From NCBI GenBank assembly GCA_002105175.1, contig MCGE01000013.1:744001-808000 (forward strand): a stretch of DNA of 64,000 nt, written 5' to 3'. The notes under the pieces are model-generated. The model searched no databases. It saw only the letters and a program-made list of their open reading frames with translations, and had not been told where the DNA came from. The DNA is from Absidia repens. Its lineage: Eukaryota > Mucoromycota > Mucoromycetes > Mucorales > Cunninghamellaceae. Positions within the stretch are counted from its first letter, which is position 1. The number at the start of each line of letters is the position of its first letter. Positions 1-64,000 of the stretch are shown here, piece by piece. The position numbers and the translations under genes were made by a program.

Positions 1-471
1 TATTTCATCCTGGTGTATCCCTTCCCCTCTCCTTTTTTTTTTTTTTTGTCTTATACATATATAGTACATACACTACATCACTTTTTTGTTTATACTACTA
101 TAGTCACCATTTTTTATATCTTAATTATATTCTGTATCTCATTCATACTCCTCTTACCACTCTGATTTTATATGTACAAAATAAAAACAATATTTGATTC
201 TCCGCAATTTCTTTCATCTGACCGAAAGGATTGACGTTATGCAACCACGTTTTAGTAACAATAGGCGATGGGTAACACTATCCCTTTTGTTATACTAATA
301 TGAGAAAAGGGGGAATAGATAATAGCAGTGCCCAGGTGATGTTGATGTTGGCGGTGGTTTTACTGAGTGGGAAGTGAGTGTGTGGTATGGAAATTGGAGG
401 GAAACTCGTTTGCTTCAATATATGTACCACTCCGTATATCTTACTCCTATCCCCTTTATTTTTCTTTCTTC

Positions 472-509
<38 letters not shown>

Positions 510-881
510 CAAGACCTGTTACAGTATTTTTCAAATAAACAGAATCCTGCTGAGTGATATTTAGTACAGAACAGCACATAATTATGTTTCTTTACTCGCC
601 TTCACCTCCAACACATATACACACACTTTCTCTATACAAACAAAGAGTAGATCTTTATACACATATGATAATAAAGAAAGCAGGCAGCGGAATTTAAAAT
701 AGGCGAATAAAAATCAGGGAGAGACTCAGCGAAGGGGGAAAGGACTGACAGCTTTTGCGTAATAAAAAAAAGGAGTTGACTAAGTTTTTCTCTCAGGGCT
801 TTTTCCTTTTTCTTATTTAAGCAAACCATTGCACTCTTTTACCCTTTTTCTTTTCTTTACTCTTATTCTTCAAACAAAAAG
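1..881. other. Left-end spacer and leader of the polyphosphatase gene
   Basis: No gene is recognisable here. The stretch is AT-rich, with a T run near 33-47 and a run of more than 30 A's at about 476-507. It probably holds the 3' flank of a gene outside the window and the promoter and 5' leader of the gene starting at 882. Short open frames run through homopolymers and look non-coding. Confidence 0.6.
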
Positions 882-2953
882 ATGAAGCTGGCATTAATAT
901 GTGCATCTTGTTTAACCCTGTTTTTCCCAATTATTCATAGTTTTCCTCTCGCAGGCGAGTCCACTTCCTCGACGGGGTTTTTCATGCAAGTAACTGGTAA
1001 GTCCGAAATCTTTTGCTTTTTCTCTTTTTGTCGGCCGCTTACCTTTTTTTTTTATTTTTTATTTTTTTTAAATTAACCCCCATCATAGATTTTCATTTAG
1101 ATTCTCATTATATGAGTGGATCTGATGCTTCTGCGTTCTGTCATCGAAAGGAAAGCTTGGGGGAAGCTGGAAAATTTGGGGCCCTTAATTCAAAATGTGA
1201 TTCCCCTCCTATCTTGGTAAATATGACCACTTTTACCATAAAGACATATAAAATTTTCCATAAGTCTAATCCACATTGTTTTTAAATACATATTTTAAAT
1301 ATAATAGGTGGAAGAAGCATTTAAATTCATGAAACAATTACCTACAATGGACTTTGTATTATATACTGGTGATTCTGCCAGACACGTAATAAAAATAAGC
1401 AAGATTAATATATTTTCCGTCATTCGATTCCAATATGCATTTTTAATATTTTACTATAGAATCGTGACAAGAAAGAAATTCCTCGTACTTATGACGAGGC
1501 TCTTGAAACTCAAACTACCATTATCAACCATTTCATGAACACATTTGACACCTCAAAGACCAAAGTGGTAAAAACCCTGCATTCAAATTCCGGGTCACTG
1601 GCCTTGAATTTTTGATGTTAATCTCTCTCTCTCTTTTTTTTTCTTTCTCTTGTTACTACTATTCAGGTCCCAGTCGTCGGAAACAATGATGTCCCAAAAA
1701 ACAATGACTGTTCAGGTGATGACCCTTCTTACCAACAAATTGAAAAGGTGTGGGAACCACTCCAATTAAACCTTGGGCCAACATTTCGTCAAGGCGGTTA
1801 TTATGCACAAGATCTCATCCCTGGCAAGCTTCGCGTCCTGAACACTAACACCATGCTTTTCAGTACCAAGAATAAATTGACCAAGGAAGACTGTGATGAG
1901 TCTGGCAGCCCGGGCCAACTCCATATTGCTTGGCTCAAGGCCCACTTGGACGATGCCCGGTCTCAACAAACGAAGGTCTACATCTCGTAAGTGCTACATA
2001 TATATATGCATATGCCATATGAAAACGCCACTCATTCACATATTATCACATTTTTGTAGTGCTCATGTGCCTCCAAATAGCAAACGTGATCGTGTGTTTT
2101 ACAAACCGGTGTGTTACAATCAATATTATGGGCTTTTGGGTGACTATTCAGATGTCCTTCTCGGTCATTTTGCTGGCCATTTCAACAATGATGTGCTCAC
2201 AGCTGTTGTGGATGGACCAGGGTTGGACCAATTTGATGGGTCGGTGAAAGGCGAGGACGACGACAAAGGCAAAATCAAGAAAAGAAACAAGGACGACAAG
2301 AACGTGGATGATGGCGATCAGGGGACAGATGAAGGCCAGCCGGATCACGACGATGAAGACAATGAAGATTTCCCGACAAGCGGTACAGGCAAGGCCATTG
2401 TCACTCGCAACACCCATATTCAAAAACGAGGCCACAAGAAGGATCATTCGTCATTCACCACCACACAACTTCAGCCTCCATATGGTCATATTGCTCTTCT
2501 TGGAAAACCAATCTCTCCTTTACCTTCTCCACTCAAGGTGCTTGGTATTTTGTTCAACTCGCCTTCCATTGTGCCCCTCAATAATCCCGGCCTTCGTGTT
2601 TATGAATATGAAACTAAGGGTGACACGTAAGTAATTTAGGAACCATTTTCTTCTTTTGCATGACTAGAACTGACCCTCCTTTCCTTTTTTTATTTTTTTT
2701 TTATTTTTTAATTAGGGCTCCCATTGGCACCATTTTGAATTACAAACAGTATTATGCTGATTTACAAGAAGCCAATGCTAGCGGTCAATTGACGTTCAAA
2801 TTGGAATATGATGCGGCTGAATTGTATCGTGTGGAACGCTTTGACAAAGAAGGCATGGCTCGCATTCTCGAAACAATGGCTTCCCAAGCTGATCATTATA
2901 GCGTATTCACTCGTGTCATGAATAGTTTACCACCTTTGCCTGAAAATGATTAA
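882..2953 (+). CDS. PPN1: Endopolyphosphatase, Ppn1-like metallophosphatase
   Basis: Seven exons: 882-996, 1089-1216, 1308-1385, 1460-1567, 1667-1986, 2060-2626, 2716-2953 (517 aa; the joined length is an exact multiple of three). Residues 1-20 form a hydrophobic signal or anchor. The calcineurin-like phosphoesterase motifs follow in order: DFHLDSHY (metal-binding D-x-H), GDSARHDRD, VVGNNDVP, SAHVPP and LLGHFAGHFNND. The GNND and GH-x-AGHFNND forms fit endopolyphosphatases, which cut internal bonds of polyphosphate in the vacuole; the acid sphingomyelinases are related. An acidic, lysine-rich insert (about residues 300-345, EDDDKGKIKKRNKDDK type) separates the last metal motif from the C-terminal part and is probably a disordered loop. 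It is shorter than yeast Ppn1. Family assignment is good; the substrate is inferred from the family. Confidence 0.85.
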
Positions 2954-5668
2954 TTGGCTAAGCTCTCTCATGTCTTTTACTTGGATTCCCTTACCCCCCT
3001 TCCATCCCTTTCCCATAGTGTATCATTTTTATTCTATTTTTTATTACCAGTTTAGCACCCCTCACCCCCTGTTTTTTTTTTTACACATATAATTACAGCC
3101 TTATTAGTGTTAATTTTTTATTTGTTAAAGTATTTTAATAAAAAAAAACAAAGATATTTGAATGAATCATTCATATGTGTTGATTTTGTCTTATTGAATG
3201 CTTGTGCTGTCAAATATAGATGCTATGAAGCATTTCAGCAAGTACGTGAAGTAAACCTTAGTTGTTGCAATTTTTTGTATAAACATTCTTACACTAGCAA
3301 AAATTGATCTGCTATACGTTTGCGGAAACGATGTTAAAGAGTATACATATATATATACGTGTGTGCGTGTGTGTTTGTCTCTTTTTGTTTTCAACGAAAT
3401 TAGACAGCCCTACCGTTTCGCATCTTAATAGATGGCCCCTTGGAATTCAACTGGATTTTTTTTGGGGGAAGGAAAGGATGGGGATTTATTGTACCAAATG
3501 CAAATATAATAAATAAACAAAAAACTAACAAGTTGGGTATCTACGATATGTTCAATCTAGTTGAATTGAAGCTGGCTGCACAACCAAGACTGGTTAATAT
3601 GAATGGTAGAGTGGGTTTCATATCAAGCGACCTGGAACTATCAACCCGTCACTAGACCTGAATGATCTGGTGCAAGTAGTCATAAATAAGCTTAAAAAAA
3701 GTGCAAAACGTTCTATAGCAGCGGATTCATATACAAAAAAACTTATATTTCTTTTTATGACTGGTTACGTAAGTACATGGTTATTTTGATGGTTAAGTGA
3801 CTTAAGCCTGGAACATTTCCTGTGTACGGGACAAGGAAGTTGTTAAAAGTTGATGAGCTCTAGAGCACATGCTTTGTAGGACACACACAAGACAGATACA
3901 ATAGCGACTTTATTTAGTACGCGATGAGTCAGAGGATGGTTAATAAAAAGGACATATTTTATTGAAGTATATTATTGATGAGTAATAAAACTAACGACGC
4001 GGGATCCATTATAAAAAGGGATCTATTGGAAGAAGCATGAGGAATACTAATGTGCGATTTTGGAAAAGGTCAACACTAATGTAAGGGAATAATTGAAAAA
4101 TTGGAAAATGGAAGCCAGTATATAGTGTTGTACAGGGCATGGTAGCTGCTAATGGACATCTGTTCTTGAATCGCAATAACAGTTAAGACTAATCAAGAGG
4201 GTAACGGTAATAAAAGAGGAATCTATTACATGAGACATGAGAGAGACTAATGGGACATATTTCATTGAAGCAGGTAAAAAGAGACATGTTTTATTCAGAT
4301 GCAAATATAAACAATGGATAACCTAATACAATGCTAAGCTAATGAGGTAAGCCAAAAAGCCAAATAATGGTATTCTAAATCCTGAATCCAAAATGAAAGG
4401 GTTTTCTCATGCATCTTGTAATCGCTGAGCTGAAACCCCTTGTAAACTAGTCCTGACACTAATCTAAGTCCATCACAACCTCAAAAAGGTACAAAGATGA
4501 AGAAAAAAGAAAGAAAAAGGAAAGAAAAAAGAAAGAAGAAAGAAAAGAAAATAAATGAAAGAGCGACGAAATAAATATACACGTGGGCGGCATTTGAAAT
4601 GACTTCCTTTTTGAATCACGTTTGTGATTTTTCTGTCGATGGCCACAAATAGGGAACCTCCCCCCCTTTTTTTGACAACAATCAACTCGATGCAACATCA
4701 TCAGCATAATAATTATCTTCCCATTACAGTATCTGCCGTCATTCCAATCGGCAAAAATAAGCTGGAACATATTCAGCCTATCATGCAGACATAATTTGGG
4801 CTACCCCTTCAAAGTAGAATAGTTTGCCACTCACGATCGGCACGGTAGAATGGTTTATGTTCTTTGATTAGATTAGTTCATCTAAAGTTATGTTCATTCT
4901 ACAACAAGATAACCCAACCATCATACACTCTACACTCACCCATTCGTCCTCCTAATTGCCTCGCATTTTAGTCTGTGTGATAGTATTGCCATTAAACCCG
5001 TTTAGTGTACTGTAGTTGCCATAATTTATATTTACATTGAATAAAATATGTCCAGTGTTTTCTCTTTCAGATAGTTTTTCATTAACTCATTTTCCGTATT
5101 TAAACATATCCACACGGTATGTACTGTATACTGCTTGTGCGTATTGAAAAAAAAAAAGGCTAGGTATGAGATGACATCGATTAATTGTCGCTCACAGTAC
5201 CCCGTCTACTGTACGATACCAAGTTTCTTAATATAGGAGTGAGTGTTATTCCTTTGAACTGGTTTAAAAATTGAGTAATGTAAAACTATGAACAAAAAGC
5301 TGAAGGACGCACAAAAAAAAAAAAAAAAAAGAAAAAAAAAAATCCTGTCATAAGCATTTTCCAGAAGATCTAAATTTTTTTTTACGTTCTTGTTGAACAG
5401 CACCCTAATAGATAATCATCGCTTCATTGTCCCACGTCATGTAGATCTACCCCTCAAACACATCAAATTACGCCAGTCTCCACATCCATTGTATCTTATC
5501 AAAACAAATACATGCACAAATAGGAAAAGGATAACATAGTTTTATTGAAGCATCTAAAAGTAATCATAAATTGAAGGGTATAGAAAAATAAAATAATAGA
5601 AAGGGGGAGGGGGGATAAACTATAAAAAATAAGCTTTGAGGGGGGGGAGAAGGGGTAATAATAACAAT
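2954..5668. other. Gene-poor spacer containing repeat copy R1
   Basis: No intact gene. It holds the 3' flank of the polyphosphatase gene, repeat copy R1 (listed separately), a purine-rich AG tract at about 4498-4570 and AT-rich sequence up to the end of the next gene. A-rich runs occur at 5145-5158 and 5316-5342. Frames longer than 60 codons here are low-complexity. Confidence 0.6.
3560..4600 (-). repeat. Dispersed repeat copy R1
   Basis: This is one of six copies of a dispersed element in the window. Read on the minus strand it starts with the E-box-like end (plus-strand CACGTGGGCGGCATTTGAAA, near 4580-4600). A purine tract follows, then the conserved core at about 4380-4475 with stem arms near 4396-4407 and 4430-4441. 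A tail carries repeated TATTTTATTGAAG-like units. The far end (3560-3720) matches copy R2 and keeps a coding-like trace on the plus strand, for example VVINK followed by a lysine-rich stretch. No terminal repeats or intact ORF were found. Confidence 0.75.
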
Positions 5669-7541
5669 CTATCGTAAAGAGCCCACCATAGACTTCCATT
5701 TTTCCACTTCAATGAAGATCCGGGGCACCGAAAGCATTCCATATTCTTGACTAAAGGCCTGAACCAAATCACCAAGAGCCTGTTCTGCCTGCTGGGTGAC
5801 AATAGGATCGGATGTCATCTTATGGCCAAAGTATAGAATAGTACATGCGGCTGAAATGATATCAATCAGCTAACACAAAAATAATAATAATAATAAAAAA
5901 AAAAGAGTAAGTTTCCTACCATGTTCCATGTATCCCGCTTTTTTTTTTTTTTTTTTTTTTCCCACTTACTTCGGGTAATAAACATCGATGATTCAACTTG
6001 AAGGAATACAAAGCCACTTGGATCAATTTGAAGGCAGCCAACATGGAGCTATGTAGCGATTGTTCAATACGATTTTGGGTCGTGGTGGGCACCGAGAAAT
6101 AATCCGTCACCTGATCATCCAAAAACCACCGATCGTCCTTTTCAAATACATCCATCATGTCCGCTTCATATCGATTGAGAATGCCAGCCAAGTAAAGGGT
6201 CTGGAGTCGTAATTTTTGCCAGAGTGGTGGAGTAGTCATAGTGGGATTGGCGCTGGTGTCATTATTATTGTCGTTTTCGTCCATCATTGACATACTTTCT
6301 TCAATCCAGTCTTGGAGCGATTTGACAGATGCTGATTGCTGAATCAATTCCCAACCTTTGATTTCATAATACACCCAGAGCCGTTGTTGATACTTTAGTT
6401 GATCATAGTCATGACCAAAGGACGCTGAAGAGGAGGAATAGGGCGTCGATGTCATAGTAGTCGTAGTCGATAAAGAAGGTGACGATGCAGCCGATGTCCT
6501 ATCACTTCCTGGCTTGTACATATTGATATCGTTGTGCGATGATTGTGATGGTGACGACGAGTTCTTGTGTGATGGCTTTTTTGGTTTTTTCAAAGTGACT
6601 TGTCGACAACACGAGGTTGAATCTGCGCTGGTATTCGTCAATGGGGAAGTCGTCGCTAATTCGATACGTCGGAACCATGCACGGAAAGCCCACCATTTTG
6701 AGTGATCTAAACATTCAATATGCCGTTTCGCCAACCAAAAATGTGTCGAGACCCCGCCATTTTTGTTGTTACCTCTACCGCCTTCTTGGCCAAGTTGTTC
6801 CTGTGGTACCAACGAGCAGTATAAGTGCATCGTCACCAACGCTTCCACCGTACTTGTCGTCACCACATCAAATTCCACTAAATCACAAGCCAGTTGATAG
6901 CAGTCCTGAGCGAGAGGAATCAAATAAGGTTGGTTGAAGTCTTCAGGGTGGCAGACTGCCCCATGGAACGCACTATGAGCGAAGATGGCATACATCAATC
7001 CAGGTAAAAGGTTTCCATCACGATAAGTTTGTAAAAATTGCTCTGGATCACGCCACGATGGACAAGAGGTGCAACAGGCAAGATGTAGCTGTATCAAAGG
7101 TTCAAAGATGTTGGGTGGGTATTTCGATTGAATAAACCGTTTTGCTGCCATCACCGGGTCTTCATTGTTGAACGTCGGATATTGTGGTGGTGGTAGTTGG
7201 TGGCCTTGCTGAATCGCATCGACTGGAGTCACTGGAATCATATCAGCATCTCGAAAGCTACTATTTCGTCTGTTGTATCCATAAACACCATATGCATCAC
7301 CAGCATTCATCAAGGAAGATCCAAAAACATTGCTTTCAACGGCGGCGGCTACTGGCGATGGCAACTGTTTCTTGAGATCACTAAGTGTACGATAAAGTTG
7401 GCCAAGAGTTCGTATGTTTGTTTCCACTTCGACAAGAGATCGTTTTCTTTCTTTCACCACCCAACCTTCAGGCAAATTCAGTTCACTTGATTGAGATAAC
7501 AAAGAGACATCTAATACCATTGGTAAAGGGCCACGAGTCAT
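5669..7541 (-). CDS. Fungal-specific transcription factor domain protein without a Zn2Cys6 cluster
   Basis: Two exons on the minus strand: 7541-5970 and 5869-5669 (590 aa). A 100-nt intron with GTAAGT removes an in-frame run of lysine codons. The middle of the protein has the helical fungal_trans layout: an early helix near FIQSKYPPNIFEPLIQLHLACC, then LPGLMYAIFAHSAF, STVEALVTMHLYC and WAFRAWFRRIELA. Long Ser/Thr-rich linkers follow, and the C-terminal helices contain RLWVYYEIKGWELI. No Cys6 cluster is present in the protein or in the roughly 200 bases upstream. It may therefore act without its own zinc cluster, or an upstream exon was missed. Its target is unknown. Confidence 0.7.
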
Positions 7542-7789
7542 ATTGAGTCAAGTAAAGGTGGAATATCAAATAAAAAAGGAAATAAATGAATAGGGGGGGG
7601 AGGGAGAGGAGAGAGAAAGAGTATGGTACTAAAGGAAGGAATAGAGGAGGAGACAAAAAGAAAAGAAAGAGGAGAAGGAATGGATAAAATATTTTTTTTT
7701 TATTTTCTGTATTTCCAACATTGTGCAACAAAAATATAAACTAAACCCAAGGTGGCGTTTCAGTAACCCCGATCATCGTTCATGCAGGC

Positions 7790-10700
7790 TTATTTCCGAT
7801 TCAAAAACGTCGATAAAGGAGTGTTCGTTGATGTTGACGATGTTGATGATCTATCTCGTGATGTCGATGATGAAGTGTTAGTATATGATCGACGTTGGTG
7901 TTGTTTTTCTTCCTGTTGATGGTGGTCATTTAAGTGAGTTGATCGAGTTGTGGTAGGTGACAAGCTTGTAGATGAGCGAGCTGATGACTAATGGATTTCA
8001 TGGGAGAGAGATAATTAAGGTGAGTATAAAGTAAATCTTCTTCTATTTTTGTTATAAACTTACTCTTCCACGGTCAGTCATAGGCCCAAGGTCAATATAG
8101 CCACCACTTTGATCACTGTCGTCAGAATAAAAACCATCAGGCCCACCTTGAACAGATTGTTTCAGCATATTGATTTGTCTGACCAAAGGATCCAAATCAC
8201 GTGCCATAGCTGCCAGGCTATCATGACGAGCTTGTTGAATTTGTCGCTGGACTCGTTCATATTCAGATGTTGTTGATTGTAGTTCCGTCTTTTTCTTGGC
8301 GAGTTCCACGGCCACTTGATTATTTTCTTTGCCAAGTTGCTTCACCAGGGTTTCCAAGTCATCGCGTTCCTTTGTCAGTCGTTCAATATCGGCCACCAAG
8401 CGTTGCTGTTGTTGTTCTTGATGATAAGAAGTCGCACCCTTATCTTCTTTGCTGTTGTCATCGCCACCACCTGATGTGTTGTTGTCCAAATGCTGCACCG
8501 CGCGTAATATCAAGTCTTCAATCATCTTGTACATTACCCCCGTGTAGTCTTCCAAATGACCTCGCATCCCAGACATGGCCTTGTCGATATATCCTCTGGC
8601 GTTTTCTTCATATCGTTTGAGTTTTTCTTCATTTTGGTGAGGATCATTCCAATTGACATCCAAATGACTGTTGAAGGCATTTTTCACTGCACGACGGACA
8701 GTTTCTTCTAATCCAGATTGACTTCCACCAAAACGATCCAGTACACGTAAGGTGCGTTCCATAAATCCACGCGTGCCGATCACCAGTTCCCGAATATCTT
8801 CATCCTCCATGGACCCATGGCCCAGGTTTTGCATCTCCGCCAAAGAGTCGCCGCCTCCATCGGAATTGGATTTCATGAGTTGAATACGGTGCAGTCGTTG
8901 GTCGATAGTCGCCATTCGATCGGCCAGTTCGTCCAGATGGTGTGACACGTCGGGCACCACAATATCGTCTACTTGTTGAATAACATGTTGGAAGAGTTGC
9001 CCAAGGACCTTGAAACTCTTGTCATATTCTTCACGGCTTTGATCCTGTCCATCCTTCAAAGCATCCAAATGGGTTTCCAGAGTAGACAAAATGTACTTTT
9101 GGTGAGCTTGAGGATCTTGCGTGCTTTCCATCATGGTAAATTCCCCCTTTCCACTGCTGCTGGCATTCTTTGTGGCTTTCACTTGATCCAGTATCTTTCC
9201 TTGCATGTCATCCAACCATTGCTGTTGCTGCTCCACCATGTTCTGCGCATGCCTCTTCTGTTCGTCTTGCCATACCTTGATCGCGTCTTCAATTGCAGCA
9301 GAATCATTCTTGACCACCGTTTCCAGAAGTGTTGTTTGTGAAGATTGCAGGTCCGCCAAGATAGATTGTAATTGACTGTAATCACCCAGAGACGATTCCC
9401 GCATGTTTGCAAATTCAGATTGGAAGGTGTCCAGTAATCGAGCACGATCATCGCCTTCTACCTCCAGTAGCCTGACAAGATCATTTTGCAATTCAGTCCA
9501 ACCACGTCGAGCATCATCAAAAGTATCCATTAATTTGGCCACCCAGATTTGATATCCAATACATGACTTTGGAGAAGAGGATCCTTGATTTGATCACGCA
9601 ATGATTCCAGGTGATATTTCACATCACGAATGACCATCATACCACCATCATCGTCACTACCCATAGAAGCATTGGCATGTTGTTTGATATGATTTCGACG
9701 ACCGCCACTTCTGCCACCACCACCACCACCACTGCTGCTGCTGTTACTGTTGCTGACGTTATGATAAGATGTTGCTGCGTTCATCATTCGCCATTGCTGT
9801 TCTTTTTCATCCAAGAGCCGTTCTTTTTCATCCAAGAGCTGTTCCTTTTCATCCACAAGCATATCCTTTTCATCCAAGAGGTGGTCCTTTTCATCTTCAA
9901 GTACCGCCACACGTTCACGCCAATCATGCGCCTGTTCTTGACAATCTTGCGCCTTTGCTTGCCATGTCATTTTCTGTTTCTCAAGATCATCCGCCTTCGA
10001 TCGTGATTCCGCCAGATCTTGCTCGGCTTGTTCCAGTTGCTGACGTACATGTTCCAATTCACTAACCAGACCAGATTCACGTGCAGTATGTTCACTTGCC
10101 AAAGAGCGTTCCCGTTTTTGTGCTTCGGTGAGTTCTTGACGCAATAAAGTGTTGTCTTGTTCGAGACTAGCATTGGTAGCTTGTAGTTGACGGTTGAGTT
10201 GTTCCATGGACACCGTGCGTGATTGCAGTTCGCTGTGAGTGGCTAATGAGACCTTGCCCATGATGGAGGTAAGGGAGTTGATCCAATCCTTGCGTGTGGT
10301 GACATCGTCCGTGGCCAAAAGAACATCATCGCGTTTCACCAGCAGTCGTAGTTCCCACTTGATACCAGGTCGATAGTCTTGCTTTTTGGGTTCCACTTCA
10401 ACAACTTCACTCATATCATAAGTATGGATATGATTGGCAAACTGTAAACACAAAGTGGTAGTTAGTAAAAGAAAAAAAAATCGCAAGGCTATTTATTCTC
10501 CAGTATGTACCTTGTCGTCCTTGTACAAATAAAGAGCACCAGGTTTGATTGCATTTCCATGTTTGGCTACAGCATATACCGGTCGCCATTGCTAGAATAT
10601 TCATATAGAAGAGAGGAATGAGGAATAATCAAGACAAAGAAAAAAAAAAAAAAAAGGAAATAAAAAATTACCATCAGACTATTTTTTTTATAAAGCCAGC

Positions 10701-11427
10701 CTTCACGTGCAACCTGCATAATGATAATAATAAGAAAAAAGGTTCAGATATACTCTAAATTGAAAGATCATTGTTCTCTTACCTTGAATTCTTGTGTGGA
10801 TCCAAAGTGCGTGGGTTGACTTGCCATGGTAATTACAGAAGGACTGGACATGAAGGAGCTTTGATCGCTTTGAAGGTCATCACCGGTAGTTGCATATCCA
10901 TATTCCATAACGTGCTGTTGTTCCTGAATATCATCTCCTTGGCCATCCTCTTCCCCATCACCACCACCATCATCATTATCATCAGCTTCGTCGTCATCCC
11001 CTTGCTGTTGGTAATTCATTTGATTTGATTGTGTATTGTTTTCTTGTTCATCATCATCTTCTTCTTCGGATTCATCATTTCCAGGTTCAAAGGCCAACCT
11101 TGATCGGATCGGTAAAGGAGAGATAGAGCGATAACTACCAGCAGATGAATTGGATCGAATACTGCCATTGGAAGAAGTAAAAGGTTGTTGATGTTCTTGT
11201 TGGGCTGCCAGCCATCGACTTTGTAATGCTGCCACAGAGGTTCCACTAGTCGGTATTGGCCGACGTTGATGGTGGTTGTTGCTACCATTGTTATATTTGT
11301 ATGCACTGGACACTGAGTCGGTTTTCTTCAATATACTGTCATGAGGTGACATGGGCCGACCTCTCCCTTCTTTACGCCAACTGGAAGGAGGGACATTGGT
11401 TGTGTACTTGATATTGTTGTTCTGCAT
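7790..11427 (-). CDS. PH-domain coiled-coil protein (one-base frame break)
   Basis: Exons on the minus strand: 11427-10783, 10713-10672 (42 nt), 10591-10511, 10441-8064 and 7987-7790. The first part is Ser/Asn-rich with acidic stretches. Exons 2-4 together encode a PH domain, from VAREGWLYKKNSLM through ALYLYKDDKFANHIHTYD to RKDWINSLTSIMGK. A long coiled coil follows, including five LLDEKE-type heptads (21-bp DNA repeats at about 9799-9893), then a second coiled-coil region and a Ser-rich tail ending in LSTFLNRK. The frame breaks at 9542-9544, where one extra G in the coding strand restores it, giving about 1114 aa. The start at 11427 is uncertain: the ATG sits inside a possible splice acceptor. 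A cortical or membrane-linked scaffold role is likely but inferred. Confidence 0.7.
9799..9893 (-). repeat. 21-bp tandem repeat coding for a heptad (LLDEKE-type) array
   Basis: About five imperfect 21-bp units lie inside the PH/coiled-coil gene. Each encodes one seven-residue unit of the form LLDEKE plus one residue. The period equals exactly two coiled-coil turns, so copy-number change keeps both the reading frame and the coil register. Confidence 0.85.
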
Positions 11428-12012
11428 TGAATAAATAAAAAAAAATAATAATTGTGGAAGGAGAAGAGTAATAGAAATTGATGCATATTTATCCTTGACC
11501 TTTTTTTTTTTTTTTTTTGTTTACCGCTTGCCATAATGGGAACAATGGTAAACAACCTGTCTTATTTGAGATGATATGTACTCTATGATAATAAATAAAA
11601 ACATAAAATAAAAAAACATTACATACGAGTCAGTCAACATAAACACATTACCCATCGAAAAAAAAAACATATTAGAAATAAAGAAGACATAGAGACGAAA
11701 GATATGATTTTGTACTGTCTTTATTGTGTATACCAAGTAGAATAAAAAAATAAACAAAGTAAGAAATATAATCTATACATAAGTAGCAAAATAAAACAAA
11801 ACAAAGAGAAAATGGGTATGAATAAATCATCCCGTGCGAGCGAAGAATAAAAGAGAGAAAAAAAAATGTACAGAAGAATAAGATGGGTAATGGATAATTG
11901 ATAAATATATACTAATGTCCACGAAAGAGAAGATAATGAATGAATGATTTTTAAATAAATAAATAAAGCGAGAGAAAGAGGGGGGAGGGGAGGGGAATAG
12001 TCCATTGAAGGA
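11428..12012. other. Spacer between the PH gene and CCR4
   Basis: AT-rich spacer with an A run at 11501-11518 (plus-strand T's). It should hold the 5' flank of the PH gene and the 3' flank of CCR4. A possible upstream start for the PH gene (ATGGCAAGCG followed by GTAAAC, near 11526-11535) was seen, but it does not join in frame to the next exon. Nothing else is recognised. Confidence 0.5.
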
Positions 12013-14609
12013 TCAGCGTTTTGAAGAAGGTCCAAAGTTTGGTTTTTCCAGTTTTTCTGATCGAGGTGACTTGAATTTCAGTTCTGCAGCAATCGGAATA
12101 TGACTAATAAGAAGAAGAAGAAAAAAAACAATCGAGTGAATAAGAAGATATGCAAACATTATACCGTGATTTCAACTTACTCTGATGGGAAATGTGCATT
12201 AGGGAAACCAACTACCTTGCTCATATAACTTGATTCAATAGGACCAAGTAAAGCCAGGGAATCGATCGTATTGCTTGAATACCAAATATAATCCAATGTA
12301 CCCTTGAATCCCGGTGTGTAGTTTGTAAATGGTATGGCATCGTCGTAGGAAGCATAGGCACTTTTCAGCGACAGAGAATGGGAAATGCCATCGGTGGTGT
12401 AGCTGCCGTAAACATGGGTTCCAAAATCATCATGGTCTTGCTTGATAGTGCCTTTGGATAAGTATTCTACGACACCAGAGTCTGGGGTTGAGTTAAAGTC
12501 ACCACAAATGATCGTTGGCAAATCCGCAGTAGATGCATACACAGGTCCCCCTTTATTTTGTTGACGACGAGGGGATGAGGTAGGTGTTGTAGCCACAGTC
12601 GATGCGCATGGTTTCAAATGTTTGCTAGCGAATTTCTCCATATCATCCATCAACATCCCACTTGTACTAGCTTGACATCCGCAAAGGTAGGATCCCAATG
12701 GATATGTGAATTTGCCACAAGAACCCGCGCCAATGTTTCCTTGTTTTCCAGAATCGTCATCACCGCAATATTGTCCTTGGTCATCACTCGATTGTAAATG
12801 TCATCGCTTTTCTTGAAATCCGGTCGTTGAAGAGCATTGTGATTGTATTCCAGTAGATGATATTCTATCAAGTTGAACCTGCGAAAAAAAAAGAGTGGGC
12901 AAGGCTCAGTACAATGTACCTTTTCCTCTATTACCAGCTTTTTACTTACTTGTCAGCTTTATAAAAAGTAGCACAACCATCCACCACCCTGCGTTCCTTT
13001 TCGGACATGGTTTTTGCTCGAGACTTTGGGAAGAATACACCATCATAGTTGCCTTGATGTTTCAGTGTTTCGCCAAGGATATCTTCATATTCACCCATTT
13101 CCACTTCCTGTAAACACACGATATCCGCATTCCAGCCCAAAATTTCAGAGAGAATCAATTCCTTCCGATAATCCCAAGTCAGTGCCCAAGAAGGTGTATA
13201 GCCATAAATTTGGGGTGTTGCATATTTTCGACAGAGAATGTTATAGCTTAGGACCGTGAATTTTTCTATATCAAGCAAGGTCAAGAAGTTTGTATTATAA
13301 GATCAATGCCAATAACTTTCGTCCTCTCCCCCTCCTTCCCTTTCCGTAGAACCTCTCTATTTTTGGTTAATTTTTTTTTTCCTTACCAGTTTCATTTTCA
13401 CTAAAATCGTTCTCAGTGACAATCCAATCTCTGTGAGGTGGGGGCATACCAACTAATGAATGTGGAAAAATAAAAAAAAAAAAAAAAAAAACAACAGCAA
13501 CAGTCAATACACCAAACTTTTCCCATCATTACATATGTCTATAAATATTTATACATACCTGGAGCATTTTCACGTAAAGAGATGATGACAGCATGTGCGC
13601 CTTCGTTCATCAGCAAGCTATTGAGATCCGCTTGCATAGGATTTCCTTCCAGACCCAAAGTCTCCAATTGATACAAGGTGCCAAGTTCGCTCGGGATGGT
13701 TACCAGATGGTTGTCAAACAGTAGAAGTTCACGCAAATTCACCAACAGACCGAGTTCTGGGGGAATGGAGGAGAGTTTGTTGCCGGATACATCCAATGTT
13801 TTCAACTGCGTAAGGTGACTGATGGCAGGGGTAAGGTAGGTCAAATTGTTGTGATTGAGGTAGAGCACCGTCAAAAATGAGTAGTTGCACACCGTTGTCG
13901 TCAAGTTCTTTAATCCCATCCCGCCCATATCCAGTGTCGTCCATAGCGTGTTACCAGAACTTGCTGTTGCTGTATTATTATAGGTGTTGTTGCCGGATGC
14001 AGCGGCAGCAGCAGAGGAGGAGGGGTCTTGGGTGTTGGAGGAGGGTGTTTTGGTGAAAAGTTTACCGGGATTGTTGGGATCAGTGATGGTGACCGTCGAT
14101 GATACTGGTGTGCTTCTTGCAACCTGAGCAGCAGTGCGAGCGTGATGATGAGGAGATGATGACTGGCGGGAGAGTTGCGCATATGATAGCTGTTTTGACA
14201 AATGCGAAGAGCCTGCAGCAGATCCAGATGGCATACCATTCGCCATCGATAGCGTATCGGAGGGGGTGGTGGGTGATGAGGTATGACTGAGCATTGAATG
14301 AGATAAAGGCTGAGAGAGCTTTTGTTGGCCCAAAGACATCATCGGGTACCGTGCAAAGGCATTGCTGTTGCTGCTGCCGCCTGTCGCCGTATTGCTGCTG
14401 TTTGTGTTGGTGCCAGTGTTGCTTGCATACATGGGATAGCCACCAGAACTGTTGGCCATCAAATGACTAGGAGACGATAAACCATTGACAGGACTTCCGA
14501 GTCCGGGAGAATTATTTTGTAACGTTGAGTTGTAAAGTTGTTGTAGAGCATGATGACCGTGCACACCATATCCATTCAGTTGATTTTCCTTGTCCTTATC
14601 GTACGACAT
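12013..14609 (-). CDS. CCR4: CCR4-type poly(A) deadenylase (one-base frame break)
   Basis: Exons on the minus strand: 14609-13559, 13452-13387, 13265-12950, 12878-12181 and 12103-12013. Residues 1 to about 220 are low-complexity Ser/Asn/Thr. Leucine-rich repeats follow (LTYLTPAISHLTQLKTLDVS and neighbours), then MPPPHRDWIVTEND and the exonuclease-endonuclease-phosphatase domain. Its catalytic motifs are LSYNILC, CLQEVE (magnesium ligand), NSHIHWDP, ICGDFNSTPDS, LDYIWYS and PSDHIPI. This is the CCR4-NOT catalytic subunit that shortens mRNA poly(A) tails in the cytoplasm. In exon 4 the frame breaks at 12657-12659, where the family expects VQVG then MLMDDM; one added G restores 740 aa. The leucine-rich region is what binds the NOT scaffold in yeast. 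Confidence 0.93.
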
Positions 14610-14951
14610 GATTTATAAGTATACTGATGATTTTGTTGAAGTTGCGTTTGTTGGTAATGATTTCCGTTGGATAATTTTTTTCCTTGTCTTGACGATCTTG
14701 GGTGAAGTGAGGTGACTGACCATAGACTACAGTCATTATATGTATGTGAAGGGTTTTTGTGTGAATGAGTACAATAATTTGGCATTTCAATCATTTTTAC
14801 AAAAGCATCAGATAATGACTTACCATATAAAACAAGTGTTTTTATCTTTGTTGTGTATTTTTGTTCGTTTGTTTTGTTCTTGTAGATATAAAAAGAAGTG
14901 TAACACGGAAACAAATATAAAAAGTAGGATTCAAGAAGAGAAACAAAAAAA

Positions 14952-14982
<31 letters not shown>

Positions 14983-15268
14983 CCTTCCCAGCAAACGTCA
15001 TTTCATTCACTGACCATTGCCAACGAAATCTGAGTTTATAAAACCATCGAGCTGTATTTCAAAACCCCTCTCCAGGATTTCACTTGTCCACCCACCATCA
15101 TAACAGCCATCAATTGGTCAACAGCATTTCAAAAACCAAAATAAATAGAATAACTACACGGATTTTATTATTATAAAAGCATAAAAAATAAAAATAAGAG
15201 AGACGATACTATCACTATATACATATCTAAACTAACCACCACAATCACACCACACAATCGCATATCCC
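14610..15268. other. Spacer between CCR4 and the RSC9-like gene
   Basis: CCR4 leader and promoter plus the 3' flank of the RSC9-like gene. It contains a nearly pure A run of about 40 bases at 14945-14982. No coding or RNA gene was recognised. Confidence 0.5.
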
Positions 15269-18005
15269 TCATAGAGCTGACAGGACCGTCAGAATATATT
15301 TTGAGAGCTTCGGACGTTGAAGGGCCAAAGAGGCCAATTCGGATTCATAGGGCATAAAATAAGAATGGTGCTGCTTGTTTCCCGCCAGATCTCGTAAAAT
15401 CAGAGCCGCCGTCAGTGGCACCCCCGACACTTCCACTTGATCCACTAAAAGCTTGTCCACTACAAATTTTGGTATTGTCCTTTTCCTCTTGTTGTATTTT
15501 GATGCAGGCGGTGTATCCAGATGTGTTCGTAGATGGCTTATCATATTCGTACGACGAGGTAGTTGTGTCCGCGTGCATGTCTTCCAACGGCAGTCATAGG
15601 GAACCGTTGACTGATCCTCGGCGGGTACGTGAGCTGTGGCCACATGAGTCAACATATCTTCCGTTTCATCTATCACCTTGTCACATCCAACCCAATGGCA
15701 TTTGAGCGCTACATAGAAAAAAAAAAAAAACAATCGGTTAGTATAAAACTGCCCTCTCCTCTCCGTGGTATGACATATATGCACTTACCAATGTCTTGCT
15801 TATCAGGCGAATACTTGATCTTCCGTAAAACCAAATCAATCAAAGGAGCTGGTCCAGCAGCAGCTTTCTGTACATCAGGTGGTTGGGGAAGGGCGATCAT
15901 GAGCACCGTAGAAAATTCCTTGAGTCCAAATGGTTTTTACTGCCAAATCGATCTTGATATTGTGCAAAGACATCCTTGAGAGCCATGGTATCCGTATCAC
16001 TCCCTGTCATCATTTTGTCTTTCAACCTACACCGAATAAATATATCAAGAAACGAAGGACGAGTAAGTGATAGCTTCTATTTTTGTTTCTTTTTCTTTTC
16101 TGTCAAACATACCAGCCGAGACATCGATAAGGTTCATCCAAATCCATATAATCTGCCAGATCGGGAATATTTGATTGTTGCAGTTTTGCATTTTGGGAAG
16201 CGAAGAGTTGAGCAGCACTGATTCCATGAATGGTATTGTTGACGGATTGGGAAGCAGGCACCACGCTTGATTTGTAAGATAAAAGACCCGTCAATAACCC
16301 CACCAGATTACCTTGGTATGCCTTGATCAGTTCAGTGCCAAATGCGCCATCACCACCACGGAGACCTGTGTATTGGTAAAAGTACTCCAAAGTCGCTGCC
16401 ATCAGTTCTTCGTCATCCACCAATAAGAATTGAAAGAGGCGCTGGATGACATCCATCCAAGGAATTCGTAATACGCGTTCGTTCACCTCGGTCACAGCCA
16501 CACGCGTCAATGAGCGGATCGCACCCAGAATCAAGGCCCGGTCGTTGGACATCAATAGACTAGTCATTGTTACCAAGTACGGATCATCCGGAGTGAGCAG
16601 AGTGACTTGCGGTGCAATGTTTTCAAGAATGTCCAAGCAATGACGAGTCAATTCAGCATACTGGGAACTGGGAGATAAGGCAATACCCGTCATCAAGTGT
16701 TGTCGTAATGTGCCGTGATGCGCTAAAAGTCGAATGTTGTTGTCCAGGAAAGAAAAGTTGCGGAGGATGTGGAAGACTTGCAACGCCCGTTCATAATTTT
16801 CTTGATCAGGGCGACTGGAGAATAATCGATGTGCCATAGAGTCCATGTCATTGATGTTGTTGATGTCTGTTTCTCCATCGTCTCTATGAATATCAGGTCG
16901 TACGTAGCGGTTGAAGAAGGGTTCCACAAAGTCGATAAGATGATCCACCAAGGTTGGCATATAGTCCAGGCAAAAATTTTCCGACGAGAATGAAAACCGA
17001 ATTAGTGTGTTGAAAACCCAGTCCACTTCGTTTGGTAATGTTGATCGCAGTGCAAGGAGTATCCGCGTTCGAAACTCTTCGTCAATATGCGCTTTGTGAA
17101 ATAATGTCAATAAAAACGTGGCGGATTAGATACATATTTCAGGCTATAAAGACGATGATAACAGTAGATTACCTGGCGTGCCAAGTAGAGGGCCATGTGT
17201 ACCGGAAGGTCGTTGTGAAAGGGATGTGCCTTGGTTTGATTGAATCAATGCTTTATGATCATCAATTTTTTTTTTTTAAAAAAAAGGTACAATTAGCATG
17301 TTTCCCCCCCCCTTCAATATAGCTATATCTCTATCCAATCTTACCAGTTGCAGTCGATCTTGCTTCATCCCGAGGTTTAACAATAGTGTTTGAGACAGAT
17401 CCACCTTTCCCTTTAACGTCTTCATGAGATGGTGTCCAATGCCGTTTCCAGTGTTTTTCTTGCTCCCAGCCCAACTAATATCAAAATAATAGCTCTATTA
17501 CAACTATATTCTCGTAACACATTGAATGATTCTTCTAGAATATATTTCCTTACCAGATTTCGAGTATAAAGAGCTTTCAATACATATGCGCTGTTTGTAC
17601 ATGTATTTGGAAAGCGGAATGGTTCACCAATTTGTTTCCACCTAGGTTTGACGATACAACGTCATTCACAAAAACAAAACATAAGGCGATAGTTGGTATA
17701 TGATACAGCATAAAAAGTAATTGTCCTTCTCCGTTTTTAGACTTACGCGCGTGTATGAGAAACCTATAAAGTAAAAACGGTGAATTGAACGTGCGATTAG
17801 GATTAGGATGGCTTACTATATGTACATGACGCTTTTTTATGACTTACCTGTTCATAACCTCCAGCAGCCATAACAGCATTGTAAATCATATATAGATCTA
17901 GTTTTTTCCCACCCAAGATTTGTTCAGGTTGAAGAGTGGTTCTAACAGGGAAAAGATCATTAGTTGTTACAATTCTTTATACAGGGTACGGAGTGGTCCC
18001 CCTCT

Positions 18006-18039
<34 letters not shown>

Positions 18040-18131
18040 CTAAATTCTTACCCTTTTTCATCGTGGAATCGTTGCAAATCTTCCATAAATTTCTGGCGGT
18101 CAGCATCTTCGGATGGATTGTCAGCAGCCAT
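15269..18131 (-). CDS. RSC9: RSC9/ARID2-like chromatin remodelling subunit (one-base frame break)
   Basis: Nine exons on the minus strand: 18131-18052, 17941-17848, 17763-17747 (17 nt), 17641-17554, 17474-17345, 17250-17173, 17091-16113, 16026-15789 and 15708-15269. An N-terminal ARID domain (FMEDLQRFHDEKG, KKLDLYMIYNAVMAAGGYEQ, AWKQIGEPFRFP, SAYVLKALYTRNL) is followed by an armadillo-like helical region and a C-terminal pair of C2H2 fingers (CHWVGC...H-x4-H; CRWKTC...H-x3-H). This order matches RSC9/ARID2 of the SWI/SNF-type RSC/PBAF complexes. The frame breaks around 15910-15925, just before VLMIALPQPPD, and one added base restores 714 aa. The join from exon 5 to exon 6 uses an AAAG acceptor and is the least certain. 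Confidence 0.85.
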
Positions 18132-18514
18132 CTTAAAGCAATGCAGTATAAAAAAACAAAACAAAAAAAGAGAAAGAAGGATCGGATGGATGAAAGGAAA
18201 AGAAAGAGAAGTGGAAAGCGCGCCCAAAAATTTTGAACGGCAGCGGGGCTTTAAACATATGGTTTGGGCAGAAAACAAAGTGTAATCGTGATCAAAAGTG
18301 AAGTAAATCAAAACCAAGATTATGTGTAGGATATTCTGTACAAATTGTCTATATTTTATTATTGTGATATATAGATATAAGTAAATACTAGGGGTAAATA
18401 AAATGCAGTAGATAAAGAATGGATGAAAGGAACGCAGAAAGAAACTATACTAAGTGATATATAAAGTGGTAATAAAATGAGTGGGAGAGGGTAGCAACAG
18501 TAAATATGTACTTC
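18132..18514. other. Spacer between the RSC9-like and LAMMER kinase genes
   Basis: Promoter and leader of the RSC9-like gene and the 3' flank of the kinase. A GC-rich patch near 18216-18250 stands out in otherwise AT-rich DNA and lies about 100 bases upstream of the start codon. No gene was seen. Confidence 0.5.
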
Positions 18515-19478
18515 TTAAATATTGTGTTGAAAGAAGGGGTGTCGCAAAGCTTCACTGGCCGTGATTCTTGAATGAGGGTCATAGGTAAATATTTGTTTGA
18601 GCAGATCCAATAATTGGGCACGTTCCGTTGATAAGGCGGGTGATACAATTTCCTATTAGTAAAGAAGAAAAGTGATGGTGAGTCGATCATTTCCTACATA
18701 TCATGCCTCTTTTTTTATGTTATTTACGTCCAAAGTATGTAGGGATTTGACATAATTGATACTCTGTTGGGTCGTCTTAGAAGTTGGATATCGTAATTTG
18801 GATTTTTCAAAATAGTTTTGTTTATTCATCCTGTTAAGAAAAAGTAAAGGTCGAGTTCATAAAATATCCTCTTTTCAACAATTTCCGTCCAACACCACCC
18901 CCTCTTTGTTTTTTTTTTTGACTCACATGGACTTGTAAATCATTCTACTGGGAATTTGGCCAATTACAGCTTCCATCATAGCCAAATGTTCCAAATTATC
19001 ATGTGTTTGAAATAAGGCATCCCCGGTCAAAAACTCCACCAACATGCATCCAATCGACCAGATGTCGCATGGATAGGACCAGCCCAGAGCTAGAGAAAAT
19101 AAAAAATAAAACGGCTATATAACATCAAATCGAAGTATCCGTTATTCGCTCCGTCAAATATTTACCAAGGATGATTTCTGGCGCCCTGTAATGTCTTGTT
19201 GAAACCACAGCTGAATGATATTCTTGTTCAAATGTCGCAGAACCAAAGTCAATCAAACGGATTTCTGTACTTTTTAATACTACTGGTGCCGATTTCGCCA
19301 ATGATTTTCCCTGTTATTACAAAGTAGATTAATACAAACTATGTCGATCGTTTTACGTCGTGGCCATTCTTTTCAATTTTTCAATTTTACCTGTGCCTCA
19401 GTGTCGACTAGTAAGATATTCTCTGGTTTCAGGTCAGTATGGACTAGCTTTAAGCGATGTAAAACTATATCAAGGATG

Positions 19479-19527
<49 letters not shown>

Positions 19528-20733
19528 AGTATCAACGTATCATCAGTCCAAAAGGAATATCTAACTTACATCCCACGCTGGTAAAGATTTGCTTTGCCAA
19601 TTGCTGGATCTGACGAAGAGAAAAGGGTTTGAAGTGATTGGCCTTCAAAAAATCGAAGACCGATGGACCAAGCAATTCAAATACCATGCAGATATGATTT
19701 TCATAATCAAACCATTCGTTCAAATGGATGCAATGACTATAATCAAGAAAAAGCAGAAAAGTTTAGTATTTCACCTTATTTTATTTGGTCATATTTGCGT
19801 GGGAAAAGGAGTACTACTTACTAAACGTTCGATGGATCATGTTTTCGTAAAGTATCCAGGACACGGATTTCAATGACACTGGCTTCGCGGTATTTGTGTA
19901 TGGAGCGGATCACCTTGATAGCACATCGTCGACGAAGAATACGATCAAAGCATTCAATCACCTTTCCAAACGTTCCCTGACCAAGGATTCGCATCATTTT
20001 ATCTATAAAAACGGAGTAATAATAATAATAGGCAAGGCATAAGAAGCGGCTCTTGATTGATCATGGGCTAATATTGTATTTTCGTATTCATGGGAAAGGG
20101 GAAGGGAAAAGGGAGCGGGGAGGGATCACTTACATCTTTTTGTAAGATATTCATTGGGTCTGAAGATAAAATATCCATTTTTATCATCAATAGGAGAGGA
20201 CTTGGTTGTAGCAACAGCGGCGACAACGTTGGACGGTATTCGAACCGATACCTTGTTATTGATAGCAGGACCTGAGATAAAGAGAGCATAAATAAATGAC
20301 CATAACTTGAAACATAGTTCGTAGTTTGACTTTATCGTTTACCTTGTATCGCATTTGTATCTTTCCGTCGTTTTTTGTGCACAGCCGGTGTGGCTACAGG
20401 AGAGGTGGGCAAGTGTTGCTGTCTACGCTTACGTTGCTGTTGGAGTTGTTGCTGTTGGAGTTGAAATAGTTGTTGCCGTTGCAGCTGAGCAGCTCGGTGT
20501 TCTTCTTGATCACGTAAAGCTCGTTTCGACCTTGTTGATGCAGCAGGTGGTAGCATATGATTAGATACAGGAGTTTGTGCGATAGATGTCGATGTGCTGT
20601 AACTTGGTTCTTGGGTAAGCGGTGTGCTTGGTGGTGTTGGAGAGTCTTCAATGACGATCACCTCATCAGGGTATCCATTTTTATAAAACTCCACTTTCCA
20701 ATTGTTTTCACCAGAGGAAGCCATGATAGTCAT
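18515..20733 (-). CDS. LAMMER (CDC2-like) dual-specificity protein kinase
   Basis: Nine exons on the minus strand: 20733-20343, 20271-20134, 20002-19822, 19736-19570, 19464-19391, 19310-19166, 19089-18927, 18830-18728 and 18652-18515 (499 aa, frame closed throughout). A Gln/Arg-rich N-terminal tail of about 175 residues precedes the kinase domain. Motifs are the glycine loop [17 protein letters not shown] (catalytic Lys), [32 protein letters not shown] and the family signature [17 protein letters not shown] kinases phosphorylate SR-type splicing factors and regulate stress and morphogenesis in fungi. A probable 5'-UTR intron lies at 20745-20844. The start at 20733 is the first ATG after it; a second in-frame ATG follows four codons later. 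Confidence 0.93.
19479..19524 (+). repeat. Long poly(A) run inside a kinase intron
   Basis: About 44 A's in a row (plus strand; T's in the transcript) within the intron between kinase exons 4 and 5. On the transcript this is a pyrimidine run well upstream of the ATATAG acceptor. The exact length is probably unreliable in any assembly. Confidence 0.8.
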
Positions 20734-21274
20734 TGTGTTATTCCCTAGGGACAAAAGATAAAGGAAACAAGCCGGTCAGACTCAGTCGCTGAAAGGTACA
20801 ACCAGCGAAATGATTATTGAAGCAAGGAGAGATGTTATACTTACTGATAAAGTTGCTAGAACCAATAATGGTAAATGAGCACACGTAAAAAAAACAAAGC
20901 AGGATAAAGAGTATGAGTAAAGGATCGCAAAAACAGAAAACAAAAAAAAAAAAAAGAAACAAAAAAAAAAAAAAAATGGAAAAAGGAAAACGTAAAAAAT
21001 TCAAACAACTTAATTATTGAAAAGCAGCCAAGTTCCCACTGTCTAATGATTCTTTTTTTATCCAAGCGAATGACAGCGCCAATATCATATCTGTATACGA
21101 AATCAAATAATGGTCGTATGTTTGACGTCATGACGGATGAGGTTTATGATGTATGTTTGCTTGCTCATTTTATAATTCCTTTTTTTCCTTGCTCCTCACA
21201 CGCAGACTGATCACATAATATTTCTTTCTTTCTGATTCTCTTATTTTCCGCATAAATTTTTTCTTCATCGCATC
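20734..21274. promoter_or_regulatory. Divergent intergenic region, LAMMER kinase / ABC ATPase
   Basis: Both neighbours are transcribed outward, so this region should hold both promoters. It includes the kinase 5'-UTR intron (20745-20844, GTAAGT donor) and A-rich runs at 20941-20976. No defined factor site was recognised. Confidence 0.5.
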
Positions 21275-22292
21275 ATGACTTTATTTTATGCCAAAGAAAT
21301 GTGCTTCAAGTTACCCAACGGTCAACGCTTGTTCGAAAATATCGAAATTAAACTTAAGAAAGGGGATCGAATGGTCATCCAAGGACCTAGCGGATGTGGG
21401 TAAAGTATATGTTCAAATGAAAATCCAATAAAAATATACACAAGTCATTTGATTGGCTAAAGGGGATTAAATTGGCTTCGATAGACTGATAAAGTGGTCC
21501 ATTTAATCCTATATCATGTCCAACTCACCCTTTTTTTTTCCGGCTGCGATAGTAAAACAACGTTATTAAAATGCCTAGCTCATTTGATTCCCTTTGAACA
21601 TGGTGAATGTACACTAGAAAATGCTTCTATTGATAAATTTACTGTTCCAAATTGGCGAACCAAGGTTATGTATGTACCTCAAACCCCAGTCGATCATCCT
21701 GGTACACCTAACGACCTATTCAAAATGGTACGATCATTCGCCAGTCAAAAAAACCGCACTGATCATGGTGACCCCGTAAAAATGCCGAAAATAAATAATA
21801 ATAATAATAATGATTATATTAAAAAGACTACTAACTAATTTGATATACTGTGAATTAAAAATAGATTGATATTGCTCGGAATTGGGGAATATCGGATGAT
21901 CATTTCGCAGAGACATGGAGTAACTTGTCAGGTGGAGAAATGCAACGTTGTGCTTTAGCTATTGCATTGGCATTAAACCCTCAAGTCTTATTATTGGACG
22001 GTAATGATTAAAAAAAAAAAAAAAAGGGTATGTACTACATGACAAACATCATCGGCACTCACTTTTTTTTTTTTTCATAGAACCAACGTCAGCTTTGGAT
22101 ACAGATACCATATCTAAAGTGGAAGAAACACTCAAAACTCGAACTTGCTTATGGATTACTCACGACCCTGGGCAACAGCAGCGAGTTGGAACTACTATCT
22201 TGAAAATGAAAAAAGCAACATACCAGGACGACGATGATGACGATGATGATGATGCTGATAATCTACAACATACCATTGACATGCACCAATGA
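21275..22292 (+). CDS. Small soluble ABC ATPase, FetA/STAR1-like
   Basis: Four exons: 21275-21399, 21553-21775, 21865-22000 and 22081-22292 (231 aa). It is a single nucleotide-binding domain with no membrane segment: Walker A GPSGCGKTT (its codons are interrupted by intron 1), Q-loop VPQTP, signature NLSGGEMQRCALAIALA, Walker B VLLLDEPTSALD and H-loop WITHDP. The C-terminus is an Asp run (QDDDDDDDDDADN). The size and layout are those of bacterial-type half transporters such as FetA/YbbL and plant STAR1, which pair with a separate FetB/ALS3-type membrane protein. No such partner is in this window. The exon 2 donor at 21775/21776 was chosen because it keeps the frame. The substrate is unknown. 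Confidence 0.8.
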
Positions 22293-22668
22293 TTGTCATA
22301 TTACTTTAAATTTTTTTTTTTTTTGAAATAAAATATTCGAACATTCATGCAGGACGGAGTTTAATATTGAGACAAACCATCCTGATGTGTAAAAGGTACC
22401 ACCAACTCTCCCTCGTCCAATAATATGCAAGATATACCTATACTAGTACTACATTCGATATAGGAAAAAAACCCCCCCAGACACTTTAAGAGAAGGAGAT
22501 GTTGTTTCAGTAAAGACATAAAGACATAAAAACATAATTTTTTTTTTATTGATATTGAGAAAAAACAAAACAAAAACACCTAACAGCCACGCACGACACC
22601 ACAATAACTAAATAAGCTACAGCTAAAATCCATAATTACTTGCCGCCGACCCATTGTCAATGTGGCGA
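22293..22668. other. Convergent 3' region, ABC ATPase / alginate-lyase-like gene
   Basis: The two genes end towards each other here. A possible poly(A) signal for the plus-strand gene (AATAAA) lies near 22327. No other feature was seen. Confidence 0.5.
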
Positions 22669-23404
22669 TCATCGAGACCATAGGTAGTGAATTGAGTTCT
22701 TGGGTCCAGAGATCTTTTCCGCCATATCACTTCTATAAGCTTTGTCAACAAACTGCTGATAGCTGTCGATAATGGTCTGGCTACTGTCAGTATCACCTTC
22801 ACCGCGTTCTGCTTTGTGGATAAATCGTAATTGCATTTGTTGTACACACCGAACGGCTTCAGTAGGGTCTTCATTTTTTGCATCCGTATCGTATGACACC
22901 AAGTAGCTGACTGTTTTTTCCAACATATCATCCTGACACCCTAAAATCTGTTGATAAGGACATGACCAGTTTGTGATGTAAAGCAAAGCCTGCAAATTGA
23001 AAACCAAATAATGGAAGGGGCGAGTCCGTGCGCTTTCCAGAGGTTGATCACCCGTCTCCATGTTGATCTGCTGCGGTAGGGTGGATTGTAAAAAGTGGCA
23101 TGTGAGGTCTTTTAAAGGAGCGGGAAGGTGGTCACTTGGTGTTGTCGAAGGAAGACCAAACGTAGAAATCACCATGATAAGCTGTACCATATACCAGGAC
23201 GCATGATTATTTATTGTTGCTGCTTCCGCACGTCCAATTTCACTTGTCAGTAACCAATGTCCATATTGCTGAAACCATGAGGTGATCGCACCCGATATTC
23301 GAGCATAACCTGCAAACCCGTAGAGCATCGGTATCACATTCGCTACCCGCGCCAATCTATTCACGAAGACGAATCATCCTTAGTTCATCATATTTGGCTA
23401 TTTG

Positions 23405-23435
<31 letters not shown>

Positions 23436-24213
23436 GTATCCTTACACTCTTGTACTAATAATTCCTTCCGCTCGTCCTAAACCACCTGGATTGTTGGTCC
23501 CACGAACGACTTGACCATAATTGACATGGGGGTTCATTTTAGTAGAAGGATTGACAAGAAACACATCAAGCAAGTAGATGGCATGGTTGGCATAATTTTC
23601 ATTCTTGTAAATTTGATAACCAAGACATAAAAACATCAGTTGTTCTGAGAAGTCTTCCAGTTGGGATTGATCCTTTACCAAGGCCACATCTAGCACCAAA
23701 AGGACAAGAAAGGTGAAGGTGAACAAAGATAAAAAGCAGAGTCATTTTTCAATATTGTTACCTGGATTGCGCTTCCCATCCTTACGCACATATTTTCCAT
23801 CATTCTTAGGCTATCGTAGTCGCAACAAAAATTATAAGATATAAGTGAGTTTTAAACGTGCATATTGAAGGATATTCTTTCTTATACTTACAGAGGGCCA
23901 CCAGTAACTATTATTTTTTTCCCGAAACAAGGTTTCAATAACATGAATTAGTATTCTTCCAACTTTTTTTCTTAAAGCAAAGTACATAAACTTACGGTGC
24001 ATAACTTAAAAAGTCGTGAATATCGCCTGAAGCTGCTATATGAGGAAGAGACTTGCCCTCGGTAATAGTGTAAGGTCCTTTTTTCAATGCACCATCGGCT
24101 AGCTTTTTAACATTCTTAATAGCGTTATCTGTATCTGCGTCATTGGAGGATGAAACAGATAATTTAGCAACTTCAGCGAGGTTGATGTATTCAATTTCGG
24201 GTTTTCGTGGCAT
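22669..24213 (-). CDS. Alginate-lyase-superfamily protein
   Basis: Five exons on the minus strand: 24213-23996, 23907-23892 (16 nt), 23810-23762, 23689-23446 and 23356-22669 (404 aa). Family motifs are YTITEGKSLPHIAASGDIHD, then APYWWPSPK assembled across three exons, RKDGKRNP, GTNNPGGLGRAEGIISTR and the active-site-type NNHASWY. This is the (alpha/alpha)-toroid alginate_lyase fold (PF05426), which acts on uronic-acid polysaccharides. Mucoralean walls contain glucuronans, so a self-wall substrate is possible but inferred. The usual secretion signal is missing at this start; a hydrophobic stretch just upstream is out of frame. The last 20 residues fit the family poorly and may be wrong. Confidence 0.75.
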
Positions 24214-24290
24214 TGTAAAGAAAAAACTAGTGAAAAAAAGAATCCATGCATTGGAAAAAAAATGAACAAAATAAAATAAAAGTTAATCAA

Positions 24291-24316
24291 CCTCGACGAT
24301 TTAATCCCCGACGAGG
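24291..24316 (-). promoter_or_regulatory. GGGGATTAAAT motif within a short inverted repeat, upstream of the alginate-lyase-like gene
   Basis: CCTCG and CGAGG arms flank GATTTAATCCCC about 80-100 bases upstream of the start codon at 24213. In gene orientation it reads GGGGATTAAATC. This resembles CGGGATTTAAA upstream of the glutathione reductase and neurochondrin genes. A regulatory role is inferred. Confidence 0.35.
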
Positions 24317-24823
24317 AATAAAGTAACTCGTTGTGGGTTTTCAGAATCGAGAACGAAGCATTCATTATACCAAAATGCATGGGTATGATACTAGTTTTAT
24401 TCTACTTTTATTTGACTGATAGACGCTTTTTTCCTCAATGAATACATGCTGAAAACTGAAGCACTTGCCATTTTTTCGACGACGCAATGGTTTCATAGGA
24501 GCCATTTTGAAACGCTGCTATTTTAGGCACCAATATTTCTGCATATCGCACAGACTTCCATGAGGAAGAAAGATATGACCCAGTTCACCAAAAGTGTTAT
24601 GTAAAATATTCTTAATCGTACGGGAGGACATGGTCCACGATACTTCCACGTTGCACTCCCAATTTCAAAAAATATGTCGCGCGGGATTTAAAGATTATCA
24701 TATCTTCAATTGATTTTCTGAGTGCCAGGAGGTGGATGGTCTTTGATGGAATTTGACACCCCCTACCATTTACATCATTGGAACCGGTACCTTGGGGCAT
24801 AACTGGCTTTATTTTGGGGTTTC

Positions 24824-24828
<5 letters not shown>

Positions 24829-24859
<31 letters not shown>
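24829..24859. repeat. (TA)n microsatellite
   Basis: About fifteen TA dinucleotides. A similar array lies in the first intron of the RSC9-like gene (about 18009-18038). Confidence 0.85.
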
Positions 24860-24862
<3 letters not shown>

Positions 24863-24919
24863 GCATGTGCAAAAAACTACAAAATACATAATAAAAATAT
24901 AAGCTTGATATATACAGTG

Positions 24920-25985
24920 TCCAGTCTTGTGAAGACTCTGCTGGCAGCATGGTCTTAACTGGTTGATATGAGTGGTAGAGCAAGAATAGTTCCACTTTTC
25001 ATATTAATTGTTTGAGCGCCGTTAACCTGTTATTAAGCCTTAAGGAGATGCGACATGTGGTCATAGATAAGCGAAAATGCAACTGCAAAAGCATCTATAG
25101 AATCAGCTACATACGCAGCAATACCAAGACTCAATTATGTGATTGGCCAAGCAATAGAACGGTCATCTTTGATAGTAAGCGGCACAAAATTGGCAACCCG
25201 CTGCTGAGCCTTTACGGGGTGAAAGTAGTCAAAATGAGGGAAGTAGAAAGCAAGTGTTTAGTAGGACACTCATAAGACAACTAAGCAACATTGTTCACTA
25301 TTAAATGGATCTGAGTATATTCAATAAAAGGGACATATTTTATTGGTGCATTTTGGCAGATACTAAAACTAAAGGTGTGGGATTCATTGTACAAGGGATT
25401 TTGGAAAGGATCTGTTGGAGGAAATATGGATAAAGCTGACATGAGATTTAGATGGATGGTCAACACTAAGATAAAAGGAATATTGTAAAATGGAAACTAC
25501 TATACTGTATAAGGCATGGGAAATGAAAAAGGGTCATCTTTATTGAAGCACAACAAACAATCAACACTAATCAAAAAAGGATGATGGTAGTAATCAAGGG
25601 ATCTCTTCATCCACGATATGAGATAGACTAACGGACCATATTTTATTGAAGCATGTTGAAAAAGACATATTTTATTGAGATTTTGATACAAATTATAGAC
25701 ATATTAACACCAACTAAGCTAAGGAAGGCTTCAAAAAGTCAACTAACTAATGGTGCTTCCAAATCCTGAATTCAAAATGAAAGGGTTTCCCCATGCATTC
25801 TTGTAATCCCTGATCTGAAAACCCTTTAAAACTAGTCCTGACACTATTCTAAGTCCAAAATAATTCCGTAGAAGTTGAATGGCGAAGAAAAAAAAAATTA
25901 ATTAAAGAAAGAGAGAAAAAAGAATGAGAGCGAAAAAATATAAAAATGGGGTAAACAGTAGTTCACGTGGGCGGGATTTAAAATA
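24920..25985 (-). repeat. Dispersed repeat copy R2
   Basis: Same orientation as R1. The end motif CACGTGGGCGGGATTTAAAA is near 25965-25984. The core with stem arms is at about 25780-25830, and TATTTTATTGAAGCATG-like units fill 25320-25690. The distal part (24930-25320) aligns with R1 at 3560-3720 and carries an open plus-strand frame of about 87 codons (25012-25275) containing HVVIDKRK, matching R1 VVINKLKK. This shared stretch looks like decayed coding sequence of the element. Confidence 0.75.
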
Positions 25986-26899
25986 ATTTCTATAGTCTCT
26001 TATAAGCGATTTTTTTTTCCCTTGACAAACAAGGGTTCGTTCTTTCTTTAAGGAAGGAATCACGTAAAATTGTTCCTTTTCATCTAACGTACGTGGTCAA
26101 AGTTTTTATGATCAAGTAAACAAAATATCCTTATCATTTTCTGTGAGAGACAACTCTGGATGTTTTTGGTAAACTGTACCACATGTATGGCGGAAAAAAA
26201 TTGCTCATAATGAAGTTGTACATAGCATAGAAATGATAAAATACAATAGACAAACATAATGATATACTCGAGGTGACAGATAAATGTATGTTGGATTTTT
26301 ATTTTATTTTAATAAAACGAGTAAATACAAAAAAAAAAAAAAAAAAAAAAAAACTAAATGGTGCGGTAACATACTTGACTATACTAAAGAGATTTCCAAT
26401 GAAGTATCGACATTTCGACCCATTCTTGTTTCCTAATCCCTGTAACTGCAATTCAGATAATCTTGGAGTCAAGCCCAGACGTGCTGAGAACAACCAAATG
26501 TGTGTGTGTGTGTGTTTCCTTAAGGTTCATTGTCCATCCAATAGTGTTGTTGATTATCGTATTTTGTTGTCAGTAGTCCATTATCCATTTCTGCAAAGCA
26601 AAAGCAATACCATCCTGAATTTTATCGATTTGCCCATGACATTATCAAAAAGGATCGACGACACAATAAAGCACAGAGCACACGTCATGAGTACACGGTA
26701 GACCCATCATGCTCGAAAATGTTGATAAAACAATGGACAATAAAAAGTTCTACGACCACGATCAAAATATAGGGGTCAGTAAGCTGCCATTACCTGTGTT
26801 TTATTTGGATGTAAGATAAAGGGCCTTACCTTGACGTAAGAACCATACAGATTTGAAAATTCCAATACCTAAAGAATAATTTCTCATCAATCAAGAAGG

Positions 26900-27290
26900 A
26901 CGGTCAATAGCGCCAATAATATACAATGTAGAATTCGAATAGCATTGCATAAAAGACAATCATACACAGATGAACTGTGATCAACCAACCGAAAGCCACC
27001 AACCCGAATTCGATTAAGATCAGGAAAACATGGTCAGACGTTGTTTGCTAGCGTTGGTAACCAAGATCAAGGGCTGACTTAATCCAATTGAGAACAAACC
27101 TGAGTTTCTTGGAAGGTTTAAAATGAAGAGAGTAAGGCAAGGATCCCAGTAGAATGTCCATGTAGAGATGGCGAAAGATATCGAGCAATTGCTGTGCTAA
27201 AGAAGCGACTGGGAGAATGGTTCCGATGTTTGAGTCTAATGGCGGTATTGCTTGTAGTGGGATTCATGTTTGCGTAGGTCATATTAAGGG
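26900..27290 (-). pseudogene. Coding-like remnant, unknown membrane protein
   Basis: On the minus strand, one frame without a start reads like protein for about 60 residues: DSNIGTILPVASLAQQLL, then LDIFRHLYMDILLGSLP, then RFVLNWIKSALDLGYQR and a stop. Another frame then continues with a hydrophobic stretch (FLILIEFGLVAFGWLITV). The composition is protein-like and unlike the neighbouring spacer, but stops and frame changes prevent a full gene. No family was recognised. It could also be exons of a gene whose splicing was not resolved. Confidence 0.25.
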
Positions 27291-27550
27291 TAAAGAAGAC
27301 ATCGGATATGTAAAATTAAAGTAGTTGTTATATTTGTGTATATCCTCACCCACCCACTCTAAAAAAAAAAAAAAAAAAAATACACAAAACCAACAGCGAA
27401 ATGTAGTCAAATGATGAAGCTATTTTGAGTGGCGCCTCCACATTATGCGTACTTGTACCCCTTTTTTGACTAGCCCCTTTTAGTTGAGAACAATGACAAT
27501 TTTTTTGCTGACCCCCCAGCCAATCAACATAGTATTTAAGCAAGGATAAA

Positions 27551-27569
27551 TGTGGTCAAAATGACCACA
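27551..27569. promoter_or_regulatory. Perfect inverted repeat upstream of the HMG-box gene
   Basis: TGTGGTCA, spacer AAA, TGACCACA: two perfect 8-bp arms three bases apart. It ends 31 bases before the ATG at 27601 and lies 20 bases after a TATA-like TATTTAAG (27532-27539). The geometry fits a dimer-binding operator near the transcription start. Function is inferred. Confidence 0.5.
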
Positions 27570-27600
27570 TCCTTTACTTGTTTTTTATATAAATTTCAAA

Positions 27601-28512
27601 ATGATGACTAGTTTCCTGCTACGTTCAACACCACATCCATACCGTAAAATCAAATCTTCAAAAAGCTTATCTACACTATTTCCAATACATAAACTATCGG
27701 TACACTATACAGCTGATACAAGTTTTCTTACATTGAATCCCAGTAAAATTAGTATCTCGGCTACCGTATTCCTCACCTTAATTTCAGGCAATCGTGAATT
27801 TGCAAAAATCAATTCATCGCACCGTGTAAAGCGAAAAGATCTCTTATTAGCGACAGAATCAATGATAATGGAAATCGACTCGAAATACGACAATCAAGGT
27901 GTCAAAAACAGTGCTGATCAAAACACAATGATGACAACACCCAAGCGTCCACCAAATGCGTTTATGCTTTACAGCAGCTCCCTCCGAAAAACAATCAAGC
28001 GCACATTTCCGGAGTACGATAACAGCGACATTTCTAAATTTCTTGGTATTATGTGGCGATCAGCCAACAACAACATCAAACAGAAGTTTATCCAGCAAGC
28101 TTATGAAGAACGTCAACGTCATAAAATGCAGTATCCTGATTTTGAGTACAACATGCCAAAAAATTTGTCAATTTCAGGAATGTCGTTGCAAGGTGGATCT
28201 GAAAATATACAGGATGACGGCGCTTGGTTTGAAGAAATACAACAATTTATCCAGCAAACAGAAAATTTTGGAGACACACCTTATTCGTCACTGGATAAGA
28301 TGGAAAAGGACGCAATTGAACTACTAAATTCGATATCCGACGATAATGAACCAAATAACAACAATTTCGAATGCTTGCCTAACCTTCAGTGGATAAATTT
28401 CAGTCCCATGGAAGAAATGGACACAAATAGTTGGAGAGATATGTGTAATTCGGTTAGCTTGCTTTTTCCTGAAGGCTCAGATGAACATATGCTTGATTGC
28501 CCCTATTATTGA
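27601..28512 (+). CDS. MATA_HMG-type HMG-box transcription factor
   Basis: Single exon, 303 aa from 27601, or 216 aa if the in-frame ATG at 27862 is used. The HMG box spans about residues 115-183: it starts PKRPPNAFMLYSSSLRK, continues NSDISKFLGIMWRSANNNIK and ends HKMQYPDFEY. The box has the mating-type-like form (RPPNAF, ISK-LG-MW, YPD) also seen in mucoralean SexM/SexP. The tail is Asp/Glu/Asn-rich. The classic sex-locus neighbours (triose-phosphate transporter, RNA helicase) are not here, so it is probably an HMG paralogue rather than the sex-determining gene, though relocation cannot be excluded. It lies in a repeat-containing, gene-poor pocket. A poly(A) signal is at 28575. Confidence 0.8.
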   Translation: MMTSFLLRSTPHPYRKIKSSKSLSTLFPIHKLSVHYTADTSFLTLNPSKISISATVFLTLISGNREFAKINSSHRVKRKDLLLATESMIMEIDSKYDNQGVKNSADQNTMMTTPKRPPNAFMLYSSSLRKTIKRTFPEYDNSDISKFLGIMWRSANNNIKQKFIQQAYEERQRHKMQYPDFEYNMPKNLSISGMSLQGGSENIQDDGAWFEEIQQFIQQTENFGDTPYSSLDKMEKDAIELLNSISDDNEPNNNNFECLPNLQWINFSPMEEMDTNSWRDMCNSVSLLFPEGSDEHMLDCPYY

Positions 28513-28574
28513 AATTTTAGATAGCAATTTTTTTTTCTTGTATTTTCTCAGCTCTTTTTTTTTCAAAAATACTT

Positions 28575-28580
28575 AATAAA
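28575..28580 (+). terminator. Poly(A) signal of the HMG-box gene
   Basis: AATAAA 63 bases after the stop codon. Confidence 0.5.
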
Positions 28581-28689
28581 GACAGACGATATTATATAAG
28601 CTCAAGAACATTTCGTACAAGGTATTCAAATCATTCATAGGACAATATATGTTTGATATCCGACTGGTTTTTTTTTTTTTTTTTTTTTT

Positions 28690-30343
28690 TTGCTAGTCAA
28701 ACTCGATGATTCTCTCAGGGCCGTATTGACAAGGTAGTACAATATGAAATGGATTAGTGGGGCTTTGGGCCACGACGATGTTATTTAGATGGACTGATCA
28801 CTGGAATTACTTTACTATCCAAGATTAGACAACGCAGCATCACAACTTCAACATTGTAGATCAATCGGAAATGCGTGCAAAACCCTCAGACAACGCCAAA
28901 CGAACTGGGAATCATTAACCCTTAGCAAAGCTTGGAAAGGACATTTATTGATAACGATGGGATACCTCCTTGGACTTGTTTTGATGAACTGGGAAACAGC
29001 TTTTGGTGAACGGCTACCAGCAACCTTCTTTTGGCTTAGCGTTTTCTTCAATTCCTCCTATACTATCACTATCAAAGCAAAACTTTATCTTGTTTCCATC
29101 CAACCAGCCATCCCTTTTGGTATTATATCTATTTGCTACTGTTTCTGTTACCTTTGTAAGTCTTATTATATCATTCTAGTGATATTGTTATTTACCTGTT
29201 GTTTCATTGGCTTAGGCTTTGGAATGCTTTGTAGACTTATGCGCGATATCCGGTTGTAAAGAAACTCAGTGCCAATCATAGTCTGTTGTATGACGACATC
29301 AGGGCCCTCCAAGGAAATATAATCACACGGTGGAAAGCAAGTGTGGGATTGTTGATCTGGCTCCCTTTGGTCACGTCAACGGCATATGCCTACTTCCTTT
29401 CAAGCAAGGCAAAATGCATTTGCAATGGTACTCATGATGACACTTCAACAAGGTAAAAACAAAATAACAATAATTCTCAACTTCATATCCTATCGTACTC
29501 TTGACCGTCCGTTTTTTTAACAACCCAAACTTATTAATTAAGATTACATTGATATATTAAGTGGCTCATTTATTTATACGTATATGACACAAGCATGATG
29601 GCACGGTTCACATTTTACCGGATATCATTTGTATCAAGACTTTGGAACACAATCAACTCTGGACAGCGATCATCAATGGACCAAGAATATTGCAAGCGGA
29701 GGATGAATCAAGTATGTCACTGGATTTCTCCCTCTCTCTCGTTATCAAGCCAGCGGTGGTGGATACCAAGGTCAAAAAGGACAATTTTGCCGCTAGTAGA
29801 AATCAATCACAATGGTCGTCATCTCCATTTACTTTAAGGTATATGAATCAAAAATGGGATTAGGCGAAAAAAAGAAGAATATGCCAATGTGTGGGAGAAG
29901 TTTTGTAATATCATGGTTATTGGGTTGCACACTGACACTTTATATTTTTTTCTTTCCCACCTTATTTTATAGAGTTGCATTCTCTTGATCTAGCTGGAAT
30001 GAAATTGTGATCACAACAGGATAAAAATGCTCATAGGACAAATGCCATTTCCTCAATCTTAACCATACAGTCAATGGATCAGCAAACAAATGATACAAGA
30101 TGTGGAACCACACTTTTATTGCGATATGCCAGGTATTTGATTAACTTGAACTAATCTCATTTGACGATACTATTTACTCACCAATTATTTATTTATTTAT
30201 TCTTATTGCTTATTCAGTGTTACTCTTCTTTGTATGAACAAACGTCTCAAAGTGAATCCTCATGTCTGACTTTCAAATACCTTTGGGTTCAAGATCCTCC
30301 TGGATGGATGGTTTATGTTGAAAAAGGTGGCAGTGTCCCTTGA
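28690..30343 (+). pseudogene. Broken multi-exon gene, unknown membrane protein
   Basis: Several coding-like blocks lie in order on the plus strand but do not join into one clean frame. Block A (about 28803-29158) contains WKGHLLITMGYLLGLVLMNW and ATFFWLSVFF, two probable membrane segments. Block B (29219-29455) contains RYPVVKKLSANHSLLYDDI and WKASVGLLIWLPLVTS. Block C (about 29597-29840) contains LEHNQLWTAIINGPRILQ. Blocks D and E end with QDPPGWMVYVEKGGSVP and a stop at 30343. Joining A to B needs one extra base near 29243; B to C also does not fit. It is either a pseudogene or a real gene with sequence errors. No family was recognised. Confidence 0.35.
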
Positions 30344-30631
30344 AGAATGATCATGGAAATAACCCTGCTACCAATGGAAACTAGGGTAGTTATTTATAGT
30401 TATAGCTTATTTTGCCCCATTGTGTACAATTTATTACAAAATTCCCTTCTATCATCTATTGTGATTTTATGGTTACACCGCCTATTTAAATGTGACTCAG
30501 GGATCATTTTTTCCCACTTATCTTTCCTATCACCACCTTTCCCCACACTTTTTTATTATTATTATTTTCTTCTTCTTCTTCTACATTCTACTCCCCTCCC
30601 TCTCTTCCATCACTTTTTTTTATACTTACTG

Positions 30632-33220
30632 ATGCCTTTTGATACATTGGGAAGATTTGAAAAACGTTTACGAAGCGAAACTGCTGGAGTTACGGACGAC
30701 CTTGATCACTTATCCTTTTCACCTCTAGTTGATCCTTTTTTGCCTTGGTCTTCTTCCATATCCGAACAATCCTCGCCCACACCTCGTTCTTGTACTCTAT
30801 TATCCGAAAATCTCGACATACAGACCACACCTTCGATTTACAAAGATCCTCGTGCGAAAAACAACTCGATGACTTTCGACAGTCAACATCACCATTTTAT
30901 CAAAGACGACCCGGAAAAGAATGGTGGAAGCAGCGACGAACTGAATTTTCCCCAACAAACTTCAGCCGTACTCTCCCCCTCATTGTCATCGTGTTCCTCA
31001 ACAACTATGGCTTTGCCTGTAACACCATTGACTATTACTGATCAACAAACAGCTTTCAGTTTGGACCCACCTTGGCCACCCATTCTGCCCACCTTAGACG
31101 TTGAAACTCTACACGCAGCACTGTCAAGGTTTCGTCTATCCTATACCGATACTGGTATCAATATGGAAGCGAATATATCAACAGCGTCTGAATTCCGGTC
31201 TCTTTTGGATGCCTTTGGTAAATTATCTTGTACGAACTTATCAACTTCAGCAATACATGATCCCTTTCCTTCGGCCAGCAACAACAGTGACAATGATGAC
31301 ACCAACAAGGGTATGCCACTATCATCTAGGCGTAGAAATAGTGTGGTGCTTTATCGCAACAAATCATGTAAATCGGTGCCTGTCAATTATGTCCAAATGG
31401 TTGGTCTTCTTGGTCAAATTCTGCACCCTCATTCTAGCCATCACGGGATTATGACACTTCGACAGATAGCCGACACTTGTGTGGATGCATATTTTACATG
31501 TTGGATACGATATACCCCAGTACTTCAACGTCAAGAATTCATGAAATGGTACCTTCAACACGATGCACCCCAAGATACTTTGATTGTCAATGCTTTATGC
31601 TCTCTGATCTTCCGCCATGCTGTGACTCACCATTGCTCTCCTGGACTCAATCACTTTTTACATGACCCTGATCGAATGCTAGAACAAGAAGAATTTTACT
31701 TCCGTCGTGCCCGTGATGCTCTGGCTCATTCTTTTGATACTCCTGATCGGTTTATGGTGATTGCTTTGACCTTCTTATGTGTACGTGCTGAACCAAGTCG
31801 GCGGCATCATTATGGTGGATTGGCAATATCATTATTACAGCAGCTCAATATCTATCCACGCATGGTTGGTGGCCCCACTACTACTCATTCGGATGACGAT
31901 TTTGGACGTATCGGTATGACTGACCACAGTGATGATGATATGGATGATGATGATGAAGAGACTGCCTATGCTAAGGAGATGGATACCCGACTTTGGTGGT
32001 TTGTTTGGCAAATTGATTTTTCCCATTGGTCTGCAGGGCTTCCAAAAATCACGCCTCTATTGCGATTACCGAACCAACGTTATGAAGATGTGGATTTTCC
32101 AATGGTATTCGAACAAGACATCGATCAGGCTGAAATGGCGATCCTCACTGAATCATATACACTGACATTCTGGCGGACACAAGCGGATATCATTTCCACC
32201 ATGTATGAACAAGAGTCGGAATTGACCAGTGAACAACTTGCGGATTTTGATGAACGACTTATGGATATTTACAGTCGTGTACCAGCATGTATGAAAATGA
32301 TTGATGCCCCGACCAGCAAAGCAGACGACGTCGGATGCAAACCATTTACCCACGACAGCAGCAATGACATGGAATTAGCAAAAACAAGAGTCAAATTGGA
32401 ATACAATGCTAGTCGAATTATTCTTCATCGACTCTTCATCCCTGATGTTGGTGATCTGCGACCTAGTAAGACAGCCTTGGAATCCCTGAATATCTGCTTG
32501 AAGGTGGCTCTGGAGCAACTGGACATTTTGGGCAACTGTATTCGATCGAGTACACGGTGTGCATTTGATTTGTTTGAACTGTGGCGGGTGGGCCAAATTC
32601 TCTCGATGGCGATGGACATTCACCGAACAATTAAAAATCACAAAAGCATGATGCAAGGTATTTCTATTGGTGATGGCAACAATTCTCTTTTGTTTCTAGA
32701 ACAACAATTACAACGAACGACGTCCGTATTGGCATCCACTCCTGAAGGAATAATTGGGACAAAATCTTGGACAGAAGTGGCTCACTTTTTACATGGGGAA
32801 ATTCGTCGACATGGATCCTTGTCAGCCGTCGGCACAAAAAAGAAAACGTCCTCATCAACGCAGCTGGATTCTGTCATGACACAACAACAGCAAATGGGAC
32901 AAAAACCACTTACAGGACTCTCATCACCATCCCTCTCAATCATCTCATTTGCTTCTCCCGCCACTCCATCGACATTGTCCGCTTTACCTTTTGCATCGTC
33001 ATCCTCATCCAGCAATAAAAAGAAATCATCCATTCAGCAAAGAAAATCATCATCATCGTCGTCTGTTTCTTCTTCCTCCACGGCAACAAGACTTCCATCA
33101 TCCAAACAAACGTTTGTACAAGCGACAAGTGCTACCTTTGACGGCAAAGATCAACCTCGTTTCCGGTACTTTAATCCTCGGAAAATGAACAAGTTTTTAT
33201 TTATTGATGAAAGTAGATAG
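30632..33220 (+). CDS. Fungal-specific transcription factor domain protein without a Zn2Cys6 cluster
   Basis: Single exon, 862 aa from the ATG at 30632. The frame is open back to 30347, but that part is hydrophobic low-complexity and looks like leader. The N-terminal 240 residues are Ser/Pro-rich. The fungal_trans middle domain runs from about residue 245: CVDAYFTCWIRYTPVLQRQE, NALCSLIFRHAVTHH, FYFRRARDAL, DRFMVIALTFLCVRAEPS, RLWWFVWQIDFSHW and LWRVGQILSMAMDIHR. A DDDMDDDDEE patch interrupts it and the C-terminus is poly-Ser/Gln. No Cys6 cluster is visible. The layout resembles the Zn2Cys6 regulator at 56.7 kb, so it may be a relative that lost the cluster, or a cofactor. Confidence 0.8.
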   Translation: MPFDTLGRFEKRLRSETAGVTDDLDHLSFSPLVDPFLPWSSSISEQSSPTPRSCTLLSENLDIQTTPSIYKDPRAKNNSMTFDSQHHHFIKDDPEKNGGSSDELNFPQQTSAVLSPSLSSCSSTTMALPVTPLTITDQQTAFSLDPPWPPILPTLDVETLHAALSRFRLSYTDTGINMEANISTASEFRSLLDAFGKLSCTNLSTSAIHDPFPSASNNSDNDDTNKGMPLSSRRRNSVVLYRNKSCKSVPVNYVQMVGLLGQILHPHSSHHGIMTLRQIADTCVDAYFTCWIRYTPVLQRQEFMKWYLQHDAPQDTLIVNALCSLIFRHAVTHHCSPGLNHFLHDPDRMLEQEEFYFRRARDALAHSFDTPDRFMVIALTFLCVRAEPSRRHHYGGLAISLLQQLNIYPRMVGGPTTTHSDDDFGRIGMTDHSDDDMDDDDEETAYAKEMDTRLWWFVWQIDFSHWSAGLPKITPLLRLPNQRYEDVDFPMVFEQDIDQAEMAILTESYTLTFWRTQADIISTMYEQESELTSEQLADFDERLMDIYSRVPACMKMIDAPTSKADDVGCKPFTHDSSNDMELAKTRVKLEYNASRIILHRLFIPDVGDLRPSKTALESLNICLKVALEQLDILGNCIRSSTRCAFDLFELWRVGQILSMAMDIHRTIKNHKSMMQGISIGDGNNSLLFLEQQLQRTTSVLASTPEGIIGTKSWTEVAHFLHGEIRRHGSLSAVGTKKKTSSSTQLDSVMTQQQQMGQKPLTGLSSPSLSIISFASPATPSTLSALPFASSSSSSNKKKSSIQQRKSSSSSSVSSSSTATRLPSSKQTFVQATSATFDGKDQPRFRYFNPRKMNKFLFIDESR

Positions 33221-33397
33221 TTTTCGACCCTCCTCTCGCTTCCCTTTTTGTATATGATATATTGCCCCACATGTAGATAGCTATCCTTCCCTCCTCCCAT
33301 CTTAGTTTTATATTATTATTATATCCCTCCCTCCCTTCATCAAAATTATTATATTACTATCCATCTTATATATATATATATATTGTATCGAAGAATG

Positions 33398-33403
33398 AAT
33401 AAA
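33398..33403 (+). terminator. Poly(A) signal of the 30.6-kb regulator gene
   Basis: AATAAA 178 bases after the stop codon. Confidence 0.5.
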
Positions 33404-33637
33404 ACTATATTCTATATTTATTGCTATGAATTTTGTTTGTCAATTAGGTGTGCGCGTATATATTTTATATATATGTAGTAATTCACAATAACGATATCAA
33501 TGGGAAAACAAAATTACGTCGTTATTGTGGATAATATCGTTTATTCTTTTGTGTGTACTATCTTTTCATTTGTTATATTCTTTCCATCAAAATAAAAAAA
33601 AAATGGAGAACCGCAGTTGCCGGGAAGCCACAAAGAA

Positions 33638-34530
33638 TATTTCAAATCCCGTCCATGTGATTTTTTATTCTCGTCCTTTTTTTCCTTCTTTTTTTTTCTT
33701 CACCATTCAACTTCTTTGAGATCATGGTGATCTTAGATTAGCGTCAGGACTAGTTTAGAAGGGTTTTCAGCTCAGGGATTACAAGATGCATGGGGAAACC
33801 CTTTCTTTTTGGATTCAGGATTTGGGGACCACCATTAGTTGGCTTTTTGAAGTCTTCATTAGCTTAGTTTAGTGTTAGTTTGTTGACAGTTTGTATCCAC
33901 ATTAAAATAAAATAGGTCTCCTTTTTACGTGCTTCAATGAAAAACGCCCCATTAGTCTTTCCCATGCGTTGTACAATAGATCCCTTTTTACAATTACCCA
34001 TTTAGATTAGTGTTGACAGTTGTGCTTCAATAAAAGATATACATGTATGGTCTCCCTCATGTGTTGTCTGTTGTGCACAGTATATTAAGCCTCTTTTTAC
34101 AATATTCACTTTATATTAGTCCTGACCATTCTTCAGATCCCACAATAGTGCCCCGCAAGAGATCCTTTGTAAACTGCTTTTGATATATGTTGCTAGATTG
34201 AGTTGCGCTTGCAAATATTTCGTCAATCGACTCTTTTTTTTTTTTTTTTTTTTTTTTTGCCTAAAACACATTATCGATCCTGTAGAATGACTCTATGTAC
34301 CTTCTAGACCCTATTAAACCTCAAACCAGCGTTTAAAAGCCCATTGAAAAGTCAATTTTCCTTGTTACGTTTAACCATCTATCACTCCATACCAATCCCA
34401 GCTCCCTGGCCTTAAATGAAATGCTCTCCCTAGGCTCACTCTAGCTCAGAGCGCTAACTCTCATCTATATGAAGAGGGATCCACCTAAATTTCATCCAAC
34501 CTCAGTCCACTCCCCCGCACTCAAAATAGA
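33638..34530 (+). repeat. Dispersed repeat copy R3
   Basis: Forward orientation: TTTCAAATCCCGTCCATGTG end (33640-33659), pyrimidine tract, then the core at 33730-33840 with stem arms AAGGGTTTTC (about 33759-33768) and GGAAACCCTT (33794-33803). Two diverged internal units of about 100 bp follow (CTTCAATgAAAa ... GATCCCTTTTTAC). The distal part (34340-34500) matches the distal part of R4, not that of R1/R2. Confidence 0.8.
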
Positions 34531-34805
34531 TTATGCCTAAGAATTAGGATAATTCACAGCCAGCTATCAATGTTTTCCAGAAAAGTTTTGTTATTCTGGA
34601 TATCGTTAATGTGGGATCGTATTTGCATATACAATAATGTAGTCAGTATTGATGATGATAAAGAAAAAATCCAAACTTTATTATAGATATATGTATATAT
34701 GACAAAAAAAACAATAACAATCAACCAGATATGGAATAATAACAAAGACAACTATATAACGAGGAGGGGAGAAGATGGAGGGGGGATAAACAATACATAT
34801 GTTAT

Positions 34806-34832
34806 ACTGTACTATACTATACTATACTATAC
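34806..34832. repeat. CTATA pentamer microsatellite
   Basis: Five tandem copies of a 5-bp unit (ACTAT/CTATA). Confidence 0.85.
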
Positions 34833-34909
34833 ATCTAATAAAAAAAAACTATTCAACTGGCACAACAAATTAAAGAGGGCAAAAGGGGAGTGAAAGACGG
34901 GAGGGAGGT

Positions 34910-35749
34910 TCAAATAACACTGTAGGCAGATCGCACCGAACCTGACCTTGGGATTTGACCACCATTCATTTCCAAACGATCGTCCCACTCACGCAGATAT
35001 TGATCTTTCAGGGCTGAATAGCGTAGCCTGCCTTCCATTTTCAACGAGAATGCCTGGACCACAAACCAGAAATACACATGGGCTGCCGTCCATACCACAT
35101 ATCCTAGGCCCAAAAAGGCGTATGCCAATGTCATCGCCGTCGCACATGCATCTTCCGGCCATTGCATTTCCGCTTGACAATAACCGATAGCCGATGGTCG
35201 GAATACGCCCGATATTACCAATAAGATGAATTGAAGACTAGCCATCGATAAACATGCTATCATATAAAATTTGGGTATCCGTACAAGCCATTTCGTTGAT
35301 GCCTACATAATTAAAAAAAAAAAAAAAGGGAGAGAGGGGAAGTGTTAAGTCATTACCACAAATGGTTCATGTCACTTTTGAGAATGAATAGGGGAGAGAG
35401 TGGGGGAATTTACCTTGAATATTAAAAACACGCCGAACAGACTCCATAATGAATACGCAAGATCCAGTACCACTTGTAGCCAAAGGACACCCGGTGATCC
35501 AAATGTCACAGAGAACGCTAATACAAAAAAAAAAAAAAAAAGGTGGGGTTGAAGATAAGTTGGTCGTAGCTCGGCGAATATATAACAAAATACTGAAGAG
35601 ATAATCATAAAGAAAGTGGTGTATAACTTACCTGACTGCCGAGAGATGGAGACAATGGCGAAAATTATTCCATATAAAGCATCGAGTGTAAAAATAGCAA
35701 ATGTCCCTTTTCGTAATGATATAAAGAAGCAGCACTTGTCCACTGCCAT
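34910..35749 (-). CDS. Four-span membrane protein, unknown function
   Basis: Three exons on the minus strand: 35749-35632, 35517-35414 and 35302-34910 (204 aa, frame closed). Four hydrophobic segments are clear: FAIFTLDALYGIIFAIVSI, VLWLQVVLDLAYSLWSLFGV, MIACLSMASLQFILLVISGV and AFLGLGYVVWTAAHVYFWFV. The C-terminal tail is basic and acidic mixed (QYLREWDDRLEMNGG) and ends in SGSVRSAYSVI. It looks like a small fungal tetraspan-type protein of the plasma or internal membranes. No named family was recognised; the gene model is well supported by splice sites. Confidence 0.75.
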
Positions 35750-36461
35750 GTTTGTTTTATAAAAGGGGATAGGGGATGTTATCAATCAATAATAAGAATA
35801 AAAAAAGAAATTGGTATAAAATATCACTTGGATTGCCCAAGAATAAAAAGAATTGAGAGGGAGGGAAGAAAAATAAAAAAGGAAGTAAAAATAAAAAATA
35901 AAAAAAACGAGAAGGCTGAAACGAACTGACTAGCACACACACCTTTTTTTTTTCCAAGAAACCCAGCCTCTCGGGTCTGACTTTGAATTCCGCCAAGCAA
36001 AAGCATCGTTCGTTTATGTTTGTAATATGCCAAAAAAAAACAAAAATTGGTATAGGAGAAAGGGTTTCCTGTTTCATCATTGTATTCAGGGAAAACCTGC
36101 CCTTTTTTGCTTTTCTAAGGAATAAAGGGATGGGTTAGAATTTTTTTTTTATATTTTATCAGGGCACCCAGCAGCATTCGCTGATACATGATTGGTCTGG
36201 GCTGTTTGGCTTGGAAAAAAAAAAAAAAAGTAGTCGGAGACACAGACATGGCATTGCGATCGGCTAGTTAGATATGTCAAAGTCAGCAGAAGAAGGTCAA
36301 AAAGATCATATCAAATGGCTCATAACAATATAATTTGAATGTGTTTATTTTCAAATGGATAAATATAAAATAAAATAAAATCTAATTAATTAAACAAGTA
36401 CCATCTAAACTATATACTAAACTAAGCTGAACTAAACTATACAAGAGATACCAGCATACGT
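35750..36461. other. Spacer between the membrane-protein and glutathione reductase genes
   Basis: Promoter and leader of the membrane-protein gene and 3' flank of the reductase gene. It is AT-rich with several A runs. No gene was recognised. Confidence 0.5.
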
Positions 36462-38636
<2,175 letters not shown>

Positions 38637-39646
38637 ATGATACCTCAACGAGTTTTACAACATAGTATGGCAGTAAAATATGGTAACGCCTCTCTCTTTT
38701 TTTTTTATTGTTATTAAAATATGTTCCTCTTAGCTCATTGTTTTAAATATTCGCCCTCTTTTTTTCATGTACAAATATATATATATATATATACATAGTC
38801 TTTCGACCTTCACTACCATCAACTCCATCTGCGTCACGGCTTCAACATTGGCTAAAACCAACCATCATGCTTCCTTCCGTACAACACTTCTCAACGACGC
38901 CATCTCGCAGTGAAGACTACCATTTTGATTCTTTCAAGTTGGTCGAACATCTAGAAAGCAAAGGTTTTTCTCGGGAACAAAGCTCTGCAGTTATGGTCGC
39001 CTTGCAAAAAATTACGTCTGAAACGTAAGAGTGCCTTCAACTAGAACGAAAAAAAAAGGTTGGTATACTCAACATTTTTGGTTTTTTTATGATAGTATGA
39101 GGGACTTGACAAGTAACAGGGTAACAAAAGCCGAGTTCGATAAGGTAAGTCAAATCAACCAACTCAAACGCAACCACCGCTCTCCCCCCCCACTTTGGCT
39201 GGGAAAACTCCCCTTATTAACGAATTGTCTTCCTTCTTCCCTTCCCCACTTTTTTTCGTGGATAGACAATGTATGCACGAACAGTAGATTTTGTGCAACT
39301 ACGAAGTGAAGTACAAATCATGGACCGGAATGCGTACGAGCTGATGCGGACAGAAAATGAACGATTACAAATCGAGCTGGACAAGTTAAGGCAAAAACTT
39401 CGTGAAGAAATAACAAGGACACAAGCCAACGTACGATTGGAACTGAATTTGGAAAAAGGGCGGTTTAGGGATGAAACCAGTGCACAAGAAATTAAGATCA
39501 AGGAAACTGATACACGTATTGAAAGTGAATTGGCAGGATTGCGGACTCAAATGGAGGCCATCAAATTCCAAATCTTACAGTATTTTATTGGTACACTGAC
39601 TGGTGGTGGCGCATTGTTTTTGGCCTACCTACGTATGCTTCGCTGA
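38637..39646 (+). CDS. FMP32: FMP32/MCUR1-family mitochondrial coiled-coil protein
   Basis: Four exons: 38637-38682, 38799-39024, 39096-39144 and 39266-39646 (233 aa). The N-terminus is Arg/Ser-rich with no acidic residues for about 50 residues, a mitochondrial targeting profile. The DUF1640 domain follows: FDSFKLVEHLESKGFSREQ, VMVALQKITSET, a long coiled coil (LMRTENERLQIELDKLRQKL) and a C-terminal membrane anchor FIGTLTGGGALFLAYLRML. Relatives are yeast Fmp32, a cytochrome oxidase assembly factor, and animal MCUR1/CCDC90. It sits in the inner membrane. An alternative start at the internal ATG near 38868 would lose part of the targeting peptide. Confidence 0.87.
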
Positions 39647-40022
39647 TGTTCTCTTTTGGACCCCTCCGCTATGCACACTTATACACACACAAACCCCCAC
39701 CCACATCTATTCACACCATACACATTCATGCATTGTTTACATAGCATTTTCCCATTGTATAGTCCGTATTTGTTTTATTATTTATTGATGTTATATAATA
39801 AAGATATATTTTATTTTCAAAAAAAAAAAAAAAAATGATAGCACAAAAAATAGAAGGCATGTGATAAGGGGGAAAAAAAGAGGAGTGGATGGAACTAAAT
39901 GGAAAGACGGAAGGATGGGGGGGGGATCATATAACTGATAAGTATATACTAAGCGATTTGATATATATGGATAGGATAGAAAAAGGTGGCGGGGTGCAGG
40001 CATACAAGGGCATTTGTGTCAT
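39647..40022. other. Convergent 3' region, FMP32-like gene / RBX1
   Basis: The two genes end towards each other. The FMP32 poly(A) signal lies at 39797. No additional gene was found. Confidence 0.5.
39797..39802 (+). terminator. Poly(A) signal of the FMP32-like gene
   Basis: AATAAA about 150 bases after the stop codon, followed by an A run at 39820-39835. Confidence 0.5.
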
Positions 40023-40815
40023 TTATCGTCCATACCTACAAAATGAAAAATATTTACTTTTAATATACAAAATCATATCAATGATGAACCCCACTTTAGA
40101 TATTCCTAAAACTTACTTTTGCCATTCCCATTCACGATTATCAAGAGGACAAACTTGACGACTCTTTAACCAACGGGAGATACAATGGAAATGGAACGCA
40201 TGCTATGGGGGAAAAGGAAGAAGAAAAATGGCCTATGAATAAAGCAAATCTGATACGGATAGTCGTTTATTTTCCACCCATTTTTCGCGACTTACGTTGC
40301 AAACACCCCAAGCAACTGTACATTCTTCAGAGGTAGCAGAGGCCTGATTAGCTTGACACTCGATACCTATACAAGGAAAAGTGTGAGTATTTTGCAGTGG
40401 GGGTTTTTTTCTAGATAGGCGCCAACTTACACAGGTCCATGATATGATTTCTACAAATAGCACAGTTATCCACAACAATATCTACGTTTCAACCATCAAA
40501 ATGATATGTTAAACGTTGTTTCGAGTTAAAGACAATATAAATTATTTTTCTTACCCCAAGCCCATAAAGCAACAGCGTTCCACTATCAAGGACAAAACAT
40601 CACGTTAGTATACAGCAACAGCAAAATATAAATAAAAAAAAGCCGAATGCATTCATCGGCACTCTTTTATTTTGTCCACGTACCTTTTTCACCTCGAAAC
40701 GTTGTTTTTCAGTGACTTCCTTTTCTTTTCCTTTTCCTTTCTGCAAGGATTTTTGTTCTTGATCTTGCTCGTTATCGATAAGTGGTGCTTCGTCTATGTC
40801 CATAGGTGCTGACAT
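40023..40815 (-). CDS. RBX1: RING-box protein RBX1/ROC1
   Basis: Six exons on the minus strand: 40815-40684, 40582-40555 (28 nt), 40481-40431, 40366-40296, 40202-40117 and a 13-nt last exon 40035-40023 (126 aa). RBX1 is the RING subunit of cullin-RING ubiquitin ligases and recruits the E2 enzyme. [20 protein letters not shown] is the cullin-binding strand. The zinc ligands are in [31 protein letters not shown] and [15 protein letters not shown]. The N-terminal 35 residues are acidic then Lys/Glu-rich and longer than in animal RBX1 (about 108 aa). Every splice joins in frame, including the tiny last exon that supplies the family-typical C-terminus. Confidence 0.96.
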
Positions 40816-41152
40816 GATGCGAACTGTGGAAACGTGTTGATTGTGGAAAGAGAAGAGGAATACCTACCAAAAAAAATCAAGTGCGAAAAAAACGTCATTA
40901 GGATTGAAATTCCGCTTTTTTTTTTTTTTTTTTTTTTTGGTGAGTGGGTGAGATTTCAAGCACAATGCGCCAAGACTGCGCCGCGTTCTATGGCTGGATA
41001 ATAAAAGATGGCAAAGCCGATCATTTGACCTTTTCGTTTTTTTTTTTTTTTCTTTAACAATGAAATAAACTCCACTTGGAGCTTTTGCTTCTTTTTTTCC
41101 TTTTTCTTTTTTATTCCCAACTATTTTCTTAAAGTTCTTCCAACATCTTAAT
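40816..41152. promoter_or_regulatory. Divergent region, RBX1 / small protein gene
   Basis: A 337-bp gap between diverging genes with two long T runs (40917-40938 and 41038-41052). No specific site was recognised. Confidence 0.4.
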
Positions 41153-41482
41153 ATGGAATCCGTTTTACACCCTTCGTCCCTTCAATTTTTGACCGAGATA
41201 TATCCCAACAAGTCCCTGACTCTCTTTTTTGGAAAACAGCCCCCTGATTCAGCAACAGCAACAACAACATCTATCAAGGACACCGGATTGATGACTTGCC
41301 TGGAGGACGAAAAGAAACAACGTCGACAATCGTTACCAGCACCAACCAGGACAAGTGGCTCCTATAACGACGGCGACGACTATCATGACAAAGATTTGCT
41401 CACCAAGCGATATCAACGATGGTCTTGGACAGCCTCTTCCACAGTACTACCTATGGAAACAATTCAAGAAGAAGAGGAATAA
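41153..41482 (+). CDS. Small hypothetical protein with RRQSLP motif
   Basis: Single exon, 109 aa. No domain was recognised. The sequence is hydrophilic with Thr-, Asp- and Glu-rich parts, and contains KKQRRQSLPAP, which looks like a basophilic-kinase or 14-3-3 type site, and a C-terminal Glu run. Support for a real gene: codon composition like the neighbours, a pyrimidine-rich leader, and an AATAAA at 41673, about 190 bases after the stop. It could be a small signalling-linked protein; the function is unknown. Confidence 0.5.
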   Translation: MESVLHPSSLQFLTEIYPNKSLTLFFGKQPPDSATATTTSIKDTGLMTCLEDEKKQRRQSLPAPTRTSGSYNDGDDYHDKDLLTKRYQRWSWTASSTVLPMETIQEEEE

Positions 41483-42192
41483 TGGGGTCCGTCCCTCCCT
41501 CCCAGCCTTGGCATTCACCTCCACCCCTTTTTGTACATAGTATTCACATCTTTTCCCACTGCCTCTCCCAGTTTTATACCTTTTTAGTGATTATCTTCTA
41601 TCCGATAGCATAGTTTTACTGTTGTCCCCGTAATTTATCCCCTCCCTTTTTTTTACATGTGTTTATCAGATGAATAAAAATCCAATTTGAAAAAACCAAC
41701 GTTATTTTACTGTATATCTTGTTGAAAAACTGCTATGATTCTTGTTACGATAATACACTTTTGGCTTTTTTTTTAAAGAAAAAAAAAACAGGTTACCATC
41801 ATCATCATAATCATCATAATCATCGATTGTCCCACGGTCTATATATACTGACCCCATGAATTTGCATCGGATCGATCATTGATAAAATAGGACCCTCGTT
41901 ACCAAATTTATCCTATGTAAGAATTCACATCAACATATTTCCCCTATTTTTGCAAATACACAAAACAAAAACAAAAACAATGATCCACATAATAAAGACA
42001 ATGACATTGCAAAGACAAATAATAAAGTGCCACAATTCACAGAGAGGTTTTTATTTACGCATGTACCTTCCAACAATCATGATTTAAAAAACACACACAC
42101 ACACAGAAAAAACTGTTTGTATTAAACACTAAAAGAACAATTAAGACTAATGATGTGATGATATGATATGATCTATTCTAACTAATAACTAT
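41483..42192. other. Convergent 3' region, small protein gene / neurochondrin
   Basis: 3' flanks of both genes. It contains a poly(A) signal at 41673-41678 and an imperfect ATC/ATA array at about 41799-41825. No gene was seen. Confidence 0.5.
41673..41678 (+). terminator. Poly(A) signal of the small protein gene
   Basis: AATAAA about 190 bases after the stop codon. Confidence 0.45.
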
Positions 42193-43933
42193 TTACATTT
42201 CAAATCCTTCTTCTGCCAACCAGAGAGCAATGATCCGCATACTAGCTTGGGCAATCATGTTATTTTCTAATTCCTGTTCATTGTCAGCCGTATCCTGCAT
42301 AAACTTGAGCATTTCCATCACCACATCCATCACCTCAGTCAAGGCCTTGCGAATTTTGAGTAACACCTCTGCATCCATACCAGTATCACGGTCTTCATCA
42401 TATTGCGCGGCCAGGTATTCAATGGCCGATTCCAAAATTTCAAAGTACACCGGCACCATCATCGTATGTCTTGTTTCTTTTTCTTCGTCGACTTCAATGA
42501 TGCGTCCACTACCGTCACCACCATCACCACCGTGCATGGCTATCCATTGATCCTGTACTGCATCCAACATGACTCGGGATTCCACTGACACCAAATGGAT
42601 CACCAATACCGGGAAATTGGCATTCAGATAAAATTCACTGCTGGTATTGTTGCTTGTTGCTGTTGATGCTGTCATTTTTCCTTTTCCTTTGTCTTGTTGC
42701 TGTTGCTTTGCCTTTTTCGTTTCGTTAAGCCACGAGAAAAACCATTCGGCACCAAAGTATCGCACAAGACTCGCCAGGACCACCAGTGCTTGATCACGTA
42801 CACGGTCACCTAGTTTACTGCCGAGCACTTGTCGTAATCCCATCCGCATATTTTCCAAAAACTTGTTCATAGGTGTGTTGGTACTGGGTTGCTGTTGTTG
42901 TTTTGTCTTGGTCGTCGTATTCGATCCAACCCAATCATATTTCAGCGATTGCATCCATTCACTTGATCCACCCACTAGAATATGATACAGGATATCCAAT
43001 GCGTCCATTTTAAGTGTGTCTTGTGTGTGGTTGAATAAAGAGGCCGCAATAGGGAGAGTCGAGGTTTGCAGCGAATATTTCATGGCCGACGTCAAACTGG
43101 GGATGGGTTTGGACTCTAAAAGTTGGAATGATCGTGTGTATGTCAATGTCAATAGTTGAGAACATAAGTTCCGTTCGTCCTCTACGTATAAATAGATAGA
43201 AAGAGAAATTAAAAACAAAAAGGTAATGATGGATCATTCGTCTGAAACAAAAAAAAAAAAAATCGCTTACTGCTTTGAGTGCCAGCAAAAACTTCAAAGA
43301 TGTTCTTCAATACATCGGGATCGAGCATGCGGACCAGACCCTCCTTTGTTGTAGACACATTGAGAAGAATATGAAGTGCTTCTTGGGTGATATCTGTTGA
43401 GTCACTACAAAAAGAACACGCACAAAAAAAAAAAAGTTAAGTTCGATCGTACTTGTAGTAAAGTAGACAGTAATACGTGGGTGAAAAATATTACTTTGGT
43501 GTCAATACAGTGGACAGCGCTGGGATCCGATCAATCATATGTTGTGTAGGCGCCATTGTGTCGTAATGGGCGAAACAGGCCAAGATATTCACAGCAATTT
43601 CCTTGAGGATATGGTCCGGGACTTCACCTCCCACCTCATGATCTACACAAAACACATAACTTGATATGTTAAGCCAACTATCATATTCATTTTATGGGGG
43701 GGGACGGGTTTATCACACTTACTAGTACGTAATAGTCGTTCAATGAATTTAAAATTCATGTGATCAAAAACGTGTTGTATTGAAGAATGATCGTCTTGGT
43801 TGAGGAGTCGAGGTAAAAGTAACATGCCTACAAATTTCGATTCATCGGATGCACTAGGGGCAATCAATCCAAGACACCGGTCTATTTCAGCCTGTCGATC
43901 ATTGTTGGAGGACCCGATAGTATTCGAAGCCAT
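42193..43933 (-). CDS. Neurochondrin-family protein
   Basis: Four exons on the minus strand: 43933-43723, 43642-43495, 43404-43271 and 43181-42193 (493 aa, frame closed). It is built of alpha-helical repeats with family-typical stretches: LLPRLLNQDD, ILACFAHYDTMAP, LHILLNVSTTKEGLVRML, LDILYHILVGGSSEWMQ, DRVRDQALVVLASLVRYFGAEWFF and FPVLVIHLVSVESRVMLDAV. Neurochondrin (PF05536) is a conserved cytosolic helical-repeat protein; its fungal role is poorly known. A Gln/Lys low-complexity insert (about residues 230-245) is lineage-specific. The promoter carries CGGGATTTAAA at 44033-44043. Confidence 0.85.
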
Positions 43934-44032
43934 AACGTTGAACTCCAAATGCGAAAAAATAAAAAAATTAAAAAAAAAAGGGTTGAACAAAGCGTTTCTG
44001 TTTTTCAGGAAAATAAGAATCGCAGGAGATTT

Positions 44033-44043
44033 TTAAATCCCGA
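44033..44043 (-). promoter_or_regulatory. CGGGATTTAAA motif upstream of neurochondrin
   Basis: In gene orientation CGGGATTTAAA lies 100-110 bases before the start codon at 43933, as in the GLR1 promoter. Confidence 0.35.
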
Positions 44044-44577
44044 AAGCCACTCACTTCAGCATAGGGCGGGCAATACTCAGTCTTTGGACTCCCATATTCC
44101 TGATTTCTTGGTTAGATGGCATATGACGCTTTCAAATTGAGATGTGAAATACAAAAGTCACGTTGTACTTACCTTCTTTTTATTTTTATTTGTCTCATGT
44201 TATGAAAATTTGTTAACGTATCTACTTCTCTCTCTCTATGATATACATATTGCCTTCATCATCCCAAAGGTTTAATCTTCTTATTATTTTGATCCAGCTT
44301 GATACAAAACCCCTTTCCATTTAATTTTGGCCTTTTTTGTTCCGCTCATTGCTTTAAACAAGAGAATCGCATCTTACTGTCCAGTATATATAATGTGCGA
44401 GAGAAAATCTGGCTCAAGTTGATTAAGATTGAACAAGTGCTTTCTCCTAAAAGCTTTCCAATGCGTTTCCGCTATTAAATTTTTATGCTCCCATAACTGC
44501 TTATTTTTCAATGTTATCCTGTCTTATTTTCGCATTCATCCACAGTGACTAATGAGTCACCACAAAGAAAAAAAACA

Positions 44578-45600
44578 ATTCAAATCCCGCCCACGTGAAT
44601 ATTTATGTTTGCGTGGTTGGTTTTTTTTTTATTTTCTTTTTCCTTCTTCTTTCTTCTTTAACTCTTCACAGTTATGGCCCCTACGGGATTCCGGTAGACT
44701 TAGATTAGTGTCATAACTAGTTTAGAAGGGCTCTAAGCTCAGGGATTACAAGATGCATGGGGAAACTCTTTCATTTTGGATTCAGGATTAAGGACCACCA
44801 ATAGTTGTCTTTTTGGAGCCTCCACAACGTAGTTTAGTTTGTCCATAGTTAGTATATATATATGAAAAAAATATGTTATTCTTTGCTTGCTTCAATGAAA
44901 AATGTCCCGTTAGTTTCTCTCATGTCTTGCGTAATAGATCCCACTTTTATACCGTCGCCCCTTTAGATTAACGTTAACAGTTACTATTTTTACAATAAAA
45001 GATACCCATTTGTAGTCTTGCTCATGTATTGTATGTATTGTACAGTGTATTCCATCCCTTTTTTCAATGATCCCTTTAACTTAATGTTGAACATTCTTCA
45101 AATCCTCCATTAGCGTGTTTTTGATGTGTGTCGCTGACATGGGTTATGCCTGGGACGGCGTTCTGTTTTGTCAGGCGATTTTATTTTTCTACTATGTTTT
45201 GCTAGGATTTAGCGCAACCCCGGCGGCGACGTTGGGTAAAATGGGAAAGTTTAGTCACATATTTATATTTTGGCGAGGAGTATGATCTGGTCGGCTTTAT
45301 ACTAAAAGAGGTTGGTTTTGAGCCGGCTCGGTTTCTATCCAAACAAATATTAGCGTTTTCACTATCTTTGATTCTTTTTTTTAAAAAAAAAATTCAAGTC
45401 GATCGGCTTACTGGTTGGTGTGTTCAAAGGTCGATTTTCCCTGTTTACGTCTAACCATCTACACCTCCACATACCAATCCCACATTTTTAAATGAATTTT
45501 ATTCCTGAGTCTACTCTATCGTTTACACAATTAGCTCAAATAGTTATTTCACGCCTATGTTGAAAGGAATTCACCTCGCCCAAAATGGATGATGGCTAGA
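44578..45600 (+). repeat. Dispersed repeat copy R4
   Basis: Forward orientation. The end motif TTCAAATCCCGCCCACGTG is at about 44579-44597, the core at 44700-44815, two diverged internal units at 44880-45110, and a distal part at 45420-45600 that aligns with R3 (34340-34530). The stem is weaker here (AAGGGCTCT against GGAAACTCTT). The stretch 45130-45400 is not shared with R3 and may be an insertion. Confidence 0.8.
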
Positions 45601-46137
45601 AAGCCCAATAAAAATATTGTTATTCGAATGACGATATTTCGCCACCAACGATCAACGTTTCCCATGGAAGTGTTTTTATTTTAAGGATGTTATCGTTATT
45701 CTGCTTGTGTCCCTACTGTATGGTGCGACTCTGCAAGAACGAAAAGTAAACCTTAGATTGCCGCAATTCTTTATATTCAATTTCTAACAAATTTCACACT
45801 TACAAAAGTTACTCTACTCGGTGAGGCGAGAGGCGAGGATTTGTTGAAGGGGCAAGGCTTGGGACACTCCCATTTTACACTCCCAGTTTCAAAAAATAAA
45901 GGATTACATGGAATTCAAACATTCCAACGATTGCAAAAAAAAAAAAAAAAAAAAACCCATTAAACACGCACAATCATACTGTAGTATATAGTGAAGCAGT
46001 AAGTTTGTTTATTCAATTGAGGTTTGGTGAAATATATTGATATATAAATATGGAAAATTATAACTCATACTACGTGGGAAAGAAGGAGATTCTATGGTTG
46101 CTACTATATGTGGCAGTTAAGTGAAATAAGCTGAATC

Positions 46138-46240
46138 AAGTCTGTAGAATAGTCTACCGCAATAGAATGGTCTGTCGAATAGTGTACCGCAATAGAATAG
46201 TATGTAAAAATAGTCTATCATAGTAGAATAGTTTTGTCAT
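46138..46240. repeat. 30-bp minisatellite, three units
   Basis: Three tandem units of about 30 bp with the shared pattern GTCTGT-GAATAGTCTACC-CAATAGAAT, increasingly diverged to the right. It abuts repeat R5. Confidence 0.75.
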
Positions 46241-46259
46241 CCATTGTTCATTGCAGAAT

Positions 46260-46815
46260 AAAAAACTTTTATTGAATCATGATAGTCAATACTATACTAA
46301 AAGGAAAGAAGATGTAAAAATAGGGGCCGCTAATAGTAGTTGAGAGAGGTTCTTGTCTAGAAGAATGGTGTAGAAGAAGGAACGATGGAAAATAAAAAGG
46401 GAACTCCAAACTTCTAATGAAGTTTAAACAGACTTCATTTGGAGCAAACACACATTTTTTAAAGCAAAGACCGGTTTTACCGAAGTTGAGACAAGTTTTA
46501 TTAAAGCAAAGACAAGGTTTACTGAAGCAAACATATGTTTTATTGAAGAAATGAGACATACTAAGCTAATCAAGACATTTCCCAAGATCCTAGAACCAAA
46601 ATGAAAGGGTTTCTCCATGCATCTTGTAATCCCTGAGCTGAAAACCCTTTTAAACTAGTCCTAACACTAATTCAAATTCACCATAACCTCGAAAAAGTTG
46701 TATGGTGAAGAAAAAGAAATGAGGTAAAAAAGAAAATGAGAAGAAAAAGAGAGAGAGAAATAGAGGGAAAAAAAAATCGGGAGTAAACAAAACTTCACGT
46801 GGGCGGAATTTGAAC
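46260..46815 (-). repeat. Dispersed repeat copy R5 (short)
   Basis: Same orientation as R1 and R2. The end motif CACGTGGGCGGAATTTGAA is near 46797-46815 and the core at 46590-46690, with stem arms near 46602-46613 and 46639-46650. Four short tandem-like units with the consensus GGTTTtAtTgAAGCAAA occupy 46430-46555. It lacks the distal part present in R1 and R2. Confidence 0.75.
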
Positions 46816-47235
46816 TAAACCCATCGTCTCTGTGTAATTTTTTTTCTCCATTTTGATGGATACAGAAAAGAAACGCTCAATCTTTTTTTTTTTTTTTTTT
46901 TTTTTTACAACATTCAAAAACTTGTAATATCATCACCATGGTAAGTCCTTGTTTATTTCAGCAGTCGTCACCATTCAACGATGGCAGCATGGAGGCTTCC
47001 TCTTCGTTTTAGTAGGTAATACATTAGGCCGGTGATTGTACGTCAAATTAAGGGAATCTCATTTTTCAAAAGAAAAATTGTCCACGTGGAAATTCCGGTT
47101 AAATATTTATGAATGAGTGTAAAATAAATAGAAGTGAATTACACTAATAGTGGAACTTACATATACTCTTGAGATATGCTTTAAATGGTTCTCAGTGCAG
47201 CATAGGGGTCATTTTTGTCCCGGTCATATCATTCT

Positions 47236-47601
47236 TTATGTGAAGCTTGGGGAGACTTGAACTGCGATAGCGGAAAGGTTAATGGATACCCTTGAAACTG
47301 GATAGAAAGAGATAAAAAACAAGATGGCGGCCAAAGCAATAATGGTATTACTGCATCTTGCCCGAATGATGACCTGTATTTTTAATTCACTTTCACCGTC
47401 ACTCCATTTCATGATAAGAGCGATATCATATTGCACTTTTAGTGTAATTTTTAATTTTTCAGGTTCACTGAAAAATATAAAAGTAAAAATAGCTGATCCG
47501 AGAATACTACTTGGAGAAAATGGGCTGAAGGTCTTAAAAATTGTCATAAACGACAACCTGTGTTTCTTTATGAATTTCGGACCCATCTGATGCCAAAGCA
47601 A
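47236..47601 (-). pseudogene. Possible coding remnant with one membrane segment
   Basis: A 121-codon open frame on the minus strand with a protein-like stretch (KITLKVQYDIALIMKWSDGE) followed by a hydrophobic segment (IIALAAILFFISFYPVS). The upstream part of another frame (SDGSEIHKETQVVVYDNF) also looks coding. No family and no complete gene model. It could equally be chance. Confidence 0.2.
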
Positions 47602-48894
47602 GTATTGCCAGGGTGAGGGAGAGAACCATTACAAGTTAAAGAGCTGAATATGTAGATGCTTTTTAGTGGCAAGAAACATAAGTTGATTCATTATTTTTGT
47701 CTTATTATTCGATCAAGTAACATTTATTTAAACTGACAGCTTTTGAATAAATTATCCTTAAATTTCAAAGAAGACACCATGTCGGAGTTAGAATTAGTCA
47801 CTATTGTCCTGTTTAGGCAGTCCAGGCACGAACTGAGGTGATCGCATCAGATAAGCAAACCCTGGCCAAACCTAGGTAGTAAATATAGTATCATGGAAAG
47901 ATTGTCATCGATATTGTCTCGGCTCAAGAAACTTTTCTTTTGTTTTTAATTCATAGGGTGACTATGTATGACTCAGGTATAATACGCAATATAGTATTTT
48001 GTCACTTGATCTATGAAACAGAAAGCTGATATGATAGCAAAGAGAGAATAATTGTGTGCAGAGCAACATGACTTTTTTTTTGCGTTTTTGTATTAGAGTA
48101 TAGTACATATTTTATGCAATGCGGAGAGAAACAAGAAGATGATAGGCTCATAATTGTTGTTTTTCACACGAAAGGGTATTAAAAAACATTTAATGGGGAA
48201 AAAAAAATGTCGCCTTCCCTGCCCTCTCTAAATGGGGCTGGATGTTACCCCAGATCATACAATGTAAAAACTTCCCTCCCCACTAGTTTATCATATTTAC
48301 TGCAGTGCTTTAGATATTGTACCAAAAACATTCTAATTTCAATCATTATTTTATTTGGTATGGTTGTTTTCAAATAAGCAATTTAATTTTTTTTAATATA
48401 TTATACCCATATTGAATGCGCTTCCTCACAAACAGTTTGCTTAAAGAAATATTTCGTTCGATCGTGCATACAAGCGTTTTATTTCTTCTCAATTGATGGA
48501 TGAATGCTGACATCCTACCTGTCAAGATAAAAAGCACACTGCCCCATGTTTCAGCTGCAAACGTTTATTTGAATAGAGTCAGCTCTTTATAGACAGCTTT
48601 GCACGGATCCCTTTCTTATTTGGTAATCCGACCGAGATGGACTATGCGGTAAAGTGATCATCTTTTTTTCTCTCTATGATTTGGGACAACAAAAAAAAAA
48701 ATACCTGGGTGGGCCAATCAGTCTATATCTTTTTTCTTTTTATATCTAATGTTGGGGAGTCAAAATAAAATTGGGATCTGCTAATATATATTTATTTATC
48801 ACCCTTCATTTTTTTTTAAATTCCTTTTTCTTCTTCTTTTTTTTTTTTTTTTTTTTCTTGCTTCCCTTTTTTTCCTCCCAAACTAATTACTATT

Positions 48895-50085
48895 ATGACA
48901 GCATCTTATGGGTCTTTCTCTGTCTTTAAGCAAGATGGTATTCGTCAATTTTATTGCCGATGGTCTCAAAAAGAAGATGTTTTGTTGGTTGAGGCTGTTA
49001 AAAAATATGGGCCACATAAATGGTCTCTTATCTCACAACATGTTCCCAATCGAACACCTGCCCAATGTTCAACTCGATGGCATGGTGCCTTGAAGTAAGT
49101 GACGGGAGAAAATTGAAATACCGACTTCTGACATAAATAATCTCACACTTGTTTCTTTCTTTTCTTTTTTCTTTTTGTCGTTAGCTCCAAAGTACATAAA
49201 GGACGCTGGTCAACAGATGAAGACGCGATTTTATTGGAAGCAGTACGAAGTCATTTGCAGGAAGATTCAACCACCACCAGTAATTTACCATGGAACAACA
49301 TAGCACAGCATCTCTCTCATCGCACAGGAATTCAATGTCAATCACGGTGGACCGAAGCGTTGGATCCAGCTGTCAGAAAAGGGCGCTGGCACAAAGAAGA
49401 AGACGAACTTTTACGGCAAGCAGTTTCACAACTCGGCTGCTGCTGGATTCGCGTAGCTGGATGCATACCCAGTCGAACACAACGTCAGTGCCGAACACGC
49501 TGGAATCAAATCAAACATACTCGACGCCAATCAAATAAAAAGAACGCCAACACAACAACTACCACTAACAATAAAACAGTTCTGGACCAATCATCATCAT
49601 CATCATCATCATTATCATCAACATCAACATCATCATCAATATCATCATTATCACTATTAGGACCCTCATCATCACCACCTTCCTACTCTTCTTCTATGTC
49701 CACTTTATCACTTGGCTCCTACCCCACCACCACTACCAATCAATGCCGTTATAATACCAATACCCCGTCTTCTCCATCAGACTCTCCACCTCCCTCTACT
49801 CCTCCCACATGTATTCCGGCCATGATTATTCCCACTTGCTCAGATTTGCCTCTTTCGTTGTCTTCAACACCACAATCTACTACCTACCCAACATCCATTG
49901 CCTCCATTACTATTCCGAAAGACCCTTTTACATTTTTACTTGATCATCATATGCCATCTTCCATACTCGACAATCCAAATACTACCACTCTCTCCACCTC
50001 AACCCCTTCCTCTTCCTCTTCCTCTTCTTTGAATCCTATTCTTCGAGAGTTGGACCCTTGGTTCTATGATGGTCCATCTCATTGA
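48895..50085 (+). CDS. Three-repeat MYB DNA-binding protein
   Basis: Two exons: 48895-49094 and 49185-50085 (366 aa). Three SANT/MYB repeats are adjacent: R1 about residues 20-67 (RWSQKEDVLLVEAV... KWSLISQHVPNRTPAQCSTRW), R2 about 72-125 (GRWSTDEDAILLEAV... PWNNIAQHLSHRTGIQCQSRW, with an insertion before the second Trp) and R3 about 132-178 (GRWHKEEDELLRQAV... CWIRVAGCIPSRTQRQCRTRW). This R1R2R3 layout is that of c-MYB-like nuclear factors. The remaining 190 residues are Ser/Thr/Pro-rich, partly from ATC/TCA trinucleotide repeats, and may be an activation region. Targets are unknown. Confidence 0.9.
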
Positions 50086-50660
50086 TCCTGATCCTTCGCT
50101 GACTTAGTTTAGCTTAGTTTTTACTTTCTTATTTAATATTCATTTTACGCTTTTTATTTTATTTCATATATGATTAGTTTATATACATTCTATTTACACT
50201 ATTTTTACGCTTCTACATCCCCTCCCTCTCTTATTGCTTATATATTACTGTCATCAATCAATAAACAACTATGATTCTGTCTTCACTTTCTTGTCCTCTT
50301 TGTCTTCTTTCCCATTATGTAGCATGGATTACCATATTTTGTTGTTAGTTAGTAGACTATCTCTTCATCAACTATCATTGAAATGTTTGAATATATAATC
50401 ATAGAGAACTTGACATTTGTAAAATAGCAGCGTTGCTAACCTGTCATTCACACTATCATTAATATCAATCTATCACCGTTTACATACCAGTATCATTATC
50501 TTGTTACTATAACCGCATCACAATTCTAACACAAAAACGAAATAGACAAATACAATATATAAATACAAATAAAAATCAGGTTTGTTTTATTTTTATAGGA
50601 CTAATAGTAGCTCTATCAGTTCCACCCGCAAAAAAATAATCATACTAATTCTACACTACA
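50086..50660. other. Convergent 3' region, MYB gene / acyl-CoA ligase
   Basis: 3' flanks of both genes. Poly(A) signal for MYB at 50260. No gene was seen. Confidence 0.5.
50260..50265 (+). terminator. Poly(A) signal of the MYB gene
   Basis: AATAAA about 175 bases after the stop codon. Confidence 0.5.
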
Positions 50661-53021
50661 CTACAGTTTCGCTTGATTTTGTTGCTGTTGCTGTTCATGC
50701 TTGACCTGGTCACGAAGAACTCGACGAAGAATCTTGCCTGAGGCTGTTTTTGGCACAGTGTCAACAATTCTGATTTGACGAATTTGTTTGAAGGAGGCGA
50801 CTTGATCAGCCACAAATTGTTGAATCTGAGATACAATCTTGTCGGATGCATCAATGCCAGGTTTGAGTACCACATAGCCACGAGGTACTTCAGTAGCTTG
50901 AACTGAATCATACACACCAATGACAGCACAATCGTTGACAAGAGGGGATTTGAGCTATGAAAGATAATGATAAGTGGATATCCCGTTTTTTCCAAAAAAC
51001 AAGGAAGTGTTTTTTCTTATTACTTACAAGTATTCCTTCTAGCTCTGCTGGTGCCACCTATGAAATAGAGTAAAAACCAGTAAATATAAAGGATTTCGTT
51101 ACCCTAGCGGCTCGCACACATTATGTCAGCATATTTACCTGGAAGCCTTTATACTTAATCAGTTCCTTGATACGATCCACTATGTAAAATCGGTCCTTTT
51201 CATCAACCACGCCTACATCGCCAGTATGAAGAAAACCATCCACATCAACAGTATTTGCTGTGGCCTCCTTGTTCTTGATATAACCCTAAAAAAAAAAATA
51301 ACAGTAAGTGTGAGGTATCCGTTCTTTATCGTATCAACCATCAAGTAAACTTACCAGCATAATGTTGGGACCCTTCAACCAAATTTCACCTGGTTCATTG
51401 ACCTTAGCATCTATAATAAGTAAATTAACATTGAAAAAAACCTGCTGCACAAAAATACATAGTTTTCATGCTCGTTTACCTGATCCATCCTCCTTCACTA
51501 TACGGGCAATCATATTTGGCATCAATACACCACATGAACCTACAAAATAGCCGAAAAATAAGTCAGTCATCATAAAGTCCCAATTTGTTTCCTTTTCCCA
51601 TCCTACTTCCTTACCATGAGCAGTATCATTGACCAGTTCTGTTGTACCGGAGGGACTTGTTTCTGTGAGACCATAGCTTTGAGAGATCTTGATATTGGGG
51701 AACCGAGATGCAAACGCCGTAGACAATTCTCTGCTGAGAGGGGCGGCGGCACAGATAGCAAATTTGAGTGATGAGAGATCAAATTGAAGCACACGAGGAT
51801 CCTTTGCCAAGGCCAAAATGATGGGAGGAACAGTCCAAATATTGGTGATACGTTGGTCTTGGATTGTTTTCAAATAGTCCACAAGATCAAATTGGGACAT
51901 CAATGCCATCGACGTACCACGTCGAAGAGATACATGGAGCACAAGCAGCAGGGCGTATTGATGGAACATGGGAAGACAGTTAATACCCCTTCTGGTATTC
52001 ACATTTGGATCGTTGTAATCTTCCATGTACATAATCATGGCAGCGGCAGAGATGGCATTGGTGTGTCTGCAATAATAATAAAAGATGGTGAAATTTGATG
52101 TTAAAAAATGTCAACGTATGGAAAAAAAAAAATTGATAGGGAACTTACGAAGTCATCACCCCTTTAGATTTTCCTGTAATATATATATATATATAATTTG
52201 AAATGAGAAATTATTGTTGAAGATATGATGATGATCACAACTCATTTACTACCCAGCTCTTTTCAAAAAACTTACCAGTCGTTCCACTGCTAAAGCATAA
52301 GTAACAAGGACGAGAGCGTGCCTGTTCTGGTGTAAGAGGGGTTACTACAGCGCGACGTTCTTTCATTAGCACAGAAGTATACGGAAGAATCCCTTGAATC
52401 GTTTCTTGCCCAAACACCAAAATGTTGCGTTTTGGAATCCCCACTAACGCAGAGGCTTGTAAGGCCACATCGATGTTTTCAGGATGAGCCACCAGTACCT
52501 TTGCATCGGACAATTCCAGTTGATGTCTGAGTTCTTCTACTGAATATCTTGGATTACTTGGTGAGAGTACACCGCCTAATAGTAATAAAAAGAGAATTGT
52601 ATTAAACCAGGTCAGTGCGCACGATAATAAGAAGTATGTGTCCCCCCCCCTTTTACACTTACCAGCGGCAATGGCGCCTAATGCAGGAAAAGCAAAATCA
52701 ATCTATCCAACACACATACATATGAGTTTAGATAATTCAAAAAAAAAAAAAAAAAAAAGCGGGGAGGGGCTGACTTACTGCGTTGGGTGCAAAAAGAGCT
52801 AAAACATCACCAGTACCAAATCCAAAATAGTCTTGCAGACCAGCAGCAAACTGAAGAATACCATCCTTGACCTGACCATAGCTAAGAGATTGCTTGGTGT
52901 GGACATCATTAAAGAGCTCCTTGTCATCGGGTATCCTGTTTGGGTTTTCGAAGAGGTAAGGGATCAGACCTGTTTCCAAGTAGCTGATGTCTGGGAATTG
53001 TGATTTATAAAGCTTGACCAT
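50661..53021 (-). CDS. Peroxisomal 4-coumarate-CoA-ligase-like acyl-CoA synthetase
   Basis: Ten exons on the minus strand: 53021-52779, 52702-52663, 52575-52276, 52173-52149 (25 nt), 52066-51615, 51539-51480, 51410-51355, 51285-51139, 51057-51028 and 50954-50661 (548 aa). It activates a carboxylic acid to its CoA thioester with ATP. AMP-binding motifs: [59 protein letters not shown] and [15 protein letters not shown] (catalytic Lys). The protein ends in AKL, a type 1 peroxisomal targeting signal, so a beta-oxidation-linked fatty or aromatic acid substrate is likely. A poly-Gln stretch precedes that signal. The first three-codon match (MVKLYKS) fixes the start. Confidence 0.93.
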
Positions 53022-54375
53022 GTGAATTGAAGTGACTACTGCAATTAATAACAATTATAGTAAAAAAGAGAAGAAAAGATAAAGGTGAGTTGGAGAAGTA
53101 AGAGGGAAAAGGAATGAAAGAAACCCCAGAATCGACAAGAGTATTTATAAACTTTACCCCACACACACGATTTTCAAACGCAGGTCGTGAGTAGTAAGAA
53201 TGAGTAACGGGTATTCATTTGCTTTTCTCCTCATCCCACCATTGTCCAACGAAGGTGTCATCATAAACTAAAAATGCAGTCCAAGTACCACAAAACGCTA
53301 TTTTCAATATCATCATAAATAGTAAAAAGTGAGAAAGAAAAAAGAAATGTCAGGGAAATCCCAACTATTTTTTTTTTTTGGAAGACCGTCGCATTGTGCG
53401 GAAGTACCATTCACCCACGGTATGATAGTCCCCTTTTTTTTAATTTTGGAAACCTTATTTCGTAAACTTGGGGTGGGGAAATGATATGAATGAAGAAGGG
53501 AAAATGTTGATCCTTACTTCAACTGGGAAAGATATACTTTTTGACAGTGTGTACCTCCAATTAAATGCGCAAGGCTCCAGTATATTCACACCGAATGTGC
53601 AATAAAAGGTTTGCGGAATTTTAAAGATTCTCACACTTCCTAATATCTTAAAAAAAAAAAAAAACGTGGATGACTTTATTTTGTGAGCAAATGACTATAT
53701 GCTATTGTATCAACCTTCCCTCTTCATCGTAGGTCAATCTCCCTTTTTTCTTTCCCACGGGTTACTTTATCATTATTACAAGTGTCTAGCAACTGATGAG
53801 TCCCAAGACGTTGCTCAGGCAGTTATTTTCTGAGCGTTTTTATACGCGCCCATCACTGTTGAGCTTTTCATGCGTCCATCACTGTCATTTTTGAAAATCA
53901 CAAACTGCTGTATGCGGCAAATAATACCCAGTATTTATGCGTTTTTTCTAGATAATGTATGATACACACTTTTTTCCACCGTCCACACCTTTTTCTATAC
54001 ACATATGTACTGGGTACATGGCCAGTAGACAGAGTACAATGAACGACTGCCAAGTCCCAAGCGGGAAGTTTACCAAAGGATGAAAGAACGGAAGGATAAA
54101 TAAATAAATACATATACGTTTTACGGAAACGGAGAAGTTCTGCGCTCCAACCTCTGTTGTTTTCCTATACACATATGCTCTGTATACCATTTAGAAGAAG
54201 AAAATTTATAAAGCGGAAGAGTAATATAAGTGGTAGACTGCCTTTCAGAGTAATGGACCACAGTAGCTATATGAATGGGAAAACGAAGTTGCATAGTTAT
54301 AACTAGTAATATAGTTATTCTGATGCGTGTGGCCATGGCATGTCCATCAAGACAAAAGTGAGAAGCCATAGAAGA

Positions 54376-55000
54376 TATTTCAAATCCCGCCCACGTGTAT
54401 TTTATTTTGCCCATTTTCTATTTCCTTCCTGTCTTTTTTTCTTTTCTTTACCATCGTAACCTCTTTGAGATTATAATAATCTTAGATTAGTTTCAGGACT
54501 GGTTTAGAACGGTTTTCAGATCAGGGATTACAGCATGCACGGGGAAACCCTTTCATCTTGGATCTAGGATCTGAGGCCACCATTAGCTGGTTTTTTTGAG
54601 CTATCATTTGCTTAGTTAAATCTTAGTTTATCCTCAGTTTGTCTCTACGTCCTAATAAAAATAATTCTCTTTTTACATACTTAAATAAAAACGCCCATTT
54701 TTTGTTCTCATGTCTTGTGCAATATATCCCTTTTTATTACCATCTCCTCTAGATCTACTATCTATTTTTCAATAAAAGGTACGGCTTTAATCACTCTCAT
54801 TCCTTGTACTGCATTGTACAATATACCAGTTCCCTTTTTACAATTGTCCCTTTATATTATAGTTGATCATTTTTTATGTCACATATTAGTCTCCCTCACG
54901 CCATATCGAATATAGAATCCTTATTACAACGGATCCATCACCTTTAGTTTAGTGTGCACCATAATTCTCCATTAAGATTAATCTTTTCATTAACCATCCC
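54376..55000 (+). repeat. Dispersed repeat copy R6
   Basis: Forward orientation. The end motif TTTCAAATCCCGCCCACGTG is at 54378-54397 and the core at 54480-54595, with stem arms near 54508-54518 and 54542-54553. Two diverged internal units follow (AATAAAAACGCCC ... ATCCCTTTTTA; CAATAAAAGGTA ... TTCCCTTTTTACAATTG). The end is not sharp. Confidence 0.8.
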
Positions 55001-55571
55001 TTGACATTATATCGCATGTAAAATTGCTATCATGGCTATTTTATGAGTAATTTATCAAACACGTACTTTCTCGCTTGCCCCACTATGAGTACTGTCCCCT
55101 TGAAGCCCCGGTTACATGTTGACAGTTGTAGGCCACTTGATTTAAAATTAGACATGTTCCAGTACGGTCAATCATATTCCAGATTGCCCCAACTATAGCT
55201 ACGTTCTACCTTGAGTCCACTAACTGGTTGATTACCTTAGGTCTCTTGATATGAATTGTAGACCTTTTTCCATTCTATCGTTCATATTATTCGACCTAGG
55301 TCGTGTTACTAGCATAGACTTCCTTGTAAATAATACTGCTTCTATATTTTTAAAACGAAGACTAGACTTGTAAATATTGTACGTAACCGGTTTATTAATT
55401 TTATTGCGTATTTTATAATAAAACAAAATAACTATCGAAGTCCAAACTAAAAGCACTGACTACCGATCAAAGTGGGGGAAATGGTGGAGGCACCTAATAA
55501 AATTCACCATATAAAAAAGTTGAGCGGTATTTAAAAAATGGTCAAAGGTAAAAAGTGTGTGCCCTTTCCCT

Positions 55572-55575
<4 letters not shown>

Positions 55576-55622
<47 letters not shown>
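55576..55622 (+). repeat. Long poly(T) run before Bet5
   Basis: About 47 consecutive T's ending about 19 bases before the Bet5 start codon. It may act as a nucleosome-excluding promoter element; the length in the assembly is doubtful. Confidence 0.8.
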
Positions 55623-55624
<2 letters not shown>

Positions 55625-55640
55625 TTTGCTATCATTAGAA

Positions 55641-56489
55641 ATGACCATCTATAATCTTTATATATTCGATAGACATTGCCAATGTATTTACTATCAAAAA
55701 TGGTCTCATCAAGCAAAATCCAACACAGGTGGTAGTGTTACTGGGAATAGCGTCAACAGCACCAGTCAAACAGGTTCCAGTCGTCTCGGGCTCACCACCA
55801 CATCATCGCGCCTCTCACAGTCTAACACAACGTCGTCCTCCGATCTCAACAATAGCAGCACTATGAACAACACCAATACCGGAAGCCCAGCGTCCAATTC
55901 GATGACACAAAATGAAGATCGGTCGTCAGCGTCAGCTACGTACCTTGGCACCATGACGCAGCAAAGTGGTTTAGCAGCGGGCAGCGTGATATCTATCGAA
56001 GAAGAAGCCAAGCTAGTGTACGGTGTGATTCTATCTTTGCGTAATTTTGTAAGGAAACTGACACCCGCTGACAGCGCTAACAACAGTAGCAGCCAGCAAG
56101 ATGGATTTATCTCGTACCGAACGTCAACGTATCGTTTACACTATTATGAAACACCTACTGGTCTCAAGTTCGTCCTCAACACTGACCCAGCAACCGAAGG
56201 TATGCGCCCTGTATTGAAACAAATCTATGTACAACTCTATGTAGACTTTGTGGTGAAGAATGGTTTGATGCGGTTTGATGATACGCGATGGGAAATTAGT
56301 CAAGGCTTTTTGCAACAACAACAACAACAACAAGGTCATCATCATCCCGGTGGTATTGAACTTGGGGAACACCAGGATGCCAGTCATCAAAGTCAACGAC
56401 AACAACAAGGTACACCTGGAAATATATCCAATGAATTATTCCGTATAGCTGTAGATAGATTTATTCGTAGTTTAACTGTATTTGAATGA
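55641..56489 (+). CDS. BET5: TRAPP complex subunit Bet5 (TRAPPC1)
   Basis: Single exon, 282 aa. TRAPP tethers ER-derived vesicles at the Golgi and activates the Rab Ypt1. The longin-like core is split: MTIYNLYIFDRHCQCIYYQK at the N-terminus, EEEAKLVYGVILSLRNFVRK after a Ser/Asn/Thr-rich insert of about 85 residues, then YRLHYYETPTGLKFVLNTD and LKQIYVQLYVDFVVKNGLM. A second Gln/His-rich insert precedes the last helix FRIAVDRFIRSLTVFE. Yeast Bet5 is about 159 aa, so the two inserts explain the extra length. The start at 55641 matches the family N-terminus. It is followed by a poly(A) signal at 56587. Confidence 0.92.
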   Translation: MTIYNLYIFDRHCQCIYYQKWSHQAKSNTGGSVTGNSVNSTSQTGSSRLGLTTTSSRLSQSNTTSSSDLNNSSTMNNTNTGSPASNSMTQNEDRSSASATYLGTMTQQSGLAAGSVISIEEEAKLVYGVILSLRNFVRKLTPADSANNSSSQQDGFISYRTSTYRLHYYETPTGLKFVLNTDPATEGMRPVLKQIYVQLYVDFVVKNGLMRFDDTRWEISQGFLQQQQQQQGHHHPGGIELGEHQDASHQSQRQQQGTPGNISNELFRIAVDRFIRSLTVFE

Positions 56490-56586
56490 TTGGGTGCATA
56501 TTTGTGTTGATTGTAGTATAGTTGTTATGGCAGCAGAAGATTCGGTGTGTGATTGGCGGGGTTTTATTTTATTTGACCATCGATTT

Positions 56587-56592
56587 AATAAA
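56587..56592 (+). terminator. Poly(A) signal of Bet5
   Basis: AATAAA 98 bases after the Bet5 stop codon and about 105 bases before the next gene starts, so the two genes are tightly packed. Confidence 0.5.
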
Positions 56593-56697
56593 AAATAAAT
56601 TTCTTTTTCCTCAATCTCTCTATCTTTATTACTTTTTATCTTTTTTATTTTTTGTTTTTTGTTTGTTGATTGTATATGTTTTGTTTTTGAGTGCTAA

Positions 56698-59206
56698 ATG
56701 CTCCTTTGCTCTCAGAAAAAAACCCATCCATGTGAAGGTTGTCGGGAACGGAAGAAGAAATGCTCTGGTGAATATCCTTGTGTTAGGTAAGGAAGGCTCC
56801 CAAAGAAAATTTAGGCTACACTATATGAGTTTTTATGAATATTATATTAACCGTCTCTTTCTCTTAAAATAAAGGTGCGACCGTTTAGGAAATGAATGTG
56901 TTTTCCTGCAACCTACTTTACCTCCTGATCATGCTTATGTCAACTTACTACAGGAACAAGAGCTATCTTTGGAACTCGAGACTCTCAATTCTTCACTTTT
57001 GGATATGGAACGAACAATGACTCAACTACACCGTAACACATCTGACAAGTACAACGGTCATAAGCGGCAAATGACGCATCAACGCATGACTAGCAATACT
57101 TCTCAACAACAGCAACAGCAACAAGATATAATACACAACTGGCAATTGATCCTTAGCAAACATGGTATTACTGTCAATACTTCTATCAAGTCTTACTCAG
57201 ATTTACTCAAGCAAGCAGAACTTTGGCAGCAGGCTTGTCAATCCTTCACTACTCCCCCACTCTTCCGATCTCCTCCTTGTCCCTTTTCGCCATCTGGCAT
57301 GGTGTTACGGCGTCAACTTCCACTATGGCTACTGCGACGTGGTTATTTCATGGCTATAACAATGTGTGTCAAGACCCAACAAAGCACAGACCGCTCTCTT
57401 GCTACAGCTCTCCCGGCTACTCCACACAACCTCTTACAGCATCAGCTTGGATATCAACAACAACAACCTTCACCTCCCTTATCTGAACATGAATCGATAA
57501 AACAAGACGACGACACACCTCCTATGACAATTATAGCAGCTACAACAACCTCCTTCAACGATAATCCGGATAAACTTTGCCGACACATCTTGGACACTTT
57601 TTTTGCCTGCTATGTGGTGCGATACACTATTCTGCATCAACGTACATTTTATCGACTGTTTGTTACGCCAATCGCCTCTTCTTCTTCTTCTTCTTCCTTA
57701 CTTCTGGACTCACCTGTTATCTGTGCTGTCTGCGCCGTGGCATTGACGATTCGATGCCGCCACATGTTGCCTTCCATTCCATATCAACATCAAGTTCAGA
57801 TGGCCGATATACTTTATCGTCGTGCACGTGATATCGTAGACTTTGACGAACCGACCTTGGCCACATTCATTGTCTTGTCGTTTCTGGCTATGTACAAACA
57901 ACTGATTTTTTGTGTGGAAGAAGCTTCGTTTTATTTGGATATGGCATTTCGAACAAGGTGTCTTCTTGTGGATGACGATGACGACGACAATGATGATGAC
58001 GATGATGTTGATGAGGACACACGGGGTGAACGTGAACTGATCAAACGGTTGCATTGGGCATTATGGGAAACGCAAACTAGTGTGGAATATTACAAGAATC
58101 AACGTGGTGTTCCCCAATCAACAACAACAACAACAACCAAGTCTTCTTCAACCTCCTCCTTATGCTGTAACTCGCGATCTGAAAACCCTATCACTACACT
58201 GATGAAAGAAAAGAAGGATCATTATCGGCGTCGTCCTCTTCCTGATGAACCTCCAATCATCCACCAAACACTACGAAACGCACACTACAGATCCGAAATG
58301 ATGGCTGCACAAGGCTCATTTTTGCGGCGGGTCCGATTTGGGAACAATGATACAATCGATGTGAACTATTTAGCCGACACAGAGTATCGCTTCAGCAATT
58401 ATTATTATCAAGATATTCCTGCCGATTGTCGCATGCCACCCGGGATACTCGAGGAAGGACTTTCTGATTCTGATTTCAGGAAACGCTTGGATACGCACCG
58501 TGGCCATGGTGGCGGTGGAATCGGATGTGTCGACGAAGATGATGATGGCAATCGTACGGCAGCCTTGTCTTTGACATTACAATACTTCCAAGGCGTGATC
58601 TCACTGTATGAACCGTTTCTACCTGATTTGAAAGATCGGCAACGAGCTCAAGGTGCTGGGCTACTCAAGGACGATGGGGACACACCTTCTTTTAGTGGAT
58701 CATCATCGACAACCAAAGCTGGCAGCAAGTTTATCAAAGAAGAAGAAACATCAGCAAGGATTACAGGCGAATCTGAAGTGACGATGCATCAGCTCCGTGC
58801 GCAACAAAAGTGTACACATGCAGCCACTAGCATTGTACGATTATTGGACTATCAACGAAGTCTGCCTCGTCATTGTACGGTAAATATCCATATCTTGCTG
58901 ACGGCATGGGATATTCATATGCGGAATGCGTGTCTTGGGATGACAATACCTCCTGACAACGGCGACGACCAACATGACAACAGCCCATTGTATTTCCATT
59001 GTCTCACCCCAGCCTCGATTCATCAAGCACGACGGTCTTTGTTACAATGTCTATCGATTCTTCGGGAAGGCTACTTGTTTAACTTTGCCGAGCATGCCGT
59101 TTGGGAATACTACGAACACGTGGAACAGCAACTCTTGTCTTCCTTACCTAGGCAACACCCTTCCACTGCTCCCACTGCAGCGTATTGGATACCCTTTGGA
59201 TCATAG
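56698..59206 (+). CDS. Zn2Cys6 fungal transcription factor
   Basis: Two exons: 56698-56786 and 56875-59206 (806 aa). The binuclear zinc cluster CEGCRERKKKCSGEYPCVRC then DRLGNEC has the spacing C-x2-C-x6-C-x5-C-x2-C-x6-C and starts at about residue 12. An Asp/Glu/Leu coiled linker (EQELSLELETLNSSLLDMER) follows, then the fungal_trans domain: DTFFACYVVRYTILHQRTFY, CAVALTIRCRH, LYRRARDIVDF, LHWALWETQTSVEYY and further helices. An Asp run (DDDDDDNDDDDDVDED) sits in the middle. The first exon could instead begin at 56537 with an intron ending at 56717 (MAAEDS joined to KKTHPC); the closer ATG was kept. Targets are unknown. Confidence 0.88.
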
Positions 59207-60210
59207 TTATAGTAGTCATTAACTCTTTAGTCGTTTTTATTTTTTTATTTATTTTTATTTATTTAATTGTTTTATGTATATTAGTATAGTATTATTTTTT
59301 TTACTGATTTGATTGTGATTTTGTATATTGTTGTTGACTGAATAAAAAAAAACCCTCCTTACATTGTAGATATATCATTTACCATTGTTATTCATGTTGA
59401 TTCTGTTTCTCTCTCATCTTTTATGTCCTTAATCGTCATCGTTAGTCCAGTCAAGCTCTTTCTATTTTATTCTTAATGATTGACTTACTGCCCTGGAATG
59501 TATGTTTTTTTTTTTGAGGCAAATGTATTAATCGGTCATCATGCATTTACCCAAATTCATTTGAAAAAAAAAAAAGTAGGATCTACATAGCAGTGAGGGG
59601 TAAACAATGACCCATCACGCGATGTGAAGTGTAGAATTACCCAGGTACCACTGAAAAAAATATAATCACATAATATGTGCCTGGATAAAAAGAAAAAGTG
59701 AACTGGCTGATTCCTGCCTGACGTTCTCTACCGCACATGATTTCTTTTTATTTTAGTGATGTTGGACATATTTGCTAGTACCAAGTGGTGAAATAAAATA
59801 AAGTTTCGGGGATTGGTATGATATCGTTTTACAAAATACAAGAAAAAAGAGGTCCATGAGCTATGTAGTATGATATCGTTGGAAAGAAAGGGAAATCAAA
59901 TTGGATCATCCATGTTTAATATACAGTATACCGTATTAAATGCATGATTCTCTTGTTTGTATATAAATGAGGCACAGTTGTCATTATGATTTTTTGGGTG
60001 GGCGGGGACCGGTCACATTTAGGGAAATTGAGCGAAAAACTTGGAGGAAAAGTATTGGCTTGCGTTGATTGGCTGCGGTAATTTAATGGGGGGCTGGTAG
60101 AGTGGTGTTATTTTTTTTTAAGAAAGACGAGACTGAGCGACTTTTTTTTTTTTCCTTTTTTTCATCTTCTTTCATATTCCCCTTACTATTTTATCACTTT
60201 TTTTTACACC
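59207..60210. other. Spacer between the Zn2Cys6 gene and ARF
   Basis: About 1 kb, AT-rich. A poly(A) signal for the left gene is at 59341. The ARF promoter region has a GC-rich patch (GGTGGGCGGGGACCGG at about 59996-60012) and a T-rich leader at 60141-60208. No gene was seen. Confidence 0.5.
59341..59346 (+). terminator. Poly(A) signal of the Zn2Cys6 gene
   Basis: AATAAA 134 bases after the stop codon. Confidence 0.5.
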
Positions 60211-61217
<1,007 letters not shown>

Positions 61218-61822
61218 ATCCCCATCTTGGTTTTGTGTCAATCTCCGTTATAGTTTAGTTATAGTGCATCATTCGTATTTTAGCCAATAGTATAGTATAG
61301 TTTTATTTTAGGGATATTTATATTTTTTTCTATATACACATATACACACACTCTTTCTCTCTCCCACTGTCTTCCTTATTATTTGGAAAAAGTCTCCCAT
61401 TTGAAAAAAATAATAAAAAAACTTTTCACTATTTTATGAAACTGGTTTGCCTCTTTTTTTTTCTCTTTTTTTTGCTTCTTTTTTTTTTGGTATCAAATTC
61501 TGTCATATGATTGTCAAAAAAGAAAGCATATTATGTGTGGGTAACAGAAACACGTACCTCTGTCATGTGGATTGAAAGAATAGACCACAATTTGAATAAT
61601 CTGGGTTTGAATGTGTGTATCAAAACACGTGGGTGAGGACCAAATTATATAATATTCAGGCGTGAAAAGGACCTCGATGCAATAAATTCAATACTGAAAT
61701 ATCAAGCGTGGATCGAAAATCAAAAAGCAGTGGGGAAGTAAAAAAATTCAATTTCTTCTTTCCTTCTTTCTTTCCCTATCTCTCGTTTTTTTTTTTTTTT
61801 TTTTTGTTCTTTTGTATTTAAA
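61218..61822. other. Spacer between ARF and the Ypp1-like gene
   Basis: ARF 3' flank and Ypp1 promoter. T runs at about 61457-61488 and 61788-61805 flank it; the last ends just before the start codon. No gene was seen. Confidence 0.5.
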
Positions 61823-64000
61823 ATGGAATCAAAAGCAGAACAATCATTCAAAGAATTGGATAAAGCAAGAACTCAAGGTCATTGGTCTTCTTTACCAGAA
61901 CTTGTCAAGAAATATAAAAAATATCATCCACAAGAATCAGGTACAGTGCCTTTTTTATTTTATTTTTTGGTCATGGTTATTTACGTTATTTTAAAACAAC
62001 GCACAGACTCATTTTTTCTTCTATATTAATTTATTTCCCTTTCTTTTATTTTATTGACTTTTATTAGTACTTCCTGCCACTGCACTTATCGAAGTCGAAC
62101 TTGATCAATTGATTCAACAACATGGTCACGTTAATGCGAAACAACAAGCCATACAACAAAAAGTGACAGTTCCGTTACCGGCTACTAGCAGGACGACAAG
62201 TCGCAAGTCTGTCTTTGGAAAGCCCTCTTTTATCGTTTTTACTCCTCCTCCTGAACTATATGGATCTACTTTTTACACTTCTTCATTATCTTCAGGCTCA
62301 TCATCGTCTTCAAACACTGCTTCGGAAGATACTATAGCTCATCCTGAAAACCTGAAACACCATGTGCCCTTTGTTCCTCATTTGACGGCTTCTCAAGCTC
62401 ATCCTCTATTGACTCAGCTCCAAGATATTATCTCAAAACAAAGAGGTGCTGACCATTTGGAAACTCCTGATGATTGGCAAGCTCAGGTAAAAAAAAATAT
62501 ATACATATATACTTGCTCTCTATGTTACATTATTCACTCTTTGACTGGTTGCCCTAACCTTTCTTTTTTTTTTTTTTTTTTTTTTTGGCGTAGCTCTCTA
62601 AAATTGTATTGGCAAGGATTTACTATGAAAGTGGACGATATAAAAAAGCATTGGAATCATTGGAAAGACTAGCGTTACGATTTGAAGATGTCAACTGGGG
62701 ATATGGACTGGTATTATTGGTACAAGCACGTGTGATCAAGGGTATTTGTTATGAAATGGAAGGTCTTGTCTCGGATGCTTTGGAAGCGTATGATGCTGCG
62801 TGGGAAGTTGTCGAAACTCACCTTGCTGAAAGAAATGACATGCTGTCTTTTTGGATTGAAGATGCACTTTACCGATCTGTCCTTTTACGTACCTATCAAA
62901 AGTAAAGTGATCATTTTTGCTTATAAAATGCGTGTATATAAAGAGTGATACTAATTCAATTTTTATTTTTTATTTGGTGATTGATTTATAGTGCTCCTGT
63001 ACGCCAAACCATCAAATCTATGCGTGCTTATTATCAACTCGCTTCTTCTCATTGGTCAACAAAATGGCGCCCTTACAAACGATGGAATGTGCTCAGCTTA
63101 TATACCCAGTATTTGACCAAATTACATCAAGAAGATAGTTATTTGCCAATGTCTGCCACTGCCAACAATGATAGGTAAAAAAAAAAAAAAAATTAAAATC
63201 ATATCATCGAACAATGAAATATGAAGAAAAATGTGTCTCATCATCAATTTTATCATTGTTCATAGTACCTTATCCGTCGTTCAAACCACATCTTCCCATT
63301 TTGGTATCTATGATGAATTGGTTTCCGTCTTGACTCTTTTTCACACTTTATTCAAATCTTTGGGGCCCAAATTATCTACCAAGGAAACTAGCAAATATGT
63401 TATGGAATTCGCCAACTTGATTTTCATGGCACACGATTGTATTGGTTGGGGTGAACTCGTCAATATTCGTCGCACTCTTCTGGTACGTAGACTTAAAAAA
63501 AAAAAAAAATAGGCGAAGGCAATTGACCCAACTTTATTATTTTTGCACTTTCTAGTTCCTTTACACCGCCAAAGAAAAAACTTTCAACAATCCATGTATT
63601 GGACGACTCTTATTCTTTACGTTGATGCGACTTGGTGATCTAGACGAAGCCAAATATGCGTTCCGTGGCTATATGGAAATGGTGGGACTCTCTGATACTG
63701 ATAAAACGGAATCAAATGGAATTGAAGTCACTGCCAATGGTGTTCTGGATGTACATGCAAAGGTGGAAACGATTCAGAAAAAACTCAAATTGATGGCTGA
63801 TTTGAACGATCCAATGATCTTTGAATCCGAAGCTTTGGTGCTCAAGGTGCTTTTGGCCGCCATTTTACTCTATGGCCGGGAGTCTCATCAAGGGGAACTG
63901 GCTTCAAACTTGGCGGACCTCGCTTTGGAATTGGCAAGAGAATCTATTACTAGCAATGAACCGTCAGATAATGATTTGTTGGCGAAATGTTACCGCGCCC
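61823..64000 (+). CDS. YPP1: Ypp1/TTC7-like TPR protein (3' end outside the window)
   Basis: Exons 61823-61940, 62068-62486, 62594-62901, 62992-63174, 63266-63482 and 63556 to beyond 64000 (563 residues visible). It is a tetratricopeptide/alpha-solenoid protein: LSKIVLARIYYESGRYKKAL, ERLALRFEDVNWGYGLVLLV and AWEVVETHLAERNDMLSFWI, then FMAHDCIGWGELVNIRRTLLF. Ypp1 (animal TTC7) works with Efr3 to hold the PI4-kinase Stt4 at the plasma membrane. The Ser-rich segment at about residues 100-125 is low-complexity. The frame is open at the window edge, so the C-terminal repeats are missing only because of the cut. Confidence 0.88.

Follow-up and report, generated by a model that had tools for sequence, protein, structure and literature searches.

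A dispersed, probably MITE-like element family in Absidia repens with a well-kept, candidate promoter-like core

Six copies of a larger element

The window analysed here, a stretch of 64,000 nucleotides from Absidia repens (contig MCGE01000013.1), carries six copies (R1–R6) of a dispersed repeat, three on each strand, as the initial annotation had reported. Allowing up to two mismatches, the end motif occurs exactly six times, and 100 shuffles gave no match. Over alignable stretches, the six copies are 69–86% identical to each other in pairwise comparison. Their reported position between genes is borne out as well, all six cores lying outside the open reading frames (ORFs) of at least 150 codons listed for the window. 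The repeat family is real, and the repeat noted earlier is the middle part of a larger element, the window copies of which are laid out as follows.

3224..5407, + strand: R1, complete element of 2,184 bp bounded on both sides by inverted terminal repeats; the profiles of the left arm, the middle and the right arm match it in that order
3224..3250, + strand: R1 left terminal repeat, 5 of 27 sites mismatched
5381..5407, − strand: R1 right terminal repeat, 3 of 27 sites mismatched
4389..4450, + strand: R1 conserved core of 62 bp, 5 of 62 sites differing from the consensus
4580..4598, + strand: R1 end motif, CACGTGGGCGGCATTTGAA
24574..26183, + strand: R2, complete element of 1,610 bp, both terminal repeats present but decayed
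about 25745–25853 and 25964–25982, + strand: R2 core and motif
33577..34603, − strand: R3, with middle segment (33577–34139) and outer module of the second subfamily (34248–34603)
33725–33840 and 33641–33659, − strand: R3 core and motif
44527..45658, − strand: R4, with middle segment (44527–45104) and outer module of the second subfamily (45199–45658)
44699–44806 and 44579–44597, − strand: R4 core and motif
45719..47006, + strand: R5, with left terminal repeat (45719), middle segment (46282–46884) and the start of the right arm, to 47006
46580–46683 and 46796–46814, + strand: R5 core and motif
53830..55780, − strand: R6, with right-arm fragment (53830–53902), middle segment (54322–54874) and left arm (55025–55780)
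54479–54586 and 54379–54397, − strand: R6 core and motif

The initial annotation had seen no clear terminal repeats. However, a 27-base inverted terminal repeat, TATGGTGCAGTTCAGCAAGAACGTAAA, lies at both ends of R1 (3224, 5407) and R2 (24574, about 26183), and at the left end of R5 (45719). The right terminus of R5 was searched for and not found, and searches for the terminal repeats of R3, R4 and R6 found none. The extents first assigned to the copies prove too short for R1 and R2 and, by profile, also for R6. The outer edge of R6 is approximate, as the outermost left-arm profile columns fall outside the element in R1, where the match begins at 3028, beyond the terminal repeat; the first columns of this profile have no visible conservation.

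Six fetched elements of 0.85–2.3 kb likewise carry both terminal repeats, which brings the elements with both ends to eight. At no more than eight mismatches, the terminal repeat was found in 19 of 123 flanks, as against 2 of 123 shuffled flanks. The motif CACGTGGGCGGGATTTGAA, taken at first as the shared end of the family, is internal, not terminal: 70 of 2,060 pairwise alignments extend at least 350 bases beyond it, to a maximum of about 960, and the right arm on its far side was recovered by profiles; most of the alignments, 1,453, stop no more than 50 bases from where the motif starts. The internal order is fixed (left arm, core, purine tract, motif, right arm), and two outer modules exist in the family, the second subfamily being found in R3 and R4.

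A segment of about 60–120 bases is common to both arms in inverse orientation, which had suggested a foldback element centred on the motif. This reading was dropped when the terminal repeats were found outside, and the inverse sharing is limited to that segment rather than covering most of the element. Back-to-back arm pairs were also seen, and were considered as one palindromic element. Readings as a SINE, a solo LTR or a DIRS element were likewise abandoned once the outer terminal repeats had been located.

Class, abundance and age

With inverted terminal repeats at both ends of eight elements and no transposase of their own, the elements are probably non-autonomous terminal-inverted-repeat transposons. 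The initial annotation had also seen no transposase, and none was seen in the complete elements: no ORF longer than 134 codons occurs in loci L067–L073, nor any of at least 150 codons inside R1 or R2, a 153-codon ORF from 26240 lying outside R2. We say ‘MITE-like’ rather than MITE because the complete elements measure 847–2,322 bp, a MITE in the strict sense being below about 800 bp. No DDE_3 transposase was found near the 100 terminal repeats listed out of 204, the closest of 41 matches being 11.2 kb away. Searches for DDE_1 and CXC domains returned no matches, but their controls returned none either, so these results are no sign of absence.

Target-site duplications, which the initial annotation had proposed as a check, gave no signal in the eight old elements, where flank matching at 2–12 bases was no better than with mismatched pairing; in R1 alone, 6 of 8 flank bases match by eye. 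TA comes first at 7 of 8 left ends and last at 4 of 8 right ends; at many ends it belongs to the repeat, from which a duplicated TA could not be distinguished. We infer that the family would have been mobilised by a transposase using its terminal repeats, and that TA may have been the target site.

Tc1/Mariner reportedly makes up the largest group of transposable elements in the Mucorales genomes sequenced (PMC7928374). Non-autonomous Tc1/mariner-type elements and MITEs share with the present family a non-coding nature, a high copy number and short inverted terminal repeats that open with TA. The family differs in its length, which at up to 2.3 kb exceeds that of typical MITEs, and in an internal core that is better kept than its terminal repeats. 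It also differs in that no TA duplication could be told from the repeat itself and no DDE_3 match lay near the terminal repeats listed. SINEs and solo LTRs resemble it in being dispersed and non-coding with promoter-like content, but eight of our elements have inverted termini on both sides, and the family showed no sign of a tRNA-like head, a poly-A end or a long direct repeat. In the open-access literature (subscription papers being outside the scope), we found no paper describing such a family in Mucorales.

The genome-wide count, another check proposed at the outset, runs to thousands of copies. Thus, 25-base words allowed up to three mismatches occur 3,469 times for the core, 1,421 for the end motif, 1,059 for the flank and 204 for the terminal repeat, and the reversed-word controls for all four gave none in the genome. 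In viral and prokaryote contigs, which would not be expected to contain such DNA, the core word did not occur. Family profiles cover 13.2% of the sampled sequence (the window and eight 10-kb stretches), a somewhat high figure, as two stretches were picked for a core match and the left-arm profile includes columns outside the element. Divergence was estimated from the counts of the flank, end and terminal words at 17, 15 and 29%, respectively, assuming one consensus; the value for the end compares with 7–8% by alignment, the end word having six additional bases. The rarity of the terminal word may partly reflect one subfamily without the terminal repeat.

Judging by the divergence of terminal repeats and by the three tested copies, for which no close sibling appeared among the matches scored, most copies seem old, and recent spread finds no support in the tested copies as an explanation of the conserved core. 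In five elements, comparison of the left with the right terminal repeat of each gave 47 differing sites out of 135. For R1, R2 and R4, no close sibling was found among the matches scored. The left arm of R2 (296 bp) had 39 other scored matches, all at 73–78% (the best 40 of 1,213 candidates being scored); the end of R4 was matched at best at 76% (121 bases) or 85% (78 bases), and the outer part of R1 at best at 67% (281 bases) or 93% (45 bases). Four elements look younger, their terminal repeats differing at 3–6 of 27 sites (L024, L067, L068 and L069). An inverted pair at locus L013, 96% identical over 688 bp, is a local exception; this pair aside, no two sampled copies exceed 84% over at least 250 bases.

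Uneven decay and its possible causes

That the core stayed alike while its surroundings drifted was noted at the outset and is confirmed by alignment, where the 30-column blocks at 331–390 show 84–90% pairwise identity, other non-motif blocks 40–78% and the motif block 75–81% (window and random copies). Decay was then assessed in elements traced through a left-arm search, namely 13 matches in the window and eight 10-kb stretches, 12 of them assessable. Off-consensus sites number 38 of 629 (6.0%) in the core, 12 of 171 in the motif and 710 of 3,108 (22.8%) in the left flank, a figure raised by the poorly aligning R5 flank (133/268); the difference between core and flank is significant by Fisher's test (p 2e-26). 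The full core is retained in 10 of the 12 assessable matches, the other two lacking it wholly or nearly so, in a sample located with a profile built from core-bearing copies and including its own seeds as 5 of the 13 matches. Among the eight non-seed matches, one was cut at the locus edge, five have the core and two are without it or nearly so; the five keepers are off consensus at 14 of 310 core sites. Across all 97 aligned copies, the flank is off consensus at 20.3% of sites and the core at 7.8%. The neighbourhood work omitted 4 of 69 matches of at least 200 bits that were without the end motif at up to five mismatches.

The core and the motif have diverged several-fold less than the flanks, and selection acting after insertion is the probable reason. 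The initial annotation had offered recent spread or a retained function; spread is not supported for the tested copies, and function gains indirect support from the several-fold lower decay of the core relative to the flank in the same elements. The explanation we favour, with moderate confidence, is an old, extinct, non-autonomous, MITE-like DNA transposon family whose 62-base core and CACGTGGGCGGGATTTGAA have been constrained after insertion.

Conservation of the core might instead date from the transposing lineages only, diverged sources sharing a core needed for movement and their copies decaying evenly after insertion. The flank diversity could then predate the insertions; the two outer modules imply diverse sources, and terminal repeats are little diverged in four elements (3–6/27). 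However, this account predicts sibling groups, of which the R1, R2 and R4 queries show none among the matches scored, and sampled pairs, L013 apart, stay at or below the identity given above. Under it, the terminal repeats should also be no worse preserved than the core, yet the terminal word is the rarest of the four and these repeats differ at about a third of their sites (47/135). We regard this account as unlikely. Homogenisation of a functionless core, by gene conversion or recombination between copies, would find thousands of near-identical targets, and L013 indicates that local inverted duplication or conversion occurs. Conversion should, however, drag neighbouring sequence along, whereas two separate blocks are kept with a drifting tract of about 70–130 bases between them, and we rate this account as improbable.

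It is very improbable that the core is a gene for a structured RNA or a small exon coding for protein. An inverted pair, AAGGGTTT/AAACCCTT, is visible in the core by eye, but uncompensated changes are numerous in its stem, RNAalifold run on 74 copies predicts pairing on neither strand, and Rfam gave no match at the gathering score and weak ones once this was relaxed. Each reading frame is open in at most 33 of 66 copies; a short candidate frame from ATGCATGGG, with a length of 18 codons in 34 of the 63 copies and of 10 codons in 16, was rejected as coding. Finally, it is hardly credible that the conservation is an artefact of core-based retrieval, even with 20 loci fetched by a core query (29 by the end motif) and a left-arm profile seeded as described, for window and random copies show the same pattern, the genome-wide word counts need no fetching, and coreless copies were observed (2/12).

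Promoter-like layout and possible function

On the strand opposite the motif, the order is TTCAAATCCCGCCCACGTG, a AATATTTATT run, a pyrimidine tract, CTTCACC, the core and then a conserved GAATAAAA, which lies about 90 bases past the core and is well kept. The pyrimidine fraction of the tract averages 91%, with a minimum of 81% (82 copies). In this arrangement of E-box, TATA-like run, pyrimidine tract, core and AATAAA, the elements are similar to a small promoter unit for RNA polymerase II. The core likely still has a job, predicted to be promoter-like. The retained part would work as such a unit, host factors would bind the motif and the core, and many relics would serve as dispersed promoters or as starts of short non-coding transcripts. 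With respect to the window ORFs, the copies show no consistent position or direction.

Large-scale co-option of MITEs has a precedent in nematodes, where about one-third of the germline-specific promoters of C. elegans are reportedly co-opted from the CERP2 and CELE2 MITEs, with conserved motifs (PMC9757741). These Caenorhabditis elements, like the Absidia family, are MITE or MITE-like and carry short motifs; they differ in host and sequence, and HIM-17 binding and promoter activity were measured there, whereas the Absidia family is known from its sequence. Among fungi, MITEs reportedly occur in the promoters of effector genes of Fusarium oxysporum (PMC3599309). Those MITEs, likewise fungal and linked to promoters, are tied there to a small gene set, whereas the Absidia copies are dispersed in their thousands, with no consistent position relative to genes in the window.

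A functional core would mean that a single element family supplies thousands of similar sites, and would illustrate the reuse of dead transposons by a genome; a core without function would make the family a clean case of a short segment resisting decay in the absence of selection. A broader proposal, which we offer tentatively and hold to be possible rather than probable, is that the dead family amounts to several thousand promoter-like modules, about one per 14 kb, whose 62-bp core, CACGTG box and GGCGGGATTTGAA would be under purifying selection, forming a transposon-built regulatory or non-coding RNA network in what is likely an early-diverging fungus. The GGCGGGATTTGAA element presumably resembles the CDE/CHR pair of animal cell-cycle genes.

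Element layout and inverted ends

The six copies of the repeat in the window (R1–R6) lie three in each orientation, as originally described: their shared 19-base motif occurs at six places, three per strand, and at none in 100 shuffles. All are placed outside open reading frames (ORFs) of at least 150 codons, in keeping with the intergenic location reported for them, and no consistent position or direction relative to these ORFs was found in the window. Pairwise identity among the copies is 69–86%. The motif, however, which the initial annotation had taken for the shared end, is internal. Thus, 70 of 2,060 pairwise alignments through it extend at least 350 bases past it, to a maximum of about 960. 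The earlier assignment is explained by the fact that most alignments (1,453) stop no more than 50 bases from the motif start.

Profiles place a left arm, a middle segment (62-bp core, tract and motif) and a right arm in a single order and orientation, for example in R1 and in L029, a locus elsewhere in the genome. At the outer ends of the element sits an inverted word, TATGGTGCAGTTCAGCAAGAACGTAAA, which at up to eight mismatches is found in 19 of 123 flanks versus 2 of 123 shuffled flanks. Copy number was estimated by searching the whole genome (47.37 Mb, 79 contigs) for 25-base words at up to three mismatches, with reversed words as controls. This gave 3,469 matches for the core, 1,421 for the motif, 1,059 for the flank and 204 for the terminal repeat, and none for any of the four controls; exact matches numbered at least 100, 66, 38 and 2, respectively. 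One contribution to the scarcity of the terminal word may be its apparent absence from one subfamily. Among 100 listed places of the 204, three facing pairs delimit complete elements of 1,736, 1,881 and 2,322 bp, all containing both arms and the middle segment. Ends were also recognized in window copies and in other loci of the genome (L-numbers):

R1: complete element, 2,184 bp, both ends present
R2: complete element, 1,610 bp, both ends present
L055: both ends present, 2,289 bp
L024: both ends present, 1,135 bp
L032: both ends present, 847 bp
R5: left end only

The same search of the window copies found no terminal repeats for R3, R4 and R6. In the alignment, R3 and R4 carry an outer module that differs from that of the other copies and apparently represents a second subfamily.

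Three smaller features were seen within the element. In R5, the stretch separating the left terminal repeat from the middle segment contains a 30-bp tandem repeat (3.1 copies, window 46139–46232). In the left arm, a ~100-base unit (GGTCAACACTAATCTAAAGGG...) recurs in degenerate direct copies, visible by eye in the profile consensus, e.g., at window 4056–4290. A segment around CTGAATAAAATATGTC is common to both arms in inverted form (left-arm model 213–288, right-arm model 335–460), as if the same polyadenylation-like signal closed both sides.

Uneven decay of core, motif and flank

That the core stays alike amid drift was borne out: alignment blocks 331–390 show 84–90% pairwise identity, as opposed to 40–78% in the remaining blocks. 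The motif block (75–81%) forms a second conserved block beside the core, and both stand out in window copies as well as in random copies. Over all 97 aligned copies, 7.8% of core, 7.1% of motif and 20.3% of left-flank sites are off consensus.

For a less biased sample, the left arm was used to find elements in the window and in eight stretches of 10 kb. Of the 13 hits obtained, five were seeds of the left-arm profile, so that the test is not entirely blind. One hit is cut by the locus edge, and 10 of the other 12 keep the full core; of the two exceptions, one has nine core columns left and one lacks the middle segment. Off-consensus sites amount to 38/629 in the core, 12/171 in the motif and 710/3,108 in the left flank (core versus flank, Fisher p 2e-26); the R5 flank aligns poorly (133/268). 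The eight non-seed hits comprise one that is cut, five with a retained core (14/310 sites off consensus) and two in which the core is not retained.

As to what the core encodes, a structured RNA was rejected, since RNAalifold gave no pairs on either strand (74 copies) and the one visible stem carries many uncompensated changes. Rfam at gathering scores returned nothing for the core, and a relaxed search weak matches only. A coding role was likewise rejected, since even the best frame stays open in at most 33 of the 66 copies.

Age and possible retention

For the left arm of R2 (296 bp), the 39 further hits scored all fall at 73–78% (best 40 of 1,213 candidates scored). The best hits of the R4 end (122 bp) reach 76% over 121 bases and 85% over 78, and those of the outer 421 bp of R1 67% over 281 and 93% over 45. 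Left and right terminal repeats differ at 8 (R1), 11 (R2), 13 (L055), 4 (L024) and 11 (L032) of 27 sites, 47/135 in sum, so that most ends have aged as the flanks did, unlike the core. Four elements point the other way in that they look younger (3–6 of 27 different), including three chosen for well-kept ends (6, 5 and 3). In addition, locus L013 (G000:C34:50000-54000) holds an inverted pair (820–1505 and 2506–3191, ~1 kb apart) with 96% identity over 688 bp, far closer than every other pair seen, and taken to be a recent inverted duplication or conversion. Some copying is therefore recent.

Read on the strand opposite to the motif, the conserved positions are, in order, TTCAAATCCCGCCCACGTG, AATATTTATT, a pyrimidine tract (on average 91% pyrimidine, 82 copies), CTTCACC, the core and GAATAAAA, the last ~90 model positions past the core and ~200 past CTTCACC. 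This arrangement would be consistent with a small RNA polymerase II promoter of fungal type carrying a polyadenylation signal. We propose that the element was dispersed by a transposase, since lost or not found, and that selection would have retained motif and core because host factors bind to them. Gene conversion is a possible explanation of the kept core instead.

Classification and genome setting

Among known systems, the Absidia repens family comes nearest to two MITEs of Caenorhabditis, CERP2 and CELE2, whose co-option has reportedly supplied about one-third of the germline-specific promoters in C. elegans (PMC9757741). Tc1/Mariner is reported as the largest transposon group of sequenced Mucorales (PMC7928374), which would fit a TA target for the family. 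A search for DDE_3 transposases, however, gave 41 hits, the closest 11.2 kb from the terminal repeats (100 listed of 204), and no target-site duplication was measurable in eight elements. Accordingly, the family is classed as MITE-like and non-autonomous, with inverted ends, and no superfamily is assigned.

Elsewhere in the genome, reverse transcriptase has 150 scored matches across many contigs (e.g., C10:560049 and C17:301244); many have identical scores and lie in long open frames of 800–1,689 codons, so other transposons of this genome look young. In the window, seven of ten scanned ORFs have Pfam matches, including HMG-box, Myb, Neurochondrin and Sybindin, which marks the DNA as eukaryotic; genome size and gene style would suit a fungus of the Mucorales. 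A minus-strand ORF (22669–23373) matches the Pfam alginate-lyase family (E 2.7e-18).
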